In this document: positions 1 through 64,000 of the stretch, in pieces
Position numbering within the stretch: the stretch's first letter is position 1
Layout of the letters: every line of letters begins with the position of its first letter
Source of the DNA: Owenia fusiformis
Lineage: Eukaryota; Annelida; Polychaeta; Sabellida; Oweniidae
NCBI GenBank assembly: GCA_903813345.2
Contig: CAIIXF020000001.1
Span: 17,629,915 to 17,693,914 of the forward strand
Direction of reading: 5' to 3'
Length of the DNA: 64,000 bases
The notes under the pieces: generated by a model
The model's input: only the letters and a program-made list of their open reading frames with translations
Databases searched by the model: none
What the model was told of the DNA's origin: nothing
Made by a program: the position numbers and the translations under genes

Positions 1-80
1 GATGTAAGACACAGTTAGAGACCAAAAGTAAGCCGCGGATCGACTTAATTCAGTTTCAAAGGTCACTATTGATCAGCTGT

Positions 81-136
81 TCACTTCTCCGTTTGAGAGC
101 CATAAGTTTCAAAATCTAACATGGCTCTCGAAGTGA
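81..136. repeat. Imperfect hairpin
   Basis: GAGAGCCAT at 95-103 pairs perfectly with ATGGCTCTC at 121-129, and outside this TCACTTC at 81-87 pairs with GAAGTGA at 130-136, leaving a one-sided 7-base bulge (88-94) and a 17-base loop. The 16 paired bases make chance less likely, but no function is evident. The stem is too short and too bulged for a typical microRNA precursor. The rest of 1-214 shows nothing recognisable. Confidence 0.45.
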
Positions 137-214
137 GTAAGGCAACCCTAAATGCAGCATAGGATAACAATGATACTTTATATAATTTGTGATTATTTTG
201 AGATACTTACACCC

Positions 215-219
215 TTATA
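215..219. repeat. Left target-site duplication (TTATA) of the foldback element
   Basis: TTATA lies directly outside the left CACTGGTGATCC terminus, and the same five bases lie directly outside the right terminus at 756-760. This is the expected footprint of a transposase making a 5-bp staggered cut. In AT-rich DNA a 5-bp match could be chance, so it supports rather than proves the boundaries. Confidence 0.6.
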
Positions 220-245
220 CACTGGTGATCCACTCGATTACGCTG

Positions 246-272
246 GTTACCAAAACGGTTCGTTTTGGTAAC
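246..272. repeat. Sub-terminal palindrome, left arm
   Basis: GTTACCAAAACG, a three-base spacer GTT and CGTTTTGGTAAC form a perfect 12-bp hairpin inside the left arm of the foldback element, 26 bases from its end. Sub-terminal palindromes of this kind often bind transposase; that role is inferred here. Confidence 0.6.
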
Positions 273-702
273 AAAATGTCGGAACATCCGGAAGGTACGA
301 TTTTCTCGTTTCTTTATTTACAACGTTGTAGGCAGAATTCCCACGACATTTTTTAACACAAACGTGTATCAGTATCATATGTTTAAGAAAGTGTACATAT
401 TTGCGAACAAAAAGTTCAGAAGACAACAGAATCGTCGATTTACTTCCTCACTTAAGTTACATAAACGGTTTGGGTTAAAAGTGCAGATCTTAACTGTTTT
501 TCGAAAAACCGTTTATGTAACTTAAGTGAGGAAGTAAATCGACGATTCTGTTGTCCTCTGGGCTATTTTTTCGCAAACATGTACATTTTCTAAAACATAT
601 GATACTGATGCACGTTGTGAGAAAAAACGTCGTGGGGGTTCTGCCTACAACGCGTGAAATAAGGAAAAAAGAAAAATCGTGCCTTCGACGTTCAGACATT
701 TT

Positions 703-729
703 GTTACCAAAACGGTTCGTTTTGGTAAC
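703..729. repeat. Sub-terminal palindrome, right arm
   Basis: This repeats the 246-272 hairpin with identical arms and spacer, in the mirrored position of the right arm. It is conserved without change although the neighbouring arm sequence has diverged, which hints at selection or recent origin. Confidence 0.6.
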
Positions 730-755
730 CAGCGTAATCGAGTGGATCACCAGTG

Positions 756-760
756 TTATA
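756..760. repeat. Right target-site duplication (TTATA)
   Basis: This is the second copy of TTATA, immediately outside the right terminus of the foldback element. It matches 215-219. Confidence 0.6.
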
Positions 761-1399
761 GTATTAACCATTTTCAAATCCCTGATTATGAATATGTATT
801 TATACTGTAACTGTAAAAATATAGTGAAATAAAGGGGAAAAATTAAATATTAAAAAAAAACACTGGCAACTAGCAGCATAACATTAATGTATTTATTTTT
901 ATAAAACATCCTTATGTCAAAATTATTGATAATTGTTAGATTCTTGCCTTCACTTTTCAGCAGACAAAACGCTCTTTCAATTTTTAACGCCCCCCTCCCA
1001 GTGGCTCGCTACGCCCGTCATTTATTAACAAGATTACAGTAGCACTTTAGGCTAAATATATGATAGAGGAATAGGAATACATCTGCATGGCCTCCTGCAA
1101 TCTAGAAATAAAGACAAGGAGCTAGCCTATTAGGTGGTATGTATCTGCAGATGACTTCCAAGCGTGTCAAGTAGCTGATATCTGCAATTAGATCATCTAA
1201 TAAATAGGCTCAATCAGTTCCCTCTGAGATGATTGATCTTTCCCATTTCCTCGCAGATAATTACATTATACAGGTATACCTTTAGGCTGATTATGCTATA
1301 GCAATCGCAAATAATCTGGGATTATACTACAGGTATACAGGTTGTCTGTTACAATAATATGTAGAATCGATTTTGATTCGAGGCACATCGGAATTAGTG
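761..1399. other. Non-coding AT-rich stretch with a possible degraded repeat
   Basis: No gene is visible. A GC-rich patch at 986-1020 (CCCCCCTCCCAGTGGCTCGC followed by TACGCCCGTCA) stands out from its AT-rich surroundings and resembles the terminal or 3' sequence of old transposons in invertebrate genomes, but no element boundaries are visible. A 10-bp palindrome AGGTATACCT sits at 1272-1281 and part of it recurs near 1331-1340. Confidence 0.4.
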
Positions 1400-1421
1400 A
1401 TGGCGGCAGCGGCTATGACAG
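1400..1421 (+). CDS. Candidate alternative first coding exon (7 codons plus one base)
   Basis: The ATG has a strong initiation context (G at -3, G at +4) and opens MAAAAMT in a CpG- and GC-rich patch unlike its surroundings. The exon would end at ACAG|GTAAAG, a good splice donor. It leaves one base of a codon, and the acceptor at 5610-5612 starts an exon needing two bases, so the join is in frame: it would read MAAAAMT-G-AQVTEEQ and continue into the 107-aa protein, giving 129 residues over a 4,191-bp intron. Alternatively the frame stays open to 1500, where CCA|GTAGGT is a second possible donor (phase 2). The phase match has a one-in-three chance of being random. No TATA box is visible upstream. 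Confidence 0.3.
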
Positions 1422-1500
1422 GTAAAGTTGAACAATTTATAAATGAACATCAGAAAATATTATTGAGAGCTGAGAGTACAACCCCGATGGCTGTCGACCA

Positions 1501-3273
1501 GTAGGTGTTGATTTTTCATTTATTAAGATATTCTATAGAGAAACGAACGAGACACAGGTCAGAAGTTCCCAGTCTAAACAAAAGAGTACCTAAGCATACT
1601 TTAGCGGAACACCTCTAGAGGTGGAACAAATCTGTTGATGCTCAGAGTTCCATGGCCGACTGACTTAATGTTGAATGACCGTCCATGAGCGGGATACCTC
1701 TTAAGTGGAACATTTTTAGAGGTACCAGAGGTGTTCCACTTAGACAGGTTTACTGTTATTAAAGTGTTACTTTGATACTCATTCTTTTGAATGTTGGAAT
1801 CGTTTCAGAATGGAAAAATGTTTCCAAATATGTACCAGTATAACTAAAAACAATATAATGGATCAAAGGAATTTTAGCTAATTCTCACCGTGGCATCGTA
1901 TAAAATATATACCTTGTAGAGTCAGTAGTTAGTTAGTAAAATATTTATTTAAGTCTCACACTGTTTGCATTTTAGAAGAGGCAATAGAAACATCCGTTTT
2001 GGGCGATTAATTGTTATTAATTAATTTAATTACCGAATCCTTGCATATATCGTAAAAATCGAAAATCGATCTCTCTCTGTGAGCGCTTATCCGTATATAT
2101 CTGATTATTGAAATAAATAGTATTAATGATTAAAAAATACATTAATTAGAACACTTTGTTGTTATTACACAAAGGCAAGAAATCAAAACAAACTTGGCTA
2201 TAGCAGAGATAATTTATTTATACATGTATAATCAGCAGTAAAACATATTTTTTAGGATATAAGCAGTAGCAATGTCCTGTGTTTCCATGGAAATAATGTA
2301 TAAAGAATCAATATTTTGCGGATATCATTTGTTATTGCTGAGTTCTCGAGTGTCTGATGATATACTCATCATCAATGGCGGTGTAGGAAATTATTAGAAT
2401 AAAAGTACTATAAAAATGCCATGTCTCGATATTCGCAGACAAAATGGATTAAAAAAATTTCCAGATTACAGTAATTTGAAGAGGAAGGATGTAATATTCA
2501 AATACAAACAATTAATTTACATTAACACTTAGCAAAGAAGAACCAGACGCACCGAAAAGATGTTAATTTAGCTGATCCTCGATTTAACCCGTTCAAAAAT
2601 ATTTTTGATATTGTTGTTCAAATGTCTTGTGAAAATAATTTATATAATGAAATCAACAAAATCGAGGCATTAACGATATTTCACTTTTTTGTAAATATGG
2701 CTAATCAAGTATTATAACACTAATAGATTGTAGACCTGAGAAGAAATTCCCATAGGCGACCATTATAACGTTTTACCATATATCTAATTAGCGACCAGTA
2801 TTATCTACAGTAGCTTCCTGTTACAATATTACCATGGGTTGTCCACCGAAATCTTGAGCTAAATAAACTTGAAGACAACCACCCCTTCAATCTTCCTGAT
2901 ATAGAAAACAAATGAAAATAGTCTGCTATGAGTAGTCTCGTCAAATCTCTCCTCTGTCAATAAAAATATATATCATTCAGTCATCCGAATCATGTTTTCA
3001 GATAGATAAGCACCTGTCCTATAAAACTGATACTAATTTAATTCACCAAACGTAAATTAGAAAGAGAAAAGTCTTTTGTTTGCGCAAAAACCGCATCACT
3101 ACTCCGGACTATATTAATGGCATTATCTATCTCTAAAGTATTTTTTACAATATTTTTTCTCCAAATTACTTTCACTGGCAATACACCGCAAAATTCTGTT
3201 CATTTTCATTTATTTATTGTACAGTCGAAATGTTGAGACATGCGCAGACCTCTATTTAGTGATATTTTCATTT
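1501..3273. other. Non-coding AT-rich stretch
   Basis: No gene is visible apart from the inverted-repeat cluster listed separately. The region is rich in AT tracts, for example around 2008-2035, and has stops in all frames. It would be intron if the exon at 1400 is real, otherwise intergenic. Confidence 0.5.
1601..1744. repeat. Small inverted-repeat cluster, possible MITE remnant
   Basis: GGAACACCTCT at 1605-1615 is the inverse of AGAGGTGTTCC at 1728-1738. TAAGTGGAACA at 1702-1712 forms a perfect 11-bp hairpin with TGTTCCACTTA at 1732-1742. Variants of the GTGGAAC / AGAGGT words recur three or four times within 144 bp. This nested arrangement suggests the remains of a short transposable element, but no target duplication was found and its family is unknown. 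Confidence 0.4.
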
Positions 3274-3291
3274 CAAATATGGCGGCCAATC
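3274..3291 (+). promoter_or_regulatory. YY1-like site overlapping a CCAAT box
   Basis: CAAATATGGCGGCCAATC combines a near match to the YY1 consensus (CAAnATGGCGGC) with CCAAT at 3286-3290. Such composites are typical of animal promoters, and YY1 sites often overlap start codons. The ATG at 3279 opens only 24 codons (MAANPMSDDPYKQ...) and has no good splice donor in frame, so no exon is called. Confidence 0.3.
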
Positions 3292-3742
3292 CGATGTCTG
3301 ACGACCCTTACAAACAATCTAGGCAGTTTGCATTTTTACCTCCTGTGAAATAACAAGTGGAATTTAGTCGTTGTTTTGTGTTTTATTATCATTCTGCATC
3401 GTAATTCTATGTGATGTGGTGTTGAAATGTCAGCAGAAATACATATCCATACGATAATCGAGTGAATCAGATAACAGATTTTTCGAAAACCCGTCTCGTG
3501 CTAAGAGTGTAAAAACTTGTATTAACATGCTCAAAAGTGCCAATGAGCACATCAATGTCAAGCTAAATCAGGTACCTGATCTACTCAAAACAGCTTGTCA
3601 TTCACGTATACACGCTTAGCAAACACGGCGAAATGATCTGAATCTTGGAATTTCGTTTGAGAGCTAGTAATGTTTGCTCCGGTCTTCGTCATAAGTGTCA
3701 TCAGACTTCACGCATGCTCGGGAGAAAAACCATCAACCAATA

Positions 3743-3762
3743 CAAGGAGGATTGGCTCCCAG
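3743..3762. repeat. Left arm of a 20-bp perfect inverted repeat
   Basis: CAAGGAGGATTGGCTCCCAG is matched perfectly by its reverse complement at 4028-4047, 265 bp away. A perfect 20-bp match is far beyond chance in this window. The pair delimits a 305-bp segment that could be a MITE, but flanking bases show no clear target duplication and the repeat does not extend in either direction. Confidence 0.6.
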
Positions 3763-3826
3763 AGTGCACCACCGATATTCTGTCCCATATATGGGTATGT
3801 CGTAATACAAAATTCGAATTCAAACA

Positions 3827-3838
3827 GCCGCCATTTTG
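3827..3838 (-). promoter_or_regulatory. YY1-like site (reverse orientation)
   Basis: The plus strand reads GCCGCCATTTTG, so the minus strand reads CAAAATGGCGGC, a full match to the CAAnATGGCGGC core. It lies inside the 3743-4047 inverted-repeat segment, so it may belong to that element rather than to a gene. No gene starts nearby. Confidence 0.3.
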
Positions 3839-4027
3839 TTCACTTCAACATTTAAATCGTGAATTTTGGTCTTATTTCCGAACGAAAAATTCCAAAACTC
3901 ACATGAAATGATCGAGATATTGGTTCGAATCTTTTGAACTGTTTATTTTGAATTTATAGTCGGTTTTAATTTCAGAAAATAACGACATTTCGACGTTTTC
4001 ATTGTTGGAAAATATCGAGTTTCGATC

Positions 4028-4047
4028 CTGGGAGCCAATCCTCCTTG
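4028..4047. repeat. Right arm of the 20-bp perfect inverted repeat
   Basis: This is the reverse complement of 3743-3762 without mismatch. The interior between the arms contains no convincing coding frame. Confidence 0.6.
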
Positions 4048-5164
4048 AACCAAGGGCGTTACAATACCCGGGAATTTATCGGTTCGTGCAGTACTTGTTT
4101 GTGATAGCGCCCTCTGTATGTCACCGTGCTTATAGCCTACAGTAATACGGGGTAGGATATCGGGAATTCGGTCAGTTTCTATCCGTCGATTTCGCTATGA
4201 ATTGAAGCAAGTGTGACCACTTTATAATCCACTTAAACAATTTGATAATTGATTAAATCTTTAAACAAAATCGATAAACACGTTATACACTTCCTATCTC
4301 CTTAGAAATTAGCATGTATTTATGGATTGTGTTTTCGAACAAGGCTCGACCCATACCAATAAGGAAATCCTTATGCTAATTAGTATGACGTCATATTTTC
4401 CTGGGGAATCCTAGATTTCAAAGCCTCAGTCTGTTATTGTGTCAAATGTAAACGCTCTTTTGCAGACAGAAAATTGACAGATTAGCTTTTAACTTTCAGC
4501 TTTGATGTTTAAATATTCTGTATTTCTACCGGACTTCTTGCTGAATATCATATAATGTTATAACTTGATTTGGACAATTGCCTGATTGATCATTCTGAAA
4601 TTTTGATTGTGATTCATGATTGATTGGCAAGAAAAATAATTCCTATTGTTTTCCAGCGAAGTCAAAATGTTACAGCATGAGTTATAATGTCGAGTTTGCA
4701 TCATGTTAAATTCTGCTAGTGATTAGAAGTCCATGCACAAGCATACACATAAGAGACAAACACACCCAGGCTCCAGGCCGTGGATGGAAATATAAAACTA
4801 TTTAAGGCACAAACTGGTATTAATAGACCGATATGTAGTGTCTGCCATGTATTGAAGGTAAACCAATCTGCATTATTAATGTTTCTTCTATCAATACATG
4901 GATTGTGCAATAGAAAAGCAATGGCACAATCAAAAATGTGCATATCAATCGTGAATATCTCTCGGTTCAAAGCTTATTTCCAACAGAATCGTGTCAAAAT
5001 ATGTGTCTGAGTAACAGTTATACATTATAAGATCGCAAACTCTTACCAATTATCAGCCGAATGGCTCATTTTCAACGAAATGTCCTTAAGACAACAGCCC
5101 TGGGTCGCGCCTGAGACCAAAAACTACTTCAAATAGCCCTCCCCTAATTATATTGGATAACCAC
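4048..5164. other. Non-coding stretch upstream of the gene
   Basis: Apart from the CRE-like site listed separately, no feature is recognised. Reading frames of about 75-85 codons occur on both strands at 4716-5010 but overlap one another antisense and show no domain, signal or codon pattern that would support a gene. Confidence 0.45.
4386..4393. promoter_or_regulatory. Perfect CRE palindrome
   Basis: TGACGTCA is the full CREB/ATF response element. It sits 14 bases downstream of the start of an octamer-like ATGCTAAT at 4373-4380. It is about 960 bp upstream of the proposed transcription start at 5347, so it could act as a distal element, but a single 8-mer also occurs by chance. Confidence 0.25.
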
Positions 5165-5173
5165 ATTTATGCG

Positions 5174-5350
5174 TGCGCGCGCAGCTCATCCACTGAACGA
5201 AACGCCACTTCCCGCTGAAATCACCGGGTATTGATCTTTCCCTTGCTTGAACCAATAACGATTTATAGATCAATTTTGCGCATGCGCCTTACAACGGTAA
5301 AGAAATTCCTATTTATAAACGAACCAATTTGAGATAACCCGATATCAGTC
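5174..5350 (+). promoter_or_regulatory. Probable RNA polymerase II promoter
   Basis: Several core elements occur in the right order. They are a GC-alternating patch at 5174-5184 (TGCGCGCGCAG), TTCCCGC near 5209 (E2F-like), CCAAT at 5252-5256, an NRF1-type site at 5277-5288 (TGCGCATGCGCC, core GCGCATGCGC intact), TATAAA at 5314-5319, and an initiator TCAGTC at 5345-5350 whose A is 33 bases downstream of the first T of TATAAA. That spacing is canonical. A strong splice donor follows at 5475. The order and spacing make chance unlikely, though the start site is inferred from motifs only. Confidence 0.6.
5277..5288. promoter_or_regulatory. NRF1-type binding site
   Basis: TGCGCATGCGCC contains the self-complementary GCGCATGCGC core bound by NRF1 and its invertebrate orthologues. 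It lies about 60-70 bp upstream of the proposed start site, the usual range for this factor. CpG-rich words are rare elsewhere in this AT-rich flank. Confidence 0.5.
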
Positions 5351-5474
5351 GGAGAAATCTGACGATCTACGAAACTCACTTCAAAAAATCAAATGCGGAC
5401 TGACGGCGTATTCTACTATGTTTGGATCTAAGATTTTCAGTATAGATAAAGTCTTTTATGATCTTTCGAACGAG
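5347..5474 (+). other. Probable 5' untranslated exon 1
   Basis: The exon runs from the initiator A to the donor CGAG|GTAAGT, a near-perfect match to the consensus. In the frame that joins the downstream protein there is a stop (TGA, 5459-5461) and no ATG after it, so this exon would be wholly 5' leader. It carries two upstream start codons: ATG at 5393 opens a 12-residue frame closed at 5429-5431, and ATG at 5458 opens a frame that crosses the splice junction. Both could lower translation of the main protein. Confidence 0.5.
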
Positions 5475-5612
5475 GTAAGTCTCTAGTTCGAAAGACAATC
5501 GTATCAACTTGAACAAAAGTTGAGTTTTGACGAAAAATGTTAACATGCGCAGAAGTCCCATTTTCGTTGTACCATATTGACTGTGTAGAGATATCAACAT
5601 TATGTTTTTCAG
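5475..5612 (+). other. Short spliceosomal intron (138 bp)
   Basis: It starts GTAAGT and ends with the pyrimidine tract TTTTTCAG at 5605-5612. The two signals are strong and close together, which is the main reason to join the exons here rather than treat the frame open from 5537 as one exon. Confidence 0.55.
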
Positions 5613-5656
5613 GTGCCCAAGTCACAGAGGAGCAAACAAGAAATCAAAACAAGGAT

Positions 5657-5980
5657 ATGGACTCTGAGTACCACCCGCCGCCTGCAAAGAAAGAATCGCT
5701 GGAAATGGAGGATGGTGACGACGAATGCGAGTTCATGGTGGCAGCGGATCTCACCCTATATACAAACCCCATCAACAGTATTTTGGGTGCGGGAAAGAGT
5801 AGCACGAAGAAAAAGAACGATCATAAGAACGAAGAGAAAGATATGATTGCAGCGGATCTAACAAAGTACGACAGTCCCCTTGCTGCCATGGATAAGAGTC
5901 ATACAGATAGACAGAGACAGAATTACGATCCTCATGGAGGGGGGCACCAGCAAGGAGAAAAACATGACAGTAAAAATTAA
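5657..5980 (+). CDS. Small hydrophilic protein with duplicated AADLT motif, function unknown
   Basis: The frame encodes 107 residues and is not recognised. The start was chosen because this ATG is the first in the spliced frame and has a strong context (G at -3, G at +4); an ATG at 5537 is in frame but lies inside the proposed intron. The N-terminus is proline-rich (PPP, 7-9), then acidic (EMEDGDDECE, 16-25). Two copies of M[VI]AADLTxYxxP follow at residues 27-38 and 63-74, exactly 36 residues apart and separated by a lysine-rich linker (51-61); the shared 11-mer GCAGCGGATCT at 5741-5751 and 5849-5859 shows a duplication at DNA level. The C-terminus is Gly/His/Gln-rich. No signal peptide, membrane segment or catalytic motif is visible. 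The protein is probably largely disordered, with two short binding motifs. If the exon at 1400 is used, 22 residues would be added in front. Confidence 0.6.
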   Translation: MDSEYHPPPAKKESLEMEDGDDECEFMVAADLTLYTNPINSILGAGKSSTKKKNDHKNEEKDMIAADLTKYDSPLAAMDKSHTDRQRQNYDPHGGGHQQGEKHDSKN

Positions 5981-6499
5981 ACCAATGGACTTCTTATGTG
6001 GTCCTTCATATAAGCTAAACCATTGATCGATTTAATAGCATCTACAATAGCTAGATATTTATAAAACTGACTATTTGAGCACTAGTTATTCCGTTGCATG
6101 CTATTGCTTCACATTTTTGTCCACCTTTCACAGTAACCACGGTAATGAACATGTTAAGGATATAAACTCATCTGTTTCATGATAAATATGCCACTATCCA
6201 TTAGCTAATTAACTTATGTGGTACAATCAATTAGTAAAGTCATAATAGTGTAGAGGCAAGCGGTTTCTGAGAGAATCATATCGTTGCGGTGACACAGGCA
6301 TCTGTAGCAGAGATATTTTGGGCCGTTCTCATCTGACCTTATAGCCTATTAGCAATGAACGTTTTTCCATTTCACTGGTACTCACCTAGTTACGCTGGCG
6401 AAAACTTTACACGTATCTTTCAATTGTAACAATTGGATTTTCCTCAGATATATTTGGACTGCAAGGAGGAAACAATATAAAATGTTCACAGATGATCAA

Positions 6500-6505
6500 A
6501 TTAAA
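6500..6505 (+). terminator. Alternative polyadenylation signal ATTAAA
   Basis: ATTAAA, the commonest variant of the polyadenylation hexamer, lies 520 bases after the stop codon and could give a slightly shorter transcript than AATAAA at 6601. Confidence 0.25.
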
Positions 6506-6600
6506 CTAAAGGCTAACTATATTCTTTTGAATGCGTACTCTACGAATATATACTGCACTCAATTTCCACCCCTGATGTATTTCTTGTAAGTAATTTGAGA

Positions 6601-6606
6601 AATAAA
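6601..6606 (+). terminator. Polyadenylation signal AATAAA
   Basis: This is the first canonical hexamer downstream of the stop at 5978-5980. T-rich sequence (CTATTTTTGTC near 6629-6639) follows at a suitable distance for the downstream element. It is the likeliest 3' end of the gene. Confidence 0.4.
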
Positions 6607-6620
6607 ATTTAGAAATTATC

Positions 6621-7384
6621 ATTAAAACCTATTTTTGTCAACTTTGTGACAAATAAGCATGAATGGTCCAATTTATCAAAAAAAAACATTTTAAACTGAC
6701 AAAGATAACGTAGAAGCAGTGAGTCGTTATTAAATGCATCTTCTGAACGGATTAGCTGTCAAATCAATACTATAATCACCCCGGGATAATCACTATCCTA
6801 AATACTTATTACTCAGAAATACATCACCACTAACAAACTTTTGACAGACTTATCATTGAAGGTATCTGTTTTCCAAATTAAGGATGCCTGATATGATACC
6901 TCAGCACACTCGCCACATAGGTCAATGCCCTGTGATGTCACGCAAAATAAATCAATGTTCATGGTTTGTTACCATGGTAAATAATTAATATTTCCTGTGT
7001 TTACTCAGTGTCCAATGAGGCAAGTGGAATCTTACCTGTATCGTACACAGCAGAGCAATTAGGACCTGCTCATCCTACTTCAAATGGCTTCATTTATTCC
7101 ACAGTCAATTTCTGTTTATCACTGTGAACATCTTTGGAAAATCTTTGTTTGCAACAATGGTTCTGATTGGCTGATGATTAAGGGCTATTTGAGAGCTTGT
7201 TTTGCATAGCCCAAACAATTGTAGGCCTATAAGACAAACCAATGGCATGGTGAGAAGGACATATCCTTGGACCAAAGATGGGACCAGCTCAGCTACATCC
7301 CTTTCCTATGATTAAATCCAAAAATAAAAAACTAAACACAATCGAGGCTTCTGATTTCAAAAAATAACTGTTAATGAAAATAAT
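6621..7384. other. Non-coding AT-rich stretch
   Basis: No gene seen. A minor 6-bp hairpin CATGGT / ACCATG lies at 6960-6976. The remainder is unremarkable. Confidence 0.5.
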
Positions 7385-7427
7385 ACAAACAAACAAACAA
7401 ACAAACAAACAAACAAACAAACAAACA
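7385..7427. repeat. (CAAA)n microsatellite
   Basis: There are about ten and a half uninterrupted copies of CAAA, with a C every four bases from 7386 to 7426. On the minus strand it is translated as repeated CLFV in two open frames, which are artefacts of the microsatellite. Such uninterrupted runs are expected to vary in length between individuals. Confidence 0.95.
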
Positions 7428-7728
7428 GAGCTACCTGTCCCCAAAAATTCCGTTCTTTGATTTGAAAATAATTCCAAATTATGAACAAATATTCATGAGG
7501 TTTCTTGTGCAGATCGTGTTCAATGGAGCAAACAGTATTGAACTTTAGTGCATCTGAGGGATCAAGAAAAATTAATATCGAATACCAGTAGCTTTGTCTA
7601 TATTGTAATAAACACGGATGCCTGATATTCATGATTATTGTTAGACCTCTCCCACGCCTAACCATCGACAACGTACAGCACTGTAAACCTGCATAGTATA
7701 AATGCGGCAGTTCGCTTGTCACTGGTAG
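7428..7728. other. Unique flank of the satellite array
   Basis: No gene is seen. The last bases, ACTGGTAG, share only TAG with the end of unit A, so the array starts abruptly with no decayed A copy at its edge. Confidence 0.5.
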
Positions 7729-7861
7729 GTAGAAAGCAACTTACTTTTTCACCCATTGGAATACATGTAAAATTGGCAAAGTTCAAATCATAATTTCTCA
7801 AATCCCAGCCCATCGAATCCTCACATCCATTCAGATCATGTAGTCCTATTCAAAAACTTCC

Positions 7862-7898
7862 CGTTCGGTTATATGGTGAAAAAAATATCCCACGAACG
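7862..7898. repeat. Hairpin in unit B
   Basis: CGTTCG and CGAACG are 25 bases apart, with additional weak A/T pairing inside. It recurs in every B copy. Function unknown. Confidence 0.4.
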
Positions 7899-7992
7899 AA
7901 AAAAGATTTTGCTACATTTATAAGCGAGCATTGATTTCTGGGCCTGTAAAAAGCACGTAGGACCTGATTACCCCATTGATTTACTGAGACCG

Positions 7993-8017
7993 CCAAAAAT
8001 TTAATTCAATTTTTTGG
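7993..8017. repeat. AT-rich hairpin in unit B
   Basis: A nine-base stem with one bulged T and a six-base loop is present in every B copy. It is the strongest fold visible in unit B. Confidence 0.45.
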
Positions 8018-8214
8018 TTCAAAATAATAATCTGTCAGCGGTCCCTGACACTCCTACTAGCTATCACCAAACATTAATTGCCAATACATGTACACATATA
8101 CGTGCCATACATCTACAAAGTAGCGAACTAGTGTATTAAGTACTACTTTTCCTATACGATGAGCAAAACAAATCTCAAGTAGGTTATATTGACCCTATTA
8201 GTGTCATGGTTGAC

Positions 8215-8241
8215 TGAATATGCATTTTATTCAATATGAAT
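8215..8241. repeat. Overlapping alternative hairpins at the start of unit A
   Basis: TGAATA (8215-8220) can pair with TATTCA (8228-8233), and ATTCA (8229-8233) can instead pair with TGAAT (8237-8241). The two stems are mutually exclusive. They sit 13 bases into the monomer in every copy. Confidence 0.4.
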
Positions 8242-8322
8242 TTTAAAGTTCGGGGTTTTATGAAGTGATATGTACATTTTTGCTCAAATCCCCTCAGCAC
8301 TTTTGATTCTATAGGGTTCTCT

Positions 8323-8337
8323 TGACCCCTGGGGTCA
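8323..8337. repeat. GC-rich perfect palindrome in unit A
   Basis: TGACCCCTGGGGTCA has seven-base arms around one T. It can also be read as two GGGTCA half-sites pointing outward with a 3-base gap, the layout of a nuclear-receptor everted repeat. It is the most GC-rich word of the monomer and recurs in every A copy, so the array offers 58 evenly spaced sites. Protein binding is inference. Confidence 0.6.
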
Positions 8338-8571
8338 TTATATTTTGTGACAATTTATTCCAGACTAAATGTAGTTATTTTGTCATTAAAATATCTTATT
8401 AGAGAAACGTTCAGGAAAAGTTGCGCTATCCACAAGACTTCTTGTCACTGCACTGATAAATGTAGCAAAATAGTCAAAATAATTCAGCCTTGAGCATGAA
8501 ATTTTTGAATTTTTGGACAAATTTTGGGCTATTTTGGGGGATTTTTGCCCATTACGATACTAATCTACTTA

Positions 8572-8583
8572 AAACAGCTGTTT
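8572..8583. repeat. E-box palindrome in unit A
   Basis: AAACAGCTGTTT is a perfect 12-bp palindrome centred on the E-box CAGCTG. It recurs in every A copy. Confidence 0.45.
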
Positions 8584-8738
8584 AAAGTTGTACAAATTGC
8601 TTAAGTGATTTATATTCTCTCATAAGTAGGACTATTTGCTACTTTACTAAACTGAACATCATTGATTTTTCGTTTTTCATGAACTTCTGATGGCTAGTTC
8701 AAGTAGCATTGTCTTTTGTGCAGGTTTACTGAATACGT

Positions 8739-8773
8739 CCCTTTAAAATTGGGTCTTTCGTGGGTTTAAAGGG
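8739..8773. repeat. Nine-base stem-loop in unit A, site of the A/G variant
   Basis: CCCTTTAAA (8739-8747) pairs with TTTAAAGGG (8765-8773). The only shared substitution seen in the array, A to G at monomer position 568 (8769 here), falls in the right arm and changes a T-A pair to T-G, which would remain a wobble pair in RNA. Confidence 0.5.
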
Positions 8774-8918
8774 TCAAAATATTGGAACTTTGCACACCGT
8801 GGAACGTTTGGGGTGTGTTTCCTTTAATTTGGCAAGAACTGCATCAAATTACTTGATAAGAGAGCAGAAATGTAGCAATTTAGGCTGAAAAGTACTGTTT
8901 TCAATGAAAAAACGAAAA

Positions 8919-8933
8919 TTGCTGACACAGCAA
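8919..8933. repeat. Short hairpin TTGCTG-ACA-CAGCAA in unit A
   Basis: A six-base stem with a three-base loop is followed by further imperfect A/T pairing outside. It lies just after the A homopolymer whose length varies between copies (six or seven A). Confidence 0.4.
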
Positions 8934-9005
8934 AATTTAGATCGTCGTCTCCAGAATTTTAGGGGTTAATTTGCAAAACTTTAAATGGTCCCATAGAAAC
9001 ATATG

Positions 9006-9036
9006 CGAAATATGGCTAAATTCGACATATTTCTCG
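9006..9036. repeat. Hairpin near the 3' end of unit A
   Basis: CGAAATATG (9006-9014) pairs with CATATTTCTCG (9026-9036) with a two-base bulge, ending 30 bases before the monomer end TATTAG. A hairpin shortly upstream of the 3' terminus is a feature of rolling-circle (Helitron-type) elements, but the CTRR end is not present here. Confidence 0.4.
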
Positions 9037-12000
9037 AAATTCACTAATAAATGTGGTTGATATTAGTGTCATGGTTGACTGAATATGCATTTTATTCAAT
9101 ATGAATTTTAAAGTTCGGGGTTTTATGAAGTGATATGTACATTTTTGCTCAAATCCCCTCAGCACTTTTGATTCTATAGGGTTCTCTTGACCCCTGGGGT
9201 CATTATATTTTGTGACAATTTATTCCAGACTAAATGTAGTTATTTTGTCATTAAAATATCTTATTAGAGAAACGTTCAGGAAAAGTTGCGCTATCCACAA
9301 GACTTCTTGTCACTGCACTGATAAATGTAGCAAAATAGTCAAAATAATTCAGCCTTGAGCATGAAATTTTTGAATTTTTGGACAAATTTTGGGCTATTTT
9401 GGGGGATTTTTGCCCATAACGATACTAATCTACTTAAAACAGCTGTTTAAAGTTGTACAAATTGCTTAAGTGATTTATATTCTCTCATAAGTAGGACTAT
9501 TTGCTACTTTACTAAACTGAACATCATTGATTTTTCGTTTTTCATGAACTTCTGATGGCTAGTTCAAGTAGCATTGTCTTTTGTGCAGGTTTACTGAATA
9601 CGTCCCTTTAAAATTGGGTCTTTCGTGGGTTTAAAGGGTCAAAATATTGGAACTTTGCACACCGTGGAACGTTTGGGGTGTGTTTCCTTTAATTTGGCAA
9701 GAACTGCATCAAATTACTTGATAAGAGAGCAGAAATGTAGCAATTTAGGCTGAAAAGTACTGTTTTCAATGAAAAAACGAAAATTGCTGACACAGCAAAA
9801 TTTAGATCGTCGTCTCCAGAATTTTAGGGGTTAATTTGCAAAACTTTAAATGGTCCCATAGAAACATATGCGAAATATGGCTAAATTCGACATATTTCTC
9901 GAAATTCACTAATAAATGTGGTTGATATTAGTGTCATGGTTGACTGAATATGCATTTTATTCAATATGAATTTTAAAGTTCGGGGTTTTATGAAGTGATA
10001 TGTACATTTTTGCTCAAATCCCCTCAGCACTTTTGATTCTATAGGGTTCTCTTGACCCCTGGGGTCATTATATTTTGTGACAATTTATTCCAGACTAAAT
10101 GTAGTTATTTTGTCATTAAAATATCTTATTAGAGAAACGTTCAGGAAAAGTTGCGCTATCCACAAGACTTCTTGTCACTGCACTGATAAATGTAGCAAAA
10201 TAGTCAAAATAATTCAGCCTTGAGCATGAAATTTTTGAATTTTTGGACAAATTTTGGGCTATTTTGGGGGATTTTTGCCCATAACGATACTAATCTACTT
10301 AAAACAGCTGTTTAAAGTTGTACAAATTGCTTAAGTGATTTATATTCTCTCATAAGTAGGACTATTTGCTACTTTACTAAACTGAACATCATTGATTTTT
10401 CGTTTTTCATGAACTTCTGATGGCTAGTTCAAGTAGCATTGTCTTTTGTGCAGGTTTACTGAATACGTCCCTTTAAAATTGGGTCTTTCGTGGGTTTAAA
10501 GGGTCAAAATATTGGAACTTTGCACACCGTGGAACGTTTGGGGTGTGTTTCCTTTAATTTGGCAAGAACTGCATCAAATTACTTGATAAGAGAGCAGAAA
10601 TGTAGCAATTTAGGCTGAAAAGTACTGTTTTCAATGAAAAAACGAAAATTGCTGACACAGCAAAATTTAGATCGTCGTCTCCAGAATTTTAGGGGTTAAT
10701 TTGCAAAACTTTAAATGGTCCCATAGAAACATATGCGAAATATGGCTAAATTCGACATATTTCTCGAAATTCACTAATAAATGTGGTTGATATTAGTGTC
10801 ATGGTTGACTGAATATGCATTTTATTCAATATGAATTTTAAAGTTCGGGGTTTTATGAAGTGATATGTACATTTTTGCTCAAATCCCCTCAGCACTTTTG
10901 ATTCTATAGGGTTCTCTTGACCCCTGGGGTCATTATATTTTGTGACAATTTATTCCAGACTAAATGTAGTTATTTTGTCATTAAAATATCTTATTAGAGA
11001 AACGTTCAGGAAAAGTTGCGCTATCCACAAGACTTCTTGTCACTGCACTGATAAATGTAGCAAAATAGTCAAAATAATTCAGCCTTGAGCATGAAATTTT
11101 TGAATTTTTGGACAAATTTTGGGCTATTTTGGGGGATTTTTGCCCATAACGATACTAATCTACTTAAAACAGCTGTTTAAAGTTGTACAAATTGCTTAAG
11201 TGATTTATATTCTCTCATAAGTAGGACTATTTGCTACTTTACTAAACTGAACATCATTGATTTTTCGTTTTTCATGAACTTCTGATGGCTAGTTCAAGTA
11301 GCATTGTCTTTTGTGCAGGTTTACTGAATACGTCCCTTTAAAATTGGGTCTTTCGTGGGTTTAAAGGGTCAAAATATTGGAACTTTGCACACCGTGGAAC
11401 GTTTGGGGTGTGTTTCCTTTAATTTGGCAAGAACTGCATCAAATTACTTGATAAGAGAGCAGAAATGTAGCAATTTAGGCTGAAAAGTACTGTTTTCAAT
11501 GAAAAAAACGAAAATTGCTGACACAGCAAAATTTAGATCGTCGTCTCCAGAATTTTAGGGGTTAATTTGCAAAACTTTAAATGGTCCCATAGAAACATAT
11601 GCGAAATATGGCTAAATTCGACATATTTCTCGAAATTCACTAATAAATGTGGTTGATATTAGTGTCATGGTTGACTGAATATGCATTTTATTCAATATGA
11701 ATTTTAAAGTTCGGGGTTTTATGAAGTGATATGTACATTTTTGCTCAAATCCCCTCAGCACTTTTGATTCTATAGGGTTCTCTTGACCCCTGGGGTCATT
11801 ATATTTTGTGACAATTTATTCCAGACTAAATGTAGTTATTTTGTCATTAAAATATCTTATTAGAGAAACGTTCAGGAAAAGTTGCGCTATCCACAAGACT
11901 TCTTGTCACTGCACTGATAAATGTAGCAAAATAGTCAAAATAATTCAGCCTTGAGCATGAAATTTTTGAATTTTTGGACAAATTTTGGGCTATTTTGGGG

Positions 12001-13392
12001 GATTTTTGCCCATAACGATACTAATCTACTTAAAACAGCTGTTTAAAGTTGTACAAATTGCTTAAGTGATTTATATTCTCTCATAAGTAGGACTATTTGC
12101 TACTTTACTAAACTGAACATCATTGATTTTTCGTTTTTCATGAACTTCTGATGGCTAGTTCAAGTAGCATTGTCTTTTGTGCAGGTTTACTGAATACGTC
12201 CCTTTAAAATTGGGTCTTTCGTGGGTTTAAAGGGTCAAAATATTGGAACTTTGCACACCGTGGAACGTTTGGGGTGTGTTTCCTTTAATTTGGCAAGAAC
12301 TGCATCAAATTACTTGATAAGAGAGCAGAAATGTAGCAATTTAGGCTGAAAAGTACTGTTTTCAATGAAAAAACGAAAATTGCTGACACAGCAAAATTTA
12401 GATCGTCGTCTCCAGAATTTTAGGGGTTAATTTGCAAAACTTTAAATGGTCCCATAGAAACATATGCGAAATATGGCTAAATTCGACATATTTCTCGAAA
12501 TTCACTAATAAATGTGGTTGATATTAGTGTCATGGTTGACTGAATATGCATTTTATTCAATATGAATTTTAAAGTTCGGGGTTTTATGAAGTGATATGTA
12601 CATTTTTGCTCAAATCCCCTCAGCACTTTTGATTCTATAGGGTTCTCTTGACCCCTGGGGTCATTATATTTTGTGACAATTTATCCCAGACTAAATGTAG
12701 TTATTTTGTCATTAAAATATCTTATTAGAGAAACGTTCAGGAAAAGTTGCGCTATCCACAAGACTTCTTGTCACTGCACTGATAAATGTAGCAAAATAGT
12801 CAAAATAATTCAGCCTTGAGCATGAAATTTTTGAATTTTTGGACAAATTTTGGGCTATTTTGGGGGATTTTTGCCCATAACGATACTAATCTACTTAAAA
12901 CAGCTGTTTAAAGTTGTACAAATTGCTTAAGTGATTTATATTCTCTCATAAGTAGGACTATTTGCTACTTTACTAAACTGAACATCATTGATTTTTCGTT
13001 TTTCATGAACTTCTGATGGCTAGTTCAAGTAGCATTGTCTTTTGTGCAGGTTTACTGAATACGTCCCTTTAAAATTGGGTCTTTCGTGGGTTTAAAGGGT
13101 CAAAATATTGGAACTTTGCACACCGTGGAACGTTTGGGGTGTGTTTCCTTTAATTTGGCAAGAACTGCATCAAATTACTTGATAAGAGAGCAGAAATGTA
13201 GCAATTTAGGCTGAAAAGTACTGTTTTCAATGAAAAAACGAAAATTGCTGACACAGCAAAATTTAGATCGTCGTCTCCAGAATTTTAGGGGTTAATTTGC
13301 AAAACTTTAAATGGTCCCATAGAAACATATGCGAAATATGGCTAAATTCGACATATTTCTCGAAATTCACTAATAAATGTGGTTGATATTAG

Positions 13393-13865
13393 GTAGAAAG
13401 CAACTTACTTTTTCACCCATTGGAATACATGTAAAATTGGCAAAGTTCAAATCATAATTTCTCAAATCCCAGCCCATCGAATCCTCACATCCATTCAGAT
13501 CATGTAGTCCTATTCAAAAACTTCCCGTTCGGTTATATGGTGAAAAAAATATCCCACGAACGAAAAAAGATTTTGCTACATTTATAAGCGAGCATTGATT
13601 TCTGGGCCTGTAAAAAGCACGTAGGACCTGATTACCCCATTGATTTACTGAGACCGCCAAAAATTTAATTCAATTTTTTGGTTCAAAATAATAATCTGTC
13701 AGCGGTCCCTGACACTCCTACTAGCTATCACCAAACATTAATTGCCAATACATGTACACATATACGTGCCATACATCTACAAAGTAGCGAACTAGTGTAT
13801 TAAGTACTACTTTTCCTATACGATGAGCAAAACAAATCTCAAGTAGGTTATATTGACCCTATTAG
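13393..13865. repeat. Unit B, copy 2
   Basis: A full 473-bp copy between A6 and A7. The entry junction reads GATATTAG|GTAGAAAG and the exit junction CCTATTAG|TGTCATGG. Confidence 0.95.
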
Positions 13866-16800
13866 TGTCATGGTTGACTGAATATGCATTTTATTCAATA
13901 TGAATTTTAAAGTTCGGGGTTTTATGAAGTGATATGTACATTTTTGCTCAAATCCCCTCAGCACTTTTGATTCTATAGGGTTCTCTTGACCCCTGGGGTC
14001 ATTATATTTTGTGACAATTTATTCCAGACTAAATGTAGTTATTTTGTCATTAAAATATCTTATTAGAGAAACGTTCAGGAAAAGTTGCGCTATCCACAAG
14101 ACTTCTTGTCACTGCACTGATAAATGTAGCAAAATAGTCAAAATAATTCAGCCTTGAGCATGAAATTTTTGAATTTTTGGACAAATTTTGGGCTATTTTG
14201 GGGGATTTTTGCCCATAACGATACTAATCTACTTAAAACAGCTGTTTAAAGTTGTACAAATTGCTTAAGTGATTTATATTCTCTCATAAGTAGGACTATT
14301 TGCTACTTTACTAAACTGAACATCATTGATTTTTCGTTTTTCATGAACTTCTGATGGCTAGTTCAAGTAGCATTGTCTTTTGTGCAGGTTTACTGAATAC
14401 GTCCCTTTAAAATTGGGTCTTTCGTGGGTTTAAAGGGTCAAAATATTGGAACTTTGCACACCGTGGAACGTTTGGGGTGTGTTTCCTTTAATTTGGCAAG
14501 AACTGCATCAAATTACTTGATAAGAGAGCAGAAATGTAGCAATTTAGGCTGAAAAGTACTGTTTTCAATGAAAAAACGAAAATTGCTGACACAGCAAAAT
14601 TTAGATCGTCGTCTCCAGAATTTTAGGGGTTAATTTGCAAAACTTTAAATGGTCCCATAGAAACATATGCGAAATATGGCTAAATTCGACATATTTCTCG
14701 AAATTCACTAATAAATGTGGTTGATATTAGTGTCATGGTTGACTGAATATGCATTTTATTCAATATGAATTTTAAAGTTCGGGGTTTTATGAAGTGATAT
14801 GTACATTTTTGCTCAAATCCCCTCAGCACTTTTGATTCTATAGGGTTCTCTTGACCCCTGGGGTCATTATATTTTGTGACAATTTATTCCAGACTAAATG
14901 TAGTTATTTTGTCATTAAAATATCTTATTAGAGAAACGTTCAGGAAAAGTTGCGCTATCCACAAGACTTCTTGTCACTGCACTGATAAATGTAGCAAAAT
15001 AGTCAAAATAATTCAGCCTTGAGCATGAAATTTTTGAATTTTTGGACAAATTTTGGGCTATTTTGGGGGATTTTTGCCCATAACGATACTAATCTACTTA
15101 AAACAGCTGTTTAAAGTTGTACAAATTGCTTAAGTGATTTATATTCTCTCATAAGTAGGACTATTTGCTACTTTACTAAACTGAACATCATTGATTTTTC
15201 GTTTTTCATGAACTTCTGATGGCTAGTTCAAGTAGCATTGTCTTTTGTGCAGGTTTACTGAATACGTCCCTTTAAAATTGGGTCTTTCGTGGGTTTAAAG
15301 GGTCAAAATATTGGAACTTTGCACACCGTGGAACGTTTGGGGTGTGTTTCCTTTAATTTGGCAAGAACTGCATCAAATTACTTGATAAGAGAGCAGAAAT
15401 GTAGCAATTTAGGCTGAAAAGTACTGTTTTCAATGAAAAAACGAAAATTGCTGACACAGCAAAATTTAGATCGTCGTCTCCAGAATTTTAGGGGTTAATT
15501 TGCAAAACTTTAAATGGTCCCATAGAAACATATGCGAAATATGGCTAAATTCGACATATTTCTCGAAATTCACTAATAAATGTGGTTGATATTAGTGTCA
15601 TGGTTGACTGAATATGCATTTTATTCAATATGAATTTTAAAGTTCGGGGTTTTATGAAGTGATATGTACATTTTTGCTCAAATCCCCTCAGCACTTTTGA
15701 TTCTATAGGGTTCTCTTGACCCCTGGGGTCATTATATTTTGTGACAATTTATTCCAGACTAAATGTAGTTATTTTGTCATTAAAATATCTTATTAGAGAA
15801 ACGTTCAGGAAAAGTTGCGCTATCCACAAGACTTCTTGTCACTGCACTGATAAATGTAGCAAAATAGTCAAAATAATTCAGCCTTGAGCATGAAATTTTT
15901 GAATTTTTGGACAAATTTTGGGCTATTTTGGGGGATTTTTGCCCATAACGATACTAATCTACTTAAAACAGCTGTTTAAAGTTGTACAAATTGCTTAAGT
16001 GATTTATATTCTCTCATAAGTAGGACTATTTGCTACTTTACTAAACTGAACATCATTGATTTTTCGTTTTTCATGAACTTCTGATGGCTAGTTCAAGTAG
16101 CATTGTCTTTTGTGCAGGTTTACTGAATACGTCCCTTTAAAATTGGGTCTTTCGTGGGTTTAAAGGGTCAAAATATTGGAACTTTGCACACCGTGGAACG
16201 TTTGGGGTGTGTTTCCTTTAATTTGGCAAGAACTGCATCAAATTACTTGATAAGAGAGCAGAAATGTAGCAATTTAGGCTGAAAAGTACTGTTTTCAATG
16301 AAAAAACGAAAATTGCTGACACAGCAAAATTTAGATCGTCGTCTCCAGAATTTTAGGGGTTAATTTGCAAAACTTTAAATGGTCCCATAGAAACATATGC
16401 GAAATATGGCTAAATTCGACATATTTCTCGAAATTCACTAATAAATGTGGTTGATATTAGTGTCATGGTTGACTGAATATGCATTTTATTCAATATGAAT
16501 TTTAAAGTTCGGGGTTTTATGAAGTGATATGTACATTTTTGCTCAAATCCCCTCAGCACTTTTGATTCTATAGGGTTCTCTTGACCCCTGGGGTCATTAT
16601 ATTTTGTGACAATTTATTCCAGACTAAATGTAGTTATTTTGTCATTAAAATATCTTATTAGAGAAACGTTCAGGAAAAGTTGCGCTATCCACAAGACTTC
16701 TTGTCACTGCACTGATAAATGTAGCAAAATAGTCAAAATAATTCAGCCTTGAGCATGAAATTTTTGAATTTTTGGACAAATTTTGGGCTATTTTGGGGGA

Positions 16801-19800
16801 TTTTTGCCCATAACGATACTAATCTACTTAAAACAGCTGTTTAAAGTTGTACAAATTGCTTAAGTGATTTATATTCTCTCATAAGTAGGACTATTTGCTA
16901 CTTTACTAAACTGAACATCATTGATTTTTCGTTTTTCATGAACTTCTGATGGCTAGTTCAAGTAGCATTGTCTTTTGTGCAGGTTTACTGAATACGTCCC
17001 TTTAAAATTGGGTCTTTCGTGGGTTTAAAGGGTCAAAATATTGGAACTTTGCACACCGTGGAACGTTTGGGGTGTGTTTCCTTTAATTTGGCAAGAACTG
17101 CATCAAATTACTTGATAAGAGAGCAGAAATGTAGCAATTTAGGCTGAAAAGTACTGTTTTCAATGAAAAAACGAAAATTGCTGACACAGCAAAATTTAGA
17201 TCGTCGTCTCCAGAATTTTAGGGGTTAATTTGCAAAACTTTAAATGGTCCCATAGAAACATATGCGAAATATGGCTAAATTCGACATATTTCTCGAAATT
17301 CACTAATAAATGTGGTTGATATTAGTGTCATGGTTGACTGAATATGCATTTTATTCAATATGAATTTTAAAGTTCGGGGTTTTATGAAGTGATATGTACA
17401 TTTTTGCTCAAATCCCCTCAGCACTTTTGATTCTATAGGGTTCTCTTGACCCCTGGGGTCATTATATTTTGTGACAATTTATTCCAGACTAAATGTAGTT
17501 ATTTTGTCATTAAAATATCTTATTAGAGAAACGTTCAGGAAAAGTTGCGCTATCCACAAGACTTCTTGTCACTGCACTGATAAATGTAGCAAAATAGTCA
17601 AAATAATTCAGCCTTGAGCATGAAATTTTTGAATTTTTGGACAAATTTTGGGCTATTTTGGGGGATTTTTGCCCATAACGATACTAATCTACTTAAAACA
17701 GCTGTTTAAAGTTGTACAAATTGCTTAAGTGATTTATATTCTCTCATAAGTAGGACTATTTGCTACTTTACTAAACTGAACATCATTGATTTTTCGTTTT
17801 TCATGAACTTCTGATGGCTAGTTCAAGTAGCATTGTCTTTTGTGCAGGTTTACTGAATACGTCCCTTTAAAATTGGGTCTTTCGTGGGTTTAAAGGGTCA
17901 AAATATTGGAACTTTGCACACCGTGGAACGTTTGGGGTGTGTTTCCTTTAATTTGGCAAGAACTGCATCAAATTACTTGATAAGAGAGCAGAAATGTAGC
18001 AATTTAGGCTGAAAAGTACTGTTTTCAATGAAAAAACGAAAATTGCTGACACAGCAAAATTTAGATCGTCGTCTCCAGAATTTTAGGGGTTAATTTGCAA
18101 AACTTTAAATGGTCCCATAGAAACATATGCGAAATATGGCTAAATTCGACATATTTCTCGAAATTCACTAATAAATGTGGTTGATATTAGTGTCATGGTT
18201 GACTGAATATGCATTTTATTCAATATGAATTTTAAAGTTCGGGGTTTTATGAAGTGATATGTACATTTTTGCTCAAATCCCCTCAGCACTTTTGATTCTA
18301 TAGGGTTCTCTTGACCCCTGGGGTCATTATATTTTGTGACAATTTATTCCAGACTAAATGTAGTTATTTTGTCATTAAAATATCTTATTAGAGAAACGTT
18401 CAGGAAAAGTTGCGCTATCCACAAGACTTCTTGTCACTGCACTGATAAATGTAGCAAAATAGTCAAAATAATTCAGCCTTGAGCATGAAATTTTTGAATT
18501 TTTGGACAAATTTTGGGCTATTTTGGGGGATTTTTGCCCATAACGATACTAATCTACTTAAAACAGCTGTTTAAAGTTGTACAAATTGCTTAAGTGATTT
18601 ATATTCTCTCATAAGTAGGACTATTTGCTACTTTACTAAACTGAACATCATTGATTTTTCGTTTTTCATGAACTTCTGATGGCTAGTTCAAGTAGCATTG
18701 TCTTTTGTGCAGGTTTACTGAATACGTCCCTTTAAAATTGGGTCTTTCGTGGGTTTAAAGGGTCAAAATATTGGAACTTTGCACACCGTGGAACGTTTGG
18801 GGTGTGTTTCCTTTAATTTGGCAAGAACTGCATCAAATTACTTGATAAGAGAGCAGAAATGTAGCAATTTAGGCTGAAAAGTACTGTTTTCAATGAAAAA
18901 ACGAAAATTGCTGACACAGCAAAATTTAGATCGTCGTCTCCAGAATTTTAGGGGTTAATTTGCAAAACTTTAAATGGTCCCATAGAAACATATGCGAAAT
19001 ATGGCTAAATTCGACATATTTCTCGAAATTCACTAATAAATGTGGTTGATATTAGTGTCATGGTTGACTGAATATGCATTTTATTCAATATGAATTTTAA
19101 AGTTCGGGGTTTTATGAAGTGATATGTACATTTTTGCTCAAATCCCCTCAGCACTTTTGATTCTATAGGGTTCTCTTGACCCCTGGGGTCATTATATTTT
19201 GTGACAATTTATTCCAGACTAAATGTAGTTATTTTGTCATTAAAATATCTTATTAGAGAAACGTTCAGGAAAAGTTGCGCTATCCACAAGACTTCTTGTC
19301 ACTGCACTGATAAATGTAGCAAAATAGTCAAAATAATTCAGCCTTGAGCATGAAATTTTTGAATTTTTGGACAAATTTTGGGCTATTTTGGGGGATTTTT
19401 GCCCATAACGATACTAATCTACTTAAAACAGCTGTTTAAAGTTGTACAAATTGCTTAAGTGATTTATATTCTCTCATAAGTAGGACTATTTGCTACTTTA
19501 CTAAACTGAACATCATTGATTTTTCGTTTTTCATGAACTTCTGATGGCTAGTTCAAGTAGCATTGTCTTTTGTGCAGGTTTACTGAATACGTCCCTTTAA
19601 AATTGGGTCTTTCGTGGGTTTAAAGGGTCAAAATATTGGAACTTTGCACACCGTGGAACGTTTGGGGTGTGTTTCCTTTAATTTGGCAAGAACTGCATCA
19701 AATTACTTGATAAGAGAGCAGAAATGTAGCAATTTAGGCTGAAAAGTACTGTTTTCAATGAAAAAACGAAAATTGCTGACACAGCAAAATTTAGATCGTC

Positions 19801-19920
19801 GTCTCCAGAATTTTAGGGGTTAATTTGCAAAACTTTAAATGGTCCCATAGAAACATATGCGAAATATGGCTAAATTCGACATATTTCTCGAAATTCACTA
19901 ATAAATGTGGTTGATATTAG
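13866..19920. repeat. A run 2: seven copies (A7-A13)
   Basis: Copies start at 13866, 14731, 15596, 16461, 17326, 18191 and 19056. All are exactly 865 bp; no variant was seen by eye. Confidence 0.95.
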
Positions 19921-20393
19921 GTAGAAAGCAACTTACTTTTTCACCCATTGGAATACATGTAAAATTGGCAAAGTTCAAATCATAATTTCTCAAATCCCAG
20001 CCCATCGAATCCTCACATCCATTCAGATCATGTAGTCCTATTCAAAAACTTCCCGTTCGGTTATATGGTGAAAAAAATATCCCACGAACGAAAAAAGATT
20101 TTGCTACATTTATAAGCGAGCATTGATTTCTGGGCCTGTAAAAAGCACGTAGGACCTGATTACCCCATTGATTTACTGAGACCGCCAAAAATTTAATTCA
20201 ATTTTTTGGTTCAAAATAATAATCTGTCAGCGGTCCCTGACACTCCTACTAGCTATCACCAAACATTAATTGCCAATACATGTACACATATACGTGCCAT
20301 ACATCTACAAAGTAGCGAACTAGTGTATTAAGTACTACTTTTCCTATACGATGAGCAAAACAAATCTCAAGTAGGTTATATTGACCCTATTAG
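19921..20393. repeat. Unit B, copy 3
   Basis: Full 473-bp copy, same junctions as copy 2. Confidence 0.95.
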
Positions 20394-22123
20394 TGTCATG
20401 GTTGACTGAATATGCATTTTATTCAATATGAATTTTAAAGTTCGGGGTTTTATGAAGTGATATGTACATTTTTGCTCAAATCCCCTCAGCACTTTTGATT
20501 CTATAGGGTTCTCTTGACCCCTGGGGTCATTATATTTTGTGACAATTTATTCCAGACTAAATGTAGTTATTTTGTCATTAAAATATCTTATTAGAGAAAC
20601 GTTCAGGAAAAGTTGCGCTATCCACAAGACTTCTTGTCACTGCACTGATAAATGTAGCAAAATAGTCAAAATAATTCAGCCTTGAGCATGAAATTTTTGA
20701 ATTTTTGGACAAATTTTGGGCTATTTTGGGGGATTTTTGCCCATAACGATACTAATCTACTTAAAACAGCTGTTTAAAGTTGTACAATTTGCTTAAGTGA
20801 TTTATATTCTCTCATAAGTAGGACTATTTGCTACTTTACTAAACTGAACATCATTGATTTTTCGTTTTTCATGAACTTCTGATGGCTAGTTCAAGTAGCA
20901 TTGTCTTTTGTGCAGGTTTACTGAATACGTCCCTTTAAAATTGGGTCTTTCGTGGGTTTAAAGGGTCAAAATATTGGAACTTTGCACACCGTGGAACGTT
21001 TGGGGTGTGTTTCCTTTAATTTGGCAAGAACTGCATCAAATTACTTGATAAGAGAGCAGAAATGTAGCAATTTAGGCTGAAAAGTACTGTTTTCAATGAA
21101 AAAACGAAAATTGCTGACACAGCAAAATTTAGATCGTCGTCTCCAGAATTTTAGGGGTTAATTTGCAAAACTTTAAATGGTCCCATAGAAACATATGCGA
21201 AATATGGCTAAATTCGACATATTTCTCGAAATTCACTAATAAATGTGGTTGATATTAGTGTCATGGTTGACTGAATATGCATTTTATTCAATATGAATTT
21301 TAAAGTTCGGGGTTTTATGAAGTGATATGTACATTTTTGCTCAAATCCCCTCAGCACTTTTGATTCTATAGGGTTCTCTTGACCCCTGGGGTCATTATAT
21401 TTTGTGACAATTTATTCCAGACTAAATGTAGTTATTTTGTCATTAAAATATCTTATTAGAGAAACGTTCAGGAAAAGTTGCGCTATCCACAAGACTTCTT
21501 GTCACTGCACTGATAAATGTAGCAAAATAGTCAAAATAATTCAGCCTTGAGCATGAAATTTTTGAATTTTTGGACAAATTTTGGGCTATTTTGGGGGATT
21601 TTTGCCCATAACGATACTAATCTACTTAAAACAGCTGTTTAAAGTTGTACAAATTGCTTAAGTGATTTATATTCTCTCATAAGTAGGACTATTTGCTACT
21701 TTACTAAACTGAACATCATTGATTTTTCGTTTTTCATGAACTTCTGATGGCTAGTTCAAGTAGCATTGTCTTTTGTGCAGGTTTACTGAATACGTCCCTT
21801 TAAAATTGGGTCTTTCGTGGGTTTAAAGGGTCAAAATATTGGAACTTTGCACACCGTGGAACGTTTGGGGTGTGTTTCCTTTAATTTGGCAAGAACTGCA
21901 TCAAATTACTTGATAAGAGAGCAGAAATGTAGCAATTTAGGCTGAAAAGTACTGTTTTCAATGAAAAAACGAAAATTGCTGACACAGCAAAATTTAGATC
22001 GTCGTCTCCAGAATTTTAGGGGTTAATTTGCAAAACTTTAAATGGTCCCATAGAAACATATGCGAAATATGGCTAAATTCGACATATTTCTCGAAATTCA
22101 CTAATAAATGTGGTTGATATTAG
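20394..22123. repeat. A run 3: two copies (A14-A15)
   Basis: Copies start at 20394 and 21259. A14 carries a private A-to-T change at 20788 (TACAATTTGC instead of TACAAATTGC). Confidence 0.95.
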
Positions 22124-22596
22124 GTAGAAAGCAACTTACTTTTTCACCCATTGGAATACATGTAAAATTGGCAAAGTTCAAATCATAATTTCTCAAATCC
22201 CAGCCCATCGAATCCTCACATCCATTCAGATCATGTAGTCCTATTCAAAAACTTCCCGTTCGGTTATATGGTGAAAAAAATATCCCACGAACGAAAAAAG
22301 ATTTTGCTACATTTATAAGCGAGCATTGATTTCTGGGCCTGTAAAAAGCACGTAGGACCTGATTACCCCATTGATTTACTGAGACCGCCAAAAATTTAAT
22401 TCAATTTTTTGGTTCAAAATAATAATCTGTCAGCGGTCCCTGACACTCCTACTAGCTATCACCAAACATTAATTGCCAATACATGTACACATATACGTGC
22501 CATACATCTACAAAGTAGCGAACTAGTGTATTAAGTACTACTTTTCCTATACGATGAGCAAAACAAATCTCAAGTAGGTTATATTGACCCTATTAG
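22124..22596. repeat. Unit B, copy 4
   Basis: Full 473-bp copy. Only two A units separate it from copy 3, the shortest spacing in the left two thirds of the array. Confidence 0.95.
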
Positions 22597-25500
22597 TGTC
22601 ATGGTTGACTGAATATGCATTTTATTCAATATGAATTTTAAAGTTCGGGGTTTTATGAAGTGATATGTACATTTTTGCTCAAATCCCCTCAGCACTTTTG
22701 ATTCTATAGGGTTCTCTTGACCCCTGGGGTCATTATATTTTGTGACAATTTATTCCAGACTAAATGTAGTTATTTTGTCATTAAAATATCTTATTAGAGA
22801 AACGTTCAGGAAAAGTTGCGCTATCCACAAGACTTCTTGTCACTGCACTGATAAATGTAGCAAAATAGTCAAAATAATTCAGCCTTGAGCATGAAATTTT
22901 TGAATTTTTGGACAAATTTTGGGCTATTTTGGGGGATTTTTGCCCATAACGATACTAATCTACTTAAAACAGCTGTTTAAAGTTGTACAAATTGCTTAAG
23001 TGATTTATATTCTCTCATAAGTAGGACTATTTGCTACTTTACTAAACTGAACATCATTGATTTTTCGTTTTTCATGAACTTCTGATGGCTAGTTCAAGTA
23101 GCATTGTCTTTTGTGCAGGTTTACTGAATACGTCCCTTTAAAATTGGGTCTTTCGTGGGTTTAAAGGGTCAAAATATTGGAACTTTGCACACCGTGGAAC
23201 GTTTGGGGTGTGTTTCCTTTAATTTGGCAAGAACTGCATCAAATTACTTGATAAGAGAGCAGAAATGTAGCAATTTAGGCTGAAAAGTACTGTTTTCAAT
23301 GAAAAAACGAAAATTGCTGACACAGCAAAATTTAGATCGTCGTCTCCAGAATTTTAGGGGTTAATTTGCAAAACTTTAAATGGTCCCATAGAAACATATG
23401 CGAAATATGGCTAAATTCGACATATTTCTCGAAATTCACTAATAAATGTGGTTGATATTAGTGTCATGGTTGACTGAATATGCATTTTATTCAATATGAA
23501 TTTTAAAGTTCGGGGTTTTATGAAGTGATATGTACATTTTTGCTCAAATCCCCTCAGCACTTTTGATTCTATAGGGTTCTCTTGACCCCTGGGGTCATTA
23601 TATTTTGTGACAATTTATTCCAGACTAAATGTAGTTATTTTGTCATTAAAATATCTTATTAGAGAAACGTTCAGGAAAAGTTGCGCTATCCACAAGACTT
23701 CTTGTCACTGCACTGATAAATGTAGCAAAATAGTCAAAATAATTCAGCCTTGAGCATGAAATTTTTGAATTTTTGGACAAATTTTGGGCTATTTTGGGGG
23801 ATTTTTGCCCATAACGATACTAATCTACTTAAAACAGCTGTTTAAAGTTGTACAAATTGCTTAAGTGATTTATATTCTCTCATAAGTAGGACTATTTGCT
23901 ACTTTACTAAACTGAACATCATTGATTTTTCGTTTTTCATGAACTTCTGATGGCTAGTTCAAGTAGCATTGTCTTTTGTGCAGGTTTACTGAATACGTCC
24001 CTTTAAAATTGGGTCTTTCGTGGGTTTAAAGGGTCAAAATATTGGAACTTTGCACACCGTGGAACGTTTGGGGTGTGTTTCCTTTAATTTGGCAAGAACT
24101 GCATCAAATTACTTGATAAGAGAGCAGAAATGTAGCAATTTAGGCTGAAAAGTACTGTTTTCAATGAAAAAACGAAAATTGCTGACACAGCAAAATTTAG
24201 ATCGTCGTCTCCAGAATTTTAGGGGTTAATTTGCAAAACTTTAAATGGTCCCATAGAAACATATGCGAAATATGGCTAAATTCGACATATTTCTCGAAAT
24301 TCACTAATAAATGTGGTTGATATTAGTGTCATGGTTGACTGAATATGCATTTTATTCAATATGAATTTTAAAGTTCGGGGTTTTATGAAGTGATATGTAC
24401 ATTTTTGCTCAAATCCCCTCAGCACTTTTGATTCTATAGGGTTCTCTTGACCCCTGGGGTCATTATATTTTGTGACAATTTATTCCAGACTAAATGTAGT
24501 TATTTTGTCATTAAAATATCTTATTAGAGAAACGTTCAGGAAAAGTTGCGCTATCCACAAGACTTCTTGTCACTGCACTGATAAATGTAGCAAAATAGTC
24601 AAAATAATTCAGCCTTGAGCATGAAATTTTTGAATTTTTGGACAAATTTTGGGCTATTTTGGGGGATTTTTGCCCATAACGATACTAATCTACTTAAAAC
24701 AGCTGTTTAAAGTTGTACAAATTGCTTAAGTGATTTATATTCTCTCATAAGTAGGACTATTTGCTACTTTACTAAACTGAACATCATTGATTTTTCGTTT
24801 TTCATGAACTTCTGATGGCTAGTTCAAGTAGCATTGTCTTTTGTGCAGGTTTACTGAATACGTCCCTTTAAAATTGGGTCTTTCGTGGGTTTAAAGGGTC
24901 AAAATATTGGAACTTTGCACACCGTGGAACGTTTGGGGTGTGTTTCCTTTAATTTGGCAAGAACTGCATCAAATTACTTGATAAGAGAGCAGAAATGTAG
25001 CAATTTAGGCTGAAAAGTACTGTTTTCAATGAAAAAACGAAAATTGCTGACACAGCAAAATTTAGATCGTCGTCTCCAGAATTTTAGGGGTTAATTTGCA
25101 AAACTTTAAATGGTCCCATAGAAACATATGCGAAATATGGCTAAATTCGACATATTTCTCGAAATTCACTAATAAATGTGGTTGATATTAGTGTCATGGT
25201 TGACTGAATATGCATTTTATTCAATATGAATTTTAAAGTTCGGGGTTTTATGAAGTGATATGTACATTTTTGCTCAAATCCCCTCAGCACTTTTGATTCT
25301 ATAGGGTTCTCTTGACCCCTGGGGTCATTATATTTTGTGACAATTTATTCCAGACTAAATGTAGTTATTTTGTCATTAAAATATCTTATTAGAGAAACGT
25401 TCAGGAAAAGTTGCGCTATCCACAAGACTTCTTGTCACTGCACTGATAAATGTAGCAAAATAGTCAAAATAATTCAGCCTTGAGCATGAAATTTTTGAAT

Positions 25501-26921
25501 TTTTGGACAAATTTTGGGCTATTTTGGGGGATTTTTGCCCATAACGATACTAATCTACTTAAAACAGCTGTTTAAAGTTGTACAAATTGCTTAAGTGATT
25601 TATATTCTCTCATAAGTAGGACTATTTGCTACTTTACTAAACTGAACATCATTGATTTTTCGTTTTTCATGAACTTCTGATGGCTAGTTCAAGTAGCATT
25701 GTCTTTTGTGCAGGTTTACTGAATACGTCCCTTTAAAATTGGGTCTTTCGTGGGTTTAAAGGGTCAAAATATTGGAACTTTGCACACCGTGGAACGTTTG
25801 GGGTGTGTTTCCTTTAATTTGGCAAGAACTGCATCAAATTACTTGATAAGAGAGCAGAAATGTAGCAATTTAGGCTGAAAAGTACTGTTTTCAATGAAAA
25901 AACGAAAATTGCTGACACAGCAAAATTTAGATCGTCGTCTCCAGAATTTTAGGGGTTAATTTGCAAAACTTTAAATGGTCCCATAGAAACATATGCGAAA
26001 TATGGCTAAATTCGACATATTTCTCGAAATTCACTAATAAATGTGGTTGATATTAGTGTCATGGTTGACTGAATATGCATTTTATTCAATATGAATTTTA
26101 AAGTTCGGGGTTTTATGAAGTGATATGTACATTTTTGCTCAAATCCCCTCAGCACTTTTGATTCTATAGGGTTCTCTTGACCCCTGGGGTCATTATATTT
26201 TGTGACAATTTATTCCAGACTAAATGTAGTTATTTTGTCATTAAAATATCTTATTAGAGAAACGTTCAGGAAAAGTTGCGCTATCCACAAGACTTCTTGT
26301 CACTGCACTGATAAATGTAGCAAAATAGTCAAAATAATTCAGCCTTGAGCATGAAATTTTTGAATTTTTGGACAAATTTTGGGCTATTTTGGGGGATTTT
26401 TGCCCATAACGATACTAATCTACTTAAAACAGCTGTTTAAAGTTGTACAAATTGCTTAAGTGATTTATATTCTCTCATAAGTAGGACTATTTGCTACTTT
26501 ACTAAACTGAACATCATTGATTTTTCGTTTTTCATGAACTTCTGATGGCTAGTTCAAGTAGCATTGTCTTTTGTGCAGGTTTACTGAATACGTCCCTTTA
26601 AAATTGGGTCTTTCGTGGGTTTAAAGGGTCAAAATATTGGAACTTTGCACACCGTGGAACGTTTGGGGTGTGTTTCCTTTAATTTGGCAAGAACTGCATC
26701 AAATTACTTGATAAGAGAGCAGAAATGTAGCAATTTAGGCTGAAAAGTACTGTTTTCAATGAAAAAACGAAAATTGCTGACACAGCAAAATTTAGATCGT
26801 CGTCTCCAGAATTTTAGGGGTTAATTTGCAAAACTTTAAATGGTCCCATAGAAACATATGCGAAATATGGCTAAATTCGACATATTTCTCGAAATTCACT
26901 AATAAATGTGGTTGATATTAG
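22597..26921. repeat. A run 4: five copies (A16-A20)
   Basis: Copies start at 22597, 23462, 24327, 25192 and 26057, all 865 bp. Confidence 0.95.
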
Positions 26922-27394
26922 GTAGAAAGCAACTTACTTTTTCACCCATTGGAATACATGTAAAATTGGCAAAGTTCAAATCATAATTTCTCAAATCCCA
27001 GCCCATCGAATCCTCACATCCATTCAGATCATGTAGTCCTATTCAAAAACTTCCCGTTCGGTTATATGGTGAAAAAAATATCCCACGAACGAAAAAAGAT
27101 TTTGCTACATTTATAAGCGAGCATTGATTTCTGGGCCTGTAAAAAGCACGTAGGACCTGATTACCCCATTGATTTACTGAGACCGCCAAAAATTTAATTC
27201 AATTTTTTGGTTCAAAATAATAATCTGTCAGCGGTCCCTGACACTCCTACTAGCTATCACCAAACATTAATTGCCAATACATGTACACATATACGTGCCA
27301 TACATCTACAAAGTAGCGAACTAGTGTATTAAGTACTACTTTTCCTATACGATGAGCAAAACAAATCTCAAGTAGGTTATATTGACCCTATTAG
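26922..27394. repeat. Unit B, copy 5
   Basis: Full 473-bp copy between A20 and A21. Confidence 0.95.
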
Positions 27395-30300
27395 TGTCAT
27401 GGTTGACTGAATATGCATTTTATTCAATATGAATTTTAAAGTTCGGGGTTTTATGAAGTGATATGTACATTTTTGCTCAAATCCCCTCAGCACTTTTGAT
27501 TCTATAGGGTTCTCTTGACCCCTGGGGTCATTATATTTTGTGACAATTTATTCCAGACTAAATGTAGTTATTTTGTCATTAAAATATCTTATTAGAGAAA
27601 CGTTCAGGAAAAGTTGCGCTATCCACAAGACTTCTTGTCACTGCACTGATAAATGTAGCAAAATAGTCAAAATAATTCAGCCTTGAGCATGAAATTTTTG
27701 AATTTTTGGACAAATTTTGGGCTATTTTGGGGGATTTTTGCCCATAACGATACTAATCTACTTAAAACAGCTGTTTAAAGTTGTACAAATTGCTTAAGTG
27801 ATTTATATTCTCTCATAAGTAGGACTATTTGCTACTTTACTAAACTGAACATCATTGATTTTTCGTTTTTCATGAACTTCTGATGGCTAGTTCAAGTAGC
27901 ATTGTCTTTTGTGCAGGTTTACTGAATACGTCCCTTTAAAATTGGGTCTTTCGTGGGTTTAAAGGGTCAAAATATTGGAACTTTGCACACCGTGGAACGT
28001 TTGGGGTGTGTTTCCTTTAATTTGGCAAGAACTGCATCAAATTACTTGATAAGAGAGCAGAAATGTAGCAATTTAGGCTGAAAAGTACTGTTTTCAATGA
28101 AAAAACGAAAATTGCTGACACAGCAAAATTTAGATCGTCGTCTCCAGAATTTTAGGGGTTAATTTGCAAAACTTTAAATGGTCCCATAGAAACATATGCG
28201 AAATATGGCTAAATTCGACATATTTCTCGAAATTCACTAATAAATGTGGTTGATATTAGTGTCATGGTTGACTGAATATGCATTTTATTCAATATGAATT
28301 TTAAAGTTCGGGGTTTTATGAAGTGATATGTACATTTTTGCTCAAATCCCCTCAGCACTTTTGATTCTATAGGGTTCTCTTGACCCCTGGGGTCATTATA
28401 TTTTGTGACAATTTATTCCAGACTAAATGTAGTTATTTTGTCATTAAAATATCTTATTAGAGAAACGTTCAGGAAAAGTTGCGCTATCCACAAGACTTCT
28501 TGTCACTGCACTGATAAATGTAGCAAAATAGTCAAAATAATTCAGCCTTGAGCATGAAATTTTTGAATTTTTGGACAAATTTTGGGCTATTTTGGGGGAT
28601 TTTTGCCCATAACGATACTAATCTACTTAAAACAGCTGTTTAAAGTTGTACAAATTGCTTAAGTGATTTATATTCTCTCATAAGTAGGACTATTTGCTAC
28701 TTTACTAAACTGAACATCATTGATTTTTCGTTTTTCATGAACTTCTGATGGCTAGTTCAAGTAGCATTGTCTTTTGTGCAGGTTTACTGAATACGTCCCT
28801 TTAAAATTGGGTCTTTCGTGGGTTTAAAGGGTCAAAATATTGGAACTTTGCACACCGTGGAACGTTTGGGGTGTGTTTCCTTTAATTTGGCAAGAACTGC
28901 ATCAAATTACTTGATAAGAGAGCAGAAATGTAGCAATTTAGGCTGAAAAGTACTGTTTTCAATGAAAAAAACGAAAATTGCTGACACAGCAAAATTTAGA
29001 TCGTCGTCTCCAGAATTTTAGGGGTTAATTTGCAAAACTTTAAATGGTCCCATAGAAACATATGCGAAATATGGCTAAATTCGACATATTTCTCGAAATT
29101 CACTAATAAATGTGGTTGATATTAGTGTCATGGTTGACTGAATATGCATTTTATTCAATATGAATTTTAAAGTTCGGGGTTTTATGAAGTGATATGTACA
29201 TTTTTGCTCAAATCCCCTCAGCACTTTTGATTCTATAGGGTTCTCTTGACCCCTGGGGTCATTATATTTTGTGACAATTTATTCCAGACTAAATGTAGTT
29301 ATTTTGTCATTAAAATATCTTATTAGAGAAACGTTCAGGAAAAGTTGCGCTATCCACAAGACTTCTTGTCACTGCACTGATAAATGTAGCAAAATAGTCA
29401 AAATAATTCAGCCTTGAGCATGAAATTTTTGAATTTTTGGACAAATTTTGGGCTATTTTGGGGGATTTTTGCCCATAACGATACTAATCTACTTAAAACA
29501 GCTGTTTAAAGTTGTACAAATTGCTTAAGTGATTTATATTCTCTCATAAGTAGGACTATTTGCTACTTTACTAAACTGAACATCATTGATTTTTCGTTTT
29601 TCATGAACTTCTGATGGCTAGTTCAAGTAGCATTGTCTTTTGTGCAGGTTTACTGAATACGTCCCTTTAAAATTGGGTCTTTCGTGGGTTTAAAGGGTCA
29701 AAATATTGGAACTTTGCACACCGTGGAACGTTTGGGGTGTGTTTCCTTTAATTTGGCAAGAACTGCATCAAATTACTTGATAAGAGAGCAGAAATGTAGC
29801 AATTTAGGCTGAAAAGTACTGTTTTCAATGAAAAAACGAAAATTGCTGACACAGCAAAATTTAGATCGTCGTCTCCAGAATTTTAGGGGTTAATTTGCAA
29901 AACTTTAAATGGTCCCATAGAAACATATGCGAAATATGGCTAAATTCGACATATTTCTCGAAATTCACTAATAAATGTGGTTGATATTAGTGTCATGGTT
30001 GACTGAATATGCATTTTATTCAATATGAATTTTAAAGTTCGGGGTTTTATGAAGTGATATGTACATTTTTGCTCAAATCCCCTCAGCACTTTTGATTCTA
30101 TAGGGTTCTCTTGACCCCTGGGGTCATTATATTTTGTGACAATTTATTCCAGACTAAATGTAGTTATTTTGTCATTAAAATATCTTATTAGAGAAACGTT
30201 CAGGAAAAGTTGCGCTATCCACAAGACTTCTTGTCACTGCACTGATAAATGTAGCAAAATAGTCAAAATAATTCAGCCTTGAGCATGAAATTTTTGAATT

Positions 30301-33300
30301 TTTGGACAAATTTTGGGCTATTTTGGGGGATTTTTGCCCATAACGATACTAATCTACTTAAAACAGCTGTTTAAAGTTGTACAAATTGCTTAAGTGATTT
30401 ATATTCTCTCATAAGTAGGACTATTTGCTACTTTACTAAACTGAACATCATTGATTTTTCGTTTTTCATGAACTTCTGATGGCTAGTTCAAGTAGCATTG
30501 TCTTTTGTGCAGGTTTACTGAATACGTCCCTTTAAAATTGGGTCTTTCGTGGGTTTAAAGGGTCAAAATATTGGAACTTTGCACACCGTGGAACGTTTGG
30601 GGTGTGTTTCCTTTAATTTGGCAAGAACTGCATCAAATTACTTGATAAGAGAGCAGAAATGTAGCAATTTAGGCTGAAAAGTACTGTTTTCAATGAAAAA
30701 ACGAAAATTGCTGACACAGCAAAATTTAGATCGTCGTCTCCAGAATTTTAGGGGTTAATTTGCAAAACTTTAAATGGTCCCATAGAAACATATGCGAAAT
30801 ATGGCTAAATTCGACATATTTCTCGAAATTCACTAATAAATGTGGTTGATATTAGTGTCATGGTTGACTGAATATGCATTTTATTCAATATGAATTTTAA
30901 AGTTCGGGGTTTTATGAAGTGATATGTACATTTTTGCTCAAATCCCCTCAGCACTTTTGATTCTATAGGGTTCTCTTGACCCCTGGGGTCATTATATTTT
31001 GTGACAATTTATTCCAGACTAAATGTAGTTATTTTGTCATTAAAATATCTTATTAGAGAAACGTTCAGGAAAAGTTGCGCTATCCACAAGACTTCTTGTC
31101 ACTGCACTGATAAATGTAGCAAAATAGTCAAAATAATTCAGCCTTGAGCATGAAATTTTTGAATTTTTGGACAAATTTTGGGCTATTTTGGGGGATTTTT
31201 GCCCATAACGATACTAATCTACTTAAAACAGCTGTTTAAAGTTGTACAAATTGCTTAAGTGATTTATATTCTCTCATAAGTAGGACTATTTGCTACTTTA
31301 CTAAACTGAACATCATTGATTTTTCGTTTTTCATGAACTTCTGATGGCTAGTTCAAGTAGCATTGTCTTTTGTGCAGGTTTACTGAATACGTCCCTTTAA
31401 AATTGGGTCTTTCGTGGGTTTAAAGGGTCAAAATATTGGAACTTTGCACACCGTGGAACGTTTGGGGTGTGTTTCCTTTAATTTGGCAAGAACTGCATCA
31501 AATTACTTGATAAGAGAGCAGAAATGTAGCAATTTAGGCTGAAAAGTACTGTTTTCAATGAAAAAACGAAAATTGCTGACACAGCAAAATTTAGATCGTC
31601 GTCTCCAGAATTTTAGGGGTTAATTTGCAAAACTTTAAATGGTCCCATAGAAACATATGCGAAATATGGCTAAATTCGACATATTTCTCGAAATTCACTA
31701 ATAAATGTGGTTGATATTAGTGTCATGGTTGACTGAATATGCATTTTATTCAATATGAATTTTAAAGTTCGGGGTTTTATGAAGTGATATGTACATTTTT
31801 GCTCAAATCCCCTCAGCACTTTTGATTCTATAGGGTTCTCTTGACCCCTGGGGTCATTATATTTTGTGACAATTTATTCCAGACTAAATGTAGTTATTTT
31901 GTCATTAAAATATCTTATTAGAGAAACGTTCAGGAAAAGTTGCGCTATCCACAAGACTTCTTGTCACTGCACTGATAAATGTAGCAAAATAGTCAAAATA
32001 ATTCAGCCTTGAGCATGAAATTTTTGAATTTTTGGACAAATTTTGGGCTATTTTGGGGGATTTTTGCCCATAACGATACTAATCTACTTAAAACAGCTGT
32101 TTAAAGTTGTACAAATTGCTTAAGTGATTTATATTCTCTCATAAGTAGGACTATTTGCTACTTTACTAAACTGAACATCATTGATTTTTCGTTTTTCATG
32201 AACTTCTGATGGCTAGTTCAAGTAGCATTGTCTTTTGTGCAGGTTTACTGAATACGTCCCTTTAAAATTGGGTCTTTCGTGGGTTTAAAGGGTCAAAATA
32301 TTGGAACTTTGCACACCGTGGAACGTTTGGGGTGTGTTTCCTTTAATTTGGCAAGAACTGCATCAAATTACTTGATAAGAGAGCAGAAATGTAGCAATTT
32401 AGGCTGAAAAGTACTGTTTTCAATGAAAAAACGAAAATTGCTGACACAGCAAAATTTAGATCGTCGTCTCCAGAATTTTAGGGGTTAATTTGCAAAACTT
32501 TAAATGGTCCCATAGAAACATATGCGAAATATGGCTAAATTCGACATATTTCTCGAAATTCACTAATAAATGTGGTTGATATTAGTGTCATGGTTGACTG
32601 AATATGCATTTTATTCAATATGAATTTTAAAGTTCGGGGTTTTATGAAGTGATATGTACATTTTTGCTCAAATCCCCTCAGCACTTTTGATTCTATAGGG
32701 TTCTCTTGACCCCTGGGGTCATTATATTTTGTGACAATTTATTCCAGACTAAATGTAGTTATTTTGTCATTAAAATATCTTATTAGAGAAACGTTCAGGA
32801 AAAGTTGCGCTATCCACAAGACTTCTTGTCACTGCACTGATAAATGTAGCAAAATAGTCAAAATAATTCAGCCTTGAGCATGAAATTTTTGAATTTTTGG
32901 ACAAATTTTGGGCTATTTTGGGGGATTTTTGCCCATAACGATACTAATCTACTTAAAACAGCTGTTTAAAGTTGTACAAATTGCTTAAGTGATTTATATT
33001 CTCTCATAAGTAGGACTATTTGCTACTTTACTAAACTGAACATCATTGATTTTTCGTTTTTCATGAACTTCTGATGGCTAGTTCAAGTAGCATTGTCTTT
33101 TGTGCAGGTTTACTGAATACGTCCCTTTAAAATTGGGTCTTTCGTGGGTTTAAAGGGTCAAAATATTGGAACTTTGCACACCGTGGAACGTTTGGGGTGT
33201 GTTTCCTTTAATTTGGCAAGAACTGCATCAAATTACTTGATAAGAGAGCAGAAATGTAGCAATTTAGGCTGAAAAGTACTGTTTTCAATGAAAAAACGAA

Positions 33301-34315
33301 AATTGCTGACACAGCAAAATTTAGATCGTCGTCTCCAGAATTTTAGGGGTTAATTTGCAAAACTTTAAATGGTCCCATAGAAACATATGCGAAATATGGC
33401 TAAATTCGACATATTTCTCGAAATTCACTAATAAATGTGGTTGATATTAGTGTCATGGTTGACTGAATATGCATTTTATTCAATATGAATTTTAAAGTTC
33501 GGGGTTTTATGAAGTGATATGTACATTTTTGCTCAAATCCCCTCAGCACTTTTGATTCTATAGGGTTCTCTTGACCCCTGGGGTCATTATATTTTGTGAC
33601 AATTTATTCCAGACTAAATGTAGTTATTTTGTCATTAAAATATCTTATTAGAGAAACGTTCAGGAAAAGTTGCGCTATCCACAAGACTTCTTGTCACTGC
33701 ACTGATAAATGTAGCAAAATAGTCAAAATAATTCAGCCTTGAGCATGAAATTTTTGAATTTTTGGACAAATTTTGGGCTATTTTGGGGGATTTTTGCCCA
33801 TAACGATACTAATCTACTTAAAACAGCTGTTTAAAGTTGTACAAATTGCTTAAGTGATTTATATTCTCTCATAAGTAGGACTATTTGCTACTTTACTAAA
33901 CTGAACATCATTGATTTTTCGTTTTTCATGAACTTCTGATGGCTAGTTCAAGTAGCATTGTCTTTTGTGCAGGTTTACTGAATACGTCCCTTTAAAATTG
34001 GGTCTTTCGTGGGTTTAAAGGGTCAAAATATTGGAACTTTGCACACCGTGGAACGTTTGGGGTGTGTTTCCTTTAATTTGGCAAGAACTGCATCAAATTA
34101 CTTGATAAGAGAGCAGAAATGTAGCAATTTAGGCTGAAAAGTACTGTTTTCAATGAAAAAACGAAAATTGCTGACACAGCAAAATTTAGATCGTCGTCTC
34201 CAGAATTTTAGGGGTTAATTTGCAAAACTTTAAATGGTCCCATAGAAACATATGCGAAATATGGCTAAATTCGACATATTTCTCGAAATTCACTAATAAA
34301 TGTGGTTGATATTAG
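27395..34315. repeat. A run 5: eight copies (A21-A28)
   Basis: Copies start at 27395, 28260, 29126, 29991, 30856, 31721, 32586 and 33451. A22 (28260) is 866 bp through the extra A near 28965. Confidence 0.95.
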
Positions 34316-34788
34316 GTAGAAAGCAACTTACTTTTTCACCCATTGGAATACATGTAAAATTGGCAAAGTTCAAATCATAATTTCTCAAATCCCAGCCCAT
34401 CGAATCCTCACATCCATTCAGATCATGTAGTCCTATTCAAAAACTTCCCGTTCGGTTATATGGTGAAAAAAATATCCCACGAACGAAAAAAGATTTTGCT
34501 ACATTTATAAGCGAGCATTGATTTCTGGGCCTGTAAAAAGCACGTAGGACCTGATTACCCCATTGATTTACTGAGACCGCCAAAAATTTAATTCAATTTT
34601 TTGGTTCAAAATAATAATCTGTCAGCGGTCCCTGACACTCCTACTAGCTATCACCAAACATTAATTGCCAATACATGTACACATATACGTGCCATACATC
34701 TACAAAGTAGCGAACTAGTGTATTAAGTACTACTTTTCCTATACGATGAGCAAAACAAATCTCAAGTAGGTTATATTGACCCTATTAG
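34316..34788. repeat. Unit B, copy 6
   Basis: Full 473-bp copy between A28 and A29. Confidence 0.95.
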
Positions 34789-37700
34789 TGTCATGGTTGA
34801 CTGAATATGCATTTTATTCAATATGAATTTTAAAGTTCGGGGTTTTATGAAGTGATATGTACATTTTTGCTCAAATCCCCTCAGCACTTTTGATTCTATA
34901 GGGTTCTCTTGACCCCTGGGGTCATTATATTTTGTGACAATTTATTCCAGACTAAATGTAGTTATTTTGTCATTAAAATATCTTATTAGAGAAACGTTCA
35001 GGAAAAGTTGCGCTATCCACAAGACTTCTTGTCACTGCACTGATAAATGTAGCAAAATAGTCAAAATAATTCAGCCTTGAGCATGAAATTTTTGAATTTT
35101 TGGACAAATTTTGGGCTATTTTGGGGGATTTTTGCCCATAACGATACTAATCTACTTAAAACAGCTGTTTAAAGTTGTACAAATTGCTTAAGTGATTTAT
35201 ATTCTCTCATAAGTAGGACTATTTGCTACTTTACTAAACTGAACATCATTGATTTTTCGTTTTTCATGAACTTCTGATGGCTAGTTCAAGTAGCATTGTC
35301 TTTTGTGCAGGTTTACTGAATACGTCCCTTTAAAATTGGGTCTTTCGTGGGTTTAAAGGGTCAAAATATTGGAACTTTGCACACCGTGGAACGTTTGGGG
35401 TGTGTTTCCTTTAATTTGGCAAGAACTGCATCAAATTACTTGATAAGAGAGCAGAAATGTAGCAATTTAGGCTGAAAAGTACTGTTTTCAATGAAAAAAC
35501 GAAAATTGCTGACACAGCAAAATTTAGATCGTCGTCTCCAGAATTTTAGGGGTTAATTTGCAAAACTTTAAATGGTCCCATAGAAACATATGCGAAATAT
35601 GGCTAAATTCGACATATTTCTCGAAATTCACTAATAAATGTGGTTGATATTAGTGTCATGGTTGACTGAATATGCATTTTATTCAATATGAATTTTAAAG
35701 TTCGGGGTTTTATGAAGTGATATGTACATTTTTGCTCAAATCCCCTCAGCACTTTTGATTCTATAGGGTTCTCTTGACCCCTGGGGTCATTATATTTTGT
35801 GACAATTTATTCCAGACTAAATGTAGTTATTTTGTCATTAAAATATCTTATTAGAGAAACGTTCAGGAAAAGTTGCGCTATCCACAAGACTTCTTGTCAC
35901 TGCACTGATAAATGTAGCAAAATAGTCAAAATAATTCAGCCTTGAGCATGAAATTTTTGAATTTTTGGACAAATTTTGGGCTATTTTGGGGGATTTTTGC
36001 CCATAACGATACTAATCTACTTAAAACAGCTGTTTAAAGTTGTACAAATTGCTTAAGTGATTTATATTCTCTCATAAGTAGGACTATTTGCTACTTTACT
36101 AAACTGAACATCATTGATTTTTCGTTTTTCATGAACTTCTGATGGCTAGTTCAAGTAGCATTGTCTTTTGTGCAGGTTTACTGAATACGTCCCTTTAAAA
36201 TTGGGTCTTTCGTGGGTTTAAAGGGTCAAAATATTGGAACTTTGCACACCGTGGAACGTTTGGGGTGTGTTTCCTTTAATTTGGCAAGAACTGCATCAAA
36301 TTACTTGATAAGAGAGCAGAAATGTAGCAATTTAGGCTGAAAAGTACTGTTTTCAATGAAAAAAACGAAAATTGCTGACACAGCAAAATTTAGATCGTCG
36401 TCTCCAGAATTTTAGGGGTTAATTTGCAAAACTTTAAATGGTCCCATAGAAACATATGCGAAATATGGCTAAATTCGACATATTTCTCGAAATTCACTAA
36501 TAAATGTGGTTGATATTAGTGTCATGGTTGACTGAATATGCATTTTATTCAATATGAATTTTAAAGTTCGGGGTTTTATGAAGTGATATGTACATTTTTG
36601 CTCAAATCCCCTCAGCACTTTTGATTCTATAGGGTTCTCTTGACCCCTGGGGTCATTATATTTTGTGACAATTTATTCCAGACTAAATGTAGTTATTTTG
36701 TCATTAAAATATCTTATTAGAGAAACGTTCAGGAAAAGTTGCGCTATCCACAAGACTTCTTGTCACTGCACTGATAAATGTAGCAAAATAGTCAAAATAA
36801 TTCAGCCTTGAGCATGAAATTTTTGAATTTTTGGACAAATTTTGGGCTATTTTGGGGGATTTTTGCCCATAACGATACTAATCTACTTAAAACAGCTGTT
36901 TAAAGTTGTACAAATTGCTTAAGTGATTTATATTCTCTCATAAGTAGGACTATTTGCTACTTTACTAAACTGAACATCATTGATTTTTCGTTTTTCATGA
37001 ACTTCTGATGGCTAGTTCAAGTAGCATTGTCTTTTGTGCAGGTTTACTGAATACGTCCCTTTAAAATTGGGTCTTTCGTGGGTTTAAAGGGTCAAAATAT
37101 TGGAACTTTGCACACCGTGGAACGTTTGGGGTGTGTTTCCTTTAATTTGGCAAGAACTGCATCAAATTACTTGATAAGAGAGCAGAAATGTAGCAATTTA
37201 GGCTGAAAAGTACTGTTTTCAATGAAAAAACGAAAATTGCTGACACAGCAAAATTTAGATCGTCGTCTCCAGAATTTTAGGGGTTAATTTGCAAAACTTT
37301 AAATGGTCCCATAGAAACATATGCGAAATATGGCTAAATTCGACATATTTCTCGAAATTCACTAATAAATGTGGTTGATATTAGTGTCATGGTTGACTGA
37401 ATATGCATTTTATTCAATATGAATTTTAAAGTTCGGGGTTTTATGAAGTGATATGTACATTTTTGCTCAAATCCCCTCAGCACTTTTGATTCTATAGGGT
37501 TCTCTTGACCCCTGGGGTCATTATATTTTGTGACAATTTATTCCAGACTAAATGTAGTTATTTTGTCATTAAAATATCTTATTAGAGAAACGTTCAGGAA
37601 AAGTTGCGCTATCCACAAGACTTCTTGTCACTGCACTGATAAATGTAGCAAAATAGTCAAAATAATTCAGCCTTGAGCATGAAATTTTTGAATTTTTGGA

Positions 37701-39979
37701 CAAATTTTGGGCTATTTTGGGGGATTTTTGCCCATAACGATACTAATCTACTTAAAACAGCTGTTTAAAGTTGTACAAATTGCTTAAGTGATTTATATTC
37801 TCTCATAAGTAGGACTATTTGCTACTTTACTAAACTGAACATCATTGATTTTTCGTTTTTCATGAACTTCTGATGGCTAGTTCAAGTAGCATTGTCTTTT
37901 GTGCAGGTTTACTGAATACGTCCCTTTAAAATTGGGTCTTTCGTGGGTTTAAAGGGTCAAAATATTGGAACTTTGCACACCGTGGAACGTTTGGGGTGTG
38001 TTTCCTTTAATTTGGCAAGAACTGCATCAAATTACTTGATAAGAGAGCAGAAATGTAGCAATTTAGGCTGAAAAGTACTGTTTTCAATGAAAAAACGAAA
38101 ATTGCTGACACAGCAAAATTTAGATCGTCGTCTCCAGAATTTTAGGGGTTAATTTGCAAAACTTTAAATGGTCCCATAGAAACATATGCGAAATATGGCT
38201 AAATTCGACATATTTCTCGAAATTCACTAATAAATGTGGTTGATATTAGTGTCATGGTTGACTGAATATGCATTTTATTCAATATGAATTTTAAAGTTCG
38301 GGGTTTTATGAAGTGATATGTACATTTTTGCTCAAATCCCCTCAGCACTTTTGATTCTATAGGGTTCTCTTGACCCCTGGGGTCATTATATTTTGTGACA
38401 ATTTATTCCAGACTAAATGTAGTTATTTTGTCATTAAAATATCTTATTAGAGAAACGTTCAGGAAAAGTTGCGCTATCCACAAGACTTCTTGTCACTGCA
38501 CTGATAAATGTAGCAAAATAGTCAAAATAATTCAGCCTTGAGCATGAAATTTTTGAATTTTTGGACAAATTTTGGGCTATTTTGGGGGATTTTTGCCCAT
38601 AACGATACTAATCTACTTAAAACAGCTGTTTAAAGTTGTACAAATTGCTTAAGTGATTTATATTCTCTCATAAGTAGGACTATTTGCTACTTTACTAAAC
38701 TGAACATCATTGATTTTTCGTTTTTCATGAACTTCTGATGGCTAGTTCAAGTAGCATTGTCTTTTGTGCAGGTTTACTGAATACGTCCCTTTAAAATTGG
38801 GTCTTTCGTGGGTTTAAAGGGTCAAAATATTGGAACTTTGCACACCGTGGAACGTTTGGGGTGTGTTTCCTTTAATTTGGCAAGAACTGCATCAAATTAC
38901 TTGATAAGAGAGCAGAAATGTAGCAATTTAGGCTGAAAAGTACTGTTTTCAATGAAAAAACGAAAATTGCTGACACAGCAAAATTTAGATCGTCGTCTCC
39001 AGAATTTTAGGGGTTAATTTGCAAAACTTTAAATGGTCCCATAGAAACATATGCGAAATATGGCTAAATTCGACATATTTCTCGAAATTCACTAATAAAT
39101 GTGGTTGATATTAGTGTCATGGTTGACTGAATATGCATTTTATTCAATATGAATTTTAAAGTTCGGGGTTTTATGAAGTGATATGTACATTTTTGCTCAA
39201 ATCCCCTCAGCACTTTTGATTCTATAGGGTTCTCTTGACCCCTGGGGTCATTATATTTTGTGACAATTTATTCCAGACTAAATGTAGTTATTTTGTCATT
39301 AAAATATCTTATTAGAGAAACGTTCAGGAAAAGTTGCGCTATCCACAAGACTTCTTGTCACTGCACTGATAAATGTAGCAAAATAGTCAAAATAATTCAG
39401 CCTTGAGCATGAAATTTTTGAATTTTTGGACAAATTTTGGGCTATTTTGGGGGATTTTTGCCCATAACGATACTAATCTACTTAAAACAGCTGTTTAAAG
39501 TTGTACAAATTGCTTAAGTGATTTATATTCTCTCATAAGTAGGACTATTTGCTACTTTACTAAACTGAACATCATTGATTTTTCGTTTTTCATGAACTTC
39601 TGATGGCTAGTTCAAGTAGCATTGTCTTTTGTGCAGGTTTACTGAATACGTCCCTTTAAAATTGGGTCTTTCGTGGGTTTAAAGGGTCAAAATATTGGAA
39701 CTTTGCACACCGTGGAACGTTTGGGGTGTGTTTCCTTTAATTTGGCAAGAACTGCATCAAATTACTTGATAAGAGAGCAGAAATGTAGCAATTTAGGCTG
39801 AAAAGTACTGTTTTCAATGAAAAAACGAAAATTGCTGACACAGCAAAATTTAGATCGTCGTCTCCAGAATTTTAGGGGTTAATTTGCAAAACTTTAAATG
39901 GTCCCATAGAAACATATGCGAAATATGGCTAAATTCGACATATTTCTCGAAATTCACTAATAAATGTGGTTGATATTAG
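34789..39979. repeat. A run 6: six copies (A29-A34)
   Basis: Copies start at 34789, 35654, 36520, 37385, 38250 and 39115. A30 (35654) is 866 bp with the extra A near 36359. As in run 5, the long variant is the second copy after B. Confidence 0.95.
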
Positions 39980-40452
39980 GTAGAAAGCAACTTACTTTTT
40001 CACCCATTGGAATACATGTAAAATTGGCAAAGTTCAAATCATAATTTCTCAAATCCCAGCCCATCGAATCCTCACATCCATTCAGATCATGTAGTCCTAT
40101 TCAAAAACTTCCCGTTCGGTTATATGGTGAAAAAAATATCCCACGAACGAAAAAAGATTTTGCTACATTTATAAGCGAGCATTGATTTCTGGGCCTGTAA
40201 AAAGCACGTAGGACCTGATTACCCCATTGATTTACTGAGACCGCCAAAAATTTAATTCAATTTTTTGGTTCAAAATAATAATCTGTCAGCGGTCCCTGAC
40301 ACTCCTACTAGCTATCACCAAACATTAATTGCCAATACATGTACACATATACGTGCCATACATCTACAAAGTAGCGAACTAGTGTATTAAGTACTACTTT
40401 TCCTATACGATGAGCAAAACAAATCTCAAGTAGGTTATATTGACCCTATTAG
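39980..40452. repeat. Unit B, copy 7
   Basis: Full 473-bp copy between A34 and A35. Confidence 0.95.
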
Positions 40453-43400
40453 TGTCATGGTTGACTGAATATGCATTTTATTCAATATGAATTTTAAAGT
40501 TCGGGGTTTTATGAAGTGATATGTACATTTTTGCTCAAATCCCCTCAGCACTTTTGATTCTATAGGGTTCTCTTGACCCCTGGGGTCATTATATTTTGTG
40601 ACAATTTATTCCAGACTAAATGTAGTTATTTTGTCATTAAAATATCTTATTAGAGAAACGTTCAGGAAAAGTTGCGCTATCCACAAGACTTCTTGTCACT
40701 GCACTGATAAATGTAGCAAAATAGTCAAAATAATTCAGCCTTGAGCATGAAATTTTTGAATTTTTGGACAAATTTTGGGCTATTTTGGGGGATTTTTGCC
40801 CATAACGATACTAATCTACTTAAAACAGCTGTTTAAAGTTGTACAAATTGCTTAAGTGATTTATATTCTCTCATAAGTAGGACTATTTGCTACTTTACTA
40901 AACTGAACATCATTGATTTTTCGTTTTTCATGAACTTCTGATGGCTAGTTCAAGTAGCATTGTCTTTTGTGCAGGTTTACTGAATACGTCCCTTTAAAAT
41001 TGGGTCTTTCGTGGGTTTAAAGGGTCAAAATATTGGAACTTTGCACACCGTGGAACGTTTGGGGTGTGTTTCCTTTAATTTGGCAAGAACTGCATCAAAT
41101 TACTTGATAAGAGAGCAGAAATGTAGCAATTTAGGCTGAAAAGTACTGTTTTCAATGAAAAAACGAAAATTGCTGACACAGCAAAATTTAGATCGTCGTC
41201 TCCAGAATTTTAGGGGTTAATTTGCAAAACTTTAAATGGTCCCATAGAAACATATGCGAAATATGGCTAAATTCGACATATTTCTCGAAATTCACTAATA
41301 AATGTGGTTGATATTAGTGTCATGGTTGACTGAATATGCATTTTATTCAATATGAATTTTAAAGTTCGGGGTTTTATGAAGTGATATGTACATTTTTGCT
41401 CAAATCCCCTCAGCACTTTTGATTCTATAGGGTTCTCTTGACCCCTGGGGTCATTATATTTTGTGACAATTTATTCCAGACTAAATGTAGTTATTTTGTC
41501 ATTAAAATATCTTATTAGAGAAACGTTCAGGAAAAGTTGCGCTATCCACAAGACTTCTTGTCACTGCACTGATAAATGTAGCAAAATAGTCAAAATAATT
41601 CAGCCTTGAGCATGAAATTTTTGAATTTTTGGACAAATTTTGGGCTATTTTGGGGGATTTTTGCCCATAACGATACTAATCTACTTAAAACAGCTGTTTA
41701 AAGTTGTACAAATTGCTTAAGTGATTTATATTCTCTCATAAGTAGGACTATTTGCTACTTTACTAAACTGAACATCATTGATTTTTCGTTTTTCATGAAC
41801 TTCTGATGGCTAGTTCAAGTAGCATTGTCTTTTGTGCAGGTTTACTGAATACGTCCCTTTAAAATTGGGTCTTTCGTGGGTTTAAAGGGTCAAAATATTG
41901 GAACTTTGCACACCGTGGAACGTTTGGGGTGTGTTTCCTTTAATTTGGCAAGAACTGCATCAAATTACTTGATAAGAGAGCAGAAATGTAGCAATTTAGG
42001 CTGAAAAGTACTGTTTTCAATGAAAAAACGAAAATTGCTGACACAGCAAAATTTAGATCGTCGTCTCCAGAATTTTAGGGGTTAATTTGCAAAACTTTAA
42101 ATGGTCCCATAGAAACATATGCGAAATATGGCTAAATTCGACATATTTCTCGAAATTCACTAATAAATGTGGTTGATATTAGTGTCATGGTTGACTGAAT
42201 ATGCATTTTATTCAATATGAATTTTAAAGTTCGGGGTTTTATGAAGTGATATGTACATTTTTGCTCAAATCCCCTCAGCACTTTTGATTCTATAGGGTTC
42301 TCTTGACCCCTGGGGTCATTATATTTTGTGACAATTTATTCCAGACTAAATGTAGTTATTTTGTCATTAAAATATCTTATTAGAGAAACGTTCAGGAAAA
42401 GTTGCGCTATCCACAAGACTTCTTGTCACTGCACTGATAAATGTAGCAAAATAGTCAAAATAATTCAGCCTTGAGCATGAAATTTTTGAATTTTTGGACA
42501 AATTTTGGGCTATTTTGGGGGATTTTTGCCCATAACGATACTAATCTACTTAAAACAGCTGTTTAAAGTTGTACAAATTGCTTAAGTGATTTATATTCTC
42601 TCATAAGTAGGACTATTTGCTACTTTACTAAACTGAACATCATTGATTTTTCGTTTTTCATGAACTTCTGATGGCTAGTTCAAGTAGCATTGTCTTTTGT
42701 GCAGGTTTACTGAATACGTCCCTTTAAAATTGGGTCTTTCGTGGGTTTAAAGGGTCAAAATATTGGAACTTTGCACACCGTGGAACGTTTGGGGTGTGTT
42801 TCCTTTAATTTGGCAAGAACTGCATCAAATTACTTGATAAGAGAGCAGAAATGTAGCAATTTAGGCTGAAAAGTACTGTTTTCAATGAAAAAACGAAAAT
42901 TGCTGACACAGCAAAATTTAGATCGTCGTCTCCAGAATTTTAGGGGTTAATTTGCAAAACTTTAAATGGTCCCATAGAAACATATGCGAAATATGGCTAA
43001 ATTCGACATATTTCTCGAAATTCACTAATAAATGTGGTTGATATTAGTGTCATGGTTGACTGAATATGCATTTTATTCAATATGAATTTTAAAGTTCGGG
43101 GTTTTATGAAGTGATATGTACATTTTTGCTCAAATCCCCTCAGCACTTTTGATTCTATAGGGTTCTCTTGACCCCTGGGGTCATTATATTTTGTGACAAT
43201 TTATTCCAGACTAAATGTAGTTATTTTGTCATTAAAATATCTTATTAGAGAAACGTTCAGGAAAAGTTGCGCTATCCACAAGACTTCTTGTCACTGCACT
43301 GATAAATGTAGCAAAATAGTCAAAATAATTCAGCCTTGAGCATGAAATTTTTGAATTTTTGGACAAATTTTGGGCTATTTTGGGGGATTTTTGCCCATAA

Positions 43401-44778
43401 CGATACTAATCTACTTAAAACAGCTGTTTAAAGTTGTACAAATTGCTTAAGTGATTTATATTCTCTCATAAGTAGGACTATTTGCTACTTTACTAAACTG
43501 AACATCATTGATTTTTCGTTTTTCATGAACTTCTGATGGCTAGTTCAAGTAGCATTGTCTTTTGTGCAGGTTTACTGAATACGTCCCTTTAAAATTGGGT
43601 CTTTCGTGGGTTTAAAGGGTCAAAATATTGGAACTTTGCACACCGTGGAACGTTTGGGGTGTGTTTCCTTTAATTTGGCAAGAACTGCATCAAATTACTT
43701 GATAAGAGAGCAGAAATGTAGCAATTTAGGCTGAAAAGTACTGTTTTCAATGAAAAAACGAAAATTGCTGACACAGCAAAATTTAGATCGTCGTCTCCAG
43801 AATTTTAGGGGTTAATTTGCAAAACTTTAAATGGTCCCATAGAAACATATGCGAAATATGGCTAAATTCGACATATTTCTCGAAATTCACTAATAAATGT
43901 GGTTGATATTAGTGTCATGGTTGACTGAATATGCATTTTATTCAATATGAATTTTAAAGTTCGGGGTTTTATGAAGTGATATGTACATTTTTGCTCAAAT
44001 CCCCTCAGCACTTTTGATTCTATAGGGTTCTCTTGACCCCTGGGGTCATTATATTTTGTGACAATTTATTCCAGACTAAATGTAGTTATTTTGTCATTAA
44101 AATATCTTATTAGAGAAACGTTCAGGAAAAGTTGCGCTATCCACAAGACTTCTTGTCACTGCACTGATAAATGTAGCAAAATAGTCAAAATAATTCAGCC
44201 TTGAGCATGAAATTTTTGAATTTTTGGACAAATTTTGGGCTATTTTGGGGGATTTTTGCCCATAACGATACTAATCTACTTAAAACAGCTGTTTAAAGTT
44301 GTACAAATTGCTTAAGTGATTTATATTCTCTCATAAGTAGGACTATTTGCTACTTTACTAAACTGAACATCATTGATTTTTCGTTTTTCATGAACTTCTG
44401 ATGGCTAGTTCAAGTAGCATTGTCTTTTGTGCAGGTTTACTGAATACGTCCCTTTAAAATTGGGTCTTTCGTGGGTTTAAAGGGTCAAAATATTGGAACT
44501 TTGCACACCGTGGAACGTTTGGGGTGTGTTTCCTTTAATTTGGCAAGAACTGCATCAAATTACTTGATAAGAGAGCAGAAATGTAGCAATTTAGGCTGAA
44601 AAGTACTGTTTTCAATGAAAAAAACGAAAATTGCTGACACAGCAAAATTTAGATCGTCGTCTCCAGAATTTTAGGGGTTAATTTGCAAAACTTTAAATGG
44701 TCCCATAGAAACATATGCGAAATATGGCTAAATTCGACATATTTCTCGAAATTCACTAATAAATGTGGTTGATATTAG
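40453..44778. repeat. A run 7: five copies (A35-A39)
   Basis: Copies start at 40453, 41318, 42183, 43048 and 43913. The last one, A39, is 866 bp with seven A in the homopolymer. Confidence 0.95.
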
Positions 44779-45251
44779 GTAGAAAGCAACTTACTTTTTC
44801 ACCCATTGGAATACATGTAAAATTGGCAAAGTTCAAATCATAATTTCTCAAATCCCAGCCCATCGAATCCTCACATCCATTCAGATCATGTAGTCCTATT
44901 CAAAAACTTCCCGTTCGGTTATATGGTGAAAAAAATATCCCACGAACGAAAAAAGATTTTGCTACATTTATAAGCGAGCATTGATTTCTGGGCCTGTAAA
45001 AAGCACGTAGGACCTGATTACCCCATTGATTTACTGAGACCGCCAAAAATTTAATTCAATTTTTTGGTTCAAAATAATAATCTGTCAGCGGTCCCTGACA
45101 CTCCTACTAGCTATCACCAAACATTAATTGCCAATACATGTACACATATACGTGCCATACATCTACAAAGTAGCGAACTAGTGTATTAAGTACTACTTTT
45201 CCTATACGATGAGCAAAACAAATCTCAAGTAGGTTATATTGACCCTATTAG
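44779..45251. repeat. Unit B, copy 8
   Basis: Full 473-bp copy between A39 and A40; it precedes the longest A run. Confidence 0.95.
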
Positions 45252-48200
45252 TGTCATGGTTGACTGAATATGCATTTTATTCAATATGAATTTTAAAGTT
45301 CGGGGTTTTATGAAGTGATATGTACATTTTTGCTCAAATCCCCTCAGCACTTTTGATTCTATAGGGTTCTCTTGACCCCTGGGGTCATTATATTTTGTGA
45401 CAATTTATTCCAGACTAAATGTAGTTATTTTGTCATTAAAATATCTTATTAGAGAAACGTTCAGGAAAAGTTGCGCTATCCACAAGACTTCTTGTCACTG
45501 CACTGATAAATGTAGCAAAATAGTCAAAATAATTCAGCCTTGAGCATGAAATTTTTGAATTTTTGGACAAATTTTGGGCTATTTTGGGGGATTTTTGCCC
45601 ATAACGATACTAATCTACTTAAAACAGCTGTTTAAAGTTGTACAAATTGCTTAAGTGATTTATATTCTCTCATAAGTAGGACTATTTGCTACTTTACTAA
45701 ACTGAACATCATTGATTTTTCGTTTTTCATGAACTTCTGATGGCTAGTTCAAGTAGCATTGTCTTTTGTGCAGGTTTACTGAATACGTCCCTTTAAAATT
45801 GGGTCTTTCGTGGGTTTAAAGGGTCAAAATATTGGAACTTTGCACACCGTGGAACGTTTGGGGTGTGTTTCCTTTAATTTGGCAAGAACTGCATCAAATT
45901 ACTTGATAAGAGAGCAGAAATGTAGCAATTTAGGCTGAAAAGTACTGTTTTCAATGAAAAAACGAAAATTGCTGACACAGCAAAATTTAGATCGTCGTCT
46001 CCAGAATTTTAGGGGTTAATTTGCAAAACTTTAAATGGTCCCATAGAAACATATGCGAAATATGGCTAAATTCGACATATTTCTCGAAATTCACTAATAA
46101 ATGTGGTTGATATTAGTGTCATGGTTGACTGAATATGCATTTTATTCAATATGAATTTTAAAGTTCGGGGTTTTATGAAGTGATATGTACATTTTTGCTC
46201 AAATCCCCTCAGCACTTTTGATTCTATAGGGTTCTCTTGACCCCTGGGGTCATTATATTTTGTGACAATTTATTCCAGACTAAATGTAGTTATTTTGTCA
46301 TTAAAATATCTTATTAGAGAAACGTTCAGGAAAAGTTGCGCTATCCACAAGACTTCTTGTCACTGCACTGATAAATGTAGCAAAATAGTCAAAATAATTC
46401 AGCCTTGAGCATGAAATTTTTGAATTTTTGGACAAATTTTGGGCTATTTTGGGGGATTTTTGCCCATAACGATACTAATCTACTTAAAACAGCTGTTTAA
46501 AGTTGTACAAATTGCTTAAGTGATTTATATTCTCTCATAAGTAGGACTATTTGCTACTTTACTAAACTGAACATCATTGATTTTTCGTTTTTCATGAACT
46601 TCTGATGGCTAGTTCAAGTAGCATTGTCTTTTGTGCAGGTTTACTGAATACGTCCCTTTAAAATTGGGTCTTTCGTGGGTTTAAAGGGTCAAAATATTGG
46701 AACTTTGCACACCGTGGAACGTTTGGGGTGTGTTTCCTTTAATTTGGCAAGAACTGCATCAAATTACTTGATAAGAGAGCAGAAATGTAGCAATTTAGGC
46801 TGAAAAGTACTGTTTTCAATGAAAAAACGAAAATTGCTGACACAGCAAAATTTAGATCGTCGTCTCCAGAATTTTAGGGGTTAATTTGCAAAACTTTAAA
46901 TGGTCCCATAGAAACATATGCGAAATATGGCTAAATTCGACATATTTCTCGAAATTCACTAATAAATGTGGTTGATATTAGTGTCATGGTTGACTGAATA
47001 TGCATTTTATTCAATATGAATTTTAAAGTTCGGGGTTTTATGAAGTGATATGTACATTTTTGCTCAAATCCCCTCAGCACTTTTGATTCTATAGGGTTCT
47101 CTTGACCCCTGGGGTCATTATATTTTGTGACAATTTATTCCAGACTAAATGTAGTTATTTTGTCATTAAAATATCTTATTAGAGAAACGTTCAGGAAAAG
47201 TTGCGCTATCCACAAGACTTCTTGTCACTGCACTGATAAATGTAGCAAAATAGTCAAAATAATTCAGCCTTGAGCATGAAATTTTTGAATTTTTGGACAA
47301 ATTTTGGGCTATTTTGGGGGATTTTTGCCCATAACGATACTAATCTACTTAAAACAGCTGTTTAAAGTTGTACAAATTGCTTAAGTGATTTATATTCTCT
47401 CATAAGTAGGACTATTTGCTACTTTACTAAACTGAACATCATTGATTTTTCGTTTTTCATGAACTTCTGATGGCTAGTTCAAGTAGCATTGTCTTTTGTG
47501 CAGGTTTACTGAATACGTCCCTTTAAAATTGGGTCTTTCGTGGGTTTAAAGGGTCAAAATATTGGAACTTTGCACACCGTGGAACGTTTGGGGTGTGTTT
47601 CCTTTAATTTGGCAAGAACTGCATCAAATTACTTGATAAGAGAGCAGAAATGTAGCAATTTAGGCTGAAAAGTACTGTTTTCAATGAAAAAAACGAAAAT
47701 TGCTGACACAGCAAAATTTAGATCGTCGTCTCCAGAATTTTAGGGGTTAATTTGCAAAACTTTAAATGGTCCCATAGAAACATATGCGAAATATGGCTAA
47801 ATTCGACATATTTCTCGAAATTCACTAATAAATGTGGTTGATATTAGTGTCATGGTTGACTGAATATGCATTTTATTCAATATGAATTTTAAAGTTCGGG
47901 GTTTTATGAAGTGATATGTACATTTTTGCTCAAATCCCCTCAGCACTTTTGATTCTATAGGGTTCTCTTGACCCCTGGGGTCATTATATTTTGTGACAAT
48001 TTATTCCAGACTAAATGTAGTTATTTTGTCATTAAAATATCTTATTAGAGAAACGTTCAGGAAAAGTTGCGCTATCCACAAGACTTCTTGTCACTGCACT
48101 GATAAATGTAGCAAAATAGTCAAAATAATTCAGCCTTGAGCATGAAATTTTTGAATTTTTGGACAAATTTTGGGCTATTTTGGGGGATTTTTGCCCATAA

Positions 48201-51200
48201 CGATACTAATCTACTTAAAACAGCTGTTTAAAGTTGTACAAATTGCTTAAGTGATTTATATTCTCTCATAAGTAGGACTATTTGCTACTTTACTAAACTG
48301 AACATCATTGATTTTTCGTTTTTCATGAACTTCTGATGGCTAGTTCAAGTAGCATTGTCTTTTGTGCAGGTTTACTGAATACGTCCCTTTAAAATTGGGT
48401 CTTTCGTGGGTTTAAAGGGTCAAAATATTGGAACTTTGCACACCGTGGAACGTTTGGGGTGTGTTTCCTTTAATTTGGCAAGAACTGCATCAAATTACTT
48501 GATAAGAGAGCAGAAATGTAGCAATTTAGGCTGAAAAGTACTGTTTTCAATGAAAAAACGAAAATTGCTGACACAGCAAAATTTAGATCGTCGTCTCCAG
48601 AATTTTAGGGGTTAATTTGCAAAACTTTAAATGGTCCCATAGAAACATATGCGAAATATGGCTAAATTCGACATATTTCTCGAAATTCACTAATAAATGT
48701 GGTTGATATTAGTGTCATGGTTGACTGAATATGCATTTTATTCAATATGAATTTTAAAGTTCGGGGTTTTATGAAGTGATATGTACATTTTTGCTCAAAT
48801 CCCCTCAGCACTTTTGATTCTATAGGGTTCTCTTGACCCCTGGGGTCATTATATTTTGTGACAATTTATTCCAGACTAAATGTAGTTATTTTGTCATTAA
48901 AATATCTTATTAGAGAAACGTTCAGGAAAAGTTGCGCTATCCACAAGACTTCTTGTCACTGCACTGATAAATGTAGCAAAATAGTCAAAATAATTCAGCC
49001 TTGAGCATGAAATTTTTGAATTTTTGGACAAATTTTGGGCTATTTTGGGGGATTTTTGCCCATAACGATACTAATCTACTTAAAACAGCTGTTTAAAGTT
49101 GTACAAATTGCTTAAGTGATTTATATTCTCTCATAAGTAGGACTATTTGCTACTTTACTAAACTGAACATCATTGATTTTTCGTTTTTCATGAACTTCTG
49201 ATGGCTAGTTCAAGTAGCATTGTCTTTTGTGCAGGTTTACTGAATACGTCCCTTTAAAATTGGGTCTTTCGTGGGTTTAAAGGGTCAAAATATTGGAACT
49301 TTGCACACCGTGGAACGTTTGGGGTGTGTTTCCTTTAATTTGGCAAGAACTGCATCAAATTACTTGATAAGAGAGCAGAAATGTAGCAATTTAGGCTGAA
49401 AAGTACTGTTTTCAATGAAAAAACGAAAATTGCTGACACAGCAAAATTTAGATCGTCGTCTCCAGAATTTTAGGGGTTAATTTGCAAAACTTTAAATGGT
49501 CCCATAGAAACATATGCGAAATATGGCTAAATTCGACATATTTCTCGAAATTCACTAATAAATGTGGTTGATATTAGTGTCATGGTTGACTGAATATGCA
49601 TTTTATTCAATATGAATTTTAAAGTTCGGGGTTTTATGAAGTGATATGTACATTTTTGCTCAAATCCCCTCAGCACTTTTGATTCTATAGGGTTCTCTTG
49701 ACCCCTGGGGTCATTATATTTTGTGACAATTTATTCCAGACTAAATGTAGTTATTTTGTCATTAAAATATCTTATTAGAGAAACGTTCAGGAAAAGTTGC
49801 GCTATCCACAAGACTTCTTGTCACTGCACTGATAAATGTAGCAAAATAGTCAAAATAATTCAGCCTTGAGCATGAAATTTTTGAATTTTTGGACAAATTT
49901 TGGGCTATTTTGGGGGATTTTTGCCCATAACGATACTAATCTACTTAAAACAGCTGTTTAAAGTTGTACAAATTGCTTAAGTGATTTATATTCTCTCATA
50001 AGTAGGACTATTTGCTACTTTACTAAACTGAACATCATTGATTTTTCGTTTTTCATGAACTTCTGATGGCTAGTTCAAGTAGCATTGTCTTTTGTGCAGG
50101 TTTACTGAATACGTCCCTTTAAAATTGGGTCTTTCGTGGGTTTAAAGGGTCAAAATATTGGAACTTTGCACACCGTGGAACGTTTGGGGTGTGTTTCCTT
50201 TAATTTGGCAAGAACTGCATCAAATTACTTGATAAGAGAGCAGAAATGTAGCAATTTAGGCTGAAAAGTACTGTTTTCAATGAAAAAAACGAAAATTGCT
50301 GACACAGCAAAATTTAGATCGTCGTCTCCAGAATTTTAGGGGTTAATTTGCAAAACTTTAAATGGTCCCATAGAAACATATGCGAAATATGGCTAAATTC
50401 GACATATTTCTCGAAATTCACTAATAAATGTGGTTGATATTAGTGTCATGGTTGACTGAATATGCATTTTATTCAATATGAATTTTAAAGTTCGGGGTTT
50501 TATGAAGTGATATGTACATTTTTGCTCAAATCCCCTCAGCACTTTTGATTCTATAGGGTTCTCTTGACCCCTGGGGTCATTATATTTTGTGACAATTTAT
50601 TCCAGACTAAATGTAGTTATTTTGTCATTAAAATATCTTATTAGAGAAACGTTCAGGAAAAGTTGCGCTATCCACAAGACTTCTTGTCACTGCACTGATA
50701 AATGTAGCAAAATAGTCAAAATAATTCAGCCTTGAGCATGAAATTTTTGAATTTTTGGACAAATTTTGGGCTATTTTGGGGGATTTTTGCCCATAACGAT
50801 ACTAATCTACTTAAAACAGCTGTTTAAAGTTGTACAAATTGCTTAAGTGATTTATATTCTCTCATAAGTAGGACTATTTGCTACTTTACTAAACTGAACA
50901 TCATTGATTTTTCGTTTTTCATGAACTTCTGATGGCTAGTTCAAGTAGCATTGTCTTTTGTGCAGGTTTACTGAATACGTCCCTTTAAAATTGGGTCTTT
51001 CGTGGGTTTAAAGGGTCAAAATATTGGAACTTTGCACACCGTGGAACGTTTGGGGTGTGTTTCCTTTAATTTGGCAAGAACTGCATCAAATTACTTGATA
51101 AGAGAGCAGAAATGTAGCAATTTAGGCTGAAAAGTACTGTTTTCAATGAAAAAACGAAAATTGCTGACACAGCAAAATTTAGATCGTCGTCTCCAGAATT

Positions 51201-54200
51201 TTAGGGGTTAATTTGCAAAACTTTAAATGGTCCCATAGAAACATATGCGAAATATGGCTAAATTCGACATATTTCTCGAAATTCACTAATAAATGTGGTT
51301 GATATTAGTGTCATGGTTGACTGAATATGCATTTTATTCAATATGAATTTTAAAGTTCGGGGTTTTATGAAGTGATATGTACATTTTTGCTCAAATCCCC
51401 TCAGCACTTTTGATTCTATAGGGTTCTCTTGACCCCTGGGGTCATTATATTTTGTGACAATTTATTCCAGACTAAATGTAGTTATTTTGTCATTAAAATA
51501 TCTTATTAGAGAAACGTTCAGGAAAAGTTGCGCTATCCACAAGACTTCTTGTCACTGCACTGATAAATGTAGCAAAATAGTCAAAATAATTCAGCCTTGA
51601 GCATGAAATTTTTGAATTTTTGGACAAATTTTGGGCTATTTTGGGGGATTTTTGCCCATAACGATACTAATCTACTTAAAACAGCTGTTTAAAGTTGTAC
51701 AAATTGCTTAAGTGATTTATATTCTCTCATAAGTAGGACTATTTGCTACTTTACTAAACTGAACATCATTGATTTTTCGTTTTTCATGAACTTCTGATGG
51801 CTAGTTCAAGTAGCATTGTCTTTTGTGCAGGTTTACTGAATACGTCCCTTTAAAATTGGGTCTTTCGTGGGTTTAAAGGGTCAAAATATTGGAACTTTGC
51901 ACACCGTGGAACGTTTGGGGTGTGTTTCCTTTAATTTGGCAAGAACTGCATCAAATTACTTGATAAGAGAGCAGAAATGTAGCAATTTAGGCTGAAAAGT
52001 ACTGTTTTCAATGAAAAAACGAAAATTGCTGACACAGCAAAATTTAGATCGTCGTCTCCAGAATTTTAGGGGTTAATTTGCAAAACTTTAAATGGTCCCA
52101 TAGAAACATATGCGAAATATGGCTAAATTCGACATATTTCTCGAAATTCACTAATAAATGTGGTTGATATTAGTGTCATGGTTGACTGAATATGCATTTT
52201 ATTCAATATGAATTTTAAAGTTCGGGGTTTTATGAAGTGATATGTACATTTTTGCTCAAATCCCCTCAGCACTTTTGATTCTATAGGGTTCTCTTGACCC
52301 CTGGGGTCATTATATTTTGTGACAATTTATTCCAGACTAAATGTAGTTATTTTGTCATTAAAATATCTTATTAGAGAAACGTTCAGGAAAAGTTGCGCTA
52401 TCCACAAGACTTCTTGTCACTGCACTGATAAATGTAGCAAAATAGTCAAAATAATTCAGCCTTGAGCATGAAATTTTTGAATTTTTGGACAAATTTTGGG
52501 CTATTTTGGGGGATTTTTGCCCATAACGATACTAATCTACTTAAAACAGCTGTTTAAAGTTGTACAAATTGCTTAAGTGATTTATATTCTCTCATAAGTA
52601 GGACTATTTGCTACTTTACTAAACTGAACATCATTGATTTTTCGTTTTTCATGAACTTCTGATGGCTAGTTCAAGTAGCATTGTCTTTTGTGCAGGTTTA
52701 CTGAATACGTCCCTTTAAAATTGGGTCTTTCGTGGGTTTAAAGGGTCAAAATATTGGAACTTTGCACACCGTGGAACGTTTGGGGTGTGTTTCCTTTAAT
52801 TTGGCAAGAACTGCATCAAATTACTTGATAAGAGAGCAGAAATGTAGCAATTTAGGCTGAAAAGTACTGTTTTCAATGAAAAAACGAAAATTGCTGACAC
52901 AGCAAAATTTAGATCGTCGTCTCCAGAATTTTAGGGGTTAATTTGCAAAACTTTAAATGGTCCCATAGAAACATATGCGAAATATGGCTAAATTCGACAT
53001 ATTTCTCGAAATTCACTAATAAATGTGGTTGATATTAGTGTCATGGTTGACTGAATATGCATTTTATTCAATATGAATTTTAAAGTTCGGGGTTTTATGA
53101 AGTGATATGTACATTTTTGCTCAAATCCCCTCAGCACTTTTGATTCTATAGGGTTCTCTTGACCCCTGGGGTCATTATATTTTGTGACAATTTATTCCAG
53201 ACTAAATGTAGTTATTTTGTCATTAAAATATCTTATTAGAGAAACGTTCAGGAAAAGTTGCGCTATCCACAAGACTTCTTGTCACTGCACTGATAAATGT
53301 AGCAAAATAGTCAAAATAATTCAGCCTTGAGCATGAAATTTTTGAATTTTTGGACAAATTTTGGGCTATTTTGGGGGATTTTTGCCCATAACGATACTAA
53401 TCTACTTAAAACAGCTGTTTAAAGTTGTACAAATTGCTTAAGTGATTTATATTCTCTCATAAGTAGGACTATTTGCTACTTTACTAAACTGAACATCATT
53501 GATTTTTCGTTTTTCATGAACTTCTGATGGCTAGTTCAAGTAGCATTGTCTTTTGTGCAGGTTTACTGAATACGTCCCTTTAAAATTGGGTCTTTCGTGG
53601 GTTTAAAGGGTCAAAATATTGGAACTTTGCACACCGTGGAACGTTTGGGGTGTGTTTCCTTTAATTTGGCAAGAACTGCATCAAATTACTTGATAAGAGA
53701 GCAGAAATGTAGCAATTTAGGCTGAAAAGTACTGTTTTCAATGAAAAAACGAAAATTGCTGACACAGCAAAATTTAGATCGTCGTCTCCAGAATTTTAGG
53801 GGTTAATTTGCAAAACTTTAAATGGTCCCATAGAAACATATGCGAAATATGGCTAAATTCGACATATTTCTCGAAATTCACTAATAAATGTGGTTGATAT
53901 TAGTGTCATGGTTGACTGAATATGCATTTTATTCAATATGAATTTTAAAGTTCGGGGTTTTATGAAGTGATATGTACATTTTTGCTCAAATCCCCTCAGC
54001 ACTTTTGATTCTATAGGGTTCTCTTGACCCCTGGGGTCATTATATTTTGTGACAATTTATTCCAGACTAAATGTAGTTATTTTGTCATTAAAATATCTTA
54101 TTAGAGAAACGTTCAGGAAAAGTTGCGCTATCCACAAGACTTCTTGTCACTGCACTGATAAATGTAGCAAAATAGTCAAAATAATTCAGCCTTGAGCATG

Positions 54201-55633
54201 AAATTTTTGAATTTTTGGACAAATTTTGGGCTATTTTGGGGGATTTTTGCCCATAACGATACTAATCTACTTAAAACAGCTGTTTAAAGTTGTACAAATT
54301 GCTTAAGTGATTTATATTCTCTCATAAGTAGGACTATTTGCTACTTTACTAAACTGAACATCATTGATTTTTCGTTTTTCATGAACTTCTGATGGCTAGT
54401 TCAAGTAGCATTGTCTTTTGTGCAGGTTTACTGAATACGTCCCTTTAAAATTGGGTCTTTCGTGGGTTTAGAGGGTCAAAATATTGGAACTTTGCACACC
54501 GTGGAACGTTTGGGGTGTGTTTCCTTTAATTTGGCAAGAACTGCATCAAATTACTTGATAAGAGAGCAGAAATGTAGCAATTTAGGCTGAAAAGTACTGT
54601 TTTCAATGAAAAAACGAAAATTGCTGACACAGCAAAATTTAGATCGTCGTCTCCAGAATTTTAGGGGTTAATTTGCAAAACTTTAAATGGTCCCATAGAA
54701 ACATATGCGAAATATGGCTAAATTCGACATATTTCTCGAAATTCACTAATAAATGTGGTTGATATTAGTGTCATGGTTGACTGAATATGCATTTTATTCA
54801 ATATGAATTTTAAAGTTCGGGGTTTTATGAAGTGATATGTACATTTTTGCTCAAATCCCCTCAGCACTTTTGATTCTATAGGGTTCTCTTGACCCCTGGG
54901 GTCATTATATTTTGTGACAATTTATTCCAGACTAAATGTAGTTATTTTGTCATTAAAATATCTTATTAGAGAAACGTTCAGGAAAAGTTGCGCTATCCAC
55001 AAGACTTCTTGTCACTGCACTGATAAATGTAGCAAAATAGTCAAAATAATTCAGCCTTGAGCATGAAATTTTTGAATTTTTGGACAAATTTTGGGCTATT
55101 TTGGGGGATTTTTGCCCATAACGATACTAATCTACTTAAAACAGCTGTTTAAAGTTGTACAAATTGCTTAAGTGATTTATATTCTCTCATAAGTAGGACT
55201 ATTTGCTACTTTACTAAACTGAACATCATTGATTTTTCGTTTTTCATGAACTTCTGATGGCTAGTTCAAGTAGCATTGTCTTTTGTGCAGGTTTACTGAA
55301 TACGTCCCTTTAAAATTGGGTCTTTCGTGGGTTTAGAGGGTCAAAATATTGGAACTTTGCACACCGTGGAACGTTTGGGGTGTGTTTCCTTTAATTTGGC
55401 AAGAACTGCATCAAATTACTTGATAAGAGAGCAGAAATGTAGCAATTTAGGCTGAAAAGTACTGTTTTCAATGAAAAAACGAAAATTGCTGACACAGCAA
55501 AATTTAGATCGTCGTCTCCAGAATTTTAGGGGTTAATTTGCAAAACTTTAAATGGTCCCATAGAAACATATGCGAAATATGGCTAAATTCGACATATTTC
55601 TCGAAATTCACTAATAAATGTGGTTGATATTAG
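45252..55633. repeat. A run 8: twelve copies (A40-A51), longest run
   Basis: Copies start at 45252, 46117, 46982, 47848, 48713, 49578, 50444, 51309, 52174, 53039, 53904 and 54769. A42 and A45, three copies apart, are both 866 bp, suggesting a three-copy segmental duplication inside the run. The last two copies, A50 and A51, are the first to carry G at monomer position 568 (54471 in A50). Confidence 0.95.
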
Positions 55634-56106
55634 GTAGAAAGCAACTTACTTTTTCACCCATTGGAATACATGTAAAATTGGCAAAGTTCAAATCATAATT
55701 TCTCAAATCCCAGCCCATCGAATCCTCACATCCATTCAGATCATGTAGTCCTATTCAAAAACTTCCCGTTCGGTTATATGGTGAAAAAAATATCCCACGA
55801 ACGAAAAAAGATTTTGCTACATTTATAAGCGAGCATTGATTTCTGGGCCTGTAAAAAGCACGTAGGACCTGATTACCCCATTGATTTACTGAGACCGCCA
55901 AAAATTTAATTCAATTTTTTGGTTCAAAATAATAATCTGTCAGCGGTCCCTGACACTCCTACTAGCTATCACCAAACATTAATTGCCAATACATGTACAC
56001 ATATACGTGCCATACATCTACAAAGTAGCGAACTAGTGTATTAAGTACTACTTTTCCTATACGATGAGCAAAACAAATCTCAAGTAGGTTATATTGACCC
56101 TATTAG
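55634..56106. repeat. Unit B, copy 9
   Basis: Full 473-bp copy; from here to the window edge B units become frequent, with one to three A copies between them. Confidence 0.95.
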
Positions 56107-58702
56107 TGTCATGGTTGACTGAATATGCATTTTATTCAATATGAATTTTAAAGTTCGGGGTTTTATGAAGTGATATGTACATTTTTGCTCAAATCCCCTC
56201 AGCACTTTTGATTCTATAGGGTTCTCTTGACCCCTGGGGTCATTATATTTTGTGACAATTTATTCCAGACTAAATGTAGTTATTTTGTCATTAAAATATC
56301 TTATTAGAGAAACGTTCAGGAAAAGTTGCGCTATCCACAAGACTTCTTGTCACTGCACTGATAAATGTAGCAAAATAGTCAAAATAATTCAGCCTTGAGC
56401 ATGAAATTTTTGAATTTTTGGACAAATTTTGGGCTATTTTGGGGGATTTTTGCCCATAACGATACTAATCTACTTAAAACAGCTGTTTAAAGTTGTACAA
56501 ATTGCTTAAGTGATTTATATTCTCTCATAAGTAGGACTATTTGCTACTTTACTAAACTGAACATCATTGATTTTTCGTTTTTCATGAACTTCTGATGGCT
56601 AGTTCAAGTAGCATTGTCTTTTGTGCAGGTTTACTGAATACGTCCCTTTAAAATTGGGTCTTTCGTGGGTTTAAAGGGTCAAAATATTGGAACTTTGCAC
56701 ACCGTGGAACGTTTGGGGTGTGTTTCCTTTAATTTGGCAAGAACTGCATCAAATTACTTGATAAGAGAGCAGAAATGTAGCAATTTAGGCTGAAAAGTAC
56801 TGTTTTCAATGAAAAAACGAAAATTGCTGACACAGCAAAATTTAGATCGTCGTCTCCAGAATTTTAGGGGTTAATTTGCAAAACTTTAAATGGTCCCATA
56901 GAAACATATGCGAAATATGGCTAAATTCGACATATTTCTCGAAATTCACTAATAAATGTGGTTGATATTAGTGTCATGGTTGACTGAATATGCATTTTAT
57001 TCAATATGAATTTTAAAGTTCGGGGTTTTATGAAGTGATATGTACATTTTTGCTCAAATCCCCTCAGCACTTTTGATTCTATAGGGTTCTCTTGACCCCT
57101 GGGGTCATTATATTTTGTGACAATTTATTCCAGACTAAATGTAGTTATTTTGTCATTAAAATATCTTATTAGAGAAACGTTCAGGAAAAGTTGCGCTATC
57201 CACAAGACTTCTTGTCACTGCACTGATAAATGTAGCAAAATAGTCAAAATAATTCAGCCTTGAGCATGAAATTTTTGAATTTTTGGACAAATTTTGGGCT
57301 ATTTTGGGGGATTTTTGCCCATAACGATACTAATCTACTTAAAACAGCTGTTTAAAGTTGTACAAATTGCTTAAGTGATTTATATTCTCTCATAAGTAGG
57401 ACTATTTGCTACTTTACTAAACTGAACATCATTGATTTTTCGTTTTTCATGAACTTCTGATGGCTAGTTCAAGTAGCATTGTCTTTTGTGCAGGTTTACT
57501 GAATACGTCCCTTTAAAATTGGGTCTTTCGTGGGTTTAGAGGGTCAAAATATTGGAACTTTGCACACCGTGGAACGTTTGGGGTGTGTTTCCTTTAATTT
57601 GGCAAGAACTGCATCAAATTACTTGATAAGAGAGCAGAAATGTAGCAATTTAGGCTGAAAAGTACTGTTTTCAATGAAAAAAACGAAAATTGCTGACACA
57701 GCAAAATTTAGATCGTCGTCTCCAGAATTTTAGGGGTTAATTTGCAAAACTTTAAATGGTCCCATAGAAACATATGCGAAATATGGCTAAATTCGACATA
57801 TTTCTCGAAATTCACTAATAAATGTGGTTGATATTAGTGTCATGGTTGACTGAATATGCATTTTATTCAATATGAATTTTAAAGTTCGGGGTTTTATGAA
57901 GTGATATGTACATTTTTGCTCAAATCCCCTCAGCACTTTTGATTCTATAGGGTTCTCTTGACCCCTGGGGTCATTATATTTTGTGACAATTTATTCCAGA
58001 CTAAATGTAGTTATTTTGTCATTAAAATATCTTATTAGAGAAACGTTCAGGAAAAGTTGCGCTATCCACAAGACTTCTTGTCACTGCACTGATAAATGTA
58101 GCAAAATAGTCAAAATAATTCAGCCTTGAGCATGAAATTTTTGAATTTTTGGACAAATTTTGGGCTATTTTGGGGGATTTTTGCCCATAACGATACTAAT
58201 CTACTTAAAACAGCTGTTTAAAGTTGTACAAATTGCTTAAGTGATTTATATTCTCTCATAAGTAGGACTATTTGCTACTTTACTAAACTGAACATCATTG
58301 ATTTTTCGTTTTTCATGAACTTCTGATGGCTAGTTCAAGTAGCATTGTCTTTTGTGCAGGTTTACTGAATACGTCCCTTTAAAATTGGGTCTTTCGTGGG
58401 TTTAAAGGGTCAAAATATTGGAACTTTGCACACCGTGGAACGTTTGGGGTGTGTTTCCTTTAATTTGGCAAGAACTGCATCAAATTACTTGATAAGAGAG
58501 CAGAAATGTAGCAATTTAGGCTGAAAAGTACTGTTTTCAATGAAAAAACGAAAATTGCTGACACAGCAAAATTTAGATCGTCGTCTCCAGAATTTTAGGG
58601 GTTAATTTGCAAAACTTTAAATGGTCCCATAGAAACATATGCGAAATATGGCTAAATTCGACATATTTCTCGAAATTCACTAATAAATGTGGTTGATATT
58701 AG
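56107..58702. repeat. A run 9: three copies (A52-A54)
   Basis: Copies start at 56107, 56972 and 57838. A53 carries both the G at position 568 and the extra A (866 bp); A52 and A54 have neither. It is the only copy seen to combine the two variants. Confidence 0.95.
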
Positions 58703-59175
58703 GTAGAAAGCAACTTACTTTTTCACCCATTGGAATACATGTAAAATTGGCAAAGTTCAAATCATAATTTCTCAAATCCCAGCCCATCGAATCCTCACAT
58801 CCATTCAGATCATGTAGTCCTATTCAAAAACTTCCCGTTCGGTTATATGGTGAAAAAAATATCCCACGAACGAAAAAAGATTTTGCTACATTTATAAGCG
58901 AGCATTGATTTCTGGGCCTGTAAAAAGCACGTAGGACCTGATTACCCCATTGATTTACTGAGACCGCCAAAAATTTAATTCAATTTTTTGGTTCAAAATA
59001 ATAATCTGTCAGCGGTCCCTGACACTCCTACTAGCTATCACCAAACATTAATTGCCAATACATGTACACATATACGTGCCATACATCTACAAAGTAGCGA
59101 ACTAGTGTATTAAGTACTACTTTTCCTATACGATGAGCAAAACAAATCTCAAGTAGGTTATATTGACCCTATTAG
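58703..59175. repeat. Unit B, copy 10
   Basis: Full 473-bp copy between A54 and A55. Confidence 0.95.
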
Positions 59176-60040
59176 TGTCATGGTTGACTGAATATGCATT
59201 TTATTCAATATGAATTTTAAAGTTCGGGGTTTTATGAAGTGATATGTACATTTTTGCTCAAATCCCCTCAGCACTTTTGATTCTATAGGGTTCTCTTGAC
59301 CCCTGGGGTCATTATATTTTGTGACAATTTATTCCAGACTAAATGTAGTTATTTTGTCATTAAAATATCTTATTAGAGAAACGTTCAGGAAAAGTTGCGC
59401 TATCCACAAGACTTCTTGTCACTGCACTGATAAATGTAGCAAAATAGTCAAAATAATTCAGCCTTGAGCATGAAATTTTTGAATTTTTGGACAAATTTTG
59501 GGCTATTTTGGGGGATTTTTGCCCATAACGATACTAATCTACTTAAAACAGCTGTTTAAAGTTGTACAAATTGCTTAAGTGATTTATATTCTCTCATAAG
59601 TAGGACTATTTGCTACTTTACTAAACTGAACATCATTGATTTTTCGTTTTTCATGAACTTCTGATGGCTAGTTCAAGTAGCATTGTCTTTTGTGCAGGTT
59701 TACTGAATACGTCCCTTTAAAATTGGGTCTTTCGTGGGTTTAGAGGGTCAAAATATTGGAACTTTGCACACCGTGGAACGTTTGGGGTGTGTTTCCTTTA
59801 ATTTGGCAAGAACTGCATCAAATTACTTGATAAGAGAGCAGAAATGTAGCAATTTAGGCTGAAAAGTACTGTTTTCAATGAAAAAACGAAAATTGCTGAC
59901 ACAGCAAAATTTAGATCGTCGTCTCCAGAATTTTAGGGGTTAATTTGCAAAACTTTAAATGGTCCCATAGAAACATATGCGAAATATGGCTAAATTCGAC
60001 ATATTTCTCGAAATTCACTAATAAATGTGGTTGATATTAG
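59176..60040. repeat. A run 10: single copy (A55)
   Basis: One 865-bp copy with G at position 568, giving a plain 1,338-bp B-A unit with copy 10 of B. Confidence 0.95.
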
Positions 60041-60513
60041 GTAGAAAGCAACTTACTTTTTCACCCATTGGAATACATGTAAAATTGGCAAAGTTCAAAT
60101 CATAATTTCTCAAATCCCAGCCCATCGAATCCTCACATCCATTCAGATCATGTAGTCCTATTCAAAAACTTCCCGTTCGGTTATATGGTGAAAAAAATAT
60201 CCCACGAACGAAAAAAGATTTTGCTACATTTATAAGCGAGCATTGATTTCTGGGCCTGTAAAAAGCACGTAGGACCTGATTACCCCATTGATTTACTGAG
60301 ACCGCCAAAAATTTAATTCAATTTTTTGGTTCAAAATAATAATCTGTCAGCGGTCCCTGACACTCCTACTAGCTATCACCAAACATTAATTGCCAATACA
60401 TGTACACATATACGTGCCATACATCTACAAAGTAGCGAACTAGTGTATTAAGTACTACTTTTCCTATACGATGAGCAAAACAAATCTCAAGTAGGTTATA
60501 TTGACCCTATTAG
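60041..60513. repeat. Unit B, copy 11
   Basis: Full 473-bp copy between A55 and A56. Confidence 0.95.
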
Positions 60514-62243
60514 TGTCATGGTTGACTGAATATGCATTTTATTCAATATGAATTTTAAAGTTCGGGGTTTTATGAAGTGATATGTACATTTTTGCTCAAA
60601 TCCCCTCAGCACTTTTGATTCTATAGGGTTCTCTTGACCCCTGGGGTCATTATATTTTGTGACAATTTATTCCAGACTAAATGTAGTTATTTTGTCATTA
60701 AAATATCTTATTAGAGAAACGTTCAGGAAAAGTTGCGCTATCCACAAGACTTCTTGTCACTGCACTGATAAATGTAGCAAAATAGTCAAAATAATTCAGC
60801 CTTGAGCATGAAATTTTTGAATTTTTGGACAAATTTTGGGCTATTTTGGGGGATTTTTGCCCATAACGATACTAATCTACTTAAAACAGCTGTTTAAAGT
60901 TGTACAAATTGCTTAAGTGATTTATATTCTCTCATAAGTAGGACTATTTGCTACTTTACTAAACTGAACATCATTGATTTTTCGTTTTTCATGAACTTCT
61001 GATGGCTAGTTCAAGTAGCATTGTCTTTTGTGCAGGTTTACTGAATACGTCCCTTTAAAATTGGGTCTTTCGTGGGTTTAAAGGGTCAAAATATTGGAAC
61101 TTTGCACACCGTGGAACGTTTGGGGTGTGTTTCCTTTAATTTGGCAAGAACTGCATCAAATTACTTGATAAGAGAGCAGAAATGTAGCAATTTAGGCTGA
61201 AAAGTACTGTTTTCAATGAAAAAACGAAAATTGCTGACACAGCAAAATTTAGATCGTCGTCTCCAGAATTTTAGGGGTTAATTTGCAAAACTTTAAATGG
61301 TCCCATAGAAACATATGCGAAATATGGCTAAATTCGACATATTTCTCGAAATTCACTAATAAATGTGGTTGATATTAGTGTCATGGTTGACTGAATATGC
61401 ATTTTATTCAATATGAATTTTAAAGTTCGGGGTTTTATGAAGTGATATGTACATTTTTGCTCAAATCCCCTCAGCACTTTTGATTCTATAGGGTTCTCTT
61501 GACCCCTGGGGTCATTATATTTTGTGACAATTTATTCCAGACTAAATGTAGTTATTTTGTCATTAAAATATCTTATTAGAGAAACGTTCAGGAAAAGTTG
61601 CGCTATCCACAAGACTTCTTGTCACTGCACTGATAAATGTAGCAAAATAGTCAAAATAATTCAGCCTTGAGCATGAAATTTTTGAATTTTTGGACAAATT
61701 TTGGGCTATTTTGGGGGATTTTTGCCCATAACGATACTAATCTACTTAAAACAGCTGTTTAAAGTTGTACAAATTGCTTAAGTGATTTATATTCTCTCAT
61801 AAGTAGGACTATTTGCTACTTTACTAAACTGAACATCATTGATTTTTCGTTTTTCATGAACTTCTGATGGCTAGTTCAAGTAGCATTGTCTTTTGTGCAG
61901 GTTTACTGAATACGTCCCTTTAAAATTGGGTCTTTCGTGGGTTTAGAGGGTCAAAATATTGGAACTTTGCACACCGTGGAACGTTTGGGGTGTGTTTCCT
62001 TTAATTTGGCAAGAACTGCATCAAATTACTTGATAAGAGAGCAGAAATGTAGCAATTTAGGCTGAAAAGTACTGTTTTCAATGAAAAAACGAAAATTGCT
62101 GACACAGCAAAATTTAGATCGTCGTCTCCAGAATTTTAGGGGTTAATTTGCAAAACTTTAAATGGTCCCATAGAAACATATGCGAAATATGGCTAAATTC
62201 GACATATTTCTCGAAATTCACTAATAAATGTGGTTGATATTAG
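60514..62243. repeat. A run 11: two copies (A56-A57)
   Basis: Copies start at 60514 and 61379. A56 has A and A57 has G at position 568, so both alleles sit side by side. Confidence 0.95.
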
Positions 62244-62716
62244 GTAGAAAGCAACTTACTTTTTCACCCATTGGAATACATGTAAAATTGGCAAAGTTCA
62301 AATCATAATTTCTCAAATCCCAGCCCATCGAATCCTCACATCCATTCAGATCATGTAGTCCTATTCAAAAACTTCCCGTTCGGTTATATGGTGAAAAAAA
62401 TATCCCACGAACGAAAAAAGATTTTGCTACATTTATAAGCGAGCATTGATTTCTGGGCCTGTAAAAAGCACGTAGGACCTGATTACCCCATTGATTTACT
62501 GAGACCGCCAAAAATTTAATTCAATTTTTTGGTTCAAAATAATAATCTGTCAGCGGTCCCTGACACTCCTACTAGCTATCACCAAACATTAATTGCCAAT
62601 ACATGTACACATATACGTGCCATACATCTACAAAGTAGCGAACTAGTGTATTAAGTACTACTTTTCCTATACGATGAGCAAAACAAATCTCAAGTAGGTT
62701 ATATTGACCCTATTAG
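62244..62716. repeat. Unit B, copy 12
   Basis: Full 473-bp copy between A57 and A58. Confidence 0.95.
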
Positions 62717-63581
62717 TGTCATGGTTGACTGAATATGCATTTTATTCAATATGAATTTTAAAGTTCGGGGTTTTATGAAGTGATATGTACATTTTTGCTC
62801 AAATCCCCTCAGCACTTTTGATTCTATAGGGTTCTCTTGACCCCTGGGGTCATTATATTTTGTGACAATTTATTCCAGACTAAATGTAGTTATTTTGTCA
62901 TTAAAATATCTTATTAGAGAAACGTTCAGGAAAAGTTGCGCTATCCACAAGACTTCTTGTCACTGCACTGATAAATGTAGCAAAATAGTCAAAATAATTC
63001 AGCCTTGAGCATGAAATTTTTGAATTTTTGGACAAATTTTGGGCTATTTTGGGGGATTTTTGCCCATAACGATACTAATCTACTTAAAACAGCTGTTTAA
63101 AGTTGTACAAATTGCTTAAGTGATTTATATTCTCTCATAAGTAGGACTATTTGCTACTTTACTAAACTGAACATCATTGATTTTTCGTTTTTCATGAACT
63201 TCTGATGGCTAGTTCAAGTAGCATTGTCTTTTGTGCAGGTTTACTGAATACGTCCCTTTAAAATTGGGTCTTTCGTGGGTTTAGAGGGTCAAAATATTGG
63301 AACTTTGCACACCGTGGAACGTTTGGGGTGTGTTTCCTTTAATTTGGCAAGAACTGCATCAAATTACTTGATAAGAGAGCAGAAATGTAGCAATTTAGGC
63401 TGAAAAGTACTGTTTTCAATGAAAAAACGAAAATTGCTGACACAGCAAAATTTAGATCGTCGTCTCCAGAATTTTAGGGGTTAATTTGCAAAACTTTAAA
63501 TGGTCCCATAGAAACATATGCGAAATATGGCTAAATTCGACATATTTCTCGAAATTCACTAATAAATGTGGTTGATATTAG
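62717..63581. repeat. A run 12: single copy (A58)
   Basis: One 865-bp copy with G at position 568; with copy 12 of B it makes a second plain 1,338-bp B-A unit. Confidence 0.95.
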
Positions 63582-64000
63582 GTAGAAAGCAACTTACTTT
63601 TTCACCCATTGGAATACATGTAAAATTGGCAAAGTTCAAATCATAATTTCTCAAATCCCAGCCCATCGAATCCTCACATCCATTCAGATCATGTAGTCCT
63701 ATTCAAAAACTTCCCGTTCGGTTATATGGTGAAAAAAATATCCCACGAACGAAAAAAGATTTTGCTACATTTATAAGCGAGCATTGATTTCTGGGCCTGT
63801 AAAAAGCACGTAGGACCTGATTACCCCATTGATTTACTGAGACCGCCAAAAATTTAATTCAATTTTTTGGTTCAAAATAATAATCTGTCAGCGGTCCCTG
63901 ACACTCCTACTAGCTATCACCAAACATTAATTGCCAATACATGTACACATATACGTGCCATACATCTACAAAGTAGCGAACTAGTGTATTAAGTACTACT
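63582..64000. repeat. Unit B, copy 13 (cut by the window end)
   Basis: The first 419 of 473 bases are present and match the other copies, so the array continues beyond the window. Confidence 0.95.

Follow-up and report, generated by a model that had tools for sequence, protein, structure and literature searches.

The question raised by this locus is what kind of DNA consists solely of two alternating units, of which one, B, is followed by a number of copies of the other, A, that changes from one B to the next. Our analysis indicates that it is very probably a non-autonomous, KolobokP-type transposon that inserted once and has multiplied in place.

In the window, i.e., the whole 64,000-nucleotide stretch of Owenia fusiformis DNA under study, BLAST and alignment of every unit confirmed that positions 7729-64000 are made up of A (865 bp) and B (473 bp) in a single orientation with zero unassigned bases, and that the A runs per B are exactly those originally noted (6,7,2,5,8,6,5,12,3,1,2,1). 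This region contains 58 full copies of A and 12 of B, together with a 13th B that is cut at the window end, and with identities to the reference copy of 99.77-100% for A and 100% for B this tiling is beyond chance. B itself is 468 bp, beginning with GG and ending with CC, and A with its spacer is approximately 870 bp, which gives the following features:

7725..7727, no strand: left GTA of the 3-bp target-site duplication (TSD); the right GTA lies beyond the window and adjoins the last B (L001, C1:17.70 Mb)
7728..8195, plus strand: B 1, long terminal direct repeat (LTDR), 468 bp, GG...CC
8196..13391, plus strand: 6 A (interior, INT), 5-bp TATTA spacer on the left of the run
13392..13859, plus strand: B 2 (LTDR)
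13860..19919, plus strand: 7 A
19920..20387, plus strand: B 3 (LTDR)
20388..22122, plus strand: 2 A
22123..22590, plus strand: B 4 (LTDR)
22591..26920, plus strand: 5 A
26921..27388, plus strand: B 5 (LTDR)
27389..34314, plus strand: 8 A
34315..34782, plus strand: B 6 (LTDR)
34783..39978, plus strand: 6 A
39979..40446, plus strand: B 7 (LTDR)
40447..44777, plus strand: 5 A
44778..45245, plus strand: B 8 (LTDR)
45246..55632, plus strand: 12 A, the final two with 568A>G
55633..56100, plus strand: B 9 (LTDR)
56101..58701, plus strand: 3 A, the second with 568A>G
58702..59169, plus strand: B 10 (LTDR)
59170..60039, plus strand: 1 A, with 568A>G
60040..60507, plus strand: B 11 (LTDR)
60508..62242, plus strand: 2 A, the second with 568A>G
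62243..62710, plus strand: B 12 (LTDR)
62711..63580, plus strand: 1 A, with 568A>G
63581..64000, plus strand: B 13 (LTDR), cut at the window end; 3 further B and 6 further A follow, to C1:17,700,572

The array reaches 6.7 kb beyond the window (L001), where its last unit is a B ending at C1:17,700,572, so that the full array comprises 64 A and 16 B in 62,930 bp (lengths that rest on the assembly), with A runs of 6,7,2,5,8,6,5,12,3,1,2,1,2,2,2. The 64 A represent 7 distinct sequences and the 16 B are all identical. The variant 568A>G is present in 9 of the 64 A, all within the last 15 A of the array and partly in repeating B-A-A* blocks, a clustering that none of 20,000 shuffles equalled. At the A-A joint, GATATTAGTGTC, a single TATTA is retained. 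Tandem Repeats Finder, whose longest reported period is 500, did not report the A/B array. An Rfam search of window positions 1-14000 assigned B to no family and gave a single weak match for A (ZNRD1-AS1_2, E 3.5, below gathering); Pfam searches gave only DUF423 (E 0.13, below the cut-off) for ten frames, 41-66 aa long, from A and B, and no match for four ORFs of the left flank.

The units had been taken for a satellite of one locus, which they are not: the first 31 bases of B occur in 215 exact copies in the genome, and the B-A-B element is present on 12 of 12 large contigs, together with many solo B. Both outer edges of the array under study carry GTA, i.e., one 3-bp target duplication surrounds the whole array, and a 3-bp duplication was found at 29 of the 30 loci with both ends read, this array included (27 of 28 loci of the main set, plus one on C10 and an autonomous-looking copy on C5). 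The sole locus with no matching duplication, L041, we count against the KolobokP explanation. The 28 loci with both ends read begin with GG and end with ACCC, in agreement with the RR/YY termini of KolobokP, and show a target preference of C-NNN-G (C at 19 and G at 20 of 28 loci). At loci read on both sides the outermost units are B, the right B being shortened in L010 and L013. The forms seen include solo B (11 with both ends read), B-A-B (L019, L020, L032-L035, L041, L042, and also L010 with its shortened right B), B-A-A-B (L030) and B-B-B (L029), as well as the multimers B(AB)3, B(AB)16 and mixed arrays; among the 17 isolated B matches retrieved, truncation or rearrangement is limited to L011, L013 and L016, with the right B shortened in L010 and the right end lost in L008. 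We read these copies as those of a small mobile element, B-A-B, in which B forms the terminal direct repeat and A an interior with no recognisable gene. Since the two units are parts of a transposon, since one 3-bp duplication surrounds the array, and since an array of constant ratio exists at C9:7.2 Mb, this is not a satellite of two independent units, as had been proposed; the accompanying claim that A varies on its own within a B-A framework does stand, and extends to other loci.

The same genome contains a longer, coding relative. Its LTDR is 470 bp, with 310 of 454 aligned bases (68%) identical to B in an end-to-end alignment, and one copy (L049) encodes a predicted Mutator-like transposase of 691 aa (PF20700, 2.3e-45) and, on the opposite (minus) strand, a predicted I-PpoI-like nuclease of 125 aa (PF05551, 6.9e-10), which matches I-PpoI in the PDB at E 0.036-0.046 only. 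The motif TTA|GGTAG resembles the I-PpoI site, although this likeness is too short for use. Arrays of the relative follow the same grammar as the A/B arrays, their INT-INT, LTDR-INT and LTDR-LTDR joints falling at an identical position, and its INT-INT joint, GAATATTAGTCACACC, has lost the left TAATA. PIF/Harbinger elements make 3-bp duplications at palindromic targets; this superfamily was considered on those two grounds and set aside once the KolobokP-type relative turned up.

As described by Kojima & Bao (2022, PMC9587614), KolobokP has the structure LTDR-(INT)n-LTDR, 3- to 5-bp TSDs that likewise surround solo LTDRs and multimers, termini of 5'-RR and YY-3', and short inverted repeats of 11-18 bp within the LTDR; autonomous copies encode a DDD/E transposase and an opposite-strand His-Me nuclease, with C/DxxH and two zinc fingers as marks of the lineage, and INT-INT joints retain one terminal TATA. 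From that description, our elements share with KolobokP the LTDR-INT-LTDR structure, LTDRs of approximately 450 bp, RR...YY ends, a short TSD, solo LTDRs, multimers within one TSD, INT-INT joints with one terminal short repeat, and a longer relative with transposase and His-Me nuclease. They differ in that INT runs here reach 12, with 64 INT per array, whereas runs of 2 and 4 are those given in the paper; in their C-NNN-G preference, where the paper describes no strong one; and in tandem LTDR-LTDR joints, found here on C11 and C313 and not mentioned in the available part of that paper. Several observations count against the KolobokP explanation. A has no homology to the interior of the relative (best E 0.25), and divergence between the two B of an element can reach 0.64% (L030). 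The inverted ends of B are weak: they match at 10 of the first 17 bases (127 of 20,000 shuffles, this length having been picked after the ends of the relative were seen) and at 6 of the first 12 (2,745 of 20,000 shuffles), with a gapped local test not significant (813 of 5000), and the relative itself matches at 14 of 17 (0 of 20,000 shuffles).

The variable number of A per B originally noted holds at C1:17.6 Mb and recurs at C1:41.89 Mb (runs of 1,4,3,1,1,2,3,1,4,1,3,2,3,2,2,3,3,1,2) and, as judged from B spacing, at C5:37.2 Mb (2,2,2,4,4,6); it is absent at C9:7.2 Mb, where 16 A occur with always one A per B at a spacing of 1336-1337 bp. Within a locus, distinct copies of A that were read differ by a mean of 0-0.15% substitutions, and between loci by 0.1-4.5%. 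For example, C2:9.57 Mb [B(AB)3, TSD TAA] and C9:7.2 Mb (TSD ACA) are 0.1% apart in A and 0.0% in B, which indicates the same source at different copy number. A single clade of the loci with A-A joints was rejected by an AU test (p 0.001); this fits either several excisions or one followed by losses, and we therefore claim no number of A-A origins. Private substitutions build up more in A than in B: among 13 young loci the ratio of A to B is 60:9 (binomial p 1.7e-4), among 6 older loci 34:11 (p 0.21) and over all loci 94:20 (p 2.1e-4). Here B was counted as 436 bp, since 8 of the 13 young loci were picked via an exact 31-mer of B; loci were divided into young and older after the tree had been viewed, and the B-B-B locus was excluded for want of an A.

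These observations suggest a most likely route for the formation of the array. A B-A-B element or short multimer inserted and duplicated 3 bp, as seen from the GTA at both outer edges, using a transposase presumably supplied by a KolobokP relative. Unequal exchange between two direct B would then yield B-A-B-A-B multimers, and insertions with 1, 3 and 16 A do exist at other loci. At least once, an inner B and one adjoining 5-bp TATTA would have been lost to give the A-A joint whose sequence we read, most likely by transposase excision, to judge from the published KolobokP footprint and the autonomous-looking family; in that family the two flanking 5-mers are not alike, and so slippage between perfect repeats fits less well. 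Finally, as the variant map suggests, unequal exchange among A could let the runs lengthen or shorten freely, and a local variant could spread as B-A-A blocks were exchanged. Such exchange between like units (A with A, B with B) cannot yield B-B unless this is seeded, which accounts for the B(A)n grammar; the observation that B never adjoins B is correct in the window and breaks down on C11, where two B-B joints occur (read in L029). As a more speculative possibility, which we regard as rather doubtful, the KolobokP transposase and homing-type nuclease might together act as a satellite-making machine, in which the nuclease would cut in trans at or in LTDRs and break repair would expand arrays, while excision of LTDRs would leave INT-INT joints immune to cutting and excision, and INT runs would build up into an LTDR-poor satellite. 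The coding relative looks alike in this respect, since, to judge by spacing, an LTDR is missing from 8 of 13 intervals on C513 and from 8 of 16 on C313.

An alternative to exchange at the locus is that the multimers were formed before insertion, from a circle of B-A (or A), by rolling-circle copying or repeated insertion. Near-identical units within each array and a single TSD around whole arrays would also fit this route, which the KolobokP authors keep open (Kojima & Bao 2022, PMC9587614). We consider it unlikely, since 568A>G occurs towards one array end only, partly in the blocks described above, as exchange at the locus predicts, and since run lengths vary inside a single array and the insertions read span 1 to 64 A.

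Assembly artefact, i.e., collapsed or falsely joined repeats behind the variable runs, is very unlikely. Several unplaced contigs carry long runs of the relative's units, showing that such arrays do trouble assembly; however, A-A joints occur at six separate places, four of them with both, different, flanks read (C1:17.6, C1:41.9, C5:37.2 and C8:33.7 Mb), the short B-A-A-B of L030 is among these loci, and A-A joints counted independently (49, 23 and 14) equal the number of A minus the number of runs.

Less probable still is a non-autonomous LTR retrotransposon, such as a TRIM, that occurs both as solo LTRs and as tandem arrays of LTR and internal region. LTR retrotransposons have TG...CA ends and a 4-6-bp TSD, whereas here the ends are GG...CC and the TSD is 3 bp, and a DNA-transposon relative with homologous repeats is present in the genome. 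By eye, on both strands, we found no tRNA primer site or polypurine tract in the first and last 30 interior bases, and no TGG within 8 bases of B nor any purine run in the interior beside it; membership was rejected on the ends, the TSD length and the missing primer site. The likeness is one of organisation: in the accounts of biv-TRIM (arrays of the pattern TDRx_I(x-1), reaching TDR58_I57 in a clam, and solo repeats; PMC6934838) and of tandem Cassandra arrays (PMC7215508), each terminal direct repeat is separated from the next by a short interior, and our arrays differ from both in that interiors repeat with no terminal repeat between them. A simple higher-order-repeat satellite, with a fixed unit order per period, was rejected given runs of 1 to 12. 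That this is an ordinary locus-bound satellite of that kind whose dispersed copies are escaped fragments, as tandem, homogeneous units with no recognised gene might suggest, is scarcely credible, since the dispersed copies have precise ends and TSDs (27 of 28 loci) and most solo B, at 90-97% identity to the array's B, must be older than the homogeneous array, L017 standing apart at 99.8%.

Two further systems are close to this array. Plant tandem LTR-retrotransposons are described with an array inside one target duplication and an inferred single insertion, but with coding regions and, in the examples given, few units (PMC11899658). Where MITEs are reported to expand into satellites, a DNA-transposon interior likewise becomes a tandem repeat, with adjoining short direct repeats proposed as the seed, but their inverted-repeat ends are lost in the satellite, whereas the direct-repeat ends are retained here (PMC12628747). 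What is new relative to KolobokP is the satellite scale and the near-perfect homogeneity. How satellites are born is an old open question, and the transposon described here shows how an element can become satellite DNA, with the stages side by side in one genome (solo repeat, single element, B-A-A-B, short arrays, and arrays of 46 and 63 kb), with target duplications at array ends and, in both of the large arrays that were read completely, with almost no substitutions. This genome therefore makes the nuclease-induced unequal crossover proposed for KolobokP (PMC9587614) directly testable.

Our analysis confirmed that two units in a single orientation cover 7729-64000 of the window entirely, comprising 58 complete copies of A (865 bp) and 13 copies of B (468 bp), the last of which is cut at the window end, and that the runs of A between successive B units are those of the original prediction (6,7,2,5,8,6,5,12,3,1,2,1). 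The window corresponds to C1:17629915-17693914 in a genome of 498 Mb; the contigs seen in the assembly include 12 large ones (C1 to C12), with lengths from 32 to 62 Mb. Beyond the window (region L001), a B unit closes the array after 6,658 further bases, with final A runs of 2, 2, and 2, and the full array is 62,930 bp, made up of 16 B and 64 A. All 16 B copies are identical, and the 64 A copies represent 7 sequences, each one or two changes from the commonest. All stop-free frames in A are 67 aa or shorter, and a Pfam search with ten frames from A and B returned nothing above the cut-off. At window positions 420-557, we observe a match to Rfam MIR9563 of 63.1 bits, under the gathering score of 90, which is probably a hairpin-forming repeat.

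The first 31 bases of B have 215 exact copies in the genome (98 forward, 117 reverse); the 100 places listed are on C1 to C7, and further copies were met on C8 to C12. From this list, 20 regions were fetched, i.e., 17 isolated B hits, two B pairs, and one array continuation, with more regions added later. Solo B units account for 12 of the 17 isolated hits (including L008, where the right end is missing), and the other five are two fragments (L011, L016), one array end (L002), a B-A-B whose right B is shortened (L010), and a B-A followed by only the last bases of a right B (L013). A/B is a dispersed element. The 468-bp B unit opens with GG and closes with CC, and an identical 3-bp flanking duplication is present at 27 of the 28 loci with both ends readable, the exception being L041; the C10 array and a copy on C5 of a longer coding relative (both TTA/TTA) raise this count to 29 of 30. 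The entire 63-kb window array is flanked on both sides by GTA, and target-site duplications (TSDs) of other arrays are TTA at C1:41.89 Mb (46 kb), TCA at C5:37.2, and ACA at C9:7.2. The target site is a weak palindrome, C-NNN-G, with the C present at 19 of 28 loci, the G at 20, and both at 12. The bases on the element side are always G and C, but 15 of the 27 matching loci have an outer base other than C or G, and thus the duplication spans 3 bp, not 5 bp.

Several B copies (L009, L014, L015, L016, L018, L019, and L041) contain other inserted sequences, several of these showing inverted ends, and BLAST among the inserted sequences compared found no match to each other. The region L005:2135-2601 (C2:6562372-6562838) belongs to a different dispersed family; its matches overlap with an offset at many loci, a pattern suggestive of short tandem units.

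KolobokP elements, whose hosts include Owenia fusiformis, are described by Kojima and Bao 2022 (PMC9587614) as having an LTDR-INT-LTDR form, i.e., an interior between long terminal direct repeats, with LTDRs near 450 or 660 bp and RR...YY ends. The same text reports that solo LTDRs are flanked by TSDs of 3-4 or 4-5 bp, that multimers lie inside one TSD, that LTDR-(INT)n-LTDR forms occur with n = 2 and 4, that INT-INT joints retain one of two terminal TATA, and that LTDR excision is followed by the loss of 1 to 5 bases on one side.

Examination of the joints demonstrated that an A following B opens with TATTAG, that an A preceding B closes with TATTA, and that the A-A joint retains a single TATTA. 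The 93 exact A-A joints in the genome are confined to six places.

Exact A-A joints by location (contig:Mb)
C1:17.6, 49 joints
C1:41.9, 23 joints
C5:37.2, 14 joints
C7:3.5, 3 joints
C9:14.8, 3 joints
C8:33.7, 1 joint

There are two B-B joints, within a single B-B-B element on C11 (TSD ATT), and B-A joints only are present in the arrays at C9:7.2 (16 A spaced 1336-1337 bp) and C2:9.57 (3 A). Exchange between like units can produce no new joint type beyond those already there: an array seeded by B-A joints remains at one A per B, one seeded by a single A-A joint acquires free A runs, still without B-B, and one seeded by B-B remains B-only. This accounts for the predicted grammar, in which each B is followed by a variable number of A and two B are never adjacent, and no special rule is needed.

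A search with PF05551 (I-PpoI-like zinc-loop family) identified 54 matches in this genome and none in the 14 control genomes. Many are spaced 3345-3347 or 3819-3822 bp apart (a difference of about 475) on the unplaced contigs C513, C443, C418, and C313, where a KolobokP-like coding unit forms long tandem series; no internal stop interrupts the nuclease frames listed there. One piece each of C513 and C313 was read, with the remaining intervals judged by spacing alone. The 470-bp LTDR of this coding family aligns over its full length to B (310 of 454 aligned bases identical), and the inverted LTDR ends match at 14 of 17 positions in the coding relative (0/20,000 shuffles) and at 10 of 17 in the window B (127/20,000). 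This likeness between the two repeats leads us to infer that signals recognized by a transposase are present at the B ends. The interior of the relative contains a 691-aa frame matching PF20700, a family of Mutator-like transposases (E 2.3e-45), and, on the opposite strand, a 125-aa PF05551 frame (E 6.9e-10), for which I-PpoI is the best match among solved structures, at an E of 0.036 to 0.046 that is not significant alone. No homology was found between A and this interior (best E 0.25).

The joints of the coding relative are sited as in A/B, with INT-INT and LTDR-INT on C513 and LTDR-LTDR on C313. Judged by spacing, a single LTDR separates 5 of the 13 neighbouring pairs on C513 and none separates the other 8, and in the main series of C313 (16 pairs), 8 are separated by no LTDR, 7 by one, and 1 by two. 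The 5-mers beside the LTDR are unlike (TAATA, TATTA), and the INT-INT joint is without the left TAATA, resembling the one-sided loss that follows LTDR excision in KolobokP (PMC9587614). Slippage between perfect repeats is less favored than LTDR excision, since these 5-mers differ and the INT-INT joint has lost the left one.

Mean substitution among the distinct A copies read is 0 to 0.15% within loci, against 0.1 to 4.5% between loci, several arrays being read at their edges only, and the B pair of one element differs by 0 to 0.64%. The arrays at C2:9.57 and C9:7.2 have A copies 0.1% apart and identical B copies, but different TSDs and 3 versus 16 A, and therefore the number of copies shifted either in the course of a recent jump or afterwards. 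In the window array, 568A>G occurs in 9 of 64 A, all within the last 15 and partly as repeated B-A-A* blocks (A* carrying the variant), with none of 20,000 shuffles equally tight. Variant 705, a one-base A-tract change, is scattered (8 of 64 A; span p 0.88), and could reflect slippage or an error in sequencing. The array at C1:41.89 (42 A and 20 B; 45,787 bp) is uninformative on local spread, since it contains one B sequence and two A sequences whose sole difference is the A-tract variant (3 of 42). The growth of the arrays is most simply explained by unequal exchange at the locus, with rolling-circle growth a less likely route. Private substitutions in A versus B (19 and 20 loci) number 60:9 in recent loci and 34:11 in older loci, the latter not a clear excess.

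The structure is real and tidy, and its grammar is explained, with the small form already published for KolobokP (PMC9587614). Other reports of satellite-size KolobokP arrays were not found among the literature matches listed. What these findings add is the size and homogeneity of the arrays, and a series of stages present side by side, in a non-coding and a coding family alike.
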